From positions 19,130,056 through 19,194,055 of the forward strand of contig NC_135187.1 in assembly GCF_041146795.1 (NCBI RefSeq): a stretch of 64,000 bases of DNA, read 5' to 3'. Both the position numbers and the translations under genes were made by a program. Of the stretch, positions 1 through 64,000 are shown piece after piece. The notes under the pieces are model-generated. The model worked only from the letters and a program-made list of their open reading frames with translations. It did not search any database and had not been told where the DNA came from. The stretch's first letter is position 1, and every line of letters begins with the position of its first letter. This DNA is from Maylandia zebra (lineage: Eukaryota > Chordata > Actinopteri > Cichliformes > Cichlidae).

Positions 1-225
1 ACAATAAGATTCAGGGACATAACGTGAAAACGCAGGTTCGTCCTCTCTCTCTGTTTTGTCTGCAGGTGATGTTTGTTAGGATCATGTGACAATCACCCCT
101 AAAGACCTCAGTCACCTGAGCAGGACAGAGTTTGTAGGCGGCCATCACCTAAGAGGCTGTGGCACAAAGCAGTGGCCTCTTTCTCTGTGTGTGGTTAGCA
201 AACATATGAAAGCATGTGTGTTTAC

Positions 226-3200
226 CGTGATGGGCGTGCCCTGTGATTGCACCTGCACCTGCTGTAACTGCTGCATGGTGGCACCTTGCAACATCTGATG
301 GCCGACAGAAAAGAAATGGGAAAATGAGAGAAAGACACATAGTGAGAAAGCAGCGAGTGCACAAACTCAACACAAAAACGTAAGCGGAACTGGCACGTAT
401 GCAGAGAAAGATTGAAATGTAGGAGCAGCAAACAGTGGCATATAGGCAGTTGATGACATTTACGAGCATGTTTATGAAATATGCAAGTAAAACGGGAGGA
501 GGTTGATAAAAAGGATGATGTGAAATGATAAAAATTAAATTGTTAAAAAAAAAAAACACAAAAAGAAAACATGGTGGTAACTGAACAGGTAGTTAAAAAT
601 GTATAAAATACATCACAGTTGCATTTACAGAAGCTCAACAAAGGCCAACTGCAGATTTTAAGTTGTTGAGGGTTGTTGGCCTGAGAGAAAAGTGACAGAA
701 TCGGTACAGCACTGACAGTGACGCTGAAAGCGCCACACACAGACGCACAAATAAAGGATGTGAAATGGGAACTCGCCTCATTTTAATCTCTGCACTGACT
801 TATACTTCTTCATCCTGCAGGACTACTGCTAACACCTTAATGCGCACTCCAAATCTGTTGTACCAAACATGACATCTGTCTGATGAGGTTAGAAGTAATC
901 CAATCAGCTCCGTCTTTCACATGGGAATTATGTCATTTGAATAGACAACTACGTAACCTTTAGTCCTGACATTACTAAGTGGATAAAAACAATCAGAGAA
1001 ATGTTGCAAAGCTTCAAAATTTCACAGATTTTAATTTAAAACTGAGTTAAAATCTCACCTTTTTGAAGTGCCACCTTGTAAACAGTCAAAGATTGCATTT
1101 ACATAAGGTTAATGTCAAAGTGTGGCTTGGGACTGCAGCAGGAGCAGGAGTGTGAATCACACCAGGTCTAAACAAGTATGACAGCTCAGCTACAGGCAGT
1201 GTGCTGAAGCAGCATGAAGCATCACACCAGCCCAGCAGCAAGGCTACATGACATGCAGAGTGCAAACCGGAGAGGAGGAGTGCTCAGCAGAAAAAGTAGC
1301 AGGAATGAAATAATTAGAGAGATGAACTGAATGGTGCCCCTACATATGTGTGCTTGTTATCTCGATGGGTGGTGAAAATGCAGAATCCTCAGGAGAAAAA
1401 CCTCATCCTAGGACTCTGAGTGTGTATTTGTTTGTATATAAATGGGGATGTTGTTCCATTAAGAGGTTATTGATTCACAGTAAATAAGAGATCAGGGAAC
1501 GTTCTGTTCCCTGTGTGCAAGGTGTCCATGTATGTGTAAAGCTGGATTTGCTGGGTGTGTTTCGATGCCGTATTAATCCTGCTGGCAGGAGAGTGGTCAG
1601 CTCCTACATGTTAGCTACGAATAATATCAATAAATCCAGTGAGTCAATCCAAGAAATATGAGACTCCTAGGACTTCTAGGAAGAGGACTTCTAGAAAGAG
1701 GTCATCTTTCAGGTGTTACTCCAGCACACAATGAAACCAATTTTTTTCCCCCTCTAAAGTACCATACATGAGTCTAACGGGGATTTTGCAGAATTAGTTT
1801 TTGCAGGTGGTTTCACTTTGAGTGTTTCCTTGCGACGTGCACTACAAAGCACATTGCTAACCGTACCTGTCCCTGTTGCGGCTGTGCGATGATGATCTGT
1901 CCGGGCTGGATGGTCGCCGCTGTCTGTGCAGCAGGTTGCTGGCCCTGCTGTGCGCCCTGCACCTGCACGGCTCCGGGCTGCTGGGCCAAGGTGAAGTAGT
2001 ACTGCACTGGCTCTGCTGGAGCAACAGACTGACGCATCTCCTCCTGAGAAATATACACACATTGGACGCCTATCAGTCCGTTGCATCTCCATGAATTATT
2101 TTTACCGGTGTAACGGTAGACCGAGTCTGATAAATAACTGATGGGATGTGACTGGGGAAGAGTAACGTAATCTGGGTACAAGGTCCATCCATACTGGTTG
2201 ATAACATGCAATGCAAGTCCGGAGGCATGCTGAGGTGATGTGTTGGTGCTAATCAGCCTTAAAATTTCAGTATTACAACCTGTAATGCTAAAGGGGTAAC
2301 TTACAAATCGAATGAAACTTAATAATGTGATAACCGCTGGCATGCTTTCCCTGGTCCAGCAACAGAAATGTAACATCAGGGTTGTCAGATAAATCAGGGC
2401 AGTTCAGCACCTTAAATGCTGAGCTGGTATACAGGTGTTAAACTTAAAACCCAATAAACTGTCCATAAACACCGACCCATATCATTTTGTTTTGTAATTC
2501 ACTAATGAGCAGGCTTCGTCTGGATGAGGTTTCTCCATCACCAGAAGCGTAAACACCCCTCTCCCAGCTCCATGACAACACAGCTGAGAGTGTAGGATGT
2601 TTACATGTCTGGAGACAGTCTACGTGACAGCAAATTTAAATATCTCACTCCTCCACCTTTGAAAGTTCCTTATACATCAATTTAATGTAACTGATATTGG
2701 CCATTAATCGCCTGCCATAACATTTTAAGCAGTTTTCTTTCAGCATCTTCATTGAGTCATGTCCTGACCGGAGCCATGGTTTTAACACTTTGTTATAGCA
2801 GACACTGTATGGTATCAGCTTCCACAAACTAGTTTAATCACTGAGGTTACTGTTGGCGGTCTGAGGCAATAAGACGCTGCAAACATCCGACTGAAAGCCC
2901 TCGCTGTCAAAACCTCAGCTTCCAGTCAAGGATGTTTACAGCACCTCCAGGTTGCCAACAATGGAAAGTACCTGAGATGAATACCCAAATCATCAGCTCT
3001 TTATCCTGTGGTAACTTTAATGAGATACCAGCTGTTTCCCTGTCACAGTGTAGGTAATAAATACTATAATGAGGCCGCTTTCCTACCTGTCGTTTGGGGG
3101 GCTTCAGGTCGTCCCGGGGCACGATGTCAATCAGGAAGTCAAACTGGTCGAACTTTGTTATTGCCATGGCAATGTCATTCCTCTGTGAATATAAAATATA

Positions 3201-6052
3201 AAGAGAAAGTCAAGCAAAGAGGTCAGCGCTTTAGTATGCCAATTCTATATGCGCAGCCACCTATTTATAAACATGCCTCTAGGTCTGAGGTCATCACTCC
3301 CAAAACAACCAGACAAGGGAGATTTGTATACAGTTCCTAGTAGTACTTAGATGGGTGTTTGCTTTAATATTTGAATTTAAAGGATACGTTTAGAGCTTAA
3401 TCAGTTAGTCAGCTCAAAACTCTAGCAACACATGCAGTATACAAAAGGACTGTGTTTCTAGACCAACACATCTTCATGAGTGTTATCATATAAAAAGGTA
3501 TTAAGCAGGGAACCAAAAACACCGTAACACATTTATCCACATGCAAATCGACCTCTAGGGCACCCAAGCCAAAACATGCTGATCTACCCATAAACGTCTT
3601 TGTTCTACACAAGTTTTGACTTCCAGCAGATCAGATTGATAATTTATTGTGCGATTCAAATAACACTGTCTCCAAACAAAACATTACTAAAGGCAAACGG
3701 AATAATAAACCCACCACAAGAGGACCACAGTGAGAAACGCACATGTGTGTGTGAGATAAGTGTAAATGAGGACGAATGACATTTTCCTGCCCTCATGAGC
3801 ACATTCTCTGCTTCTATACCCCTTCCTATATCCACACCAGTGTGCTGTCTCTGTGGAATTTTCCACAGGATACTGGCTGTCAGGACCCCCCACCCCCCTC
3901 CATTGTGACCCTCCCCTTCACTAGAGGCTATATTTAGTACCTTGATTAATATCTGGTAACATCAGGTCACATCCACACTTGTTCTATTGATGAGCGTTGC
4001 TATGGTGACCCCAATTGGCGTGCCCTCTTCACAAAAGGATCAGGCTCTACATGTGTATGCGTGTGGAAATGGAGGGCACCACTTTCCCTCACTTAGGGAA
4101 ATGAAAAAAAAAAAATCCTGTATTCATGAAGTGAAGCATCACATGCAACTAATGCGTCATCTGTAGTGTACAAGGCAATTAACGTGTGCACAGTCACAGT
4201 AGATGAAGTTTCTATTTTAAAGTGTGCACTGCAGAGCTCTAAAAAACAGTTTCTTGACCAATAAAAAACATAGAACTACCATTTGGGACAGAGCTATATT
4301 AACAGCAAAACAAGTGTACTTCCAAAGCAGGCCTTCAGCACAAGACAAACTGTGATAAGATAGATTTTCTCCTCTTTCTACCTGCGTTGGCATACACAAA
4401 CATATCCAGTCTCTCAGAGGTATGTGAATGGATAAAGTGGACTTAAGGGCTTTCATGTTCTGCTCCACAGTTTTTCTCTACTTGACATGCAGGTGAGACA
4501 TATTCCAGACTGATTCTTCTCAACCGCTTCCGTCAGTGCTTTCATGTTCTCCGATTCCTTTTTCATCCGTATCTTTCCAGGCCTCACCTTTATTCAGCTC
4601 TGGTACAGCAGAGGATGCTAAAAGGCACCAGGGGAAAAGTGGGTCACCGGCACCCGCCTGGATTTGCTTTTAAAGTGAATGGAGGGAGAAGGAACTTAAC
4701 AGAGAGACCGTCCTCAAGGGGATGCTGGTATGGGGTCTCTGCTTGTACATGCACACTGACACTGGCACTTAGTGAATAAGAAGCACGAAACCAAAAAGAT
4801 AGCCAATTGATGTCAGAGTGTGGGTATTACAACTGGGGCTGTGTGTGTATTGGGAGGTCCAATCCACTTAAAGTAGGATTTGCTAAGGATTACAAAAAAG
4901 CATGTCATATGGAGGAGTTTAAATATAAAGAAAAAGAAATGTCTATAACCTGTAGTGTGCGTCGCTTGTTGTCCTCGGTGTGGATCCACGCCCTGAGGGT
5001 GAGCTCTGTGATGAAGATCTGAGCTGCTTTGGCAAACAGGACCGGAGCTTCTGCGCTGATCATCTGTACAGTAGAGATAGTGTTACACCTGGTTAAACAC
5101 ACCCACAGTCCATCAATCAAACATCAGCAATTACACGAATCGCTCAGGACCTCAGTCACAGCCGGCCACATCAAAGTCACAGCTGCTGCAAAAATAACCA
5201 ACATACATTCACTTGTTAAATAAAGACTGCGTAGTTACTAGCATAGATGCTTACGCAGAGTTGAGTGGGTACTTTTAATCTATTTCTTTCTGCTCATAAG
5301 CACTGAACTCTAAAATCAATTCCCATAAAAATGTATTTCTTATATGTTCATAAAAGCAATGCTTAAATGAACAGTTGTACTGACGCTATAACACTCACAC
5401 ATGCTTGCACTGCATCTGTGCAAGGTGCTGTGTCAGGACTGACAGAAGAGTCTTTCCTTCGGATATGTTAGTGATCTCCTGATCTCTTTACCGCTGTAAG
5501 CTGCTGCTTAACTAAGGGGATAGCATTCTTGACACGACATACTCAAGCCACACAAACAAACACAGAGCAGAGGCTTTCTTTTTAGAGGCTATGAACAATT
5601 CTGACTGACAATCAGGTGTAATGGGGGGGGGGAAACCACTCCTCCATGACTCGTAACTGCCTGGTGGAGTGGTTCCTTCTGTCACATCAAAAAAAAAAGA
5701 AAAAAAGCCACGTTAACCTGAGCAGATCTTCAAATGTAGCAGTGGTATTACAATATGGCCCAAATCAATGCTTTTATCTGTAATAACTTGTGATATTCTT
5801 CTGGTTCATTTTAGCCATTAACATGAAGTGCAATTCCCAGCAAAGTGGGTTATATTTTAAAAATTCCACAAGTGGAAAAAGAGAAATCTTAAAACCAAAA
5901 AGCAGTTCACTGCTACAAATGTCTGCATTAGCAGCTTTCTACATAAAATCACATTAATTAGCTACTTGCTACACTGCAGGTCTTGCAATGTCACAAAATG
6001 ATGCCCAATTATTCCTTCACGCATCGATAATGTTTTAACGTAAACCCATTTG

Positions 6053-6090
<38 letters not shown>

Positions 6091-7070
6091 TACTATCACC
6101 AGTGGCTGCTGAATGCAAAGAGTTGATACAACTTTTTAATTGAAAAATTATCTTTAATTATGAAATAATAATTGCATCTTTGAGTCCATTTATTGAGTGG
6201 TCTGAGCACAAAAAACCACAGACCAACAACTTGATAAGAACCAAGCTTCAAATGAATCAACAATTTCCAACACAGCAATACGTTTTTGTCAGAAAATAAA
6301 GTTAAACTAGAAATATCAAAGGGGCAACCAATTAAACGAAAACAACAGAACTACATTTTGCCATAATTTGTCCTGTCCCAGGGGACTGGAGTAGTTTCTT
6401 CCATATAGATGGATCATGACAGGTCACCGTGTGGTCTGGTATGTGAATTATATATTATGTAACTTCACAGTTACCAGACACAACCCAAATCACCAGCTAT
6501 GGAACGTTTTGACCCAACGCGCTGGACAGAGCTCTTTATTGCACGTCTGTCAAAAAACACCACGAGAAAATATACCTGCAGGGAAGTGGAGTATCACCTC
6601 ACAAGATACTTTTTTTTTTTTTTTTTTTTTTTTATTTGGGGGGCCTAGGATTAAGCTACATGTTTCCCACTTTTGATAGCATGTTCTTTAAAACAAGTAT
6701 GGCACACCCTTCGTGAAAGGCATAGTAATAAAGATATCTAGTTCTTTTTAATACACACCCTCTCTCTCAGTTTCATTATTCAGGTTCTCCTCTTACCTTC
6801 ACATCCTCATCCAACTTCATGATTTTCTTGATTCGGGCTAAAGGCAACTCCTGCACACGGAAATCCTTCTGAGGACAACAGATTGATACAGTTAAGTACA
6901 GAATAGAGCTGAAACTGCAACTTTTTCCTTTTTTTCTGCATTATTTGTCTGTTTGCATGAGTGTTACGTACCACAGTCAAGTTCCTGATCTCCTCCATGA
7001 CACGAGGCCAGAAGGACTGCAGTGTTTGCTGGGCATCGCTGCCCGTGGCTCCAAAACCATCTCCAGACAT
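226..7070 (-). CDS. nfyc: NFYC, nuclear transcription factor Y subunit gamma (5' six coding exons; 3' end outside window)
   Basis: NF-YC pairs with NF-YB through a histone fold, recruits NF-YA and binds CCAAT boxes in promoters in the nucleus. Coding exons, in transcript order: 7070-6972 (first exon part begins at 7078 with 8 nt of 5' UTR), 6868-6797, 5063-4950, 3182-3087, 2043-1867, 294-226. All are phase 0 and all have GT-AG ends. The peptide opens [20 protein letters not shown], then [13 protein letters not shown]. The histone fold runs from about residue 34 ([18 protein letters not shown]) through [18 protein letters not shown] and [20 protein letters not shown] to [20 protein letters not shown]. 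This region is nearly identical to vertebrate NF-YC. It is followed by the glutamine-rich activation region ([31 protein letters not shown]). The last 69-bp exon may be alternatively used. The remaining C-terminal exons lie left of base 1. The mir-30 hairpins in the intron between exons 4 and 5 match known NFYC gene structure. Confidence 0.97.
295..1866 (-). other. NFYC intron between coding exons 5 and 6
   Basis: Non-coding. The 5' splice site is GTACGG at 1866 and the acceptor follows a pyrimidine-rich stretch ending at 295. I see no further NFYC exon, other gene or recognisable repeat here. Confidence 0.6.
2535..2622 (-). ncRNA. mir30c: mir-30c precursor (intronic microRNA)
   Basis: The 23-nt mature miR-30c-5p (seed GTAAACA, ending CTCTCAGC) reads exactly on the minus strand from 2605 to 2583. 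A star-strand match to miR-30c-3p (begins CTGGGAGAGGGGTGTTTAC) lies at 2567-2546. The two arms pair around a loop of about 15 nt. The hairpin is within the NFYC intron between coding exons 4 and 5, in the sense orientation, as in mammals, so it is presumably processed from the NFYC transcript. miR-30 family members repress many targets through the seed. Precursor ends are estimated from pairing. Confidence 0.95.
2860..2958 (-). ncRNA. mir30e: mir-30e precursor (intronic microRNA)
   Basis: The mature 5p arm of miR-30e (begins TGTAAACATCCTTGACTGG) reads exactly on the minus strand from 2940 to 2919. The 3p arm (begins CTTTCAGTCGGATGTTTGC) lies at 2897-2876. The loop between them is about 21 nt. 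It is 314 bp upstream, in transcript sense, of mir-30c and in the same NFYC intron, so the two probably form a single intronic cluster. Precursor ends are estimated from base pairing. Confidence 0.95.
3183..6796 (-). other. NFYC introns around the histone-fold exons
   Basis: Two introns (3183-4949 and 5064-6796) flank the 114-bp exon encoding the middle of the histone fold. They hold only simple sequence that I can recognise: a 30-nt A run at about 6057-6086 and a T run at about 6610-6633. No second gene is visible on either strand. Confidence 0.55.
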
Positions 7071-7078
7071 CTTCTAAT

Positions 7079-10000
7079 CTGCTCAAAGAGAAGAAGAGAA
7101 AGAAGATGATGGATACAAGAAAATGATCGATCATTTCAAAGCAAAAAACAAGCGATATGGAGATTCGGAGACAGATCAAGAATGTAATACCATTGCAAAA
7201 CAAGGCCTTACTGCACAGAGCTCTTCCTGTGTGTCAGAACCACATATCCTATCAAAGTCTGTAATTATAATACAGTGAAATTGAAAATAGAACCCCGGCA
7301 GGCTTCTATTATTGTCCCTGTGGGATGTTGACAAGCCTAAGAACCCACCAATAGACTGGCTGCGCACTCCACGATTATGAATGGGTCCCTCACCTTTGGC
7401 ACATAGCTGCAGCTCCTCTACAAACACGCACATCATGTGCAAGTCAACTGCTTTTGGTGAGCCCGCAAGTGAACAGTGTTGAAGCAACAGATGCAAGAGT
7501 GTGCCATAAAGAAACAACCTAATTGCAAACTGACAAATTGTGAAGACACGCAGAGATACAAACCATCCAAATAAACTGAAATAAATTACTGCTAACACAG
7601 CCAGAGCTCCTACAGAGGATCCAACGGTTGAAAGAGGATCCAGCAGGTTACTATGGCATGCCAGGAATCTGCTGGAGGAATATTAGCCGGCCTGTCTGAG
7701 CATGTAGAGCTTCAAGTGCCCTGATTGTTCCACCTCACTCTCCCCCTTTTCTCCGTACCTCGATGAAAAGATTGAGCAGGAGGGAGAAGACGGAGAAACG
7801 TGAAGGTACAGAACAAGAGATGAGTGTGTAAAGCTACTCAAGAGAGACCGGATGTGTTTGTGTGTGTTGCTGTGGGAGGGCTAGTGCCTTGTCCAGTTCA
7901 GCATTAATCCAGCGCTAAGACAAAGTGCCAAAGGCTTTAGACAGATACTTTGGGGGAAGTAAGAGACAGACAGGGCCACAGCGACACTGCTATGCAAACC
8001 AGCAATGTGGGTCAAACAAGACAGAAAAAGGGAGACACAGAGTGGTAGAAAAGGAGATATGTCACTATAAAGAAAATGTTAGAAGAATGAAGGGGGGGGG
8101 GGCTTCTTTTTCTTTTCTCACCCTGGGCCAACAAGCATGAATAGTTCCATGTCTGGTTCAGCTGACAGACCAATACATTACAAGAAACAGCCTTTCAAAC
8201 ACGCCATCCAGTGTCTCTCCCTCTAGGTTCAGTCACAGCTTTGTTGTAAGGGACTGTTTGACTTTGGGGCCACATCAGCTCTTTTAACTGCAGCGCTTAA
8301 GTGCAGTTATAAATATTTTAAACCAATGAACGACTGATTCTGCATGCAGGCTCGTTACCTGATTGATTTTTGACAGGAAAGATTGACTCTCCTGCAAGTT
8401 GCATCAGTAGAATAATATAGAAGAAGCACTGCTGCATCCTGTTCTGTTGTTCAGTTTTCGACAGACAGTAGCCTAAATCAATAAGACAGAATGCCGGGTG
8501 AGAGAGGGGGGAGAGGGGGCTTTATATAAATCAATCAGGCCGCTTGTAGCTATGGCATGCCAGGCTAGTGATTGACCTTGACAGTGTCTCTCCTTCCCTG
8601 TCTGACGCTCCAGTGTCCAGTTGCATTTCAAGGTTGATTGAAAACCTGCAGTCTCCAGAACAATCCCAGCATCCCACAGGGCAGGAATGACTGATGGGAA
8701 TTGTAGTTTTTTTTATTCCTCCATTCTTCCCACATAAGACAGGTGGACTGACCTCTGCCAGTTCTTTTGCTGCCTCCAAGTACCTTGCAACAAAATGAAC
8801 CCAAAGACCGGATGAACAAAATAAGCATCATCCACATAACACATCATCTTGTAAACAAAACAATTTGGTATCAATGAATGTGCATTATATGTGAGACTAT
8901 GTGGTTCAAACTGGGGCAAAATAAGACGATGAGAAACAAATAATTAGGCTTAGGATTACAGAAGCCCTATCAGTTATAAAACGGCAACTATAAAACACAT
9001 AAACCTCCCAAGTTCCTCCTCCTGCGCCCTTATACACCTCACTTCTCATAAACTAAAGCTGTTAGAGGAGTGTGCTAATATCAAACCACACACAAACCCC
9101 CAACTACCTCTTTCTGACCCTGTGACCTTCAATGTAAATATACGCAACTACATTAACCACAGCGGCAAAAAGAGGGAGGGGAGGTGCAGGGGAAGTCGCT
9201 ATGTGAGAAGAAATGAGAAAGCATATGTGAGGAGAGGCATGCTAAAGCGTGAGAGAGGAAAGAAGCAACAGAACAATATAAGCGAAAGAGAAGAGAAGGC
9301 TAAGTGTCAACATGCCCTTGAGCATTGCTCCTCCAGCTTGGTAGCATATTCTACCGAGTATATAACTGCATAACCAAATTGCCCAATGCTTTGCATCAAC
9401 GGAAAGTTTGCGTGGGAGCCGATTCCGCTGACTTTGTGCAACACCTTCTATGGTCTGGGCCTACCCTTGTCAAATAAACACAGTGAATGGGGCTATCCTC
9501 TGCACGAAAAAAAAATGTTGAATCTCCTCAAAAGCTAATAAATGTCAACACTGTAAGACACGAAAAAGGTCTGGAGATTGATGCAAAGTCAAGACGGCTT
9601 ATTTTATCTGAAGGGATAAGCACCATTTACCTCCATATTTCAGTTCAGCAAGCTTTAAAGCGCTACTTAAATGGAAACTTGTACTATTACTAAAGAATTT
9701 TCTTGCTAGTCCAGTTCACTTCTTACTACTTATGGGGAGCGTTATCAGTCACTCAAGATAAAGTCTCTGTAAATGTTGTGCTTGTGTTTGCTTTGAAGCA
9801 GACTCGCTATTGCTAAAAATTCCAAATTATTCTGTTGAATCACGCAATGAAATTGACAAGCTCATTCCTGCTGTGTTGTTCTAATCTGCTGCTGTTGCTA
9901 TATTAGGGTACATGGTGTTGTTCTCTGCTGTGCTTCTCTCTTCTCCTCTTCCCTGCAGCTCTGTTGTCCTTCATCAGGTCATCGAGACAGAATCGCTGGT

Positions 10001-13000
10001 GTTGGGTTTCCTTCAGCTCTTTTCTATGTGTGCATCTTTGAGGACAAACGTCTCGACCTCGTCGACTTCGTTCCAACACAGCAACTTGCTCTTCCTCCTT
10101 CAGCAGCTCTACAGTCTCTTCTCCTAGCGCTTCCCTTCTCCCTTTATCACTCACGAGTATGCTTTTCTTGCATTTTCTGTCTTGTCTTACTTTCACCTGA
10201 TCTCTTTGAGAAAGTCAACACTGCTCGGCTTCCAGCAGCTGAATCAGCGCTAATGCTGTTCTGCCAGCCGGGCCCTGCATCTCTATCTCATCCTCACCTC
10301 CCTCCCCACTCTTTCTGGCACGTCACATTAAGTGGCCATTCACAGCAGCACTGGCGTCTCGCTCGAACTCTGACATCACACCGCTTTACATGAGCTTTCA
10401 ATTCCTGTCCAAATAAACCCGATAGGACCCCGGCTTGATGGCAGGCAGAAATGCAGCAAACTGGAAACAAGGAGATCGTATCGCTTGGCTGATCCGTTTT
10501 TGTTTTTTTCTTTTTTTAAAGATAAGTGAACGAGAAAAGAAGAAGTAACATGCTTCTTTCTGCACAGTGACAATGTGCGAGATAACAGAGTTGGAATTAA
10601 TTAACTGGCTTCTAGTTAAAGTGAAATGTTCTGCTTTTAATTGCCCTCTTAATGACCTGACAATCTGTGTAAACTGAGCCCAATTCTGAGGAGCATATTT
10701 GAAAGTGAACAAGTCGAGGCAGTGTGGGAGGACCTGAAGCCCCACTCGAGGCTACCGAGTGAACTTTTCACTGAGGTGTTTCAGTATCGCTATCACCGCC
10801 ATGGATGATGAAGAAGCAGGCAGCTCATCTCAGATCTCTCTGTCACGTCACGTGTAAGCAAATGTAAAGCTAAGATAAAGTGAATCATATACTGAACCTT
10901 TATATATTTATACTGAATCTTCAAAGCCGGTTGACCATTTTTAAAATAATATTAAATATGAATATAAAGAGTTATCGCTGCCTCACCATTTTTTCAGATT
11001 AGTGTACAACTGCATGACAGCTACTACAGCAGTTGTAGTTTTAAAGAGTGACTTCTTGCTTTACAACTCTCCTTTCAATTCCCAAGGTTATCATATCTTT
11101 GCACATATAAAGACAACTGAGTTGACAGAAGAAATAGATTACTTTCAGTTTCTGTGCGTATTATAACCTCAGAGTAACCTTCTGCATTGTACCCTTCACA
11201 CTTTCACATGTCAGCCTGGACAAAGAGTAAATACATACCCACATAGACTAGTTACCACCAAGAAGAAAGGTGAGATTTTTTTTCCTAAGATATAATACCA
11301 GCTATTGGATAGTCACTGGTCCACTGAGAGGTCTTAGGCAAGAAGTTAAATTTCCACATGCTGCTTTGTCACAAAACTGTCAGTGATGCAGAGTGGGCAT
11401 TTCTGGAGGAAGGTCACCTAAGGTTGAAATCTGCTAGATTTCAACTAGATCACTAAGCAGAAAACTCAGTATAGTGCTCACATAAACCAAGCTATGTCAT
11501 TTGGACATTTGAGAACCTAACCAATGTTTAATGATGACTGTTTAATAAGACAGCTTTATCCTGATTTAGTGCACTCAGTCTGTTGGAACAAATACAGCCT
11601 AAGTAACAAACGTCACACTAACAAACACTGATGTTAAATCGTGGTCATAAATCCAATGAGCGTATCCACAGATTCTCAAATATTAAAGCACTAACCGTGC
11701 TGAACCCGATCACAAATACCAGTCAGAAATAAACTGGCAAGGATACAGCATACAGGGTAAATGATCTACTCAGGAAAAAACAAAAAACAAGAAGTTTGCA
11801 GCCAGGAATTACAGATTAACTACTCAAATGCACGCAGTGGTTTCACAGATGGTGGTACAATTAAATATGAACAGACAGGATTTTAATGACACACATGCTC
11901 ACTTTGACCTACAGCGTAACATCCTTTTGGCATGGCCGGACCGATCTAGCCGACCCAACGGCCCTGTAAACTTTGCCCTTGGTTCTGCTTCAAGCCAACT
12001 CCAGGAAGTGCTAGTCACTGATCTCCCAAGGTCATTCAACAGAGGAGAGAAACCAGAGAGGGGGGAGGGAGAGAGAGAGATGAAAGAGAGAAGGGGAGGG
12101 AGAGGGGGAGGATAGAAAAGAGCAGGTTTTCCAACTTTCACTGCAGCACTTAAGTGACCCCAGCGGTTCAGGCGGTGTACTTTCTAAGAAGCCTAATGAA
12201 AACACCACATAATGTACATACTAGCTGTGCTCTGCATCCCGCTTTTAATTTCACTTCTTCTTGGGCCTCTCCTTCCCTCTGCATGTTTCCCTCTCGGTGC
12301 GGTTGGAGAGACTGCAGGAGTCAATCTCACATTCCTATGACCTTCATCCAATGCTAGGCCCAGTCTCTGGCGTCAAAGTAGGCAGGGCTAAAGGCACCTG
12401 CATATTACAAGCTGGGATACGGCCGACTCCCCCTGGGTGCCGACACACACTGTCTTTAGTGAAAGTGTACACATGTAAGAGCACAGTGGGGGCGGGAACA
12501 AAAGAGTAAACCTACAGTTGCTGTGGTCACCTTAGTGATGAGCGGAAAGGCCTAGCTATGTGCAAGAGGTTTGCGTGTTTTGTTTACTTTTTCCTCCCCT
12601 GGTGTGCCTATGGTTTGGCGTAGGGTACAAATGATATTCAAATCTCATGCAGACCGCAGCCAACCCTGGGATTTGGCAGCGAGGGCTTCAACTTAAGAGT
12701 TATTTTTAGTCTCCCTCTCTCAATCTCCCTCGCTTGCTCGCTCTTTCCCCAACGGGACTTTGTTTTGTCAAAGGCACCAATGGAAACTTTCAATTAGGGA
12801 GAAAAGGAGGAGAGAGGCACGGAGTCAGAGGCAAAGTGAGAGAAGAGGCACCCTACACAGATTCCATCAGAAGAGATCAGATCAAACTATTAGCCTCCTC
12901 TGCCCCTGAAGCTGACAAGCTGACAGTCTGTCCCATCTGGGTGTCTGGCACTGTCATGGTGAGGGGCCTGGGGGGTCCTGAGGTCACTGCAACCAGCTGC

Positions 13001-16000
13001 ACCTCCACCCCTGGGGACTACTGACGCCAACAGTGACAACAACTCTCAGAGATATCCTCTCCACATATACAGCAAATCTTCTTTTAACATGGATGTCTTC
13101 TTTGCTGCTGAACTCTGCGCCACCATCTGCCATGAAAATGTTAATTGGGACATTAGGAGAAAAAGTGGGGTCTTGGCCAGCGACCCCAAGACTCTGTGGC
13201 CACAGGGCCCAAGGACACCACCGTAACAGCAGAGTGCATCTAAGCACAAAGTCAGTATCTGGCTGCCGTGCACTTCTATGCAGTCGATAACGGGGCACTG
13301 AGTACGTGAAGCGTGTTTGTGTGCACACTGGTCCAAAGTCAAAACAAGTGACATCCAAAGACAGAGCAATAATGCAAAGTGAAATTCGACGATGAAAACA
13401 TAATGCTAAACAGCTATATTATTTTATGAACACCGTTCTGTAAAACCATATAGCACTGAAATGACAAATGAAGGACGTAGATGACAGCCATGCACGTAAA
13501 TACACAAATTGCACAACACCAATCTCCCAAGGTGAGAACTACAGGACAGGTGAGGGGAGGGGGAGGAAATGGGGGGGGAGGGGTGAGGATGGCTGTAAAG
13601 GACAGACATCTCATCGTTGCAGAGTGATGGAGAAACATCAAAAAGTGGACTTTTTTTTTTTTGAAAAAAAACCAAAAACCAAAGACAACTTAAGGTCTTC
13701 TCGCTGTGTATGTGTTCAGCTGTCAGACTTACCCCTGTGCCCTTCATGGTGAACGACCTGGAGCACAGCAGAGTAGAGAGAAACAGATAGCCCTGTCCAA
13801 GTCTCCTTGAAAGCAGCAGCAGAGGCAGCACAGAGGTTGACAGAAAAACTCTCGTGCTCCTTCACTTCCTTCAGTCCCCCTGATCGTATCAACAGACAAA
13901 AAGGCACTCTGGCTGGCTTTAAAAAGGCTTTAAGCCCGGACACAGAGCGAAGAGCGAGCCCCCCCTTCTTCCACCCCTCCCTCTTTTCTCTCTCTCTCCC
14001 ACTCTGCCTTTACACATTGCCCCGTCTCCTTCAACAGCCTCCCAATGTCCTCTTCCAACCTAGACATACAACCCCGTCTCTGCTGTTTCTCTTCAGCCCA
14101 ATTCCCCTCAACTCGCTGACCTTCTCTCTCTTTCTCCTCCTTTTCTGCTCCCTAACCCTCCTCCTCCTCTCCCATGTGTTTGTCTTTGAGGTGACCCCTG
14201 GCCTGGTGCAGAGAAGAAGGTGAGAAGGAATAGAAGGACCAGCACAGCGGCAGGCAACAGAGCAACAGCAGGCAAACAGTACAGCGGCACTCCCGACTCA
14301 CAGACAAAAATCTCTAGCCTCCTTCCCCTTTAACATTCAAGAGTAATCAATCTAGCATGCTACATGATACTCAAACCCCGCCTCACAGCCAGCTCCCACC
14401 TCACTCCGATACTCGAAACCAATGAGACGACTGTGTCCTCACACACTATTGGTAGCCACACACACCAATCAGCTCTGACAAATCCCCTGCTCCTCCTCTT
14501 TCCTCTGCCCAACCCCCTTTTACCGACAGCCAACTTCCTGCTCTAAGTTACCTTGAGCTGCAGGATAGGGGTCAGGGAAAAGAAAAGAGGAAGAGAGAGT
14601 AGACATGAGTATAGATGGAAAAGAGCAGATAAAGTTGTGGAAAGCTCTGCAGGGAGTGCGTGAGGGTGTGCTGGTTGTGGCTTGCCTTGCCATTGTCTGT
14701 CCTCAAGCGGTCTCTACTTCTCCTGCTGCTGGACGGATGAAAAAGCTTCCACGGGCTGCTCTCTGACAACTGCTCTCTGCTTATTTACAATGTCAAACTA
14801 AATGTCTCCCTAAGCCCCGCCTGCGCTCTGCTTGTACAGGCTGATGGCAATGTGATGCAGGCAGCTAGGCGGGTCCCTTATTGGCTGAACCAAGTGCCAG
14901 AATTGATGCCGCATGTTGCATCCACATGATTTAAAGTACAAAAGCATACTAAGCAGACTCCCTGTCTCATACCTGTGCACGGTCTTACATGCACACCCAC
15001 ACACATGCACATTTTGTCCTTGCATTCTCAGTTATCCTTGCTCACAGTCACAGGTACACAATGAAAACATCTAACCTCCAGCCAGCCTACCTCTAACAAT
15101 GAGATCACGTCACTCTTAATATTATTCTAACAGAGGAACAAATATGTCTACATGCATGGTCATGCATTATTTATTCAGAATATGAATTAGCTACATGAAC
15201 TCCATTCAACTCATTTTTTGAGGCAACTTAATGCAACCACTATAAATCCCATGACATCTTACACAGTGTCAATGAAATACACACAATAAACTATTCTGTG
15301 CAAAACAAATCAATGGAGAGCCTTTGTACAAAATGGAACAATCAGCTGACTAGATAGCAGTTGTGGAAGAAGGCAGAGAGAAAAAAAAGAAGAAAAAAAA
15401 AAGAGAAAGAGTTCATTTGACTCTCATCCTATTTGTGGATAAACAAGAATTAAGAGATATGGGTGAAAACCCATAAACAAAGACAATGTTGTCTTGACCC
15501 CAAAAACTGTGCTCACAGCAACTTCCACAATGGTAACGTCATCAAAAAAACCATGTCAGCAATGTCACACAATGTCCTTCTTGTTAAGTCTCCATTGCTT
15601 AAATGTGCATACTTTCGACACAAAAACCTTTAGTTTGCAACTCAAGAGAGTGATTTTAGTACTCATGTGCACAACTCATGATGTTTAATGCACCACCTAC
15701 GATGTGAATGCTTCTACTTCTAATGGGCAAACCTGTTAAAAGCTTAAAATAAACTGCTGAGATGCGACCAAGTGGCGGTGCAGCCCAAAGGTTAAGCTTT
15801 AATTTAAAAAAAACAAAAAAAACATACAGACTGTAGAGAGGAACACATCCAGCTACAAAAGTCTGGAGAGATAATAAACTGCCCTATCAATGAAAAACCG
15901 TGGTGGGGGTGGAGTGGGGACCGGAAGGATGGAGAAGGACAGAGAGGAGAGTTGCTACAGGATGGGAGGGGTAGAACAAGTGGAGGGAGGGCGAGAGCAC

Positions 16001-17752
16001 AAGATAGACTCAAGAGAAACAAAGCTAAATGTTCCCTTTACTATTTTTGTGAGGAGCATGGGGACTAGAGCAGGTACTACAGACATCCAGTTAATGATTA
16101 GAGCAGAGCTGCACAAAGACTAATCTCTCCACTGCTGCTGCCATGCTCGAACAGCTCTCTGTAGCTGCATTCAGCCTACCCAAAATGCCTCAGTAATGAC
16201 ACCTGGCAAGGTCACCGCAGAAATGAGACCTTCCCATGACCTGTACTGCCCATAGCAGGAACATGTTTGCTTTCTCTGACGCTGTTTAGAGATAAACATG
16301 CACCAAGTAGACGTTGGGTTTCATAAACACAGCAGCTACCCTGAGGGTAGCCAGGCCAAGCATTCACCTGCAAACATGGAAAAAACACATGAGCACCTGC
16401 AAAACGACATGGTAAGCTGGGTGACTTGCACACAGCTTACTTATGCTGTCTAAGGTGTTCTAATATCCCAGGCTTTTTAAATATGATCTCAACTGCTCAA
16501 TTAAACCTACACACAAATGATGACGTAATGCATACCTTCTCTAGAGAGATAAAGTTTACTAAGCTGCACACCGTTTTTGCCCCGCTGATAAGAGCTGATT
16601 AAACTCTCATATTCTTTATTAAGTTCTTATTTTCGTGGGAACACAAAGAGACTATTGTTTTTTGCACACAGGTCGTAATGAGAATGGGGTGAATGTCTGT
16701 TAGGTTTAAAGCATAACTAAACTAAATATTAACTTGGTGAAGCTTCATGTTGTGTGACTTTGTTTGGTTAGTATGGTTGAAAATACATTTGTATTCATTA
16801 ATTGAACACTGTGTGAAGATTTTTTCCCCAAAGTACTAAATAGTGGAAACAAAGGCATGATATAGTCATCACAGGGAATTCACACGAAGACTAGAGCAGC
16901 TTTGCTGTTTAACACCCCAGCATTTAGCACGGAGTTTGACTTCAAAAAGTCGCTACATTATAAGGTGTTTGGGTTTAACACAGAGGCTAACAGGAGCCAC
17001 TGAATTCAATGCTATATTCAACGCTAGCATACGGAAGCCGGTATATATTCGTCACACAAAGGATGCTAAATAAACTACAAAATACTGAGATGCACTGTAG
17101 TGCTGTGTATCCACTGTGAAATGCTTAACGGAGTAGGCGTAGGGAGACACATGCAGCATACTAGCTAATAGGATGGTCACTGCCGACGGTGACTTTATGC
17201 TAACGTTAGTGGAGTTAATGTTAGCTTGCTGGGGATACAGACTGATGAGCGCTGTACAGCTCAGCGTGTGTAATTTTAATTACCAGCTGACAGCGAGCCT
17301 TCCAACATATGAAAGTTTGCAAAGGTTTGCAATGCTAGGAAGAAACAGTCTAACCAATAAAGACAACGTTTGGATCTGTCCTTCAGACCAATCAAACCTC
17401 GGACTAGATTCCACCAATCAAGGTTTTTAGGGCTAAGTTCGTTCTGCAACTGGCGCCATTCGGGGTCAGGAGCAAATAGCCAGTGTGTCTGACAATCGCT
17501 CGGATATGAGCCAAAATGGTGGACACAAAACATCAGTTTCCTGAGCGTCCGTGATCCTTTCAGCGGGCCACCAATAAGCGCCTCAGAGAGCGGGGAGGGA
17601 AATGGCGCCTATGTTCATCTTCCAAAACAATCGTCTATTGGTCAAGAACAGCAAATGAAAAGAAGCGAAGTAATTACCGCTACCTCCAGCCAACACGGAC
17701 AACTTTCATGTAAACACTCCACATATAAATGAATTTTAATTTCTTACTCACT
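7079..17752 (-). other. NFYC first intron (long, non-coding)
   Basis: This 10.7-kb interval separates the first coding exon from the putative non-coding first exon. The open frames in it are short, lack family motifs and are low-complexity. A polypurine tract at about 12045-12115 and a pyrimidine-rich stretch at about 13960-14175 stand out. Additional non-coding 5' exons or alternative promoters could lie here, since mammalian NFYC uses several, but I cannot place them from sequence alone. Confidence 0.5.
12045..12115. repeat. Polypurine (GA-rich) tract
   Basis: About 70 nt almost entirely of G and A, built of gagagaga and gggagg units, in NFYC intron 1. Such tracts can form triplex DNA; here this is only a composition observation. 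Confidence 0.7.
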
Positions 17753-17880
17753 TTCTTTAACGGGTTCGAAGTGAAGTCCAGCTCAGCGTATTATTTATTT
17801 TATTTAGCCTGCAAGGGGAAACAAGATGGCTGCTATTCGAACCGGAAAGAGTCCAACGCGATGACGTAGAGGTTACGTTC
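17753..17880 (-). promoter_or_regulatory. nfyc: Putative NFYC promoter and non-coding first exon
   Basis: On the minus strand a consensus donor GTGAGTAAG begins at 17751. It is preceded by sequence without a long open frame, which fits a 5' UTR exon ending at 17752. At about 17821-17832 a YY1-type motif (GCAGCCATCTTG on the minus strand) is present; this motif is common at vertebrate start sites. A CRE-like TGACGTAG lies at about 17862. CCAAT-type motifs (attggt/accaat) occur around 17350-17650. The exact start site is not visible. Confidence 0.5.
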
Positions 17881-17939
17881 CCTGAGAAACAGCGTCAGTT
17901 TTTTTTTTAATGATTTGATTCACTAAACAGTTAATAGCT

Positions 17940-18003
17940 GGGTTTCATTTGACGTAGACGTGACGTCGACGTAAAGCGCGAAATTTGACTGGAGGGCGGA
18001 AGT
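17940..18003 (+). repeat. ISL2EU left terminal inverted repeat
   Basis: Begins GGGTTTCATTTGACG and ends GGAGGGCGGAAGT. It pairs with the reverse complement of the right end, including the shared blocks AGCGCGA and TGGAGGGCGGAAGT. CRE-like TGACGT repeats within it may act in transcription of the transposase gene 42 bp downstream; that is inference. Confidence 0.8.
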
Positions 18004-18044
18004 GAAAAAGATCAGCGCAAAATCACAGACAGACAGTACGCAAA

Positions 18045-20176
18045 ATGCCTTTGTCCTGTTGTGTTTACGGATGCTCCAGTAGGTCGACCCGAGAAACTGA
18101 TAAACGGTATTTTAGGGTACCAAAAATAGCCCAACGAAGAGGAGAAAAATGGAAAATTCTAACCGAAAAACGTAGGAAAAAATGGATTTTAAATTTACGT
18201 TTACAGTCGGGAGGAGCAGAGTCTGCCAATGCCCGTGTCTGCAGCGACCACTTCGTCAGAGGTAATGTTATGTTTGCAAACGAACTTATTAGCATTATGT
18301 TGTCGTTAAATTCTCGTTTACTTAGTGCTTTTAAGTTAGTAGTCTAATATTGACTTGATTGGGACTATAGGCTGCCCAAGTGCTTTGGATGACGAAGAGT
18401 CGGAGGACTGGGCTCCGACGGTCAATCTCGGCTACGAACGAAAACCCAGATCGGAATCAGTTCTCAAACGAGATAAAAGAATGAAGCTTAAGGCAGAACA
18501 GCATCGATGTGCAGAGGCGATTTTGGATATGCAACAGACGGCTGAGAGCCCGGATTTGAGCCTAGTGACAGTGGAGAACCCCGAACTGCAGCTTCCAGCT
18601 GAGAATCCACAACCAGAAGACTTCAGTGTGAATGAGACATTCACTTATCCAGGTAAGATATTGTGCTGAGATGTAAAACAAACAAGAATCATGTCAAAGA
18701 GAAAAAGATGCCATTATCTGTAATGATTATGGTCCAAGTTACATATTACATGTTTGTGATTTTTTTAATCACAGAGTAAATCCATACCATTTTATTCAGA
18801 AAAAAAGAAAAAGTGGCACTTATTACCGTCAGGCACACACCACAGGTTTTTGTACACTGCTGTGGTTCTTATATTGCCAGATTCCAGACAGTCTCCTTTC
18901 ACAGATAAGTAAAGATATCCGTAATGTAAGGTTTCTGTGGTGAGAAACATATAAATATATTTTTTGTTTAGACGCAACATGTTTTTTTGTTGATTAAAAA
19001 AAATAATTACATTAAATTAACATAGTGAATTAAACACATTACACCAGATTCTAATAGCCCACTAAAAAACTCCTACAGTGAAAATGAGTAAAAATTGAGG
19101 TTGCCTCTATTATGCTGATTATGCTCCCCCACTGTTATATTGCAGGCTGTGCGGATGCTGGATGCCAGACAGAGCTGACGATGGATGACATCGAGAAGAT
19201 GGAGGATGTTTTGAGACAGAACACAGCAGAGCTGGTTGATCTTCGGAGCAAGGCTCTGGACACACAGTTCAGCCAGGAGGCTTTTGAAAAAAATGAAGAC
19301 AAGACAAAGTTCTACACAGGGCTCCCCAACTTCTTAGTTTTAATTCAGATTTTTGAACTGTGCGAGCCCTATATCACCTCGGGACCTATGTCTTTGTTGT
19401 CCAAATTTGAACAATTCATACTAGTTTTGCTGAGGCTGAGACTAAATCTGCCCCTGAAAGATTTAGCTTTCAGGTTCAATATTTCTCTGTCCACTGCTTC
19501 TAGAGTTTGGCATAAAGTAATTGACATACTTCATAAAAGGTTAGAGTTCCTAATTGAGTGGCCAGAGCGACATGTTCTTCAAGCTACGATGCCACTGAGT
19601 TTCAGACAGGCATTTGGATGTAAAGTGGCTGTGATTGTTGATTGCTTTGAAGTCTTTATTGAGAGACCATCTAATCTTCTTGCACAAGCTCAAACTTGGT
19701 CCAACTACAAGCACCATCACACTGTAAAATTTTTGATTGGTGTTGCCCCCCAAGGCTACGTCACTTACATATCTTCTGCCTGGGGAGGGAGAATTAGCGA
19801 TAAGCAGATCACAATAGAGAGTGGCCTCCTAAAGAACTTGTTACCTGGAGATATTGTCCTTGCAGATCGTGGGTTCAATATTGGCGATAATGTGGGGTTT
19901 TACTGTGCTTCACTACAGACACCGGCATTCACTAAAGGGAGAAAACAGCTGTCAGCCTATGAAGTGGCAGAGACAAGGAAAATAGCCAATTTGCGTATCC
20001 ATGTTGAGCGAGTCATAGGTTTAGTCAGGAGGAAATATCAAATTCTGCAGAGCAGGGCTATGCCAATAGAGAACATGTCCACAAAGCCAGGTGAGACACA
20101 TGCATTGATCGACAAGATTGGGGTAATTTGTTGTGCCTTATCAAATCTCTCCGAGTCTGTTGTCCCACTGGAGTAA
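18045..20176 (+). CDS. ISL2EU transposase: THAP zinc finger + DDE_Tnp4 (509 aa, three exons)
   Basis: Exons 18045-18261, 18371-18652 and 19146-20176; both introns are phase 1 and the joined frame is 1530 bp with no interruption. The N terminus (1-95) is a THAP C2CH domain: C-x4-C at CCVYGC, the invariant W, the C-x2-H at CSDHF, and a D-W-x-P box. Residues about 252-305 form a helix-turn-helix (KDLAFRFNISLSTASRVWHK). The DDE nuclease core follows, with aspartates in VIVDCFE (D332) and VLADRGF (D407) and glutamate in HVERVIG (E454). The protein should bind the element ends by the THAP finger and cut and join DNA. Start chosen at the first ATG before the THAP domain. An alternative reading is a host gene derived from the transposon, but the inverted-repeat ends and nuclease partner argue for a mobile element. 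Confidence 0.9.
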
Positions 20177-20691
20177 GGGGGGTGGGTGGTAATCAATCAG
20201 TTAAAAAAAATTAAATGTCTTGTCACTGTCACGGCTCACAGACGGGGGTGGAGAGGAAGAGTAGTGTCCAGTATCTGCTGCTTGGCTCTGGTGATAAGTA
20301 GAACAGGGTAGAGTAATAGTAGTACCTAAGTCCTGACTCCTGATTAGTCTGTAAATGTTTTCAAATGAAATATTTTTCTCCAACTGTCATATTGTGCTGG
20401 CAGTTTGTACAGTATTATACTGTGAGATGGATTGCAATCTATTTTGTTTATTTGTTTAAAAGTCTAATCTTGTAAATAAACCACCAATGTATTATTATGC
20501 TGCCTCAATAGCATTTAATCATTGTGTAGTGTTACACAACACTTAAATGACACAATTAAATGTACAATAAAATTAAATGACAATCTGTGCTCTAATGCTA
20601 CGTCAGAGCAAATACAATAGCCAGAACTCATAATGACTACCATCAGGTCATAACAATATTCAAAATGTCATTATGTTGTCGTCCTTTTATC
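20177..20691. other. Convergent 3' ends inside the ISL2EU element
   Basis: AT-rich spacer between the two stop codons. A plus-strand AATAAA at about 20476 and a second AATAAA-like signal at about 20567 could end the transposase transcript. No further coding frame is recognisable. Confidence 0.5.
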
Positions 20692-23564
20692 ACATTACAC
20701 ATGTATGTTTGTAACTTGCTGTCCCAGTATTTCTGGGAGTATACTGTTTCTAAAAAAACACTCAACTTTAGGAATCGCATCATCCCAAAACTCAAGGTCA
20801 GGCAAAATCCTTTCAACAAATATGTCATTGCGGTTCCACACAACAAAGTCACAGTACTCTGCATTTGCAATGTGAAGCTGTGCCTGAATTTGGTAATAGT
20901 AGTCATGAGTTGGGTCCAGTGTGACATTATCCCCGTCACTGATGAGGCAGAAGCCCTTCTCCCCAGCACGCATGCGCAGGTTGACCGCATCTCTCTGAGA
21001 GTGTGGGCACTAAAATCACAGTGATGAGAACAACAATCAAGATTTATCTGATGAAACAGTGAAGAAGCAAAGATGATGGGTGTGGTCTGTGTTATCATAA
21101 TCTCTCATTGCCCAAAACAAATGTCTATTTGAGACAGACAATAAAGCCTCATCTTATCTTAATTGAACAATAGATTAGAAATTAGAAAAGGTATTTCCTG
21201 CATTTTTACTCAGTTCACTGATTCTTATGGAAAGATGTCACACCTATGGCCTTGACTACAACAGAGTCAATACCTTAATCTCGCAGATGCCAGTTCCATG
21301 ACAGTCACAAGTGACTATCCCATCAGGGGTGGACCCCATGTATGGCCACTTGGGGTTCAGCCAGAGACCGCTGTCCATACATGAGAAGCCTGCATGCTCC
21401 TGGCTCATAAGCTTCTCATATGCTCCTCTGGCTTGTGCTTCATGTTTGCATCCATAACTATAAACAGTACACATGCCAAACATGAAAAGGAAATTATTAC
21501 TTAGTATTGGATGTGTAAAACAGTAAAGTGATGTATTATACAATATGCCATTACCCTAAACTATACTTAGTTCTTACCCTGTATAACCCTAGCCGTATAA
21601 GCCTATAACTAACCTCCATCTTCATAACACTTTTTTAGTTACAGTTATGGACAGTTTCATACCCCAAATCTTAACTCTGCCTTACCCTACATCAAACCCT
21701 AAATACCTTGTAGCAGCTGTGGTGAACCTATATGCCTCTGGATAGCATATGGCCTTGATCAAGCTCTTTGATGGTTGCTGGGGGTTGGTCTTAAGAACTT
21801 GTTTCAGCTTAGAGGCAGTTACGCGTCCAGCTCTTTGCCTAAACCAAATACTGCTTGCACTCTGACTTCGAGTCGCCCTCTCTACAGCCTGGACTTGGGA
21901 CAGGGTGAGCTCTTCAAGCTGGAAGTCCAGGCATAGCTCTTCAAGGTCTTTGGGGGGGAGCTGCAGTGTCTCTGGTGTTCTGTACTCAGGCACAGTTTTA
22001 GGAAGCATGCTAGACTGGGGGACAAATTCTTTGTGGTAAGGTTCCCTAGACATCAGTGCTGCACTCCTTGGACAGTTTTTGCTTAAACTCTCAAAAAACC
22101 TACAGTATGTCTCTGAATCTCTCTGCACTCTTGGGCATGGAAGTGATTTCCCAACCTTTTGTGTACTTGTGCAGCCATCAATGGAACACTCAAGCTTTCG
22201 TTTTTTTGACTTTGCTGAAGAGAAGTCAATCAGAGTTACTGGGCAAGCAGGAATCTGGAAAAATTAAGCCAAAGAAGATCATTAAAATTTAAAAAGCTCT
22301 TTTCCAAAACGCTATATATGCCCGGCTTGATTAGATCTACCAGGAGCTTGAAGCCCCCGCCGGTATAGCCTACAGGGTCATTGAGGCACTCAAGCTTCCC
22401 CACCACGACAAGGTAGCAGTATAGGGGAAGATATTTTATCCTACTGTCACATGAAGTCCCAATATAACATTCTTTATCCTACATTTTGCTTTTTGGCTTA
22501 CCTTTTTAACATGAGATGGCATCAGCCACTTGCACTGCTCTGATGTGCATGTCGCTCTCATTTTCACCCCAGCTTCAACTGCAAAAAGAACAGCTCCAAC
22601 GTGCGAGCATGATTCTGATAGTCTGGAAATAGAGCACATAATCTTTTTAACATGAAATGCAATATTTACAGTACATTTTGATGATGCATAGCTTACTAAT
22701 ACTAATGTGCAATGGCACTTTATTTGAAGTAACATGTTTATTCATTAACTCTTTCTCAACAGCCTATAGAGAAATCATTATCTAGGTGATGACATGACTG
22801 AATAGTTCTACCCTCTATCTGAAAAATGCATCTGAGTGTCATGAGGGATCTAAGGCAATCACACAAATTCTTAGCTGATGAATTCTTAGCTAAAAGAAAA
22901 CACTCTCTCCCCACTACTACTGAAGTACACCTGCAAAATGCTAGCAGTGCCCTATGCGTATATGTGTGTGTGCTCATTGCAATAACATCCTACTTAATTA
23001 GGCTACTAACCCTGCCATACAATTGCAATGGGCTGCAATCACTTCTCCATCCTCCTTTGCAATTACCCAAGTCTTCAGAGGTGTCTCGTTAGACCTCTGA
23101 GAATGGTTTACCTTGAAACAAACAACTGTCACTCTAACGAAGTCCTAAGGATTTGGCATGTTTGTTGACGTTAAAGCCGCTAACGCTAACTGTTAGCGTG
23201 TTTAAGATAAAGCAATATAAGAACAAACACTCACCCTTGCAAACACCAAACTGTATCCATCACGGAGACGTTTTGTTCCAAGGTTGTGGACCCACACGCT
23301 GACAAAAAAATTGTACGCCTCCAGACTCTTGAAAGCTTTCATTTGCTCCCTAGTGTAGTAAGAAGTCTGGAGGACCAAGTAGTTGGTGATATCCACAGCG
23401 TCGATAGTAGGCAAATCCTTTACTTCTGTGGTGTATTCGGACATTTTCAAAGAATACGGATCACGTCCGATATATTTTTTAACTATCTGTTTATATCTCT
23501 CCCGAGAAACGGGGTCTAAAGTTGCACAATAGCTGCTCTCCTGACTCTCCACAGTGTCCTCCAT
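20692..23564 (-). CDS. ISL2EU second protein: SWIM zinc finger + YqaJ-type nuclease (533 aa, six exons)
   Basis: Exons 23564-23235, 23111-23011, 22622-22502, 22254-21707, 21457-21274 and 21009-20692. Summed length is 1602 bp and all joins keep frame. Residues 138-151 carry a SWIM finger (C-x-C-x7-C-x-[15 protein letters not shown]). The C-terminal half is a YqaJ/lambda-exonuclease-like PD-(D/E)xK fold: [15 protein letters not shown], then GSTPDG (D412), CEIK (E426, K428) and a [10 protein letters not shown] motif (Q468, Q470, Q472). YqaJ homologues are 5'-3' exonucleases acting in recombination. In ISL2EU elements the protein's role in transposition is not established. The gene converges on the transposase gene; about 515 bp separates the stops. 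Confidence 0.87.
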
Positions 23565-23568
23565 GTTT

Positions 23569-23635
23569 ACTTCCGCCCTCCACTCAAAAATCGCGCTGCC
23601 TCCGCACGTCATCAGAACCACGTGACTGCAACCCA
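23569..23635 (-). repeat. ISL2EU right terminal inverted repeat
   Basis: Read on the minus strand it starts TTGGGTTGCAGTCACG and ends GAGTGGAGGGCGGAAGT. It aligns with the left end with several substitutions and small length differences. It lies directly upstream (about 5 nt) of the start codon of the YqaJ gene, mirroring the short distance on the transposase side. Confidence 0.8.
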
Positions 23636-23714
23636 AGTATTGCTCAGGTAGTCCTCATTTATAGTAAAATTAGCAAAGTGACTTGGAAAAAACAACAAAT
23701 GCATTTTATATATA

Positions 23715-24385
23715 CACAGATACACAAAATGAGCATCGGAATGGGGGAAAAGGTGATTTCATTGACTTTGAATGAGGCATGGCTGCTGGTCTGAGTATTT
23801 CAGAAACTGCTGATCAACTGAGATCTTCACAGTCAACCAAAAAAATAAATATATCAAATCAAATCACTTTTATTGTCACATCACATGTGCAGGTACACTG
23901 GTACAGAACATGTGAGTGAAATTCTTGTGTGCAAGCTTCATCCATATATCCAGTGAGTTCTCTGAGAGAAAATGCCTTGTTGATGTCAGTGGTCAGAGAA
24001 CAGACTGTTTCAAGCTTAGAGGAAGGCATCAGTCACTCAAATAACCACTCATTAAACACAATTTATGCAGCAGCGTATTTCTTAATGCACAATAAGTCCA
24101 ACCTTGAAGTAGATGAGCTTTAGCTGCAGAAGATCACATTGGGTGCCACTTGTGTCAGCTAAGAACAGGAAACTGAGGCTACAATTTGCCCAGGCTAAGC
24201 AAAATTGGGCAATAGAAGATTGTAGAGCAGTCAGTGTTTTCCTCAGAGTCTCACTTTCTGCTGCAACATTCAGATGGTAGGTTCAGAATTTGGCATAAAT
24301 ATGAAAGCCCTTCCCTTTATAACCAGTGTTCCCATCTTCTAATGGCTGCAGCCAGCATGATAAAGCACCACAAAGCTCAAATGAT
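23715..24385 (+). mobile_element. Degenerate Tc1-family DNA transposon copy
   Basis: Nucleotide stretches such as gctgctggtctgagtatttc, cagaaactgctgatc, gtgccacttgtgtcagctaa and aggaaactgaggctacaatt match the transposase coding strand of a very common fish Tc1 family. The copy lacks much of the 3' part of the gene, carries many changes and is interrupted by a LINE 3' tail at 23853-23937. It has no usable frame. Ends are approximate. Confidence 0.75.
23853..23937 (-). mobile_element. LINE 3' tail (L2/Rex1-like) inserted in the Tc1 remnant
   Basis: On the minus strand the sequence reads caagaatttcactcacatg... to gtgacaataaaagtgatttg with an ATTTG repeat tail. This is the typical 3' end of fish CR1/L2-group LINEs. 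Only the 5'-truncated tail is present, as expected for incomplete reverse transcription. Confidence 0.75.
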
Positions 24386-24720
24386 CGCAAATTAATTCAG
24401 TTAATTCAAAATAAATTCACTGAAAATATGAAATACAACGATGGCAATAACAGTATTACTTCTCTGGTTGTTGGTCAGTAAGAAATTTGAAAAAATGAAA
24501 TGATTACAACTGCAGTAGACAAATGTTTTAATTCTTACACCAGATGTCAACATTTGATCAACCAAGGTCTTTGCAAATATCCAACACAAACAACAACAAA
24601 AAAATAGAAAGAAAAATGAAGGGAAAGAAATTTAAACCCAAATCACATTTTAAAATCTGAACTTTACCTTAAAACACTGCATTACAATAAATGATTATTA
24701 AGGAGATTGCAGTGATGACA

Positions 24721-24726
24721 TTTATT
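24721..24726 (-). promoter_or_regulatory. AATAAA hexamer overlapping the ZF1 stop codon
   Basis: The minus strand reads AGG AAA TAA ATG at the end of ZF1, so a canonical AATAAA overlaps the stop. Whether it is used is unknown; a normal downstream signal may exist. Confidence 0.4.
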
Positions 24727-27700
24727 TCCTTGCCACAAGTTCCAGGAGGGCGGAAGTGATTTTGTCCAGGTTGTTAGAGTACCGGGGTCCTCTGGGCATC
24801 CTGGATTCTTGATCCATGTGGAGGGGAGGTGCAGAAGAGTGAGAGTCGAAAAACTCTCCAACAGGAGGCTGGTAGTCACGAGAGGGCAGGGATTCTGGAA
24901 ACCTTTCAGGATAAAAGGGCGGCTCATCTAAGCGGTTTGTATGAGGAGTTCCAGATTCCTCTGACAAAAAAAAAAAAAAAAGAGGAATGAAATTGAATTA
25001 CATGAAAGAAAGTGGAATCAGCCACACTTCCTCTGACACAGGGAAGCTGAATATACAACTTATTGTTTATTATCTTATTTAACGATGCAATCAAATTCAT
25101 TCAGTACATAAAATCAAAAGCTCAACTTGGACACCTTTGCAAACTATGCCTCATTATACATAAATTCAACTAAACTATCCTAAAAGGATACCACAACAAA
25201 ACTCAAAATACATTCAAAGAAGAAAATCCCATCAAATTTCATCAAAACCTCAAAGTTCATAAGTTTATTTTATTAATACGTCAATAAATTGGCATTCGAC
25301 CCATACAACAACACATACAGCACAATTCCAGACAAAAGGCATGATTATACCCCTCCCTCTCCTGTTTATCACACCTGAACCATGCCTGTTGTTAATGTGA
25401 TGAACTATACCTGTGGTTATTCTGCTACAGACACCTGTTCATGTGGAACTGACTTGAAGAATATATTCTAATAGAGGGGCCCTCCCAGAGCCCTGACCCA
25501 AATCCCACACATCACCTGAGGGATACCATGGAGAAAATTACGTCAGCTGGTCGAAGCTCTGGTGTGGATGAACTGAAAGCCTTGCTGACTGGAACATTAG
25601 GGAAAACTTTGCAGGTATTATAGAAACTGATCTGCCCTACCTTTCTGGTATAAGCAGCTCTACTAATGGATGAAAGAGTCTTTAAAGAAGCAACTATTGA
25701 GTGGCCATCTACTGTCTGCCTTTATTTTGAGCTGTACTTATTTTTGCCTAAAATCTTTCAAGAAAATTATGCTCGTGTTATTTTTATCGATGTCTAACTT
25801 TTATAAAAGACTATTGAACCCTAATGGGCTTAAATAAACTGCACTGTGCACATACCTTCAAAGCGGCCTCTTTTTGAGTATCTGGACTCTTCGTGTGCAG
25901 GGGGGGGATAAACATTGTGCCGCTCCTCTGGAAGATGCTCACGCTGCCTCCAGTCTCTGAAGTCGAGGTCTTCTGGCTGTCTGTGGTGCGAATCATCTCT
26001 CATGGTCCTTTCGAACGGCGGCTGTCGAGGGTCCAGCTCCATGTTGCTGTAGTTTCTGGGGATCCCTTCTCGACCGTGGCTGTTCTGCTACCATGACAAA
26101 ACCATACGTTTTGTTAATATAAGCAAAGTCTTTGTGTTCTTCTACTAATATTATATTAAAAAGACAGGCGGTGTGCAGAATGACACATACCACAGCTTTC
26201 TCCATCTTTTTTGTTTTGAATTCTTTAAGCAGGTTGCAAAGTTTACTTTTCAAGAAGTCAGCCTCTTCAGCATTCTCAATTTCAATGTTGCTCTAAGAAA
26301 ATGTGAAAGGGAAAAAAAACAACACACTGAGAACTCTTTGAGTGAATAGTTGCATAACAAAAACATGTGCAAGTCGCCAATAAGGATTAATCATCTTACC
26401 AGCATATCAAAGACGCCCTCCGACTCAGAGCCTCCTCTTTGGTTCATTTCAGGATGATGTGGACCCTAAAAAAGCAAAAGGTCTTGCTCAAATAAAGATT
26501 TGTTTTACTGGATATTACTCTACTGTGATGTGAAAATAAACTACGGTACCTGTGGTTCTCTGTAGATGTCTGAAAATTGTCCTCCACTCATTGGTGCACT
26601 ACCTGGCCTTGGGTCACCTCCAAACTTTGGAATTGGAGATCCATAATTATCCCCATACCTTAAAGCAGCAATCAAACATGTTTTTTTGGGGTTTTTAAAA
26701 AAAAAAAAAAAAAGCCCACAACACTTACAAAAAAACAACTACAATTTTTACACTTACATCTCCCTTGTCCCTTCCACTTCCTCTGGAGTAGCATCAGAGA
26801 AGCGGCTCTTTCTTTTCCTTTTACCGTGAACATCATCTTCGGCGCCTCCTTTCAGGAACCGCCTGAATGGCTCTGGGATGTTAGAAATGGCTCTGCCAAC
26901 ATCCATGTGTCTCTGTGAGGCTGGGCCTCCTGCTCTCCTATCAACTCCCTCATCCTGATGTACCTCTCTCATCTCATGACGATAATCTTGAATTATATTG
27001 AACAAATTGTCACGTGATCGGTCCCCCTCCATAGATGCAGAGAAGTTCCTCCTCCTGGCTTCTGGTTCACTTGATCCCTGTCTACCTGCTTTGTTCATAC
27101 CGTCGTGCCTATCAGCTTCCCTCTCCAGGGACCACCGCAGTTTATCAACTTCAGGGTACATGGCCTGGGAGGGTGAATACTCAGAACGACCGTTCCCACC
27201 CCTGACATCCTCAGAGTGGAAATCCTGAACAGACTCTCTTTCTGGATAGGCTCTTCTATAAGGAGGCACCCCCTCAGGGTAATAGTCAGACTGACCGAGG
27301 CCACCAGGCAGCTCCTCCCTAAAATCATACTTGGGAGCATCACCTTGCTCAAGTGCCAAACATCTTTGTGAATCGCCACCATATCCCTCTTCATACTGAT
27401 GACGATAATCAGAGTCCATGTAGCCTTCTCTGTACGCATGGCCTTCCCTAAAATCCGACCTTCGCGGTTCATCTCTGGTGCGCTCATTGCTAAGCCTGTT
27501 CTCCCGCTGGCTGCGCCTGTCTACGTTCATGTTAGGGTCATTCGGAGGAAATGCAGATGCGTTTGGGTAACTTGAGGCATGCTTCCTTCGGTGATAGTCC
27601 TTGAGTTCGGGTAGGAGTGGTGGCAAATCTTGTGGGTTCGTCTGCTCCCTGTTTTGCCTCGGCCTTTGGGAAGCTAATAATAAAGTCATAATTAGAGAAA

Positions 27701-30700
27701 AATACAACCAAACGTTTACTTTTTAACCATGTTTACTATCAATCAAGGTACCTCTTGAGCTGTTTGATCTACTCTCGTTCCCCTTTTTGAACAATGACTG
27801 GGGGAAAAAAAAACATGAATAATAAACATTTACTGTATGTAACAAAATGTATAGAATTTTAGAAGCACAAAAAATATGGTGTGTAATCTGGGTAATTCAT
27901 CTGGCATACCTTTGGAGTCCCTCTCCCATCCTGTCTCTCTATTATTTCTGCTTTGGCGCGCATAATCTTCCCCCCGAGGGTTTGTACAGAGGGTCTATCC
28001 CAGGTCACCAAGTCAGGCCGCTTCAATTCCTACATAGACAGAAAGGGAATGTGATCTCTCTTTGCTTTAACATCTTATTATAAAGAAAACAGAATAACAA
28101 AGAAGTATTTAAGTAATGCTCTGAATGCTTTACCACATATTTCTGCCTGTGTTTGCGTCCAATCACATGACAGACCATTTCTGCAAGGACGGCTGACTGA
28201 TTACAGAGCTTACATAAGTATTTGGGGCCTATTTGTCGGTCACTAGGAGGCCCCTCTTCCAAAAAGTTCAAACCTGGAAATTAAGAACAAGCAAAAAGTT
28301 AAAAACAATCAAATAATCTGGTATTTTAAAAAAAACAAAAAACATCTGCTTAAAACTTTCTGCAAAGTTATTCACCAATGATAGGCTCATCCAGATTCAG
28401 GTAATCCAGGTACTCTATAATATCCTTAAACTCCGGTACGTGTCTTCTGACAGACCGTCCTGGGAAGCCACATGCTAATAGTTAGCAAAAAGACAAAAAC
28501 TACACAGTGTTTTTAAAAGTCATCATCACAGTATAACAATAAGACAAGAGCAATACTAACTGCTTCAATTTAAACTCCTTATTAGAGGATGAGTCTTTAT
28601 TAAGGGTTAACAGGGGTAAGGGAAGATTATAAGTCAATATAAGACAAGGCCTGGTGTATTGTAGCTGCAGCTGAATGGTATAAAATCTTCAGCTTAGATC
28701 TTAACTATCTTAGATTTCTGATAAACTATCATCTAATGTATGAGCCCCAGTAGAACTTCTAGTCCAGACAGTTTATTTATTTCATGTTGCTTTTTGAATG
28801 TCATCAGACAAGGAAAAAAAATGTTTCCATGATTTTCTGAAACATGTACCTTGTGTGGCATAATGGATTTAATGGCAAAAAACATCTGAACTCTAATGGT
28901 ACCTATATTACCAACTAAGAAATGTTGTTGTTTTTTTTGTTTTTTTACAATATCCCAATATTATTGTATTAAAAATATCCCAATAATGGTGTAAATGTTT
29001 AATTTACTTGTGCAAAAGGCATAAATAAAACAAAGTTATTGAAGTGCATACTTGTACAACATGTTCCTTTATAAAAGACATTACACCAAACTCTGGACAG
29101 ATCTGCAGAGATGTTTACTTATCCTTTCGTCATCTGAGTGTGGAGTATTAGTGCACCCACAGATGTCCTGCCACTAGAATAACTGAATACATATGTATAG
29201 TTGCTAAATTTAGTCAGAGTGGATTTTGAGGGAGTCATACAGACACAGGCTGGCCAGTGCCATCTAATTTTGTGCAAACAGCTTGTTTGACTGACATTTT
29301 TAGAAGTTGTGAAGATTTCCAACAAGCTGCAGCTGTTGCTTGAAGAGCAACACTGGAAAAGCTGCATTTTAGTAGCCATGTGTGGTTTAAGAGCAGTACA
29401 GTATTTTTTCTGATCTTGATACGACAATGCTACACATTTATTTCAGCAACTTATCATGTAACACCATAATTAAATCACAAAAAGGCTGTTAATGCAACCA
29501 AATTTGGCAAAAAGTGCAAAGATCCAGAAAGGAAAAGAAAAACTAAATGAGCGGAGAAACCCAACAAATGCAGATGCTTCTACAAGTGCACTTCATGGTA
29601 AATAGCATCCAGTCACGCTCAGCGGCACGTATACAAACGCAGGCCCAGTTGGTTCTGTTTTTGAATCACGATGGCAAGTGCAAAACATCAAAGTGGCTTT
29701 GAAACAGGGTTCATTCTTGGGGCACGAGTGGCAGGAGCTTTAATCGCTTGAGGCACCAACACGCTCTGCGGCAGTGATCTAATAAGCATGGGTAGGACAT
29801 CAAGTTTGATGCATGAAGGCTGTACGATAATACCTACTGACTCAAGGGCAACAACGTACCGCTGCAAAATCTTCATTGTTTGTTTCCTTGCTATGTCCAC
29901 CTTGTCACGGGTCCTGTAAACTGATGTAGACACACTGCAGCTGCCACAGCTAAGACACATTTTCCTCTGTGTTGGAAACAGGTGGTAGGGAATGTAACAC
30001 TTACATGTATTCAGTTTTTCCCCCACATATGCTGATGTCTCTCTTGCATTCCCATTGGCTGGGTAGTAGACACAGGTCATGGCTGACGTTTCACTGTGAG
30101 CTGTCCTAAACTTCTGACCCTGTCAGAAAATTTCCCCAGCCTCTGTTTTGGTAGAAAAGCTGTTAGAACAGCCAGCTTTGATCCTCTCTCGCTGTAAGAT
30201 GTTGGATCACGGCTTTGGAGCCACAATCAAAGATGGCACCACTGCCATCCATACCCAGCTCCCCGAATATGGGATTTTGGGGGCAGATGCTGATACTTAT
30301 TTTCCATCCTTCCATTCATTTAAAAAAAAAAAAACAAATAATTTTCCACTTATCCAATTCAAGGTGGTGGGGGATCTGGAGTCTATCCCAGGTGGCTTGG
30401 TGTGAGTGTGAGGCAAGGTAAACCCTGGACAGGTCATCAATCCGCAACAGGGTTAACATGGGCAGACAGACAACCATTCACACCTATGGGCAATTTAGAA
30501 TCACCAATTACTTTAACCCCAATAACTGGATGTCTTTGGACTGTGGGAGGACGCTTGAGTACCCGGAGAGAACTCCCGCAGACACAGGGAGAACATGTGA
30601 ACTCCACAGAGAAAGGCCCTGGGTCAAACACTAGATTCAAATGATATGTGTATTATGTATCTGTGAAAGGCCCATATCTGCTGATTTTAATCAGCCAACC

Positions 30701-33700
30701 AATCAGTCAATTCAAATCCTTTTGGGTCATTAAAGGAGTTTTATGGGTTCACCTATGGAAGAGTTTGGGGAAAATTGTTACATAGGTGTAACAATAGCTC
30801 CATATTGCAGTGGTTCTAACAGCGAAATATCCAGTTTAAACTCAAGAAGGGGACAAACATCCCGTTTGGCTTGCCTCGGGAAGGATATCCAGAGTTTAAA
30901 AAAAACCTGCCAAATCATCTACCCACTGTGGCGACTCCTGGTGAATAAAAGAGCAGCTGAAAGTATCTTTTTACACAGGTGTAATCATTTTCACCATTCC
31001 AACTATGGAAGGTTTCAAACTGGGTCCACGTGATGGAAATTTGATCATTAGATGGTTAGAGCGATGCTCTGACATACATCCACATCGCTGCAAGTTTTCT
31101 GTGACCCTGTGGACCCATCTACAGAGATGAGTCCACCAGGTAGAAGTGGAAAAAGTATGCCAAGACTTCTTCTCCGTAGCGTCTTCAGCTGTCCGAGTGT
31201 AATCTTCTACTTACGGCTTTCAAGTTGGTAGTTTGCAGAGTTTACCACCAGCTCTGCAGACCATTGTCACATGGTGTAGCTGTTTACTGTCAGCAGGGGG
31301 CTGACAGTAACAACCAGTGCCCAGGCTTGCTTGGGCTGCTGTTGGTTGGTCCTTCAGGCACCCGCGGAGAGGCTTTTTTTTCTCCCGTTCATGTTAGACT
31401 TCTGCTGTCGGTCCCTTTCCTATTCCAGGCAACTTTTCAACCAGTCAGCACTGGACTTGCATCGTCCACATTGAGCTATGTGCTGTTGGGGCTTTGGAGA
31501 ACCGCACACAAGCGCATTTGCATAGGTTGCCTCTGCGTGGGCAAATACCTACACAAACATAGTACTGTAATTCCCACATTAGACTGCACTTTTCACCACC
31601 ACCAAAACCAAAAGATGGAGTATCTTTTGGAAGAAATGTATTAAATCCCCCAGTTGAAATCCAGACACTTGTTGAATTAATATCCACTTCACTTCTTGGA
31701 GACTGTGTTTACCCACTGAGGTGATTACATACCTTCTGAGCCTTGTTTCCCATTTGCACTCACATCATTAATAGGAACTCTGAAGTCATGTAGTAGCTTT
31801 CCTGACACGTCACCCCTGTTGACATCTTACGTTTTCCTATAATTGTGTTTCATGTTCTTCACTTTCTGTTTGCATTTCTTCATTGCGTGACAGATGCCAT
31901 GAGAGGATTCGTTTCAATACAATGTTCACTCTTCTGGTGCTGCATTCCTTTGTTTGACCAGTGCACACTTATATCTGGAGCATATGTGTACACCTTCATC
32001 ACTCAAAGTTTCTCTTTCCCTGCTGGGAAAGTACCTACCCTAAAAACCCTGTGAAGAACTGTGATGATTCAGAGTTCCAGGAGTGTGGATGCAGAAAAAT
32101 GGGGGTACTACGTCCAACAGTCAGCAAACCTAAGAAAACGTTCTTGCAGTCCTATAGGACCAAATACCAAGGTGCTCTGAAGATGGTCTGGCCCAACGCC
32201 ATAATGAAAAACTTATCTGAATATCAACTTGGAAACATCGAAGCCATGTGACCATTTTAAAGTCCACATTTGTTGGAGCAGAAAGCTGAGTCGATGTGAA
32301 TCCAGTTCCTCATACAGACTTCCATTTCATTTTCAAAAATAAACATGAAATCACTGCACTGTGCTAAATGAAAAGTATAAATCTCTTAAATAAACTTCAA
32401 ATTTCTAACTCTCCATACCCAAATTAAGAAAACAAAATGGCTGAACACACACTGGCAGACAAAAAAGCCACAACATCATCAGTGAGAACACACACTGATG
32501 TTCAAAAACAAGTCCTGACTTGCAGCCGATGTTAACCGATTTGATCACTGATGTTAAGTTTGGGGCTTTGTGTCAGTGGTCCAGATATAACCTGAGATGC
32601 ATCTAAGGAGCCTAAGCCAAACCACCAAAGAAAAAACAAAATCTGGACAAACTATTTGTCCTTACACGTTGACTTCTGGGTATCTTTATACATTTACTTC
32701 TAAACAAAACTGCTGCCCATTCAAACCGGAATGGGCACTATTCACATGTACATTGAATTACCCATCAGAACAGACACATGGCCAGGGAAGGAATGAAAAA
32801 ATAAAAAAATAATAAAAGAGGGAAGATGAATTCTACTTACCAGAAGTTACTAAGCCACTCTCTTTCTGCCAGGAACGAAAGGAGAACAATAAAAATAAAG
32901 TCAATCAGTGCTGGATAAACAACACTGGATGTAGTTCACCTCTGCTACAAACAGAAAAGGAGTTATTTTATGGAATCAAACGCATATTAAAACCAAAACC
33001 ACAGCTCAAATGAGGTGCAGTAAAGGTGCCTGTCCACACCTGTCTTCTTAGTGTGCGTTAGATCATAAAGAGATAAAGCAGTTAAGGACTAAAGAGTTTG
33101 TACTCCAGTCACTTTTCACACAACTGTATAAATTAAACCCCCACCGCGGGAGGTGGGAGTTATATCTGCATGTGAATATATTAATGCAAAAAGCAGGATG
33201 TAGCTTTCTTCAGGATGACCAAAAGTTCTATTGAAACATCTGGAGGGATCCTTCTAGGAACTGTTTATAGGAATGAAATGCGCCAGCACACTGCTGGGGC
33301 TAAACCAAGGTCCAAATAAAACTTTACCATTACAAAAAGCTTCAGTACGGATGTCAAACTGAAGCTGTAGAGGTCTGCAGAGTAGCCTCCTTGCACTTGT
33401 TGTCGTCGTCGTTGTTGGTGGTGGCAGCGCTGCTAGGAAAGTATAAATGTATACCTACGTATACATTTTTCTGGCTCATAGAAAATAAAACCAGTTTTAA
33501 GTAGGTCTGCGCCTCAGCGGAACGCCAAACCAGCACCATCCAAGAATTAGCAGCTGATTTGCCATAGTGGTTAGAAGACAGCCAAAAGACAGGAACTCAG
33601 TTCAAGCAACTTCTGCTTATGTGCTACACAGATTCTGCACTTGGCAATAAGGTCTGCCAAAACATAGCTACCCAAATAACCAAACAGTGGCTGACTTCCT

Positions 33701-36679
33701 CTAGTGTAAAGACAGGAAGAGAAGGGCACCAGTTTAGTTCAGCGAGATGAGCAGGTGACCATATGCCATATGGCCAGAGAGCAGTAGGCCCGGGTTTGAG
33801 TCCCACCCGCGGCCCTTTGCTGCATGTCTTCCCCTATCTCGCTCTCTCCCCGCTTTCCTGTCTCTCGACACTGTCACTATCAACAAAAGAAGAGAAAGTA
33901 AGAAGCTGAAGAAATGTTGCCATGGCTCCACAGTGCACTGTTTTTGTTTTGTATTTTTTAATTCAGTTTGTCTTCCAGGCTTGACTGTACAACAAGTCAC
34001 TTGTTAAATCAGCACGTGTGTCTTGGAAGGCACACTTCCCAACATAATGAACAAGAACAACCAAGAAAGCTCACATGACTTTACCTAGTGGAACAGACCC
34101 GAACCTGGCTCAAAGGCACAGCAGACAAGTTCCTGAAATTTTCTTGGGCATTAACAGGAAGACGTTCAAAGACTTATGAAGCTGACACATCATACATGAC
34201 ATGGTTCAAGACCATTTCCTTTGTGAAACTCCACTGTGTCAGCATAGTCTGTGGCCACTATTAAAAAGAAAAACAAGTTTGTTTTCCTCCTTTAAAACAA
34301 ACACAACTGTCCATTATTGGCGCAAAGTTCAGGATGCATTGATGTGAAGGGGCCACTAAAAAAGGCAGATGGTGGTAGGGGCCTGGTTTTAGTAGAACAT
34401 CTGCATCTGGGGAGGTGAGCAAAGTGTTGAGAAGAAATGTCTGGCTTTTCTTTGCAGAAATCCTTAAACCCCTTCACCCAAAGAACCAACCAAGCCTGCC
34501 TTTTTCAAGACTCCTTCAGAACTTGCCATTTTCAGGTTGTCAGTTGCTCGCTCCAAGAGTAATTGTAGTTGTTTCCCAGACTGAAGGAGAAGAAGAATGC
34601 TGTGTGAAATACACAGCCAGGCAGGCTTTCACACTCTGTTATACATCATCGAACTAAATATTACCCTGTCATCCTTGCACAAACTTACTGCAATGGCGAG
34701 AGACACAGTACTCTTCTGAAATGGCCAATCCAGCTTCTTCATAGCAGTCAAACACAAAGGTGGAAAGCATCCAGCTTTCCTGGTTGATTCTGTAGCTCAA
34801 AACTCACTGAACCCTTGACGGCAACGGCTGAAGAGAGGCAACCCATGTCAACTTTTGTTGTCACTACTCTTGTACTTACTGTAACATGATTTTTTTTTTA
34901 AATCTTCAGAAGAAACAATGTGTTCGACTGTCAAGACTGAAATAAGAAGAGCTGTCAGATGCAAAACCAGGAATTAAACCAGGAGGGGAAAACTGTAGGT
35001 GGGCTTCAAACAAAAAAAAAAATTAAAAGATGTGAGCAGCTTGGAAAACTTGTTTCTCACAGACGTCTGGTACCTGTGGAAATCTGAGACTAAAGAGAAA
35101 GTACATGGAATAATGCAAAAACGATGATGACATCACTTTTGAATACATTTTAAATGACTGCATTACTATTAATGTTTAGCTTTCTACACAAGTAGATTTC
35201 TTGAGTACCTTTATATGTCCTGGGGTGGTCAGGTGTATCTTGTACAGGGTATCACCCCTTAAGGATTTTTCACAGATCTTGATTGAGAAAGAGCAAAAAA
35301 CAGATGAATTAATAACAATAAGCTGACAGACACAAATAGACACACTAAATTAAGCCTTATTCTGTATTTTAGTTACAAAAGGTAACTTAACTCTAAACTA
35401 TATGACCACTTTTAACCCTTGAATACTGTTCATTTTATATGCTTTCATACTATAGTCTGTGTCAAAATTGAACTGGGCCAAGAATTCCTTCACATCAAGT
35501 GTATAAAACAAATTCTAATATACATATATCTTTATAAAGTATAAATAGTCTATCTGACATTAATAAAATGATGAATAGTCCTTAATTGATGTCTCAGAGA
35601 ACAGGGTGAGTGTTTTTTAGATTTTACAACACTTATATTTGGAGAAAAACATGAGATATCACAAAATATGATGACCTATTTTACTTAAGGTGAAAATGTA
35701 GCACCTGTAATGTTTAAAAGATATTATAATGAGATGGAAAGAATGTTACAACCATTAAAACACTCAACTCTTCATTCTGGATCATATAAAAATCCTTATG
35801 ACTACCATATATCAAAACAAATTTATTAAATACTTAGAGCAGGTACTTAGCATGTGTGGGACACATTTTAGCTTTTCGTGTACAACTGGGATTTTTGGAG
35901 ACCTGCAATGTAAATGTGTCTGTCTTAAAAGCACTTTGAGTTAACTTCTGTTTAAATGTGCTATTGGCTATAAATAAAACAGATTTGATGGTTAACACAA
36001 AAAGGTTCAGACATTTTTCATAGTGCATGTGTTCATGATTTTACAAGATTCATTTGGCTACTTACTGAACTTAGAAGAGAAACAAATAGCGCACTAGTAT
36101 CTGGTATATCAATACCAGCGTTGTTATCGATACTACAGATATTTGGATCGATTCGCCCACCTCTACAACAAAGGCAATTTTCGTGACTTAACGAAGGTTC
36201 CTCTGCCACCTTTGTCCCGTAAAAAATACGCACAACTTGGTATGTACAGTTTTAGTTTCAGGGTTGCCTAAAATCAACGTTTCTTTGATTTTCCCCACAG
36301 TGATGGATCCAGAATCCTTCTGAGTAAATACGCGACCCAGATCCATTCAAATTTTAATTTTATTTTTGCCTCACTTCATGAAAAGTCATGACATTTTCAA
36401 GCTAAAAGAATCACATGCTGAATCACTGCAGTCAAACGTAAAAATTGATGGAATTTGACCCGAACAGGTTAAAAAGAGCAGGACTAATTCACGTCCGATG
36501 TCATATACCTCCAGAGGCTAGCTAAAAACGTTAGCTTTGCTCGCGGCACGCTTCCTTTTTTCCGGGAACCTCGCTTTCGCCAAATTATTACGTCTCTCAG
36601 CTAACGTTAGCATGCTTACCTCGCATTCAATAAACGCGATATCCTCCTCCTCATATGGCGTTTCGAAGTTATCCATCAT
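24722..36679 (-). CDS. ZF1: U1/matrin-type zinc-finger protein, 13 exons, 740 aa, family not named
   Basis: Exons: 36679-36620, 35277-35209, 32865-32841, 28474-28376, 28273-28134, 28029-27910, 27797-27752, 27673-26758, 26658-26550, 26465-26400, 26292-26191, 26087-25856, 24960-24722. They sum to 2223 bp, in frame throughout with GT-AG ends. Residue 1 may be either of two adjacent ATGs (36679 or 36676). Finger 1 is C19-x2-C22-x12-H35-x5-H41; finger 2 is C105-x2-C108-x11-H120-x5-H126, both of the U1/matrin RNA-associated type. After finger 2 comes a helical stretch (KIMRAKAEIIERQDGRG). Residues about 186-490 are rich in R, D, E, Y and S; a basic KRKRKSRF motif near 480 could be a nuclear signal. 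A predicted helix lies at 551-584. The C terminus is LDKITSALLELVARK. Composition suggests a nuclear RNA-associated protein; this is inference. It shares its finger-2 module and intron phases with ZF2. Confidence 0.88.
30331..30640 (+). repeat. Common vertebrate dispersed repeat (non-autonomous element fragment)
   Basis: Runs such as gggcaatttagaatcaccaa, tctttggactgtgggaggac and agggagaacatgtgaactcc are diagnostic of an abundant fish and amphibian interspersed repeat. It lies in ZF1 intron 3, antisense to the gene. Family name not assigned. Confidence 0.75.
31284..31310. repeat. Short perfect hairpin, 11-bp arms, 5-nt loop
   Basis: TTACTGTCAGC at 31284-31294 is the exact reverse complement of 31300-31310; the loop is agggg. 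It lies in ZF1 intron 3. No element or RNA family recognised. Confidence 0.7.
33735..33930 (+). mobile_element. tRNA-derived SINE copy
   Basis: A B-box-like segment (gggtttgagtcccac) is followed by the tail common to many fish SINEs (ggccctttgctgcatgtctt, then tctctctcc and cctgtctctcgacactgtc). It lies in ZF1 intron 2, antisense to ZF1. The A box is diverged. A poly-purine A-rich end follows. Confidence 0.75.
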
Positions 36680-36975
36680 GAACTTTAATCAGTGGCCGTA
36701 CCCTCTAGAGGTAAAGCTACCTGCTTAGCGACTGTTTACTAGCTAAATCGCCTGAACCAAGCTAGTTAACTGTTGTGATCAGCAAGCGTTATTGTTGTAA
36801 CACTAGCGAATTGGCGTGTTTTGTTTCTTTTGTTTTCTATATTAAATACTTTGTATCATATCCAACAAATGTTTACACAGCTATTGTATTATTAAGAAAC
36901 CAGGGGAAAAATAGCTTCGTCTTCCTGGTTGATGGGCGGACGCTCGCTCTAAGAAACCCACGTGACCGAGGCTGT
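36680..36975 (-). promoter_or_regulatory. ZF1 5' UTR and promoter region
   Basis: Upstream of the ZF1 ATG the sequence is richer in CpG than its surroundings. It contains an E-box/USF-type CACGTGAC at 36960-36967. No TATA box is evident at a suitable place. The RPRD1A 3' UTR lies within about 1 kb upstream, so the intergenic space is short. Confidence 0.45.
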
Positions 36976-37967
36976 CGCCACAGAGGCGTAAAAAAGGAAC
37001 TCCCCCTGGTGTTCACATATTTAATTGCACTCAATAGCACATACTGCAGATAAGACGATAAAACATTTGTGCACTTTGTTTATTTGGTTCTAAGCATTTG
37101 CTTCATATTTACAAAAACAGCTTGTTTTTTTCCTTTTCCTTTTAAGTCTGGCTTTGGAAACCGGGGCACTTCTCAAGCTGTGTGAGGCATCTGCACAGCA
37201 TTCAGGAGACTTCCAAGATAAAACTATGGAGCGATACAGTAAACAAGACAACAAAACCCATTATCTCACCCTTTCCGTACTGTGGATATCTGACATAGCT
37301 CATTAATTTGAATGAGCAACATTTTCTTCACCATGTTGACACAATTACAAACCAAAAGCACTTATGACACTTATGACAAGGAGCAGGCACAACTCCATAT
37401 TTACATGCAAACTACAATATGTACACTGACCAATGATTTACATTCCCCTTTCACAAACAGTAAATCATAAATACACACTTGGGTTTGCTTTAAGGAACAT
37501 GGCTTCCTACTCAGTTTCAGACATTTGAGGCTATTATTACAAACAAGGATCTATAACCCTTAACTTAAGACAGTTAAAGGGAACGTAATGCCAGCAGAAT
37601 ACAGCAAATTAAAATGAATGATCACACTAGAGCAATGTACTCTGATGCATTATCTTAATCAGTATAAATAAAAAAATATCACACCAGAGTCATCCATACA
37701 ACTGGAAAGCTGGAAAGTTAGGCAGCTGGGGCCAAAGCACAACAGGCCTGTGTCGGGATGATTTTAAATCTTCTAAATGATAATAAGATGTTTATGTTCA
37801 TAAACCCACGTGGATAAATAATTGGCTGTAGACAGAATGAGAACCACAGATTACTGCACAGAGACAAAGATACACCCCAAAGTCAGGAACAGAGGACTAT
37901 GGCAAGGTCACAGATCAAATATTAAACAGGCGTCTGATCAGATGCGTCAGTAGCACGGGAGGTGAAG

Positions 37968-40900
37968 TCAGTTCGAAGAGTTGTAGTGTCCTTCTGGGAG
38001 ATTGTTCAGACGTGATCGCAGCTCCTTTCGAACCTGGGTGACCCTCGCCAGTTTGCGTTTGTATTCCTGAAAAAGTCCACAATGACAGACAGCCATCAGA
38101 CGCCAAAGATCCTGCAGTCTGAATCACACCGATTTATGGTGTTGGTTTTTTTCCCCCCTAGTCTCAGTAGCAGTATTACATGAGATAAATACACACACAT
38201 ATTATAATTTTAAATTATAATGTAATATAAGAAACTGAAGTGTTGAATGTGCGCTTCATGGATTACAGACCAAGAGCAGCTTAAAGCTCCAGTTAAAGTT
38301 CAGATTTAAATTCAAGGATTTCCAATAAACATGTTTCATGTATTTTAATTAGTGGCCACCACTAAACAGTGTGTCAGGGTGTTTTAGTTTTATCCAAACA
38401 CCCAAATCATTCAGCAAAAATGCCACGCTCTTTCTCTCCATGTTTATGAATGACTTTGCTCGACTTAGATCAACCTCCACTGTAATGAGCCACACTAAAG
38501 GGCACCAAAAAACATTTACCTTTGCAACAGCTTTTTTTTTTCCCCTAATAAAAGACTGGCCACACAAACTGCATGCAAAGTACAGTGTAAGGTACTGAAA
38601 ACAGGACTGCATGTGGACAAAATGATTTCTGATCCATGTATTTGATGTTTTTTCCCACCTTAATCTTGTCACATTTTACTTTCTGTGCCATGTTTCTCAA
38701 ATGTGTTCAGTGACTATATCTGCCAGCCAATGCATGCAGTGTGTGTAGGTCATCAGTACTTTTCCAGCATAGATAACAGAAATGTCCAAATGAGGGAAGG
38801 GGAGAGGAAAAGAAAAAAAACAAACTATGTTCTCTTTGTGTCCCATCGTGTTGCAAATGACATAAATCTCGTCAGAAAGCATAAAGCAAAAGTACCAAGA
38901 AAGATAAATGAACAAGATTTTAATCAAATTTGAATCTCATTAATTTATGTTTATTAATCATGACAATGATTATGATAAATATCTGATCTACATCTCCCAC
39001 TAATCAGAAAATCCTAAAGTGTATAACTGCCATTTACTGTCAACTCCACAACCAAAAGTACGTTTCATAAACCACCTTCAAACCTGAATAAGAGGGTAAA
39101 CTGTAGGTGTTCGAGCACAAAAAAAGGACTCACAAAATCATTTTCACTTTTTATTTTCAGACTTTTTCTTTTCTTTTTTTAAAACAAAAGGTATTGACTG
39201 AGTGACGATACAAAGATGAGACGTGGGATCCTTGTGGTGCCCTGTAGATAAGATCTGAACAATTACCGTCAACGTGAAAAGCACAGCTTTGAGCAAACAA
39301 GAAAACTCAGTGGTTACATTTTTAAAGCTCTAACGGGTTCATTTTGATTACTACTTACCTCATAGGCAGGACACACTGAGTGAAGTGAGCAGAAAGAAAA
39401 AGGCTCAAAGAGAAAGCCAGTGACGAGGGAAAAGATAACTTAGACATTAAGTCTGTATCTAATCGAGAGGCTTCCCCTCAGTTTGCACATCAGCAGGGCT
39501 AACACTAAAAACATGCAGGGTAGCTTTATAAAAAAAAAAAATTTAAAAAAAAAGCATGACAGAAAGCGTGCAGCATGCTGAGAAACTTGTAAAAATACTT
39601 ATAGAAATTTGTGCTCAAACATAATTTGTCCACACAGCACAAAAAGATGAACACCAAGGAGAGGTGAGGCAGACAGGACGCACACAGACATATAACAGAG
39701 AAAAACTTATTCACGCACTTCAAGTTTCTGCTCATTCTGGGCCAGGCCGTCCTTCTGGCTCTGCAGGAAGACAGTTAGTGTACGCGTGAGCTGCCTCCTG
39801 TCGTCAATCTCTGCCGCCAAGCGGCCGCTGTAGTCTGCTAGCAGCATGCAGGCCTCCTCCACCAGCCGGGAAAGTCGCTCTCCTGATTCTTTATCTAAAG
39901 CACAGAAAGCACAGAGAGAGCAGAGAACAAAGCCTAAATGCACGTCACTCAGTTATGCATCAATCCTGAAACAATGTAAACAGCATCTGTATAATCAGTG
40001 CCAAATCAAAACCTTCAATTTGTTTCTGCTGAGGTAAAGGCAAGGGCATTGTCAGACAGATACGAGGGAGACTCAAACACACAAACAATCATGTGTCATG
40101 TAATCAAATCTGTAGTGAGTGCTGTGTGCTACACATTCATGTAAATGATCTCTCTTTGTCATAAGGTCAATATCTTTCAGAGCCATCCCCTCTCTCCCAT
40201 AAATAAGCCTGCAGGTATCCTTCAGAGCGAAAGAACGTCAGCTGCAGAAGTGAGTGTTTGTTTGGCCCAACAAGGACGTCCAGGCGACTGCATATCCCAT
40301 GTTTTTGTCTCGACTCTCCCTTGTTTGTGCACACCTTATTTCCTCTGAAATACAGTCGTGACAAAACTAAATACACCCCATGATTCAAAAGTTTATATCA
40401 ACAAAGATGCGGTTTTGATTAACATTAGAATAGTTTTCAGGTTATTCCAACGGACAGAGTCCACAATCACTACTTCTGATGCACACCCGGTCATTTTGTT
40501 GTGCAAGTTGGTCTGAAGTATGAAAGAAACCAAACCACTCAGTTCAGAAAAGAGCCTCAAAGCTTACTCCTAAGAGGCTTTCAATGGGAAAAGAGTAAAG
40601 TAATCATTTCTTTTAAGACTTTATCAGTCTCTCATTTTGTCTGGAGGTATATTGGCCCAATCGTCTTTACGTTGTTGTTTTAGTTCATTAAGACTTGAGG
40701 CAATTGTTTATACACAGCTCTCTGAGGGTCCCACCGCAGCAGTTCAGTCAGGTTCATGTCTGGACTGGACTGCAACACCTTGAATCTTATTCAGCCTCTC
40801 CGTTTTAAAATTTGCTGCAGTGTTTGAAATCATCATCCTCTTGCATGATCCGATTTTAGACAGGCTTTAGTTGGTGGACAGTTAGAGTGCACAGCTAACT

Positions 40901-43900
40901 AAGCAAGCCAAATCTTTAACTGCCTGATAATAAAATAGTGAGAACTGCTAGATTGTCTCCCAGCAGAAAAAGGGCATGACAACTTCAAACAGGAAATGGC
41001 CTTAATTCCCAGATTGCTGGCCAGGAACATTTGCTTAGAACAACTGTTCTAAGATCATTGTTGATGTTTTTCCTCCTTTCCTTTTATAGAGGTCCTCACG
41101 CTTGCTAATGATCAGTTAATTCCTGTGGAAGCACTAAGAGTATACTTAATTTTTCACAGGAATCTAGATGTTAAGTGTTTTCTGTAATGTGCAGTATATC
41201 AGAGTGGTTCAACAACATTTTCTCAGTCTAAACAACACATGTTCTGTCTAAAGTTTGGTATAAAGTGCGCAGAGCTTCCTTACCTGTGATCCTGTGAAGC
41301 AGTGACGTGTCCTGCACCTCAGCAGGAAGGGAGGAGATGCGCTGACGCAGCACTGAGTCGCCAGAAGCAGCGTTCTCCAGCTCCTGCAGAGCTCGGATTA
41401 ACTCTGCCGTCTGAGGTATAGCGAGCATGATAAAGGCAAGAGGTGAGGGGGGAGCAGAAGAAGGTATTTACACTCAGGAGGAGACACAAAGGCAAACATG
41501 AAAACACAGACAGCTGTAAATCATTAACTAGCATGTGTGTGGATCAAAGTGTTATATGATTAGCACTCTGTATTTATAACTGCTCTGTATAACAAGGACA
41601 GCACCTGTGGGGGCTCGGTTGGAGAGCTCTGGGAGGCAAAGCCTTCATCATCTGGCTGGATCTCCTCATATGACCTCTTCTTTGTCTTCTTTTCTCCATC
41701 TAAGATTTATAAAAAGCAAGAAAAGCAAAACATAACAAGTCAAAAGTCCAGTTTGAAGGTGTGCGTTTTATGTATTATACTACATCTTTAGCCACTTTAA
41801 AGCCACAAGCCTGATTAGCTGCATGTTTAGAAATAAAGCAAACATTTGCAAAATAGTGCAAGTAAATAATATAACTATGCTTATCAAGTTTAAACCTCTA
41901 GGCACACAGCACACTTGCTATAATTGAATGGTAAGCACTACTGACAAGCTGGTACAGGTTTTGGCTCGTTGAACTTACACAGGACTTGCGAGAGCTGATC
42001 GAGCAGGTTATTCTCATACACGGCTCTCTCCTGCCAGATGGATAAAACCCGACCCAGCTGTTTCTTACAGCCCTCCTCACCATCTCTGCACGGGAACACA
42101 CAGGAAAGAAAAGAAAGAAAGAAAGAACACACGCTTTAAACAGCTTTGCAAACCTGAAGTCAGGACTGGACAAAATTGAATTTAAAAAAAAAAAAAAAAA
42201 AAATCAGTTCTTGGATAGAAATTCTTTAAATGGGAAAATATTAGGGATGCACCTCATTTACCGCCACAGGCCAACTGGCCACTTCTGTCACATTTTCTTT
42301 AATGGAAATAAGTTCAAAGATGGACAGCTGATGGCCAAAATGTCATTTTAAACATTGTAATCAGCTCATAATACATCAGTGTGTGCATCCCTAGAACATA
42401 CAGTATGTGTGTGTTTATACACGTCTTCTCATCAAGCCTACTTATGGCTGCCACCCTCAACCAGTTCTAAAATGTTACTTAAATTTCATACATTTAAAAT
42501 CCAAAATGATGACAAAATGAGAAAGTTGACATCAGGACAACCATCCATGCCTTTGTCCAATAAAAACTGACCTGTACACATGTTTGAATGCATCAACGAT
42601 GACTGGAGCAAAGTCCTGGGTGAACTCTGGTCCTTTCCTCTTGCTGTTTTGGATGACGTCATTGGCCAAATACAGGAAGGTCAGCTTGCGCGATACCTGA
42701 GCTGCACATGTTTGAAAAAAACAAAGAAACACACATACTATCTGATTATGATTTACAAAAAGGTACAACACAACAATGCCTATTAATGGGCAAGCGCATT
42801 TTAACCACTAAAGAACTAAAAACAAAAAACAAAAGTCATGACATACAAAAAATGAAATAGAGCCGATTTAAATCTTCAACAGTTTTTTTATTATTGTATA
42901 TAGTATTTTATTCTATACAGTTGTGTACAGCATCTTATTCTTATTCTATTCCAGTGTTCTCTAATTTTTGCTATATAACTTTGCACTGTCCACTTTCTGC
43001 TGTAACAAAACAAATTTCCCACATGTGGGACTAATAAAGGTCATCTTATCTTTAATATGCAAAGCCACGTTTAAAAAATTCAAGATACTCGTTATGCTTC
43101 ACTATAAGCAGGGCTATGACCTTTGCTAATTTAATATGAGCAATGCACCAGATGCACAGGCGAACTGTGCAGTCACATCAGCTGCATGATGCAGAACAAG
43201 GTGGCCCTGCAGAAAGAATAATTAAAAAAAAAAAAAAAGATTTAATCTGTGGATATTATTTCACAAGTTTAGTGCACGATATGAAGAAGCAATCTGACAA
43301 AAATGCATGTTCAGATTTGTATGCCCCAGGATTTTGAAGGCATCAAAGAGATCAAAAACAAAAGCTGATTCTTCTTACTATTTTTAACAATAGAGCACTG
43401 GCTCTTGCCTGACTTTGTTCTGGAGAAGCCGAGTGCCCGATTGAGTTCCAGTGAAGGATACTTACACCCCTTCTCGGTTTGTTGTTTTTATGATAAACTA
43501 ACTGATGCACAAGCCTTTGTTGTTGTTGGACGAGACACAGTCGACACTGAGGTGAGTGTAAAGCTCCGTGGAGAGCCATTTCTATCCCCACTTGCCATTA
43601 ACACTGGTCTCAGTCACCACCCAAAATACCTCACCCACAAGAGGTATCATTAGGTTGTTGACTAGCACCCCGAGGAAAAATGCACCATTATTAGCTACAA
43701 TTACAGTAATGCCTGATGTCCCTACAACCCAACTCACTGAATAAATTCAACAACTCCATTATGTACCGTCTACTTAATAAACTTTGTGAACATTTTCTTA
43801 TAAAAAAAAAAAAAAAAAAATCATTGACAGTCATCAGATACTATGAAAATCAGAAAAAAGTTAGATCCACCAGTCATTGCTTATATTTTATCACACAACA

Positions 43901-44977
43901 ATGTTCAATAGTCTTTCTCCAGTGAAATGATTGACACAGCTAAATGAGCCAAAAAAAGCAATGCAATTAAAGAATAAATATGCACTTACTCTTAAAACTG
44001 TTACATATGTTTAATTAAAACAATGTCATGTGGTTCGTTTAACATCGACACATTTACTTATGCTTCTCCTTATATAATATATGCACCATTGCAACTATGC
44101 ATTTTTTAAAAATATTATTATTTAGGGCATTTCACTTTTATTAGGTGGTGCATTGATGATTAGAGGAGAGTGAGTGCGTCTTGTATGTGGTCATCTCAAG
44201 CAAACGGCTCTGGCTGTGAGCACAATCTCCACCCACGTGCTAGTCAAACCTTTTGTTTGTGCGGAGTAGCCTATCAGAAGAAAGCTGGCTTAAAGCAAAG
44301 CTATACTGTGTATGAATTGCGGTGATTTATCAAGGGTTAGTATAGGATTATTTTGATGAGTTAATCACGCAAAGCTACTGTAGCAGAGAAAAGAAATGAG
44401 CATAAGTGGCTTCCTTTATGCTTTATAGTAAAGCTCATTGTAACTGTTGATGTGGGTTTAATTTAAAGCTATTCCCTCAGGTGTTATAAAGTTTAATTTA
44501 GTGCAGCTTTAACTGATCGAGACTTACTATAAGCAAAGATGGGAGATTATGGAGATTTTCTAACACAAACACATTTAAGGGAACACACGTTGTCGTCACT
44601 TTTCGACAATGCTACTTAGACAAAGCAGTGAAAACCTTTGGCTAGTGACCGAAAGTTGCCAGCCTTTAGCAGCCACCGTGCTAACAGGGACTCTGTGTTT
44701 TAACTTTAACAGCAGTTTGGTCTGGCAGTTTTAGCCAGAGCTAGCCTGCAGCTACATGTTACTCACTCTCTGAAGCATGCTCGCTGTGTTTGTTTGGAGG
44801 AACTCCTCGGCTCTCACCAGCCTTACCTTTTTTCAGTTCGTTGAACCAAACGTTGACAATGGTCTTCGAGTGTTTTCTGTGGTGGATGAGCCACAGCGAC
44901 AGTGTCTGTACACTTTGCTGAGAGTTGCTAAGCTCGGACAGTTTCTTCTCTAAAGCCGCCTCGGAGAAAGCTGACAT
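37968..44977 (-). CDS. rprd1a: RPRD1A, regulation of nuclear pre-mRNA domain protein 1A (294 aa, seven exons)
   Basis: RPRD1 proteins bind the phosphorylated RNA polymerase II CTD through an N-terminal CID and help recruit the RPAP2 phosphatase. Exons: 44977-44827, 42701-42572, 42085-41979, 41699-41605, 41410-41284, 39894-39719, 38066-37968; the joined frame is 885 bp. The CID opens MSAFSEAALEKKLSELSNSQ and includes RKLTFLYLANDVIQNSKRKG and CKKQLGRVLSIWQERAVYEN. These match RPRD1A better than RPRD1B (for example the FAPVIVDAFKHV and LGRVLSIW segments). A linker with YEEIQPDDEG follows. Then come the dimerising coiled coils (ACMLLADYSGRLAAEIDDRR; EYKRKLARVTQVRKELRSR). The C terminus is shorter than the mammalian ~312 aa: it stops soon after LRSRLNNLPEGHYNSSN, lacking the usual LPNVTG tail. 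A different last exon could exist outside what I recognised. Confidence 0.95.
40353..41175 (+). mobile_element. Degenerate, internally deleted Tc1-like transposon
   Basis: After a TA the sequence opens cagtcgtgacaaaactaaat, the start typical of one fish Tc1 group. The interior contains segments of antisense Tc1 transposase (tcagtcaggttcatgtctgg, tgcaacaccttgaatcttat, atcatcctcttgcatgatcc). The far end near ttttcacaggaat is approximate. It lies in the RPRD1A intron between exons 5 and 6. Non-functional. Confidence 0.6.
42885..43056 (+). mobile_element. LINE 3' tail
   Basis: Ends caaatttcccacatgtggga, then ctaataaaggtcatcttatc, a terminal sequence shared by 5'-truncated fish LINE copies. It lies in RPRD1A intron 1, opposite in sense to the gene. 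Only the tail remains. Confidence 0.65.
43057..44826 (-). other. Rest of RPRD1A intron 1
   Basis: AT-rich intronic sequence with A runs at about 43225 and 43802. No exon, RNA gene or further element recognised. Confidence 0.5.
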
Positions 44978-45270
44978 CTCGGCGAGATTAGGGGAGGGAG
45001 TGCGAGGCTAGACGCTGGGAGAGGCTGCTGTAAGGTTTCTCCCAAATGTGTGGACTACAGCACGCTAGCCGGTCACAGGGTCTTTGCAGGAGTTTCAGCC
45101 ATCCAAACTAAATGTCGCAACCTGACTCTGCTACACAAAAGGATGGCTGGTAATACTGACTAGCTATCTCCGTCCTCTCTGTGACTGCTCGGTTGCCTGT
45201 GCTTGGGACTGCTTCTTCCTCCTTATCTTAATGGCAGCTGGGGATAAAACTTTTGGTTACCTTAGCGCCA
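44978..45270 (-). promoter_or_regulatory. rprd1a: RPRD1A 5' UTR and promoter
   Basis: The region upstream of the ATG is comparatively GC-rich, lacks an obvious TATA box, and contains an ETS-like CTTCCGG motif (about 45270). This fits a housekeeping promoter. The start site is not visible. Confidence 0.45.
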
Positions 45271-45844
45271 CCTTCCGGACTGGAGTGCGGGTCGCATTGG
45301 TTATTACGCTAACCAACGTTAATATGCTTAAAATCTGAAGTTAAATACAAAAAATCTGCAATATTCATCTACCATTAGATAGTAATTCATTTTTCTGAAA
45401 TGCTAATTTAAATATCAATCTCTATTGTTAATATATTGGACATCAGAAACATGTAATTCCACAAATTTCTTTACTATCCAGACTGACGAGTATTGCATAT
45501 ATTTATACAGTCTAAGATTCATGATGTCCTCCTCCTCTCAACTTTTACTTCTGCCTCTTATTCCTCTTACATTTCTTAGGAGGCCACTGCAGTGATATCA
45601 ACCTGTGTTTATTTTCTTCGTGACCACCTCTGTTGTACAATCAATCATATGCAGATATTTTAAAGTTGAGTACATGATATTGTGTTGTTCCTGTTCCAAT
45701 CTATTGCCCAAAGTTTACATGCATCTGCATAAACATTAATATAATGTATTTTTTGATGTATTCACTGTTCATAATAAATATTCTGTGCATATAGAAATTA
45801 GTTACTATCTAGCACTACCTGGATTTACTGGAAGTGTGATTCAC

Positions 45845-46240
45845 ATTCATAGATAGCTCACAAATTTAGTACATGCTGTTTCCATAGGAGCCAGGTGCTG
45901 CTAATCAAATGCACTTGATTAACTGATCATCAGCAAGTGTGAGCACCTCTATATAAGCAGAGGTTTTGGCAATTTACTGGTAGGCAACTGATCTGTGTTA
46001 ACACAATGCCACAATCAATCCAGCAGTAAAGAGCCCCAAATTGTATCTTTTCTGTGTCCAGTGTTGCTGCAAAGAAAAGATACAATTTCAAAAAGACTGA
46101 ACAAATGTGGCTTGTTTGAAATGGTCGCCAGGAGAAAAGAACACGGCAGCACAGCTTAGGTTTGCAAAGTTGCACCACAAGACCTCAGAACTGAAAAGAT
46201 GAGCTTGCACAGAAAGCCACTACGTTATTGCTGGTAAACA
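45845..46240 (+). mobile_element. Internally deleted Tc1 copy (intergenic)
   Basis: The 5' part, with gagccaggtgctgctaatca, aatgcacttgattaactgat and tataagcagaggttttggca, is the leader of a common fish Tc1 family. Most of the transposase gene is missing. A short 3'-ward piece (gcaaagttgcaccacaagac) resembles the later coding region. It contains a 16-bp inverted repeat (46038-46053 with 46073-46088). Confidence 0.7.
46038..46088. repeat. 16-bp perfect inverted repeat, 19-nt loop
   Basis: AAATTGTATCTTTTCT at 46038-46053 is the exact reverse complement of 46073-46088. It lies in the deleted Tc1 copy, where the transposase gene would be. It may be a secondary insertion or rearrangement. Confidence 0.75.
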
Positions 46241-47254
46241 TGGTTCTGCAAGGTATTGAATAATGGGCGTACTACAGAGTCAAACTTACTCCAAAGCAAA
46301 CACAGAACCATTAACGTGTTTTAATATTTACAGTAAGACTGGCTTTTTACAGTGATCTGCATTAATCGCTGAGTGGACAAAGTTTGTGTTTCCTCGCTGA
46401 ATTTGAGCAAGCTTGTGAGTATTACGCCACAGGACATTACATAACCTACCGTGACTGCTTGAAAGGAAAAATAACAAACTCTTTTGTTTGAACCTGCAAG
46501 GAAAACGATATTTGGTCACATAATTGGTTAAAGTTCAAACTCTACTGGTGCAAAAAAAAAATAAAATAAAAATTCAGCCACACGGGTCAGAACTGTTTTA
46601 AAAAACTGTTTTTTAATTTCATAAAAGCAGTCAAACATATCTCAATATTTCTCCTAAAAAAATACAGTGAATCCACTTAAACCTAATGTGATGTTTCACA
46701 CATTTGTCTTGTTTTCTGGAGTTAAAAAGGCATAAATGTAGATTTAAAAAACAAAAAAACAAAAACAAAAAACACTGCTGTAACGGTCAAAAACAGAAAA
46801 CAAATAGCCAGTTTGAACAACTTCATAACAAACACAATAAAAGAATAAAAATATACACACAGGCAGCTGTTTAGTGTTTACGGGCACGTTTCTCAGCCTT
46901 CACTGAATGTGAACTTGGAAATACACGAGTGAGTTCTATTTAAATGCTCAGTATCTTCAATTCTTCTACTTCTCTTATAACGACTGGATTAGTGGATAAG
47001 GAGTGCTGTTTCACCTCATTAGTGCTCTTTGACTTTCAGTCTCCACAAAGTTTAAACCTAAAAGTCCCAGCAGACAAAAAAAAAAACAAAAAAAAAAAAA
47101 CCAAAAAAAAACAAAAACCCGACACTGCTTATATTACTGCACCTCCATCAGCAGGCTCACATTCATTACAGAAATCAGCAGAACTATAATAAAAAAATAA
47201 AGAAAGTCACATTGCAAGTAAATCCCCCGCTGGACCATCCAAATGTGATTTGAT

Positions 47255-48433
47255 TCAGCTGAAATACAGATCAGTTTGGGACACAGCACACTGAGGTTTA
47301 GAAGGTTGGCTGAAGGCATAAGAGTGTGTTAGACTCCAGTCCGTAACACTACTGCAGACCGGAGGGAGAAAGTGCTGGCCAGGGTTTGCCAGAGAGCCAG
47401 TGTTGTAGCTGGGGTAAGACATCCACCCACGCGGTCCTTGACTGGCTTCATAAGATGTAGTCGGTATCCCATAATTGTGTGGAGCTGCCTGGGCACAGTC
47501 ATTGGTGAGCGCTGTGTAGTGTGCAATGCTGCCGCTGTACACACAGGGATCTACTGATTGAGTTAGCATGTTCACACCAGCACTATTTATATAAGGACCC
47601 AGATGACCCCATACATCGTAATACCCACTTACACTGCCCGTCTGAAGACTTGCATTATCGCACGGCATGTGCGGATTCTGAAAGTGTTGTTGGTAATAAT
47701 GTGGACCAGCGTCTATGCGTGCCTCTTCTCTCAAACCCTGCTCTCTTGTTCCATTCTTATCCTCTGCAGCTGGCTTATACCCCTCCTCGGTCCAACACTC
47801 CCTATGTCCGTAGGAAGAGTTAGAGGAAGATGGCACAGCTAATATTGTAAAGTTTCCTTCTGGCGTGTACCCACCAGTCTCTGGACCTCCATCACAGGGG
47901 CTGTGCTGTAGTGGAGAGGTTTCTGCATGGTTTAGTTCAGATGACAAACCATCACAGTCTAACTCCACAATCTCTGACCCCGGGGAGGACGTGAGATCTA
48001 AATTAAAGGGAGGGGATGTAGCTGATGGAGGGAGGCTTTTGCTGCTGAAAGACATCCTCTTCATCAGTAATAAACCTTTGGTAATAGGCAGGCTGACATT
48101 AAAAACAGTCTCTCTCTTTGCTTTTACTCTTTTCTTCCTCTTTGACTTCATTAAAGTGCATTTCTCTGACATGCCTTCAGCGGATGTCTGGTTCATGCTC
48201 AGCCCTTAGACATAAAGAAAAGGAATAAGTTAAAAGCAGTTTGCTGAGAAAGTGTGAACTCTAGCTTGCAAAGATACAAACCTTTGGCATCCACTTCCTT
48301 TTTTTTAATGTCAGCACCTTTCCATCCAGATTGCAGCATCTTTATGCCTGGAAAATATCCAAAACAATACAGTGGCATACAAAAATAAAATAAAATAAAG
48401 AAATGCAAGGAACACTGGGTGGGGGGGGGGGGG

Positions 48434-48465
<32 letters not shown>

Positions 48466-49536
48466 CAAGTGGGCATTAATGAATACAAGAAAATCTAGAG
48501 AGCCGACATCCCTGACAAGTGGGAAACTGCACTGAACAAAGGACACACTCTGCATGGTGAGTGCCAAAGATGCACTGACAAAACGTGATCCAGGCAAAAT
48601 TCAGACGGCATAAAAGTTACACTTCTCTGTAAAAATCCAGTTATAGCATAACTCTACACATAAGTATACAGTTGTATAAATATACATACACTCGCTTACA
48701 TTTTTAAATAAGTGGTGGTAAAGGTTCCACAATGTCTTTTGACATTTTTAAATTGGTTGGGATGTTCAGGAATGACCCAGGAACACATTCACAGTCCACA
48801 GGTTTATACTGCAAGAAAGAAACCTGTGCTCCAAAAATTGACACCGTCAAGCTGAACATAAAACCAAAGCGTTTTATGGTCAGAAAGATTGAGCTGTTTG
48901 CAGCTATGAAGGTGAGGTTTTCAAACCTGAGAGCATGGCACCAACTTTCAAGTATTGTGGTGGTAGCACATATTTCAACTTCACCTCAAATTAACAGCTA
49001 GATGGTTCAAATTGAACACAGATGTGCCAATTATATAATGGTTCAAAAAGTTAATAAAAATTGGTTTTGGGGATGGATAAAGCAGGCTAATATTAAGCTG
49101 CTGGAATGGCCTTCCCGAAGTCCCGACCTCAACTAATTTGTAAATTTGTGGACTACACTTAAAGCTGGTTCTGTGCCAGGAAACAAACAGATTTAAATGA
49201 ACTCAAAGAATCAATCACTTCACCCTGGAAAAAGAACAGTTCAAAGAAATCATTAAAAGCCCAGAAATGCCATGATATTCATGCCCAGGATGACTGGATG
49301 TAACCTTCTTCTCTCTTTTTTTTTTTTCTCCTTAAAAAAGATTTCTGACCACAACTGTATTTAGAGTATAACACTTTCAACAAATCACTGAGTAGGTACC
49401 TGTGTCTGTGCCTGTAGAACAACTCTACGATATGTCTATTTTGTCCTGCTTTTTAACTGAATGTTTCAATAATGACACGTCAGGAAAAAAAAAAGCCTGT
49501 TTTTTGCAGTGGTTTGATCTATCACAGACCTGCTGT

Positions 49537-49569
<33 letters not shown>

Positions 49570-51703
49570 AGGCAGGTAAATGTTACACTTACAAGAGCAG
49601 AGATGTAGAAAATGAAGTGAATGGTTTATGGCCAAGCAAAAGAAAAATAACCCATACTTACACCAGTGGTAACTTTTGCCAGTGAGTAGCGCACAAAGGT
49701 TTTCTGGAACATGCACTACCTGAGAACATGAGAGGTTTATAAACTAAAGGACAGACGAGTACAGGTGAAACCAACACTGTTTGGGGGAAAAGACACTGAG
49801 AGTCACGTCACATGTGGCAGAATCCCAGCAGGAAATTCTGTGCTGCAAAGAAAAAGGGATACCTTCAACTCTCCTCGCCCCGTTTCTCGCTCCACTTTCT
49901 TTGCCAAAGACTGAAGAAGGTGAGGTTTGTCTTTAAGCTCCGCAGTCACCTCCTCAGGATGAGTTTCCATCTATAAAAAATTATATTCACTAACTTTAAA
50001 CTATACTTACCTCGCTTTTTGCATGCATAATACTAAAGAACCTTTGCTATAATCTATTCTGGTAACTGATCCAGAACAAACAGACCAAGTAGTTGATGAG
50101 GTGTGAGGGGCTGGTCAGGTGTTCAGTGATGTCCTTCTTGTTGGATTTGATGCGGCAGCAGTGGCATAAGAAACAGTAAGAGCAGCCATCTTCACTTCTA
50201 TACTCGACCACACAGTCGAGACCTGTTGAAAACATGAGAAACAAAAAAAATAAAGAACATTTCCATTTCATGGGAATTACGATCACCAGCTGTGGTTCGA
50301 GACTGGAGTTGGACTGTGAGATGAGAAACTTTACTGGAGAGGCACATGAAAGAGTTTGCAGTCCGCCACAACCGTGCAACTTCAAGGCCTTTTTTTATTA
50401 TTATTTTTTGTTTTTTTTAACTCTTTTGGTGCCATTCTTTGTGTGTTCTCACCTATGAGAGTCTTGGTTCCAGTGTAGTCATCAGGAAAGCTGCTGGTGT
50501 GCTCTGAAAACACAAAGGGTTCGGGAGAATCCAACTGGGATGTGAACGGGTTGACTAAGTAGACCTCTGACTTAACAGAAGGATCAAAGTTTGCATGCAT
50601 CAGCTGCGGTGCTGGCTTGTTAGTGTGCGCTGAGATCTTGCCTGAGTTTGTGTCAGCCTTGAAGGATTTCTTGGACCGTGTGGGCTGGTTCTGTGCAAAC
50701 ACTACAGTCCTCTGGGATTCAGTGGGATAGTGCAAAGCTGTAGTCTCTGGATAACTCTCAGTTTCACCCTGTGCATCTCTTAAGGAACCTATGAGAGTTA
50801 CTGCTGCAGTATCAGAGAGATGAAAAGATACCTATGAAGGGAAAAATAATCACGTGCATGCAGAAAAATTGCCAAAAACATAAAAAGTGAGAGTAATCAA
50901 GAGAAGACAGTGAGATGGGGAAAGAACAGTCAAACATTCACTGACCGTCATTTTCACTGGATGTTTCCATCCTCTGGTATACACCATCTTCAACCTCTAA
51001 CAACTTCGTATGAAGGTGCAAAAACATATGAGCATCCACAATAATTTGCAGTTTATGACTACAAGAAAGCACGCACAATAAAAGCAACAGACCTGGATGT
51101 CTCCCGGTCCCTCTTTTTCCTCAAGCTTCTTGGCCATCTCCATCAGCGGCCACGCCAGCTTGGACAGGTCGGAGCTCTCCTGCCATTTTGATACCAAGTG
51201 AGGGTGCCAGGTTTTCTTTTAAAAACAAACAAACCATAATCTGTTAGTAAAATCCAACGCAGCACATGATCTGCTGTCACCAATCCTTCTCCAGTACTAC
51301 TTACAATGTAGTTGAATCTGTGGAGACTTCCCAGTATGTGGTTACGCATGTCAGCCTTACTGAGGCGACACACGCACGCCCCACACACGTACAGCGCTTC
51401 TGTGCTCCACGCACCAGCCTTCACACATTCTGTAATGCAGCCCAAGCCTAAGTGCACATTAAAAACACATATTACTTCAGCACACACTGAATAAAGAACC
51501 GTTTACACACTAAAAGTGGGATTTGCTGCGGCACACCTATTATGGGTTGTAGTCTCTCCTTGTTGCTCAGGTACGCCTTCAGAGAATCCAGCAGCTGGCT
51601 TCTTCTTAAAACACCTACAAATGGAGGAATTACAGAAAGAGAATGGGCTATATGCAGCAAGCTTACATACAGTTAGTAGAAGGCATGACTTACCTGGCTG
51701 CAT
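47255..51703 (-). CDS. ZF2: protein with two matrin-like zinc-finger modules, 11 coding exons, 700 aa, family not named
   Basis: Coding exons: 51703-51694 (exon starts 51710), 51614-51537, 51447-51305, 51215-51093, 50996-50946, 50831-50453, 50222-50086, 49970-49863, 49719-49662, 48347-48282, 48204-47255. They sum to 2103 bp without interruption. Start MQPGVLRRSQLLDSLKAYLS is the only in-frame ATG in the first coding exon. Module A: C51-x2-C54-x11-H66-x5-H72 followed by a helical stretch ending KKLEEKEGPGDIQ. Module B: C278-x2-C281-x14-H296-x5-H302 followed by LAKKVERETGRGELK. Between them is a Ser/Thr-rich linker. The last exon encodes a basic patch (KSKRKKRVKAKR) and a long Tyr/Ser/Gly/Pro-rich tail without recognised domain. 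Function unknown; nuclear location is inferred from the basic patch. It is homologous to ZF1 over the module. Confidence 0.85.
48421..48463. repeat. G run followed by A run
   Basis: About 13 G followed by about 30 A, in a ZF2 intron. Such tracts are prone to assembly and sequencing error in length. Confidence 0.8.
48668..49361 (+). mobile_element. Degenerate Tc1-like transposon in a ZF2 intron
   Basis: The ends carry tacagttgt and its reverse complement acaactgta. Inside, segments such as ttaagctgctggaatggcct, tcccgacctcaact and atttgtggactacacttaaa correspond to the 3' half of a Tc1 transposase gene (the SPDLNPIE region) on the plus strand. Many changes make it non-coding. It lies between ZF2 exons 49719-49662 and 48347-48282. 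Confidence 0.7.
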
Positions 51704-52354
51704 GCTGCAACTGTAGAAAAACACCACCTGAAAACCCAAGATGGAGCTTAAGTTTCAAAGCAATGCTGGTTTGTTCACCTCATGCAGAGTTATGGTAGAG
51801 ACACGGGAGATGTCTCCTGGTAGGGAGGGGGATTCTCATACTGTGTGTGTTGGCTAATCGCTCTTTGGGAATCTCCTTGTTGGTACAAAAATACAATTTT
51901 TGTCAATCGCGGTGTGTTATCGTTGGCATTTTTATAGATTCAACTAAGGGAATGGGAACAAATTACAAACCCAATTAAAAAAAACAAACTCTGGATGCTG
52001 TAAATAAACGAGTTTTTTTATTAGTAAAATATAAATAAAAATGCAATGTTATAAACCTACATGTTATTCACAACTGAAATTAAAGCATGAAAGTTTAAAC
52101 AAGTTTTGACTCTTTCACTGAAAAGAAATTCAGCTCGTTTTCAGTTTGACGGTAGCCAAACTCTAGTCCACACTTTTCAGATGCTCACAGGAGAAACAGC
52201 TCACGGGCTACACTTTCTGCTCAGATGCTGCTAAATGTGGACCACGCTTCACAGTCCTAATAAATAATGACCCCAAGCACGCTGCAAAAGCAACCTGAGC
52301 TTTTCAAAACAAAGAAACAGCTAACACAGCTAAGGCAAGTGTCGGACCGATTGT

Positions 52355-52985
52355 CCCTCCCTGATTTTTGGATTCTGACCTGGTAAAAGAAACAACTCGA
52401 GACAGAACGCTTCAATCCAACAATTCTTTATTCACCATGTACCTGGGAGATGCGCACAGCGCGAAACCTCCTGCAGAGCCGATGGGTGCGCCCTCAGTCT
52501 GTTACAGATATAGTATTTCTTACCAGATTTCCTCCTTTCACACCTGCTTTTCCTGTATGCTTAGTACTCTGTGTTGTTGTCCAAATTATTCATGCGCAGT
52601 TTCAATAAAAACACCTCCTTGCGTGGTTCTCCTCCCCAACTTCTGCTTCCCTGCACGTGCCCTCATTTCTTACCTATGCAGGTGGCTTTTAAATGAACTC
52701 TTTAGGCACCTTAAGCTTCGCTACCTAGTTCTGCTTTCCACTCTATACTTATCCAGATGTGTTAGACAGCTGTTAGTGATGCTTTTTCTGCACCATTTCC
52801 TGTAAATGCTGTTTTCTCTCTCTGACTATTTTTCTCCTACAGCTTCACACAGAAGGCTGTCTTTGCACAAAGGCCTGACCCTAAGATAATACATACTACA
52901 ATGCAGCTAGATAATATTATTAATCTATATAACCCAGCAAGCTAATACTATCACATATAATATAACATAACTCCACACAAGTCAA
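52355..52985 (-). mobile_element. Solo-LTR-like fossil
   Basis: Read on the minus strand it has the layout of a long terminal repeat: a U3-like region, an AATAAA signal in ggtgaataaagaattgttgg, then a U5-like end with ttttaccaggtcagaatcc. No internal coding region is attached. It lies in the first, non-coding intron of ZF2. Family and age cannot be set from one copy; ends are approximate. Confidence 0.4.
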
Positions 52986-53526
52986 CTGATCTCAACCAAG
53001 TAACTGAAGGTGGCTGCAGTAAAGCACCTGATGATGCCCATGGGTTAAAAACATCAAACACAAGAGTTTCATCCAAGTATTAAAAACAATCCTTATTTGA
53101 GTTAGTACGGTTACTTTTGAGCCTCTAAAAATTGAGAGGGTGACTGTGTATAAAACTCGAAATTATTCTAAATTCAGAAGTTTTGTAAAACTCCTTGAAA
53201 TAAAGCTGAAAGAAAGATGGAAGGAAATGCAGCTGCAATTACACTGTCACCATCGGGTGGCGCTGCATGTCAGTCTGTTAAAGCAGCTTCCTGCCGTCCT
53301 GGACACGACGCAAAACAAAGGTCCACATATTGCACAAAATATCAGAGGATTTGTTGCTGTGACTTGTCTCAGAGTTGACTAAAAAAAAGTCCGTTTTAAC
53401 TAATGAACTAATTAAACTTGAGCAGGAACATTAAACAAACGCGGAGCCGCTACTTTCTGGATAACAAAGTTTCTCCGTGGTGTCTAATACCGCAGTATGC
53501 TGAAGCAGTTAGGTTGGGTGCTTACC

Positions 53527-53660
53527 TGTGGAGCTGGAGGGTCTCGCAGCTGCAGTGAGCTTTAACCGTGGATTCAAACGACGCTGGTAGTAGTAAGACA
53601 GCGTAGCGTCACATGTTCCGTCCGCTGGGTAGTAATGTGGTCTATGCCACACCCACCTTT
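53527..53660 (-). promoter_or_regulatory. ZF2 promoter and non-coding first exon
   Basis: A consensus donor (CACAG/GTAAGC) on the minus strand ends a non-coding exon at 53526. Upstream sequence has several CpGs and the motif gcgtcacatg. The exon is inferred because the first coding exon has only 7 nt of 5' UTR. Confidence 0.5.
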
Positions 53661-55144
53661 ATAATGAACGCCAAGCAATCGCATCTAACCTGCTTCACCC
53701 CCATGCTTTGTCTAATCTGTTCATTCTTTAAAGGTAAAAAGTGAAAGACACGCTGATCCTGCTGCAGGCTGTTGATGTCAGAAAATTAGGGCTCTTCTGC
53801 TTGTTTCCTCGTTGAAGTATCTTGAAGTTTGTGACTTCACAGCATTGTTTCAAAAACCCCTGTCTTCAGAGAGCTGGCCAAGAGAGGGAGTAGCTGTGCT
53901 TCAAGGGCTGTGGAAGACCAGTTGTGCCACAACTCTCCTCATGTCATTATTGTCGATCCACCTATGTGCATCAGCAGTTTGTAACGAATTTTCTTATAAC
54001 TGCACACCCCTTCAGACTGAATTCAACTCATCTTCCAGTCATAATCTTTTATCACAAGGCCGACATGTCCTGTTTGTCCTGTCTGTTCCCAGCACACAGA
54101 CAGAAACAGCAGTGAAAGGATGAGATATTTTGCAAGCTGCTTGAGGAAATAAACGACTTTATTATCCCAAACTGAAGATTAATGTACAATTTGTTCAATA
54201 TGAGTCTTTGAGAAATCTTTATTTGTAACTTATATTAGCTTTCTTGTTCCCCCCCCCTTTGAGCCTACATACATTAATACCCAATTTTCAGTTGGCTATT
54301 GTTTTATTTCTATGCTTTCTATTATTTCATCGACCTGAAACTTTTTTTTACTTTTTTTTGACTGTTTGAATGTTTGCTATTTGTGTGACACACTACTAAA
54401 ATTATAAAAACCATACAGTGCTTGGTTGAGACGTAATAGTTCAACAACAAAAGTATAGCTCATACAATCAGGAAGTTGTGTTCTCCATATATTAAAGCTG
54501 CTATAAGGAATCTGAAATCTGAAAAGGAATCTGAAAAACAAACCGGGTTGATACATTTTTTTTTACCCTCTTTAACAACATTCCAACATAACATTATAAT
54601 TGATTGGGGAGATTAAAATTATTGATATATTTTAATGTGTAATTGTCACATACATGAATATGCGATTGCAAATACACGTGACATTCTCAAGCAGGCATAT
54701 CTGCATCAATGTATCTGTATTCTGTGTGTGGGGATGTGTGTGTTTTCAGCCATACCATACATAGACATACAACCTTTCAATGAACTTAATGTGTGTGTAT
54801 GAGGTATGGAGAAAAGGTATGCAGAAAAGCAGAAGTAAGCATCTTGCTAAACGATAAAAACAGGAGCTTGCAATAGTTCATGTCTCAAATGAACATTTAA
54901 AGGTGTGAAGTCTCACACTTTTATAGAACAGAACAGTCTGGTTTCTAAAGCTATAACGGAAATTATAATGTCGAGGCCGCTTCCTCTCATCTCATGGTAC
55001 ACAAGTGCAGACCTGATCAGACTTAATAATGAAAATGATTTTTATCAGCATACAAATGATTATATATACCTAAGCATAAATGACAATATAAAAAATATCA
55101 ACTCTCACAGATAGAATGTCTGACCCTTAGTAGTCTGCAAAGAC
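53661..55144. other. Intergenic stretch right of ZF2
   Basis: AT-rich sequence with short open frames lacking motifs. I recognise no gene, RNA or named element. Confidence 0.45.
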
Positions 55145-55230
55145 TATGTGTGGTATGCCAGGACACTCTGGAAAAGAGTGAACGTACTCCTCTTTTATGG
55201 TACACAGAGTGTCCTGGCATACCACACATA
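55145..55230. repeat. Perfect 26-bp inverted repeat (long hairpin)
   Basis: The 26 bases at 55145-55170 (TATGTGTGGTATGCCAGGAC then ACTCTG) are the exact reverse complement of 55205-55230. The 34-nt loop has its own AAAAGAG/CTCTTTT pairing, extending the potential stem. The absence of any mismatch implies recent origin or selection. Related gtggtatg words recur about 40 bp downstream. Confidence 0.85.
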
Positions 55231-55649
55231 TTCTAAGGTCATGAGAGAGGTCGCACCTTCTCTTTCTGATATGTGGTATGGTAAACACATCTATATCTGT
55301 TTGAGTATAAGAGCCTTTTGTTTAGGTGAACTGCTGGACTCCCTAGTGCCAGCAGGTCTGGGGAGCCTTCGCAGGGTCACCTTTTGACACACACACACAT
55401 ACATAACACTTCTATTTTTGGAGTGTATTTTTTATGTATCTGTATTATATTATACATACACATTAAAAGTGAATCTCTGTCCAAAAAATGCACTCACTTT
55501 ACTTCTTACTCACTATGAGCATCATTCATTATTCTCCCCCAGTAATTAAGATTAGGATATGTATTTTTTTATTCCAATCCATTCTTCTTTTGCAATAGTA
55601 GTCTTTTAAGATTATTTAAATAACCTTTATCAGATTTGATGGTTTTGTT

Positions 55650-56790
55650 ACAGACTTTTCAAAAAAGTGTTTTGCTTTTCTTTCACAAATGTGGGGATTT
55701 GGGGAAGAGAGCGGAACCGGCTGTTCAAACCCCCCCAAGGCTGCCCGCTGGAATCGAAGCAATGGAACGAGGCGCAACCTCTCACAACGAACCTAATATG
55801 GTCAACACCTTGGAGACGCTTGCAGCTGCTGTGAAGGCTCAAAACAACACCATTGAGCGTATGGGGGGATACATCAGAGAGAGGCCTGCTCAAAATGAGA
55901 CCCTTGAGCGACAGTTGGAAGACATCGCGGAACGGATCACTGCAGTTGTGAGGTCTCAGAATCAAAAGAATGATAACACCATGGAACAGAAGTTTGATAC
56001 CATCATGGGGAGGCTCGCGACTCTCCAACGGGAGATCGGGAGACCAGTGTCGGTGTTAGGGCAGCCTGAAAATTCTCCTGGGCTGCTCGCAATAAAATCA
56101 ACATGAACATTGCGGATCCCCATCACGGCGCCAGCTGCAGGCCCAAGGCTGGAGCCAAACAATCACTCCCTGATAACAACTGTGTTACGGCTATTCTTCC
56201 CATCCCATGCAAGGACACCTGGATTGGCTGGAGGACTGTTTACTTAGCCTGATAGGGCGAAGGACACTGTCTCAGCTGAACTATGGACACGCACACACAT
56301 ACACTTACACTGATAGGCACTCACTCATCCCCCCTCCCTTTCCAACGCCTTTGATGCTTGTTTCCTGCGAGGGAACACGGCGGGTCTGTGTGCCGCGCTG
56401 GAATGGTAGCGCTGTGCAGGGCGGCTGCTGTGTTCGCTTCGGATTACTCCTCACCCCCCACCCACCCCTGTGGCTTGTCATGTCTTCACAATGTTGTGCT
56501 GTGGACATTTATGTGCTTTTTTGTGCAGAGGAGTTTTTTTGTTTCCTGTTCTCATGCTGTCCTACCATGGAAGCATAGCATGAGTAGGGGTCTCTTTTTT
56601 TCCTCTTGTACTTTCCCCATTGTAGTGTACATTTCAATGTTTTTTTTTCTCTGATTCTACCAATCTCCGACCTGTATCCCCATGTAATGTTTGTGCTATA
56701 TGTGTAAGGTCGGGGGGGGGGGGGGGGGGGTCCCATTTCACTGCAGGGCAACCTGCATGTGACGAATAAAGCTTTGATTGATTGAAATTG
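55650..56790 (+). mobile_element. Unassigned retroposon-like insertion with coiled-coil frame
   Basis: The 3' end has a G run (about 56711-56730), then ctgcagggcaacctgcatgt and gacgaataaagctttgattg ending in an ATTGATTG tail, as in non-LTR retroposons. Upstream, 55762-56106 encodes a heptad-rich peptide (MERGATSHNEPNMVNTLETL, then LERQLEDIAERITAVVRSQN) without zinc knuckles or reverse transcriptase. It could be an ORF1 remnant of a LINE or a non-autonomous element. Boundaries are uncertain. Confidence 0.45.
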
Positions 56791-58039
56791 TGTTAAAATG
56801 CACAAAACAGCGATGTGATGTTTTGTGACGAGGACCCAGGCACAGAGAGACTTGATGAATTTAAGAATCTTATGATTTAATTTTAAAAAAAATTGCAGAC
56901 TTGCACAGAGATGGTAAAATTATGATGACTGATAACAGACACAAAGACAACAGACGACGAGGACATTGAGTAGGAGGGGTTTAAATGCACCTAGGAGACA
57001 GTCAGAGAGAACTCGGGACGACTGGAGACATTTAAGGATGCAGGGACTGACAGGGAAGGAGTCTCATCGTGATGAGTAAAGATGATCTTGCATGGCTAGG
57101 CAGCTCTCTGGGTTCTCAGCACCCTCAAAGCTCTGATCCTAGAATCGCCTCTGTGCTAACATTTCTTTGAAAACAAAGCCAGAAGGGGCCTTGCACAGAC
57201 TTTAGTGTTATCTCATGAGAAGAATGACCTTGTGTCTTCCACAAATGCTGCGGAGACAAAGCAAAAAGGTTTCAACAAACATGAGGGAGGCTGTTTAGGC
57301 CAGCTGGTACCAGTCTAAGGACAGCCTGAGGAATGGTAAGAAATGCGATACAAATGTAATCCTATTCTGATTTGTGATATAAGGGATACTGTACAAGTTT
57401 CTGTCCATGCTTGTAAACAATAAAGATACTATGACTCTATATGTACTATGATACTATGTAACTAAAGAACTGCATTTCTAACCTTGCCTGTGGAAAACTG
57501 TTCATTTCCCCAACAGCACACACATACAGTTTTGCTCTCGTTTTTATGGCGAGTGAACTACTCAGCCTAATTTCTATAAAATGAAAATCCTGATCTCGTC
57601 CCTTGTTGGAGTTCAGCTATGAAAAAAAACTGCTTTCCAGGCACCTTTTTACCACTATCAGTGGTAAAAAGGTGACCTGTAAGACTCCACTATCTCACTC
57701 CCGAGTCAAAGCATCGTCCATCAGAGGAGCACAGGCACCGTCCACCTTCCACTGAATTCAAAATGTGGCCATGAAAACTCTGTTGATTAAAACACAGCAC
57801 ACCGAGAATATTTCTCTGGCAGATACTCACGTTTACTATATTGATGAGTCGTACCTATTAATATATTGAGATACTAAGTCGCTCCGATGGGTGTCCGCGT
57901 TGAATAAGACTTACAGTAGGGAGTGATTTGAGTTCTCAAATGGAGTATAAAGGTGGTAAAAAACATATCAGTCTGTGTTTTGTATATATCATTTTAAAGA
58001 CTCCAGAATTTATTTATTTTTAGTGTAAATGATGTAAAA
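56791..58039. other. Intergenic, mostly unrecognised
   Basis: No coding frame with a known motif. It holds the 15-bp hairpin at 57642-57674. Confidence 0.45.
57642..57674. repeat. Perfect 15-bp hairpin with 3-nt loop
   Basis: CACCTTTTTACCACT at 57642-57656 pairs exactly with AGTGGTAAAAAGGTG at 57660-57674 around the loop atc. The flanks (cagg and cctg) can extend pairing with one bulge. Confidence 0.85.
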
Positions 58040-58851
58040 TCAAAAACATAAATGGCTGACCCTGGGACTGAGCTCCTCTCTTTGTAACTGGGTTCTGGAC
58101 TTCCTGACCAACAGACCGCAGTCTGTGAGGATCCACAACGTCTCCTCATCTTCCATAGTCCTCAACACTGGCTAGCCTCAGGGCTGTGTGCCAAGCCCCC
58201 TCCTGTTCACGCTGCTTACATATGACTGCTCACCCAACCACCCAGGCTGTCATATTGTAAAGTTTGCAGACAATGATGAGACTGGCTACAGGAAGTAGGT
58301 GGAACACTTAAAGGATTGGTGCAGGAAAAACAACACTTCCAGCCTGATAAGGAAGTCTCACCAGAGGCTCTACTTCCTGAGGAAGTGGAAGCGTGTGGGA
58401 ATGGAGAGCTCAGTCCTCATCTCATTTCACAGATGTGCGGTGGAGAGTGTTCTGTGCTCTGGCATCAATATGTGGCACGGAAACGGCACTGTGGCAGAGA
58501 GGAAAGCTCTACAGAGGGTGATGAAGGCTGCACAGAGAGTTGTCGGAGGCAGCCTCCCAACCGTCACAGACATATACACCTCCAGAGGCAGGAAGATGGC
58601 CACCTGTATCATGAGGACCCCACTCACCCAGCACACACACTCTTTGTCCGCTCCACTCTGGCAGGAGGCTGAGGAGCATCAAGTGCAAAACCACCAGACT
58701 GAGAAACAGCTTCATTCCAGAAGCTGTGAGACTTTCTCAATACATAAATGGACAAGAACTGCTATTGTAGCACCTTAATCACTACTGACACTGTCATTTT
58801 ATCAGTGCTGGTCACCATGCCCTTTGCTGCTAAAGTATTTATTTACACCTA
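58040..58851 (+). mobile_element. 5'-truncated LINE (CR1/L2/Rex1-like), left part, split by Tc1
   Basis: Decayed reverse-transcriptase end: frames read PQGCVPSPLLFTLLTYDCS, then KFADN where the catalytic FADD would be. After a deletion follow LYFLRKWKRVGMESSVLISF and VAERKALQRVMKAAQRVVGG, SLPTVTDIYTSR and LTQHTHSLSAPLWQEAEE. This is the C-terminal region characteristic of CR1/L2-group elements. The frame shifts more than once. The 3' UTR continues at 60405 after the Tc1 insertion. Confidence 0.75.
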
Positions 58852-60404
58852 CAGGGAGTGCAGAATTATTAGGAAAGTTATATTTTTGAGGAATAATTTT
58901 ATTATTGAACAACAACCATGTTCTCAATGAACCCAAAAAACTCATTAATATCAAAGCTGAATGTTTTTGGAAGTAGTTTTTAGTTTGTTTTTAGTTTTAG
59001 TTATTTTAGGGGGATATCTGTGTGTGCAGGTGACTATTACTGTGCATAATTATTAGGCAACTTAACAAAAAACAAATATATACCCATTTCAATTATTTAT
59101 TTTTACCAGTGAAACCAATATAACATCTCCACATTCACAAATATACATTTCTGACATTCAAAAACAAAAGAAAAACAAATCAGCGACCAATATAGCCACC
59201 TTTCTTTGCGAGGACACTCAAAAGCCTGCCATCCATGGATTCTGTCAGTGTTTTGATCTGTTCACCATCAACATTGCGTGCAGCAGCAACCACAGCCTCC
59301 CAGACACTGTTCAGAGAGGTGTACTGTTTTCCCTCCTTGTAAATCTCACATTTGATGATGGACCACAGGTTCTCAATGGGGTTCAGATCAGGTGAACAAG
59401 GAGGCCATGTCATTAGTTTTACTTCTTTTATACCCTTTCTTGCCAGCCACGCTGTGGAGTACTTGGACGCGTGTGATGGAGCATTGTCCTGCATGAAAAT
59501 CATGTTTTTCTTGAAGGATGCAGACTTCTTCCTGTACCACTGCTTGAAGAAGGTGTCTTCCAGAAACTGGCAGTAGGACTGGGAGTTGAGCTTGACTCTA
59601 TCCTCAACCCGAAAAGGCCCCACAAGCTCATCTTTGATGATACCAGTACTCCACCTCCACCTTGCTGGCGTCTGAGTCGGACTGGAGCTCTCTGCCCTTT
59701 ACCAATCCAGCCACGGGCCCATCCATCTGGCCCACCAAGACTCACTCTCATTTCATCAGTCCATAAAACCTTAGAAAAATCAGTCGTGAGATATTTCTTG
59801 GCCCGGTCTTGACGTTTCAGCTTGCGTGTCTTGTTCAGTGGTGGTCGTCTTTCAGCCTTTCTTACCTTGGCCATGTCTCTGAGTATTGCACACCTTGTGC
59901 TTTTGGGCACTCCAGTGATGTTGCAGCTCTGAAATATGGCCAAACTGGTGGCAAGTGGCATCTTGGCAGCTGCACGCTTGACTTTTCTCAGTTCATGGGC
60001 AGTTATTTTGCGCCTTGGTTTTTCCACACGCTTCTTGCGACCCTGTTGACTATTTTGAATGAAACGCTTGATTGTTCGATGATCACGCGTCAGAAGCTTT
60101 GCAATTTTGAGACTGCTGCATCCCTCTGCAAGATATCTCACTATGTTTGACTTCTCTGAACCTGTCAAGTCCTTCTTTTGACCCATTTTGCCAAAGGAAA
60201 GGACGTTGCCTAATAATTATGCACACCTGATCTAGGGTGTTGATGTCAGTAGACCACACCCCTTCTCATTACAGAGATGCACATCATCTAATATGCTTAA
60301 TTGGTAGTAGGCTTTCGAGCCTATACAGCTTGGAGTAAGACAACATGCATGAAGAGGATGATGTGGACAAAATACTCATTTGCCTAATAATTCTGCACTC
60401 CCTG
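58852..60404 (-). mobile_element. Tc1/mariner element, full length (1553 bp), nearly intact
   Basis: Flanked by TA on both sides (58850-58851 and 60405-60406). Ends are perfect or near-perfect inverted repeats starting CAGGGAGTGCAGAATTATTA. The single transposase gene is on the minus strand (59180-60186). The copy interrupts a LINE 3' UTR, so it inserted after the LINE did. Confidence 0.95.
59180..60186 (-). pseudogene. Tc1 transposase with one frame break
   Basis: It begins MGQKKDLTGSEKSNIVRYLA, with a paired-type helix-turn-helix DNA-binding region (LKIAKLLTRDHRTIKRFI; CNITGVPKSTRCAILRDM) and nuclear-type basic stretches. The DD34E core is recognisable: D in VLWTDEMRVS, D in FMQDNAPSHAS and E in SPDLNPIENLWS. 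The product ends LAKKGGYIGR. Frame is lost at about 59640-59655, where about 10 bp appear deleted from the GGGGV-(WAG)-IIKDE region. Otherwise open over about 338 codons, as usual for Tc1, so the copy is young but this gene is not expected to give full transposase. Confidence 0.9.
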
Positions 60405-60715
60405 TATATTTATACCTACACTCGATACCCATACTCCATACTGGTACTCAGGTTGCTGCACTCTACTTATAGTATTATTTCTTGTATTGTTTTATGACTT
60501 GTCATTCCTGTTTGTTAAAAAGCAAAAACAAAAAAACAAAACAAAAATAAAATTAAAAACCCCAACTATTCATTTATTACTTAAAATAAATAAATAAATA
60601 AATTCTGTTTCTTCATTATTTTGTTTCTTTTCACTCTGGGACCATGTGTACATAATTTCATTCCACCTCATGTTAACATGTGATGCGAAGGACAATAAAG
60701 CTCCTTGAAACACAT
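60405..60715 (+). mobile_element. LINE 3' UTR, right part after the Tc1 insertion
   Basis: Continues tatttatacctacactcgat and ends ggacaataaagctccttgaa, the usual 3' end of CR1/L2-group fish LINEs. It contains A-rich stretches and a (TAAA)n microsatellite at about 60585-60603. Its position directly after the TA duplicate supports one LINE split by Tc1. Confidence 0.7.
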
Positions 60716-62217
60716 GGATTAACTGATGATTCCTGAATGAATAATGATTATGGTTTTGACACATAATGTTTTAAACTGAAGTCCAAAGGTCACAGAGGTT
60801 ATATTTATGCAACACACAGCATCATGCACAGTGAGACATAAGGGGAAAAATCAGCTTTGATATCATAACAGACAGGTAGCAGGGTTTTTTTGTCAAGTTG
60901 CTACAACTGTGCATGATTTATGAGGAAGTAGTTGCTGTGAAGTTCTCCAAGGTCTGGCCTTGCTTGGCCTGAAAGTTCCAACAAATACCTCACATGTGTG
61001 GGAGGCCGGTCACAAGCTGATGAAAACCCTCCCAATTTGCCTCAGACATGCTCTCCTTTCCTCTTTCCCACGCTTATATTCCTACCACACTGAGAAATAT
61101 CTCATTTTCAATATAAACAAAAGCACAGGGGGACAAGTGGATAAACCTGAATGTATTAAGCACAGTTGTCAAGGTCATGTTCATCTTCTTAAAGATTGCA
61201 CAAGAAAGAAATTCAACCTTCAGGTTAATTCCACATTCTGGGTCATCATCTACAGCGTTAGCTTTACTGTTACTGTAGCAGAGAGAAAATGCTGTTTCAG
61301 AATGGTCTCAAAGTGCTTTGATGCGCTCTACTCTGCAGACACAGCTAAACACATTTATGCTTTTCTGCCCTCCAACGATGCTGCTAAAAAATTTAAATAT
61401 AAATATAAAGGGAACATTTACATTGCACATCAGAACCAAAATCATAACCCATATGAAGTTTTTTAAATATTTATTTTTTTAAACAGTGCATGTTCCCCTA
61501 ACGTTTCCAACCTGTCATTTGGTGTAAAGTTTTAATATCTGGCGTTTGCACATTTTCCAGGAAAACACGGCGTCTTTTCACAAGTCCCTACACAGTTTAA
61601 ACGATCTATGTCAACGTCTGTGGGTACACATAACATCACCAGTCAAAAACCTGCCTGCTCTACCTCAGATACAGAATGCGTACTTCCTGACATACTCATT
61701 AGGCGCAAACGCTGTTAATATAGAGACAGAACAAAATAACACTGCGGTGTTCTTTCATAATCAGCAGGGCAATAGAGCAAAGGGAGCAACAGCTTTGTTA
61801 CAAGATCGGTACACTGTGGTTACAATGGCATCAGTTTCCTGTTCTGAGGCGACAGGCATACATCCAGTGAGAGCTTCTGCAGCGCATCGGTTTCAAATCT
61901 TCAGTGTGCCTTCAGAGATGCTCTTCTGCATACCTTATGCAAGTTACTGTTTGCATCCACTTCTGACCTTTATGTCCCAACAAGGAGTTTTCTCCCAGAG
62001 ATCTGCCACCTTTCCCCCCCCCCCCCCCTATTTTTGGACCCTTGACCTATAGATGGCTGTGAAGAAACCAACAATAGTTGTGTCCTTCCATTAATCTGGG
62101 TCCTCATCTGTTACCTGGCAACTTGTTAATTCATTATTTCAGTGTAAATAAAATGTTGCTCTTCTATATGAGATTAATATATAGATATATTTTTTATGCC
62201 TGCAGTTGTAACCATTC
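60716..62217. other. Intergenic, no recognised gene
   Basis: Two open stretches of about 168 codons (60960-61466 and 61546-62052, plus strand) show no domain, no signal peptide and no coding-like bias that I can see. I treat them as chance. Confidence 0.5.
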
Positions 62218-62500
62218 ATAAGTTCTGTTCAATTTTATTTATATCCACCAAATCACAAGAGTTACCTCAAGGCTTATATTGTAAAGACCCTACAATAACA
62301 CTGGGAAAATATCTCAAATGGCCCCCTATGAGCAATTGCTATGGCAAAAGCAGGAAGGACAACCTCCCTCTCAACAGGAGGAAACCTTTGGCAGACCCAG
62401 GTTCAGGAAGGGAGACTGGACAAAGACACACCGTGGAGAAGATAGGTTAATAACAACTAATGAGTAAATGCAGTGTTTTTAAAAAGTGAGTGAAGAAGAA
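62218..62500 (+). repeat. Common teleost dispersed repeat fragment
   Basis: Segments ttcaattttatttatatcca, ccaaatcacaagagttacct, caaggcttatattgtaaaga and aacaggaggaaacctttggc match a very abundant fish interspersed repeat, here shortened and diverged. Class not assigned. Confidence 0.75.
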
Positions 62501-63487
62501 ACCTTGCAATCTGGGAGACATGCAGATAAGCAGGCTAGACCTAGTGCAGCATGACTGGGAGGATTCACAGTCATCTGATCCAGGACTCACTATAAACTCC
62601 ATAAAAAAAAAAGAAAAAAAAAGGCAAGTTTCAAGCTTAATATTAAAATAGAGAATTGTCTCTCTCCCTTCCCCTTAAAGTTTGTGCTCAATCATACACA
62701 GATCTCCCTTTAGTGTAAAGGCAAGCACACAGCAAAACACTTCATCTCAGACCCCATAAAAATACTTTTGTTTAAGAGGAAGTTTACCTCCCTTTTATTC
62801 ATCAGACAAACAAAATCTATTATTAACTGGTCAAAAATCAAACATCAAGTTTCTTTTTGTTTTTTTAAATCAAAAATCAGCCAACAAAACAAAAACCCAC
62901 AAATATATATAAAACTGCTATTATCAGATTAAAAACAAGCTACAAATAAATGAGATTTCGTCACACTCTTCATACTGAATATAAACAGTTTTAAACATAA
63001 CTTTTTGCTACTTGCACAGAAAATCTGTGCGCTTTGCTCAAAATGAACCACAGGGCAAAAAAAACAACACACAAAACAAAGAGTTTTAACAGGCTAAATC
63101 TAGCTTCTTAAATGTGATCAGAACATATGCTGTACAGGAGGGCAAGTGAAAACACAGAAATACTGAGAAAAAGGCAGTGAATGTGTCAATTTGCACCTCA
63201 GGCTTTCCAAATGCTAACGATAGCTAGTGCCCAACCATAAGATAATGAATTCTTTTCTTTTTTTTCTTTTTTTTTTAAAGGGGGAAAAAAGAAAGGAATA
63301 AACATGCATGTTAAACTATCCATTTAAACATTACTTTGAAAGAATAAAACTCACTAAATATGGCATGTTTTGTTTTTTTTTGTTTTTTTTAATTCCCCCC
63401 CCCTCCCAAAAAACAGTTTGAGAAAAATCAAATGCCAAAACGCACAACAGCAAATGTTTTTTTGTAGAAAAACCAAAAACCAGTCAC
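62501..63487 (-). other. 3' UTR and downstream of the gene ending at 63488
   Basis: Leftward of the stop codon the sequence is AT-rich with T and A runs. A minus-strand AATAAA lies at 62794-62799 and could be the polyadenylation signal. No other gene is seen. Confidence 0.45.
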
Positions 63488-64000
63488 TTATCTCCTCACT
63501 GATGGGTAGTAGTGCAACATATCCAAGCTCACCCATCCTGGAGTCACCGCAGATTGCCCAAATAACTGCAAACTTGAATGGCTGATGGCGAGCTGTGGAT
63601 AAAAATTTCCCGGGTAGATTGCCGCTGCAGAGTATCCTTCACTTGGGTTTAAAGCTCCAGTATAAACTTGAGGGTTTTCTCCTGTTGTGTAACCTAATAC
63701 GGCCTGAGGCGGTGCGTACCCTGGATGTGAACTTGCGACATAAGGCATTTGGCTGTGTGACTCGTATCCGGTTGAAGGCACCAAAAAGTCAGTGGGGTTG
63801 TCTCCAGAAATTGTAGGGAAACTGCCCTGATGGCTGCTGTTCACCTCGGTGTGGGGCTGTTCTGTATAATGTCCCATAAACCTTTGCGTCAGCCTCTCGG
63901 TTACAATGGTACTGATGGGCAACTGGTCAACTCCAGAGCTGTCAGCCTCTGAGTCAGCATGTGGCTGTGGGATCTGTCCTGGGTTATGGCTGGTGTCTGT
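63488..64000 (-). CDS. 3' end of an unidentified gene (last exon, partial)
   Basis: The frame is open from the right edge to a stop at 63488-63490, about 170 codons. It includes DQLPISTIVTERLTQRFMGH, then a Tyr/Pro/Ser/Gly-rich tail (GYAPPQAVLGYTTGENPQVY) and ends LDMLHYYPSVRR. No domain is recognised. The low-complexity Y/P/S/Q tail in a large last exon on the same strand recalls the ZF2 tail, so it may be another tandem family member; this is speculative. Splice acceptor and 5' exons lie outside the window. Confidence 0.7.
   Translation of the reverse strand, partial: TDTSHNPGQIPQPHADSEADSSGVDQLPISTIVTERLTQRFMGHYTEQPHTEVNSSHQGSFPTISGDNPTDFLVPSTGYESHSQMPYVASSHPGYAPPQAVLGYTTGENPQVYTGALNPSEGYSAAAIYPGNFYPQLAISHSSLQLFGQSAVTPGWVSLDMLHYYPSVRR

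What the first reader, a model, noticed from the sequence alone, without database searches (positions are those of the whole stretch)
24722..51703. Exon-conserved zinc-finger module shared by ZF1 (one copy) and ZF2 (two copies)
Each copy follows the same plan: an IIG/LIG-L motif whose glycine codon is split by a phase-1 intron; a C-x2-C-x(11-14)-H-x5-H finger; a phase-0 intron just after the finger (Y-V, Y-I, Y-L); then a second exon of 108-123 bp encoding a helix that ends G-x-G (GRGTPK, GPGDIQ, GRGELK) at phase 0. The first exons are 140, 143 and 137 bp. Equal phases plus sequence echoes point to one duplicated two-exon unit, on both sides of RPRD1A.
Basis: partly seen in the sequence, partly recalled or inferred. 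Interest (0 to 1): 0.75.

Follow-up and report, generated by a model that had tools for sequence, protein, structure and literature searches.

The report
Ten-copy zinc-finger exon cassette array
Two neighbouring genes in what looks like a fish genome share a zinc-finger building block that sits on a fixed set of exons, and the same block is repeated seven more times just outside the window and once on another contig, so this looks like an old, duplicated gene cassette rather than a coincidence.

The parts
28376..28459 (-). ZF1 pre-finger exon, phase 1-1, ends EPIIG (Gly split)
28134..28273 (-). ZF1 finger exon, 140 bp, phase 1-0
   Evidence: motif scan
27910..28029 (-). ZF1 helix exon, 120 bp, phase 0-0, ends GRGTPK
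27752..27797 (-). ZF1 third exon, 46 nt, phase 0-1 (SLFKKGNESRSNSSR/G)
24722..27674 (-). rest of ZF1: charged low-complexity exons to the stop codon
   Evidence: no Pfam family at E 0.01 for 26757-27674
51694..51703 (-). ZF2 start codon and first coding bases (ATGCAGCCAG, phase 1 donor)
   Evidence: read directly
51537..51614 (-). ZF2a pre-finger exon, phase 1-1, ends QPIIG
   Evidence: read directly; not found by the rule (weak donor)
51305..51447 (-). ZF2a finger exon, 143 bp, phase 1-0
51093..51215 (-). ZF2a helix exon, 123 bp, phase 0-0, ends GPGDIQ
50946..51003 (-). ZF2a third exon, 58 nt, phase 0-1
50453..50788 (-). ZF2b pre-finger (long linker) exon, phase 1-1, ends KTLIG
   Evidence: donor; acceptor read
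50086..50222 (-). ZF2b finger exon, 137 bp, phase 1-0
49863..49970 (-). ZF2b helix exon, 108 bp, phase 0-0, ends GRGELK
49662..49719 (-). ZF2b third exon, 58 nt, phase 0-1
47255..48204 (-). ZF2 terminal coding exon, Tyr/Ser/Pro-rich
   Evidence: read; no Pfam family at E 0.01
63488..64000 (-). end of a terminal exon downstream of the seven-copy array (the open frame reaches to extended coordinate 64855; the array's finger exons lie at extended coordinates 67409-97935, beyond the window end)
   Evidence: that it belongs to the array gene is inferred

Best explanation
A four-exon cassette coding one matrin/U1-type zinc finger plus a helix has been duplicated in tandem along this chromosome: once in ZF1, twice in ZF2, seven times in the gene (or genes) next door, with one relative on contig C11. 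Shown: homology of the finger exon, conserved phases, zinc ligands kept in all 11 copies. Inferred: because the cassette starts and ends in phase 1 and its helix exon is 0-0, unequal crossing-over or exon loss leaves the reading frame intact, which is how the array grew. Inferred, less sure: ZF1 and the C11 protein bind structured RNA through a basic helix end, while most array fingers have lost that surface and serve as zinc-stabilised folding or protein-contact units in a long, otherwise disordered protein.
Against: Profile E-values of 84k (0.016) and 70k (0.1) lie within the noise of shuffled controls (best 0.011 to 0.18; reversed 0.2), so those two rest on the motif scan, position and splice signals. 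Helix exons of window and array do not match each other as profiles (E 0.064); those of 97k and 84k match no other by shuffling. Over the whole finger the charge contrast is weaker: C11 +2 equals 70k +2 and is below ZF2a +3. In the tree no branch reaches the tool's mark of good support (0 of 8); ZF1 with C11 has 84/80, and the array is not shown to be one clade. No transcript, no second genome, no binding data.
Confidence: 0.78

Rival explanations
1. The resemblance is chance: short C2H2 motifs next to splice-like signals are common and the reader picked three.
For: Helix-exon profiles do not match between window and array; genome searches with ZF2a or ZF1 alone do not find the other C21 copies.
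Against: Motif-plus-splice scan returns only copies in 304 kb; the 3-copy profile gives 10 segments under E 0.2 in real frames against 0 in reversed and 1 to 2 in five shuffled sets; hhalign E 1.5e-12.
Confidence: 0.02
2. The upstream stretch is not one array gene but several small tandem genes, each with one to three cassettes, like ZF2.
For: I built no start-to-stop model and identified one terminal frame (to 63491). ZF2 itself reads as a separate two-cassette gene with its own start and stop.
Against: An open frame at 70991-70260 ends in the pre-finger motif LPKVG and joins the 70k cassette in phase.
Confidence: 0.35
3. The cassette is spread by a mobile element that captured it.
For: The neighbourhood holds transposon relics.
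Against: All 10 C21 copies lie on one strand in one 70 kb cluster; genome searches gave one further credible place, on C11, though these searches miss most known copies; three other weak hits showed no matching finger in frames of 40 aa or more.
Confidence: 0.03
4. ZF1 (and C11) are the ancestral single-copy gene and ZF2 plus the array are decaying duplicates.
For: C11 has the shortest branch (0.37) and array branches are long (1.24 to 3.86), though ZF1 is long too (2.28); 72k lacks its helix exon.
Against: Zinc ligands, open frames and splice sites survive in 10 of 10 C21 finger exons, although these exons no longer match each other as DNA.
Confidence: 0.1

Closest known systems
Matrin/U1-type C2H2 fingers (in one search: chains at about residues 42-83 of spliceosome and U2 snRNP entries, which I take from memory to be SF3A2; TUT1, TUT4, TUT7; JAZ/ZNF346 finger 3, 2mkd)
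   Same: C-x2-C ... H-x5-H spacing, strands before a helix; 37 to 41 residues superpose at 1.1 to 1.9 A on the eight best rows. ZF1 aligns to JAZ ZF3 by sequence, E 0.18. An abstract start in a search listing calls ZNF346 an RNA-binding C2H2 protein (PMC9962939).
Zinc-finger exon amplification in teleost piccolo b (PMC3484663; abstract, start of introduction and section 26 read)
   Same: A zinc-finger unit multiplied inside a teleost gene, proposed there to arise by unequal crossing-over; the author knew no other case of extensive domain amplification in one of two teleost ohnologs.
   Different: There a single exon is amplified 8 to 16 times; here a four-exon cassette of another finger type. 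Ohnology of C11 and C21 is not shown here.
Classical tandem C2H2 arrays (KRAB-type and the like)
   Same: Tandem zinc fingers in a cluster.
   Different: Those use H-x3-4-H fingers joined by short linkers in one exon (recalled); here H-x5-H and one finger per exon, about 1 to 7 kb apart within ZF2 and the array.

Membership tests
Matrin/U1-type C2H2 zinc finger | C-x2-C, long loop, H-x5-H | tested here: met
   All 10 C21 copies keep C, C, H, H; loop x10 in 70k and x11 in the other copies (72k read)
Matrin/U1-type C2H2 zinc finger | strand-strand-helix finger fold | tested here: inconclusive
Pfam zf-U1 (PF06220) / zf-met (PF12874) | profile score at or over the curated cut-off | tested here: inconclusive
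   ZF1 module scores 7.7 bits for zf-U1 against cut-off 22; zf-met matches 1 of 10 copies at E 0.009, score not printed
dsRNA-binding JAZ/ZFR-type finger | basic residues around the second His | tested here: inconclusive
   Present in ZF1 (GRKHRQK) and C11 (GWKHCYR); Asp/Glu before the second His in 6 of 7 array copies (72k read); ZFR itself was never reached
dsRNA-binding JAZ/ZFR-type finger | binds double-stranded RNA | not testable with these tools
   none
Teleost ohnolog-specific domain amplification (piccolo b type) | unamplified ohnolog on the partner chromosome | tested here: inconclusive
   One C11 copy in the 80 kb searched, but RPRD1A relatives lie on C20 and C21, not near it
Classical Krueppel-type C2H2 array | H-x3-4-H fingers in tandem in one exon | tested here: not met
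   H-x5-H, one finger per exon

The most novel reading that the evidence does not exclude
A second case, beside piccolo b, of drastic amplification of a zinc-finger domain in one fish paralogue while its partner stays single: a frame-neutral four-exon cassette was multiplied to about ten copies on C21, and the copies turned from basic RNA-type fingers into neutral or acidic ones, making a new kind of long matrin-finger scaffold.
Probability: 0.35. Interest if true: 0.65.

Novelty: new variant of a known kind. Interest (0 to 1): 0.5.

Why it matters
In 2012 the author of the piccolo b study knew of no other extensive domain amplification in one of two teleost ohnologs (PMC3484663, section 26). 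Here ten diverged copies of a multi-exon cassette with fixed phases lie in one chromosome stretch, with a slowly changing relative elsewhere for comparison, so the growth of a domain array, exon loss within it (72k) and the change of finger surface could be traced across fish genomes and tested at the bench.

Tried and rejected
Whole-genome searches with ZF2a found only itself, with ZF1 itself and the C11 place at E 0.27, with the C11 module itself, ZF1 at E 0.055 and 91k at 9.2. They miss most known copies, so further copies elsewhere may exist; the ZF2b query did not complete nor repeated. Of the four other hits, those on C4, C11:35.1 Mb and C18 were read and show no matching finger in frames of 40 aa or more; the C12 hit was not read.

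Ohnology of C11 and C21 was tried through shared neighbours. Open-frame comparison of 80 kb of C11 with 224 kb of C21 gave, in the 60 best rows printed, what look to me like repeat elements; RPRD1A relatives are on C20 (82%) and C21:13.76 Mb (57%), not on C11; an NFYC search stayed unanswered. Left open.

Full report
What was checked. The window is G000:C21:19130056-19194055 of an unnamed 962 Mb genome, which I take for a fish by its gene content (no call tests this). RPRD1A lies between ZF1 and ZF2 (CID and CREPT domains).

What lies outside. An open frame runs off the window's right end on the minus strand (63488-64000). I fetched 80 kb on each side. A profile of the three window finger exons, run over 6,891 open segments of 224 kb, found seven more finger exons at extended window coordinates 97935-97799, 91101-90962, 84871-84732, 78498-78350, 72203-72067, 70172-70045 and 67542-67409, all on the minus strand. 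E-values were 1.1e-7 (67k), 4.8e-6 (72k), 3.2e-5 (97k), 6.9e-5 (78k), 1.9e-4 (91k), 0.016 (84k) and 0.1 (70k); controls gave best values of 0.2 (reversed) and 0.011 to 0.18 (five shuffles), so the last two are not secure on this evidence alone.

A test without profiles. I scanned 304 kb (224 kb of C21, 80 kb of C11), both strands, for C-x2-C-x(10-12)-H-x5-H in an open frame with a split-Gly acceptor 12 to 29 codons before and a phase-0 donor 2 to 6 codons after. It returned 10 places: 9 of the 10 C21 copies and the C11 copy, and no other; the 72k copy is missed, by my count because its acceptor is poor in pyrimidines. The rule was written after seeing the copies, so it measures specificity rather than giving a blind P value.

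The unit has four exons. Before the finger exon stands a 1-1 exon, usually ending PxxG: EPIIG (ZF1), HPIVG, HPLLG, FPLLG and EPIVG (97k, 91k, 78k, 67k) by rule; by direct reading QPIIG (ZF2a), QPAIG (84k) and LPKVG with a GC donor (70k). ZF2b has KTLIG and C11 DCVIG, without the Pro; none was found for 72k. After the finger comes the 0-0 helix exon (9 of 10 C21 copies; 102 to 126 bp; for 84k two acceptors nine bases apart are possible). Then follows a 0-1 exon. It is exactly 58 nt at ZF2a, ZF2b, 91k, 84k, 70k and 67k, that is after 6 of 9 helix exons searched (at ZF2a and ZF2b it was the fifth and fourth of the candidates listed, at 67k the second, at the others the first); 113 of 2000 random starts give such a candidate, hence P 2.4e-6 before allowing for the choice of length. 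At 72k there is no helix exon, but a 58-nt exon of the same phase follows the finger. ZF1 and C11 have 46 nt, 78k has a 49-nt candidate, and for 97k I could choose none.

The relative on C11. G000:C11:21082733-21082873 (+) was found at E 0.27 with ZF1 and 1.7e-13 with the ten-copy profile. It has the same plan: VIG split by a phase-1 intron, finger, phase-0 donor, helix exon ending GRGQIK, then a 0-1 exon (read directly). The 80 kb searched holds one copy. It pairs with ZF1 in the tree (84/80; 82% of bootstraps) and has the shortest branch (0.37), but no branch reaches the tool's mark of good support and the array is unresolved.

How well the parts match. hhalign of window against array finger exons: Prob 97.7, E 1.5e-12. 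Whole modules, scaled to one million letters: C11-91k 9e-11, ZF2b-C11 2e-9, ZF1-C11 7e-9, 91k-78k 5e-8, ZF2a-ZF2b and ZF2a-91k 2e-6, ZF1-ZF2a 0.002, ZF1-ZF2b 0.21. Helix exons: profile comparison not significant (E 0.064); by shuffling, ZF2b-C11, C11-91k and 91k-78k 0 of 2000, ZF1-ZF2b 1, ZF2a-91k 1, ZF2a-ZF2b 3, while 97k and 84k match none. The ten C21 finger exons no longer match each other as DNA at E 1e-3, so the duplications are old, yet all zinc ligands are kept.

Function. The segment from the first zinc His to four residues after the second carries +4 in ZF1, +3 in C11 and +3 in JAZ finger 3; ZF2a +1, ZF2b 0; array copies -2 to +2 in the six computed. Over the whole finger the contrast is weaker (ZF1 +4, ZF2a +3, C11, ZF2b and 70k +2, the other five computed -2 to 0). 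Six of seven array copies have Asp or Glu just before the second His. I read this as RNA-type fingers in ZF1 and C11 and changed surfaces in the array. This is inference.

Place among known things. The nearest process is the zinc-finger exon amplification of teleost piccolo b, whose author knew of no other case in one of two teleost ohnologs (PMC3484663, abstract and section 26). That was in 2012; my one search aimed at later cases returned that paper only. Whether C11 and C21 are ohnologous is not shown.

Limits. One genome, no transcripts, no animal database; the genome search was mostly unreachable and misses most known copies when asked with one sequence; finger plus helix was not folded together.

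Noticed in passing
window 18006-20176 (+): THAP domain (E 2.4e-11) followed by a DDE_Tnp_4 transposase frame (E 1.3e-50) with its HTH: a Harbinger-like element (type recalled).
   Followed up: partly
window 21685-22263 (-): Frame matching Viral_alk_exo (E 5.9e-6) and YqaJ (E 1.8e-4) profiles near the THAP element, possibly another transposon protein.
   Followed up: no
window 59180-60216 (-), and about 81.9-82.9k extended: Tc1-like transposase relic (type recalled; Pfam shows only HTH_38, E 2.8e-5, under its cut-off) in the gap between ZF2 and the array; very similar frames at 82k by eye.
   Followed up: no
window 55624-56654 (+) and C11:21097563-21098697: A repeat with open frames about 80% identical between the two contigs.
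   Followed up: no
window 1816-3209 (-): Frames that I recognise from memory as NFYC; no Pfam match at E 0.01.
   Followed up: no
extended coordinate 72067-71572 (L017): Array copy 72k lacks the helix exon; the 0-0 exon is missing without change of frame.
   Followed up: yes
C20:7360703-7360816 (+): Second RPRD1-type CID exon, 82% identical to the window's.
   Followed up: no
C11:about 21089-21094k (+): Downstream of the C11 relative lie frames that I recognise from memory as TMEM67.
   Followed up: no
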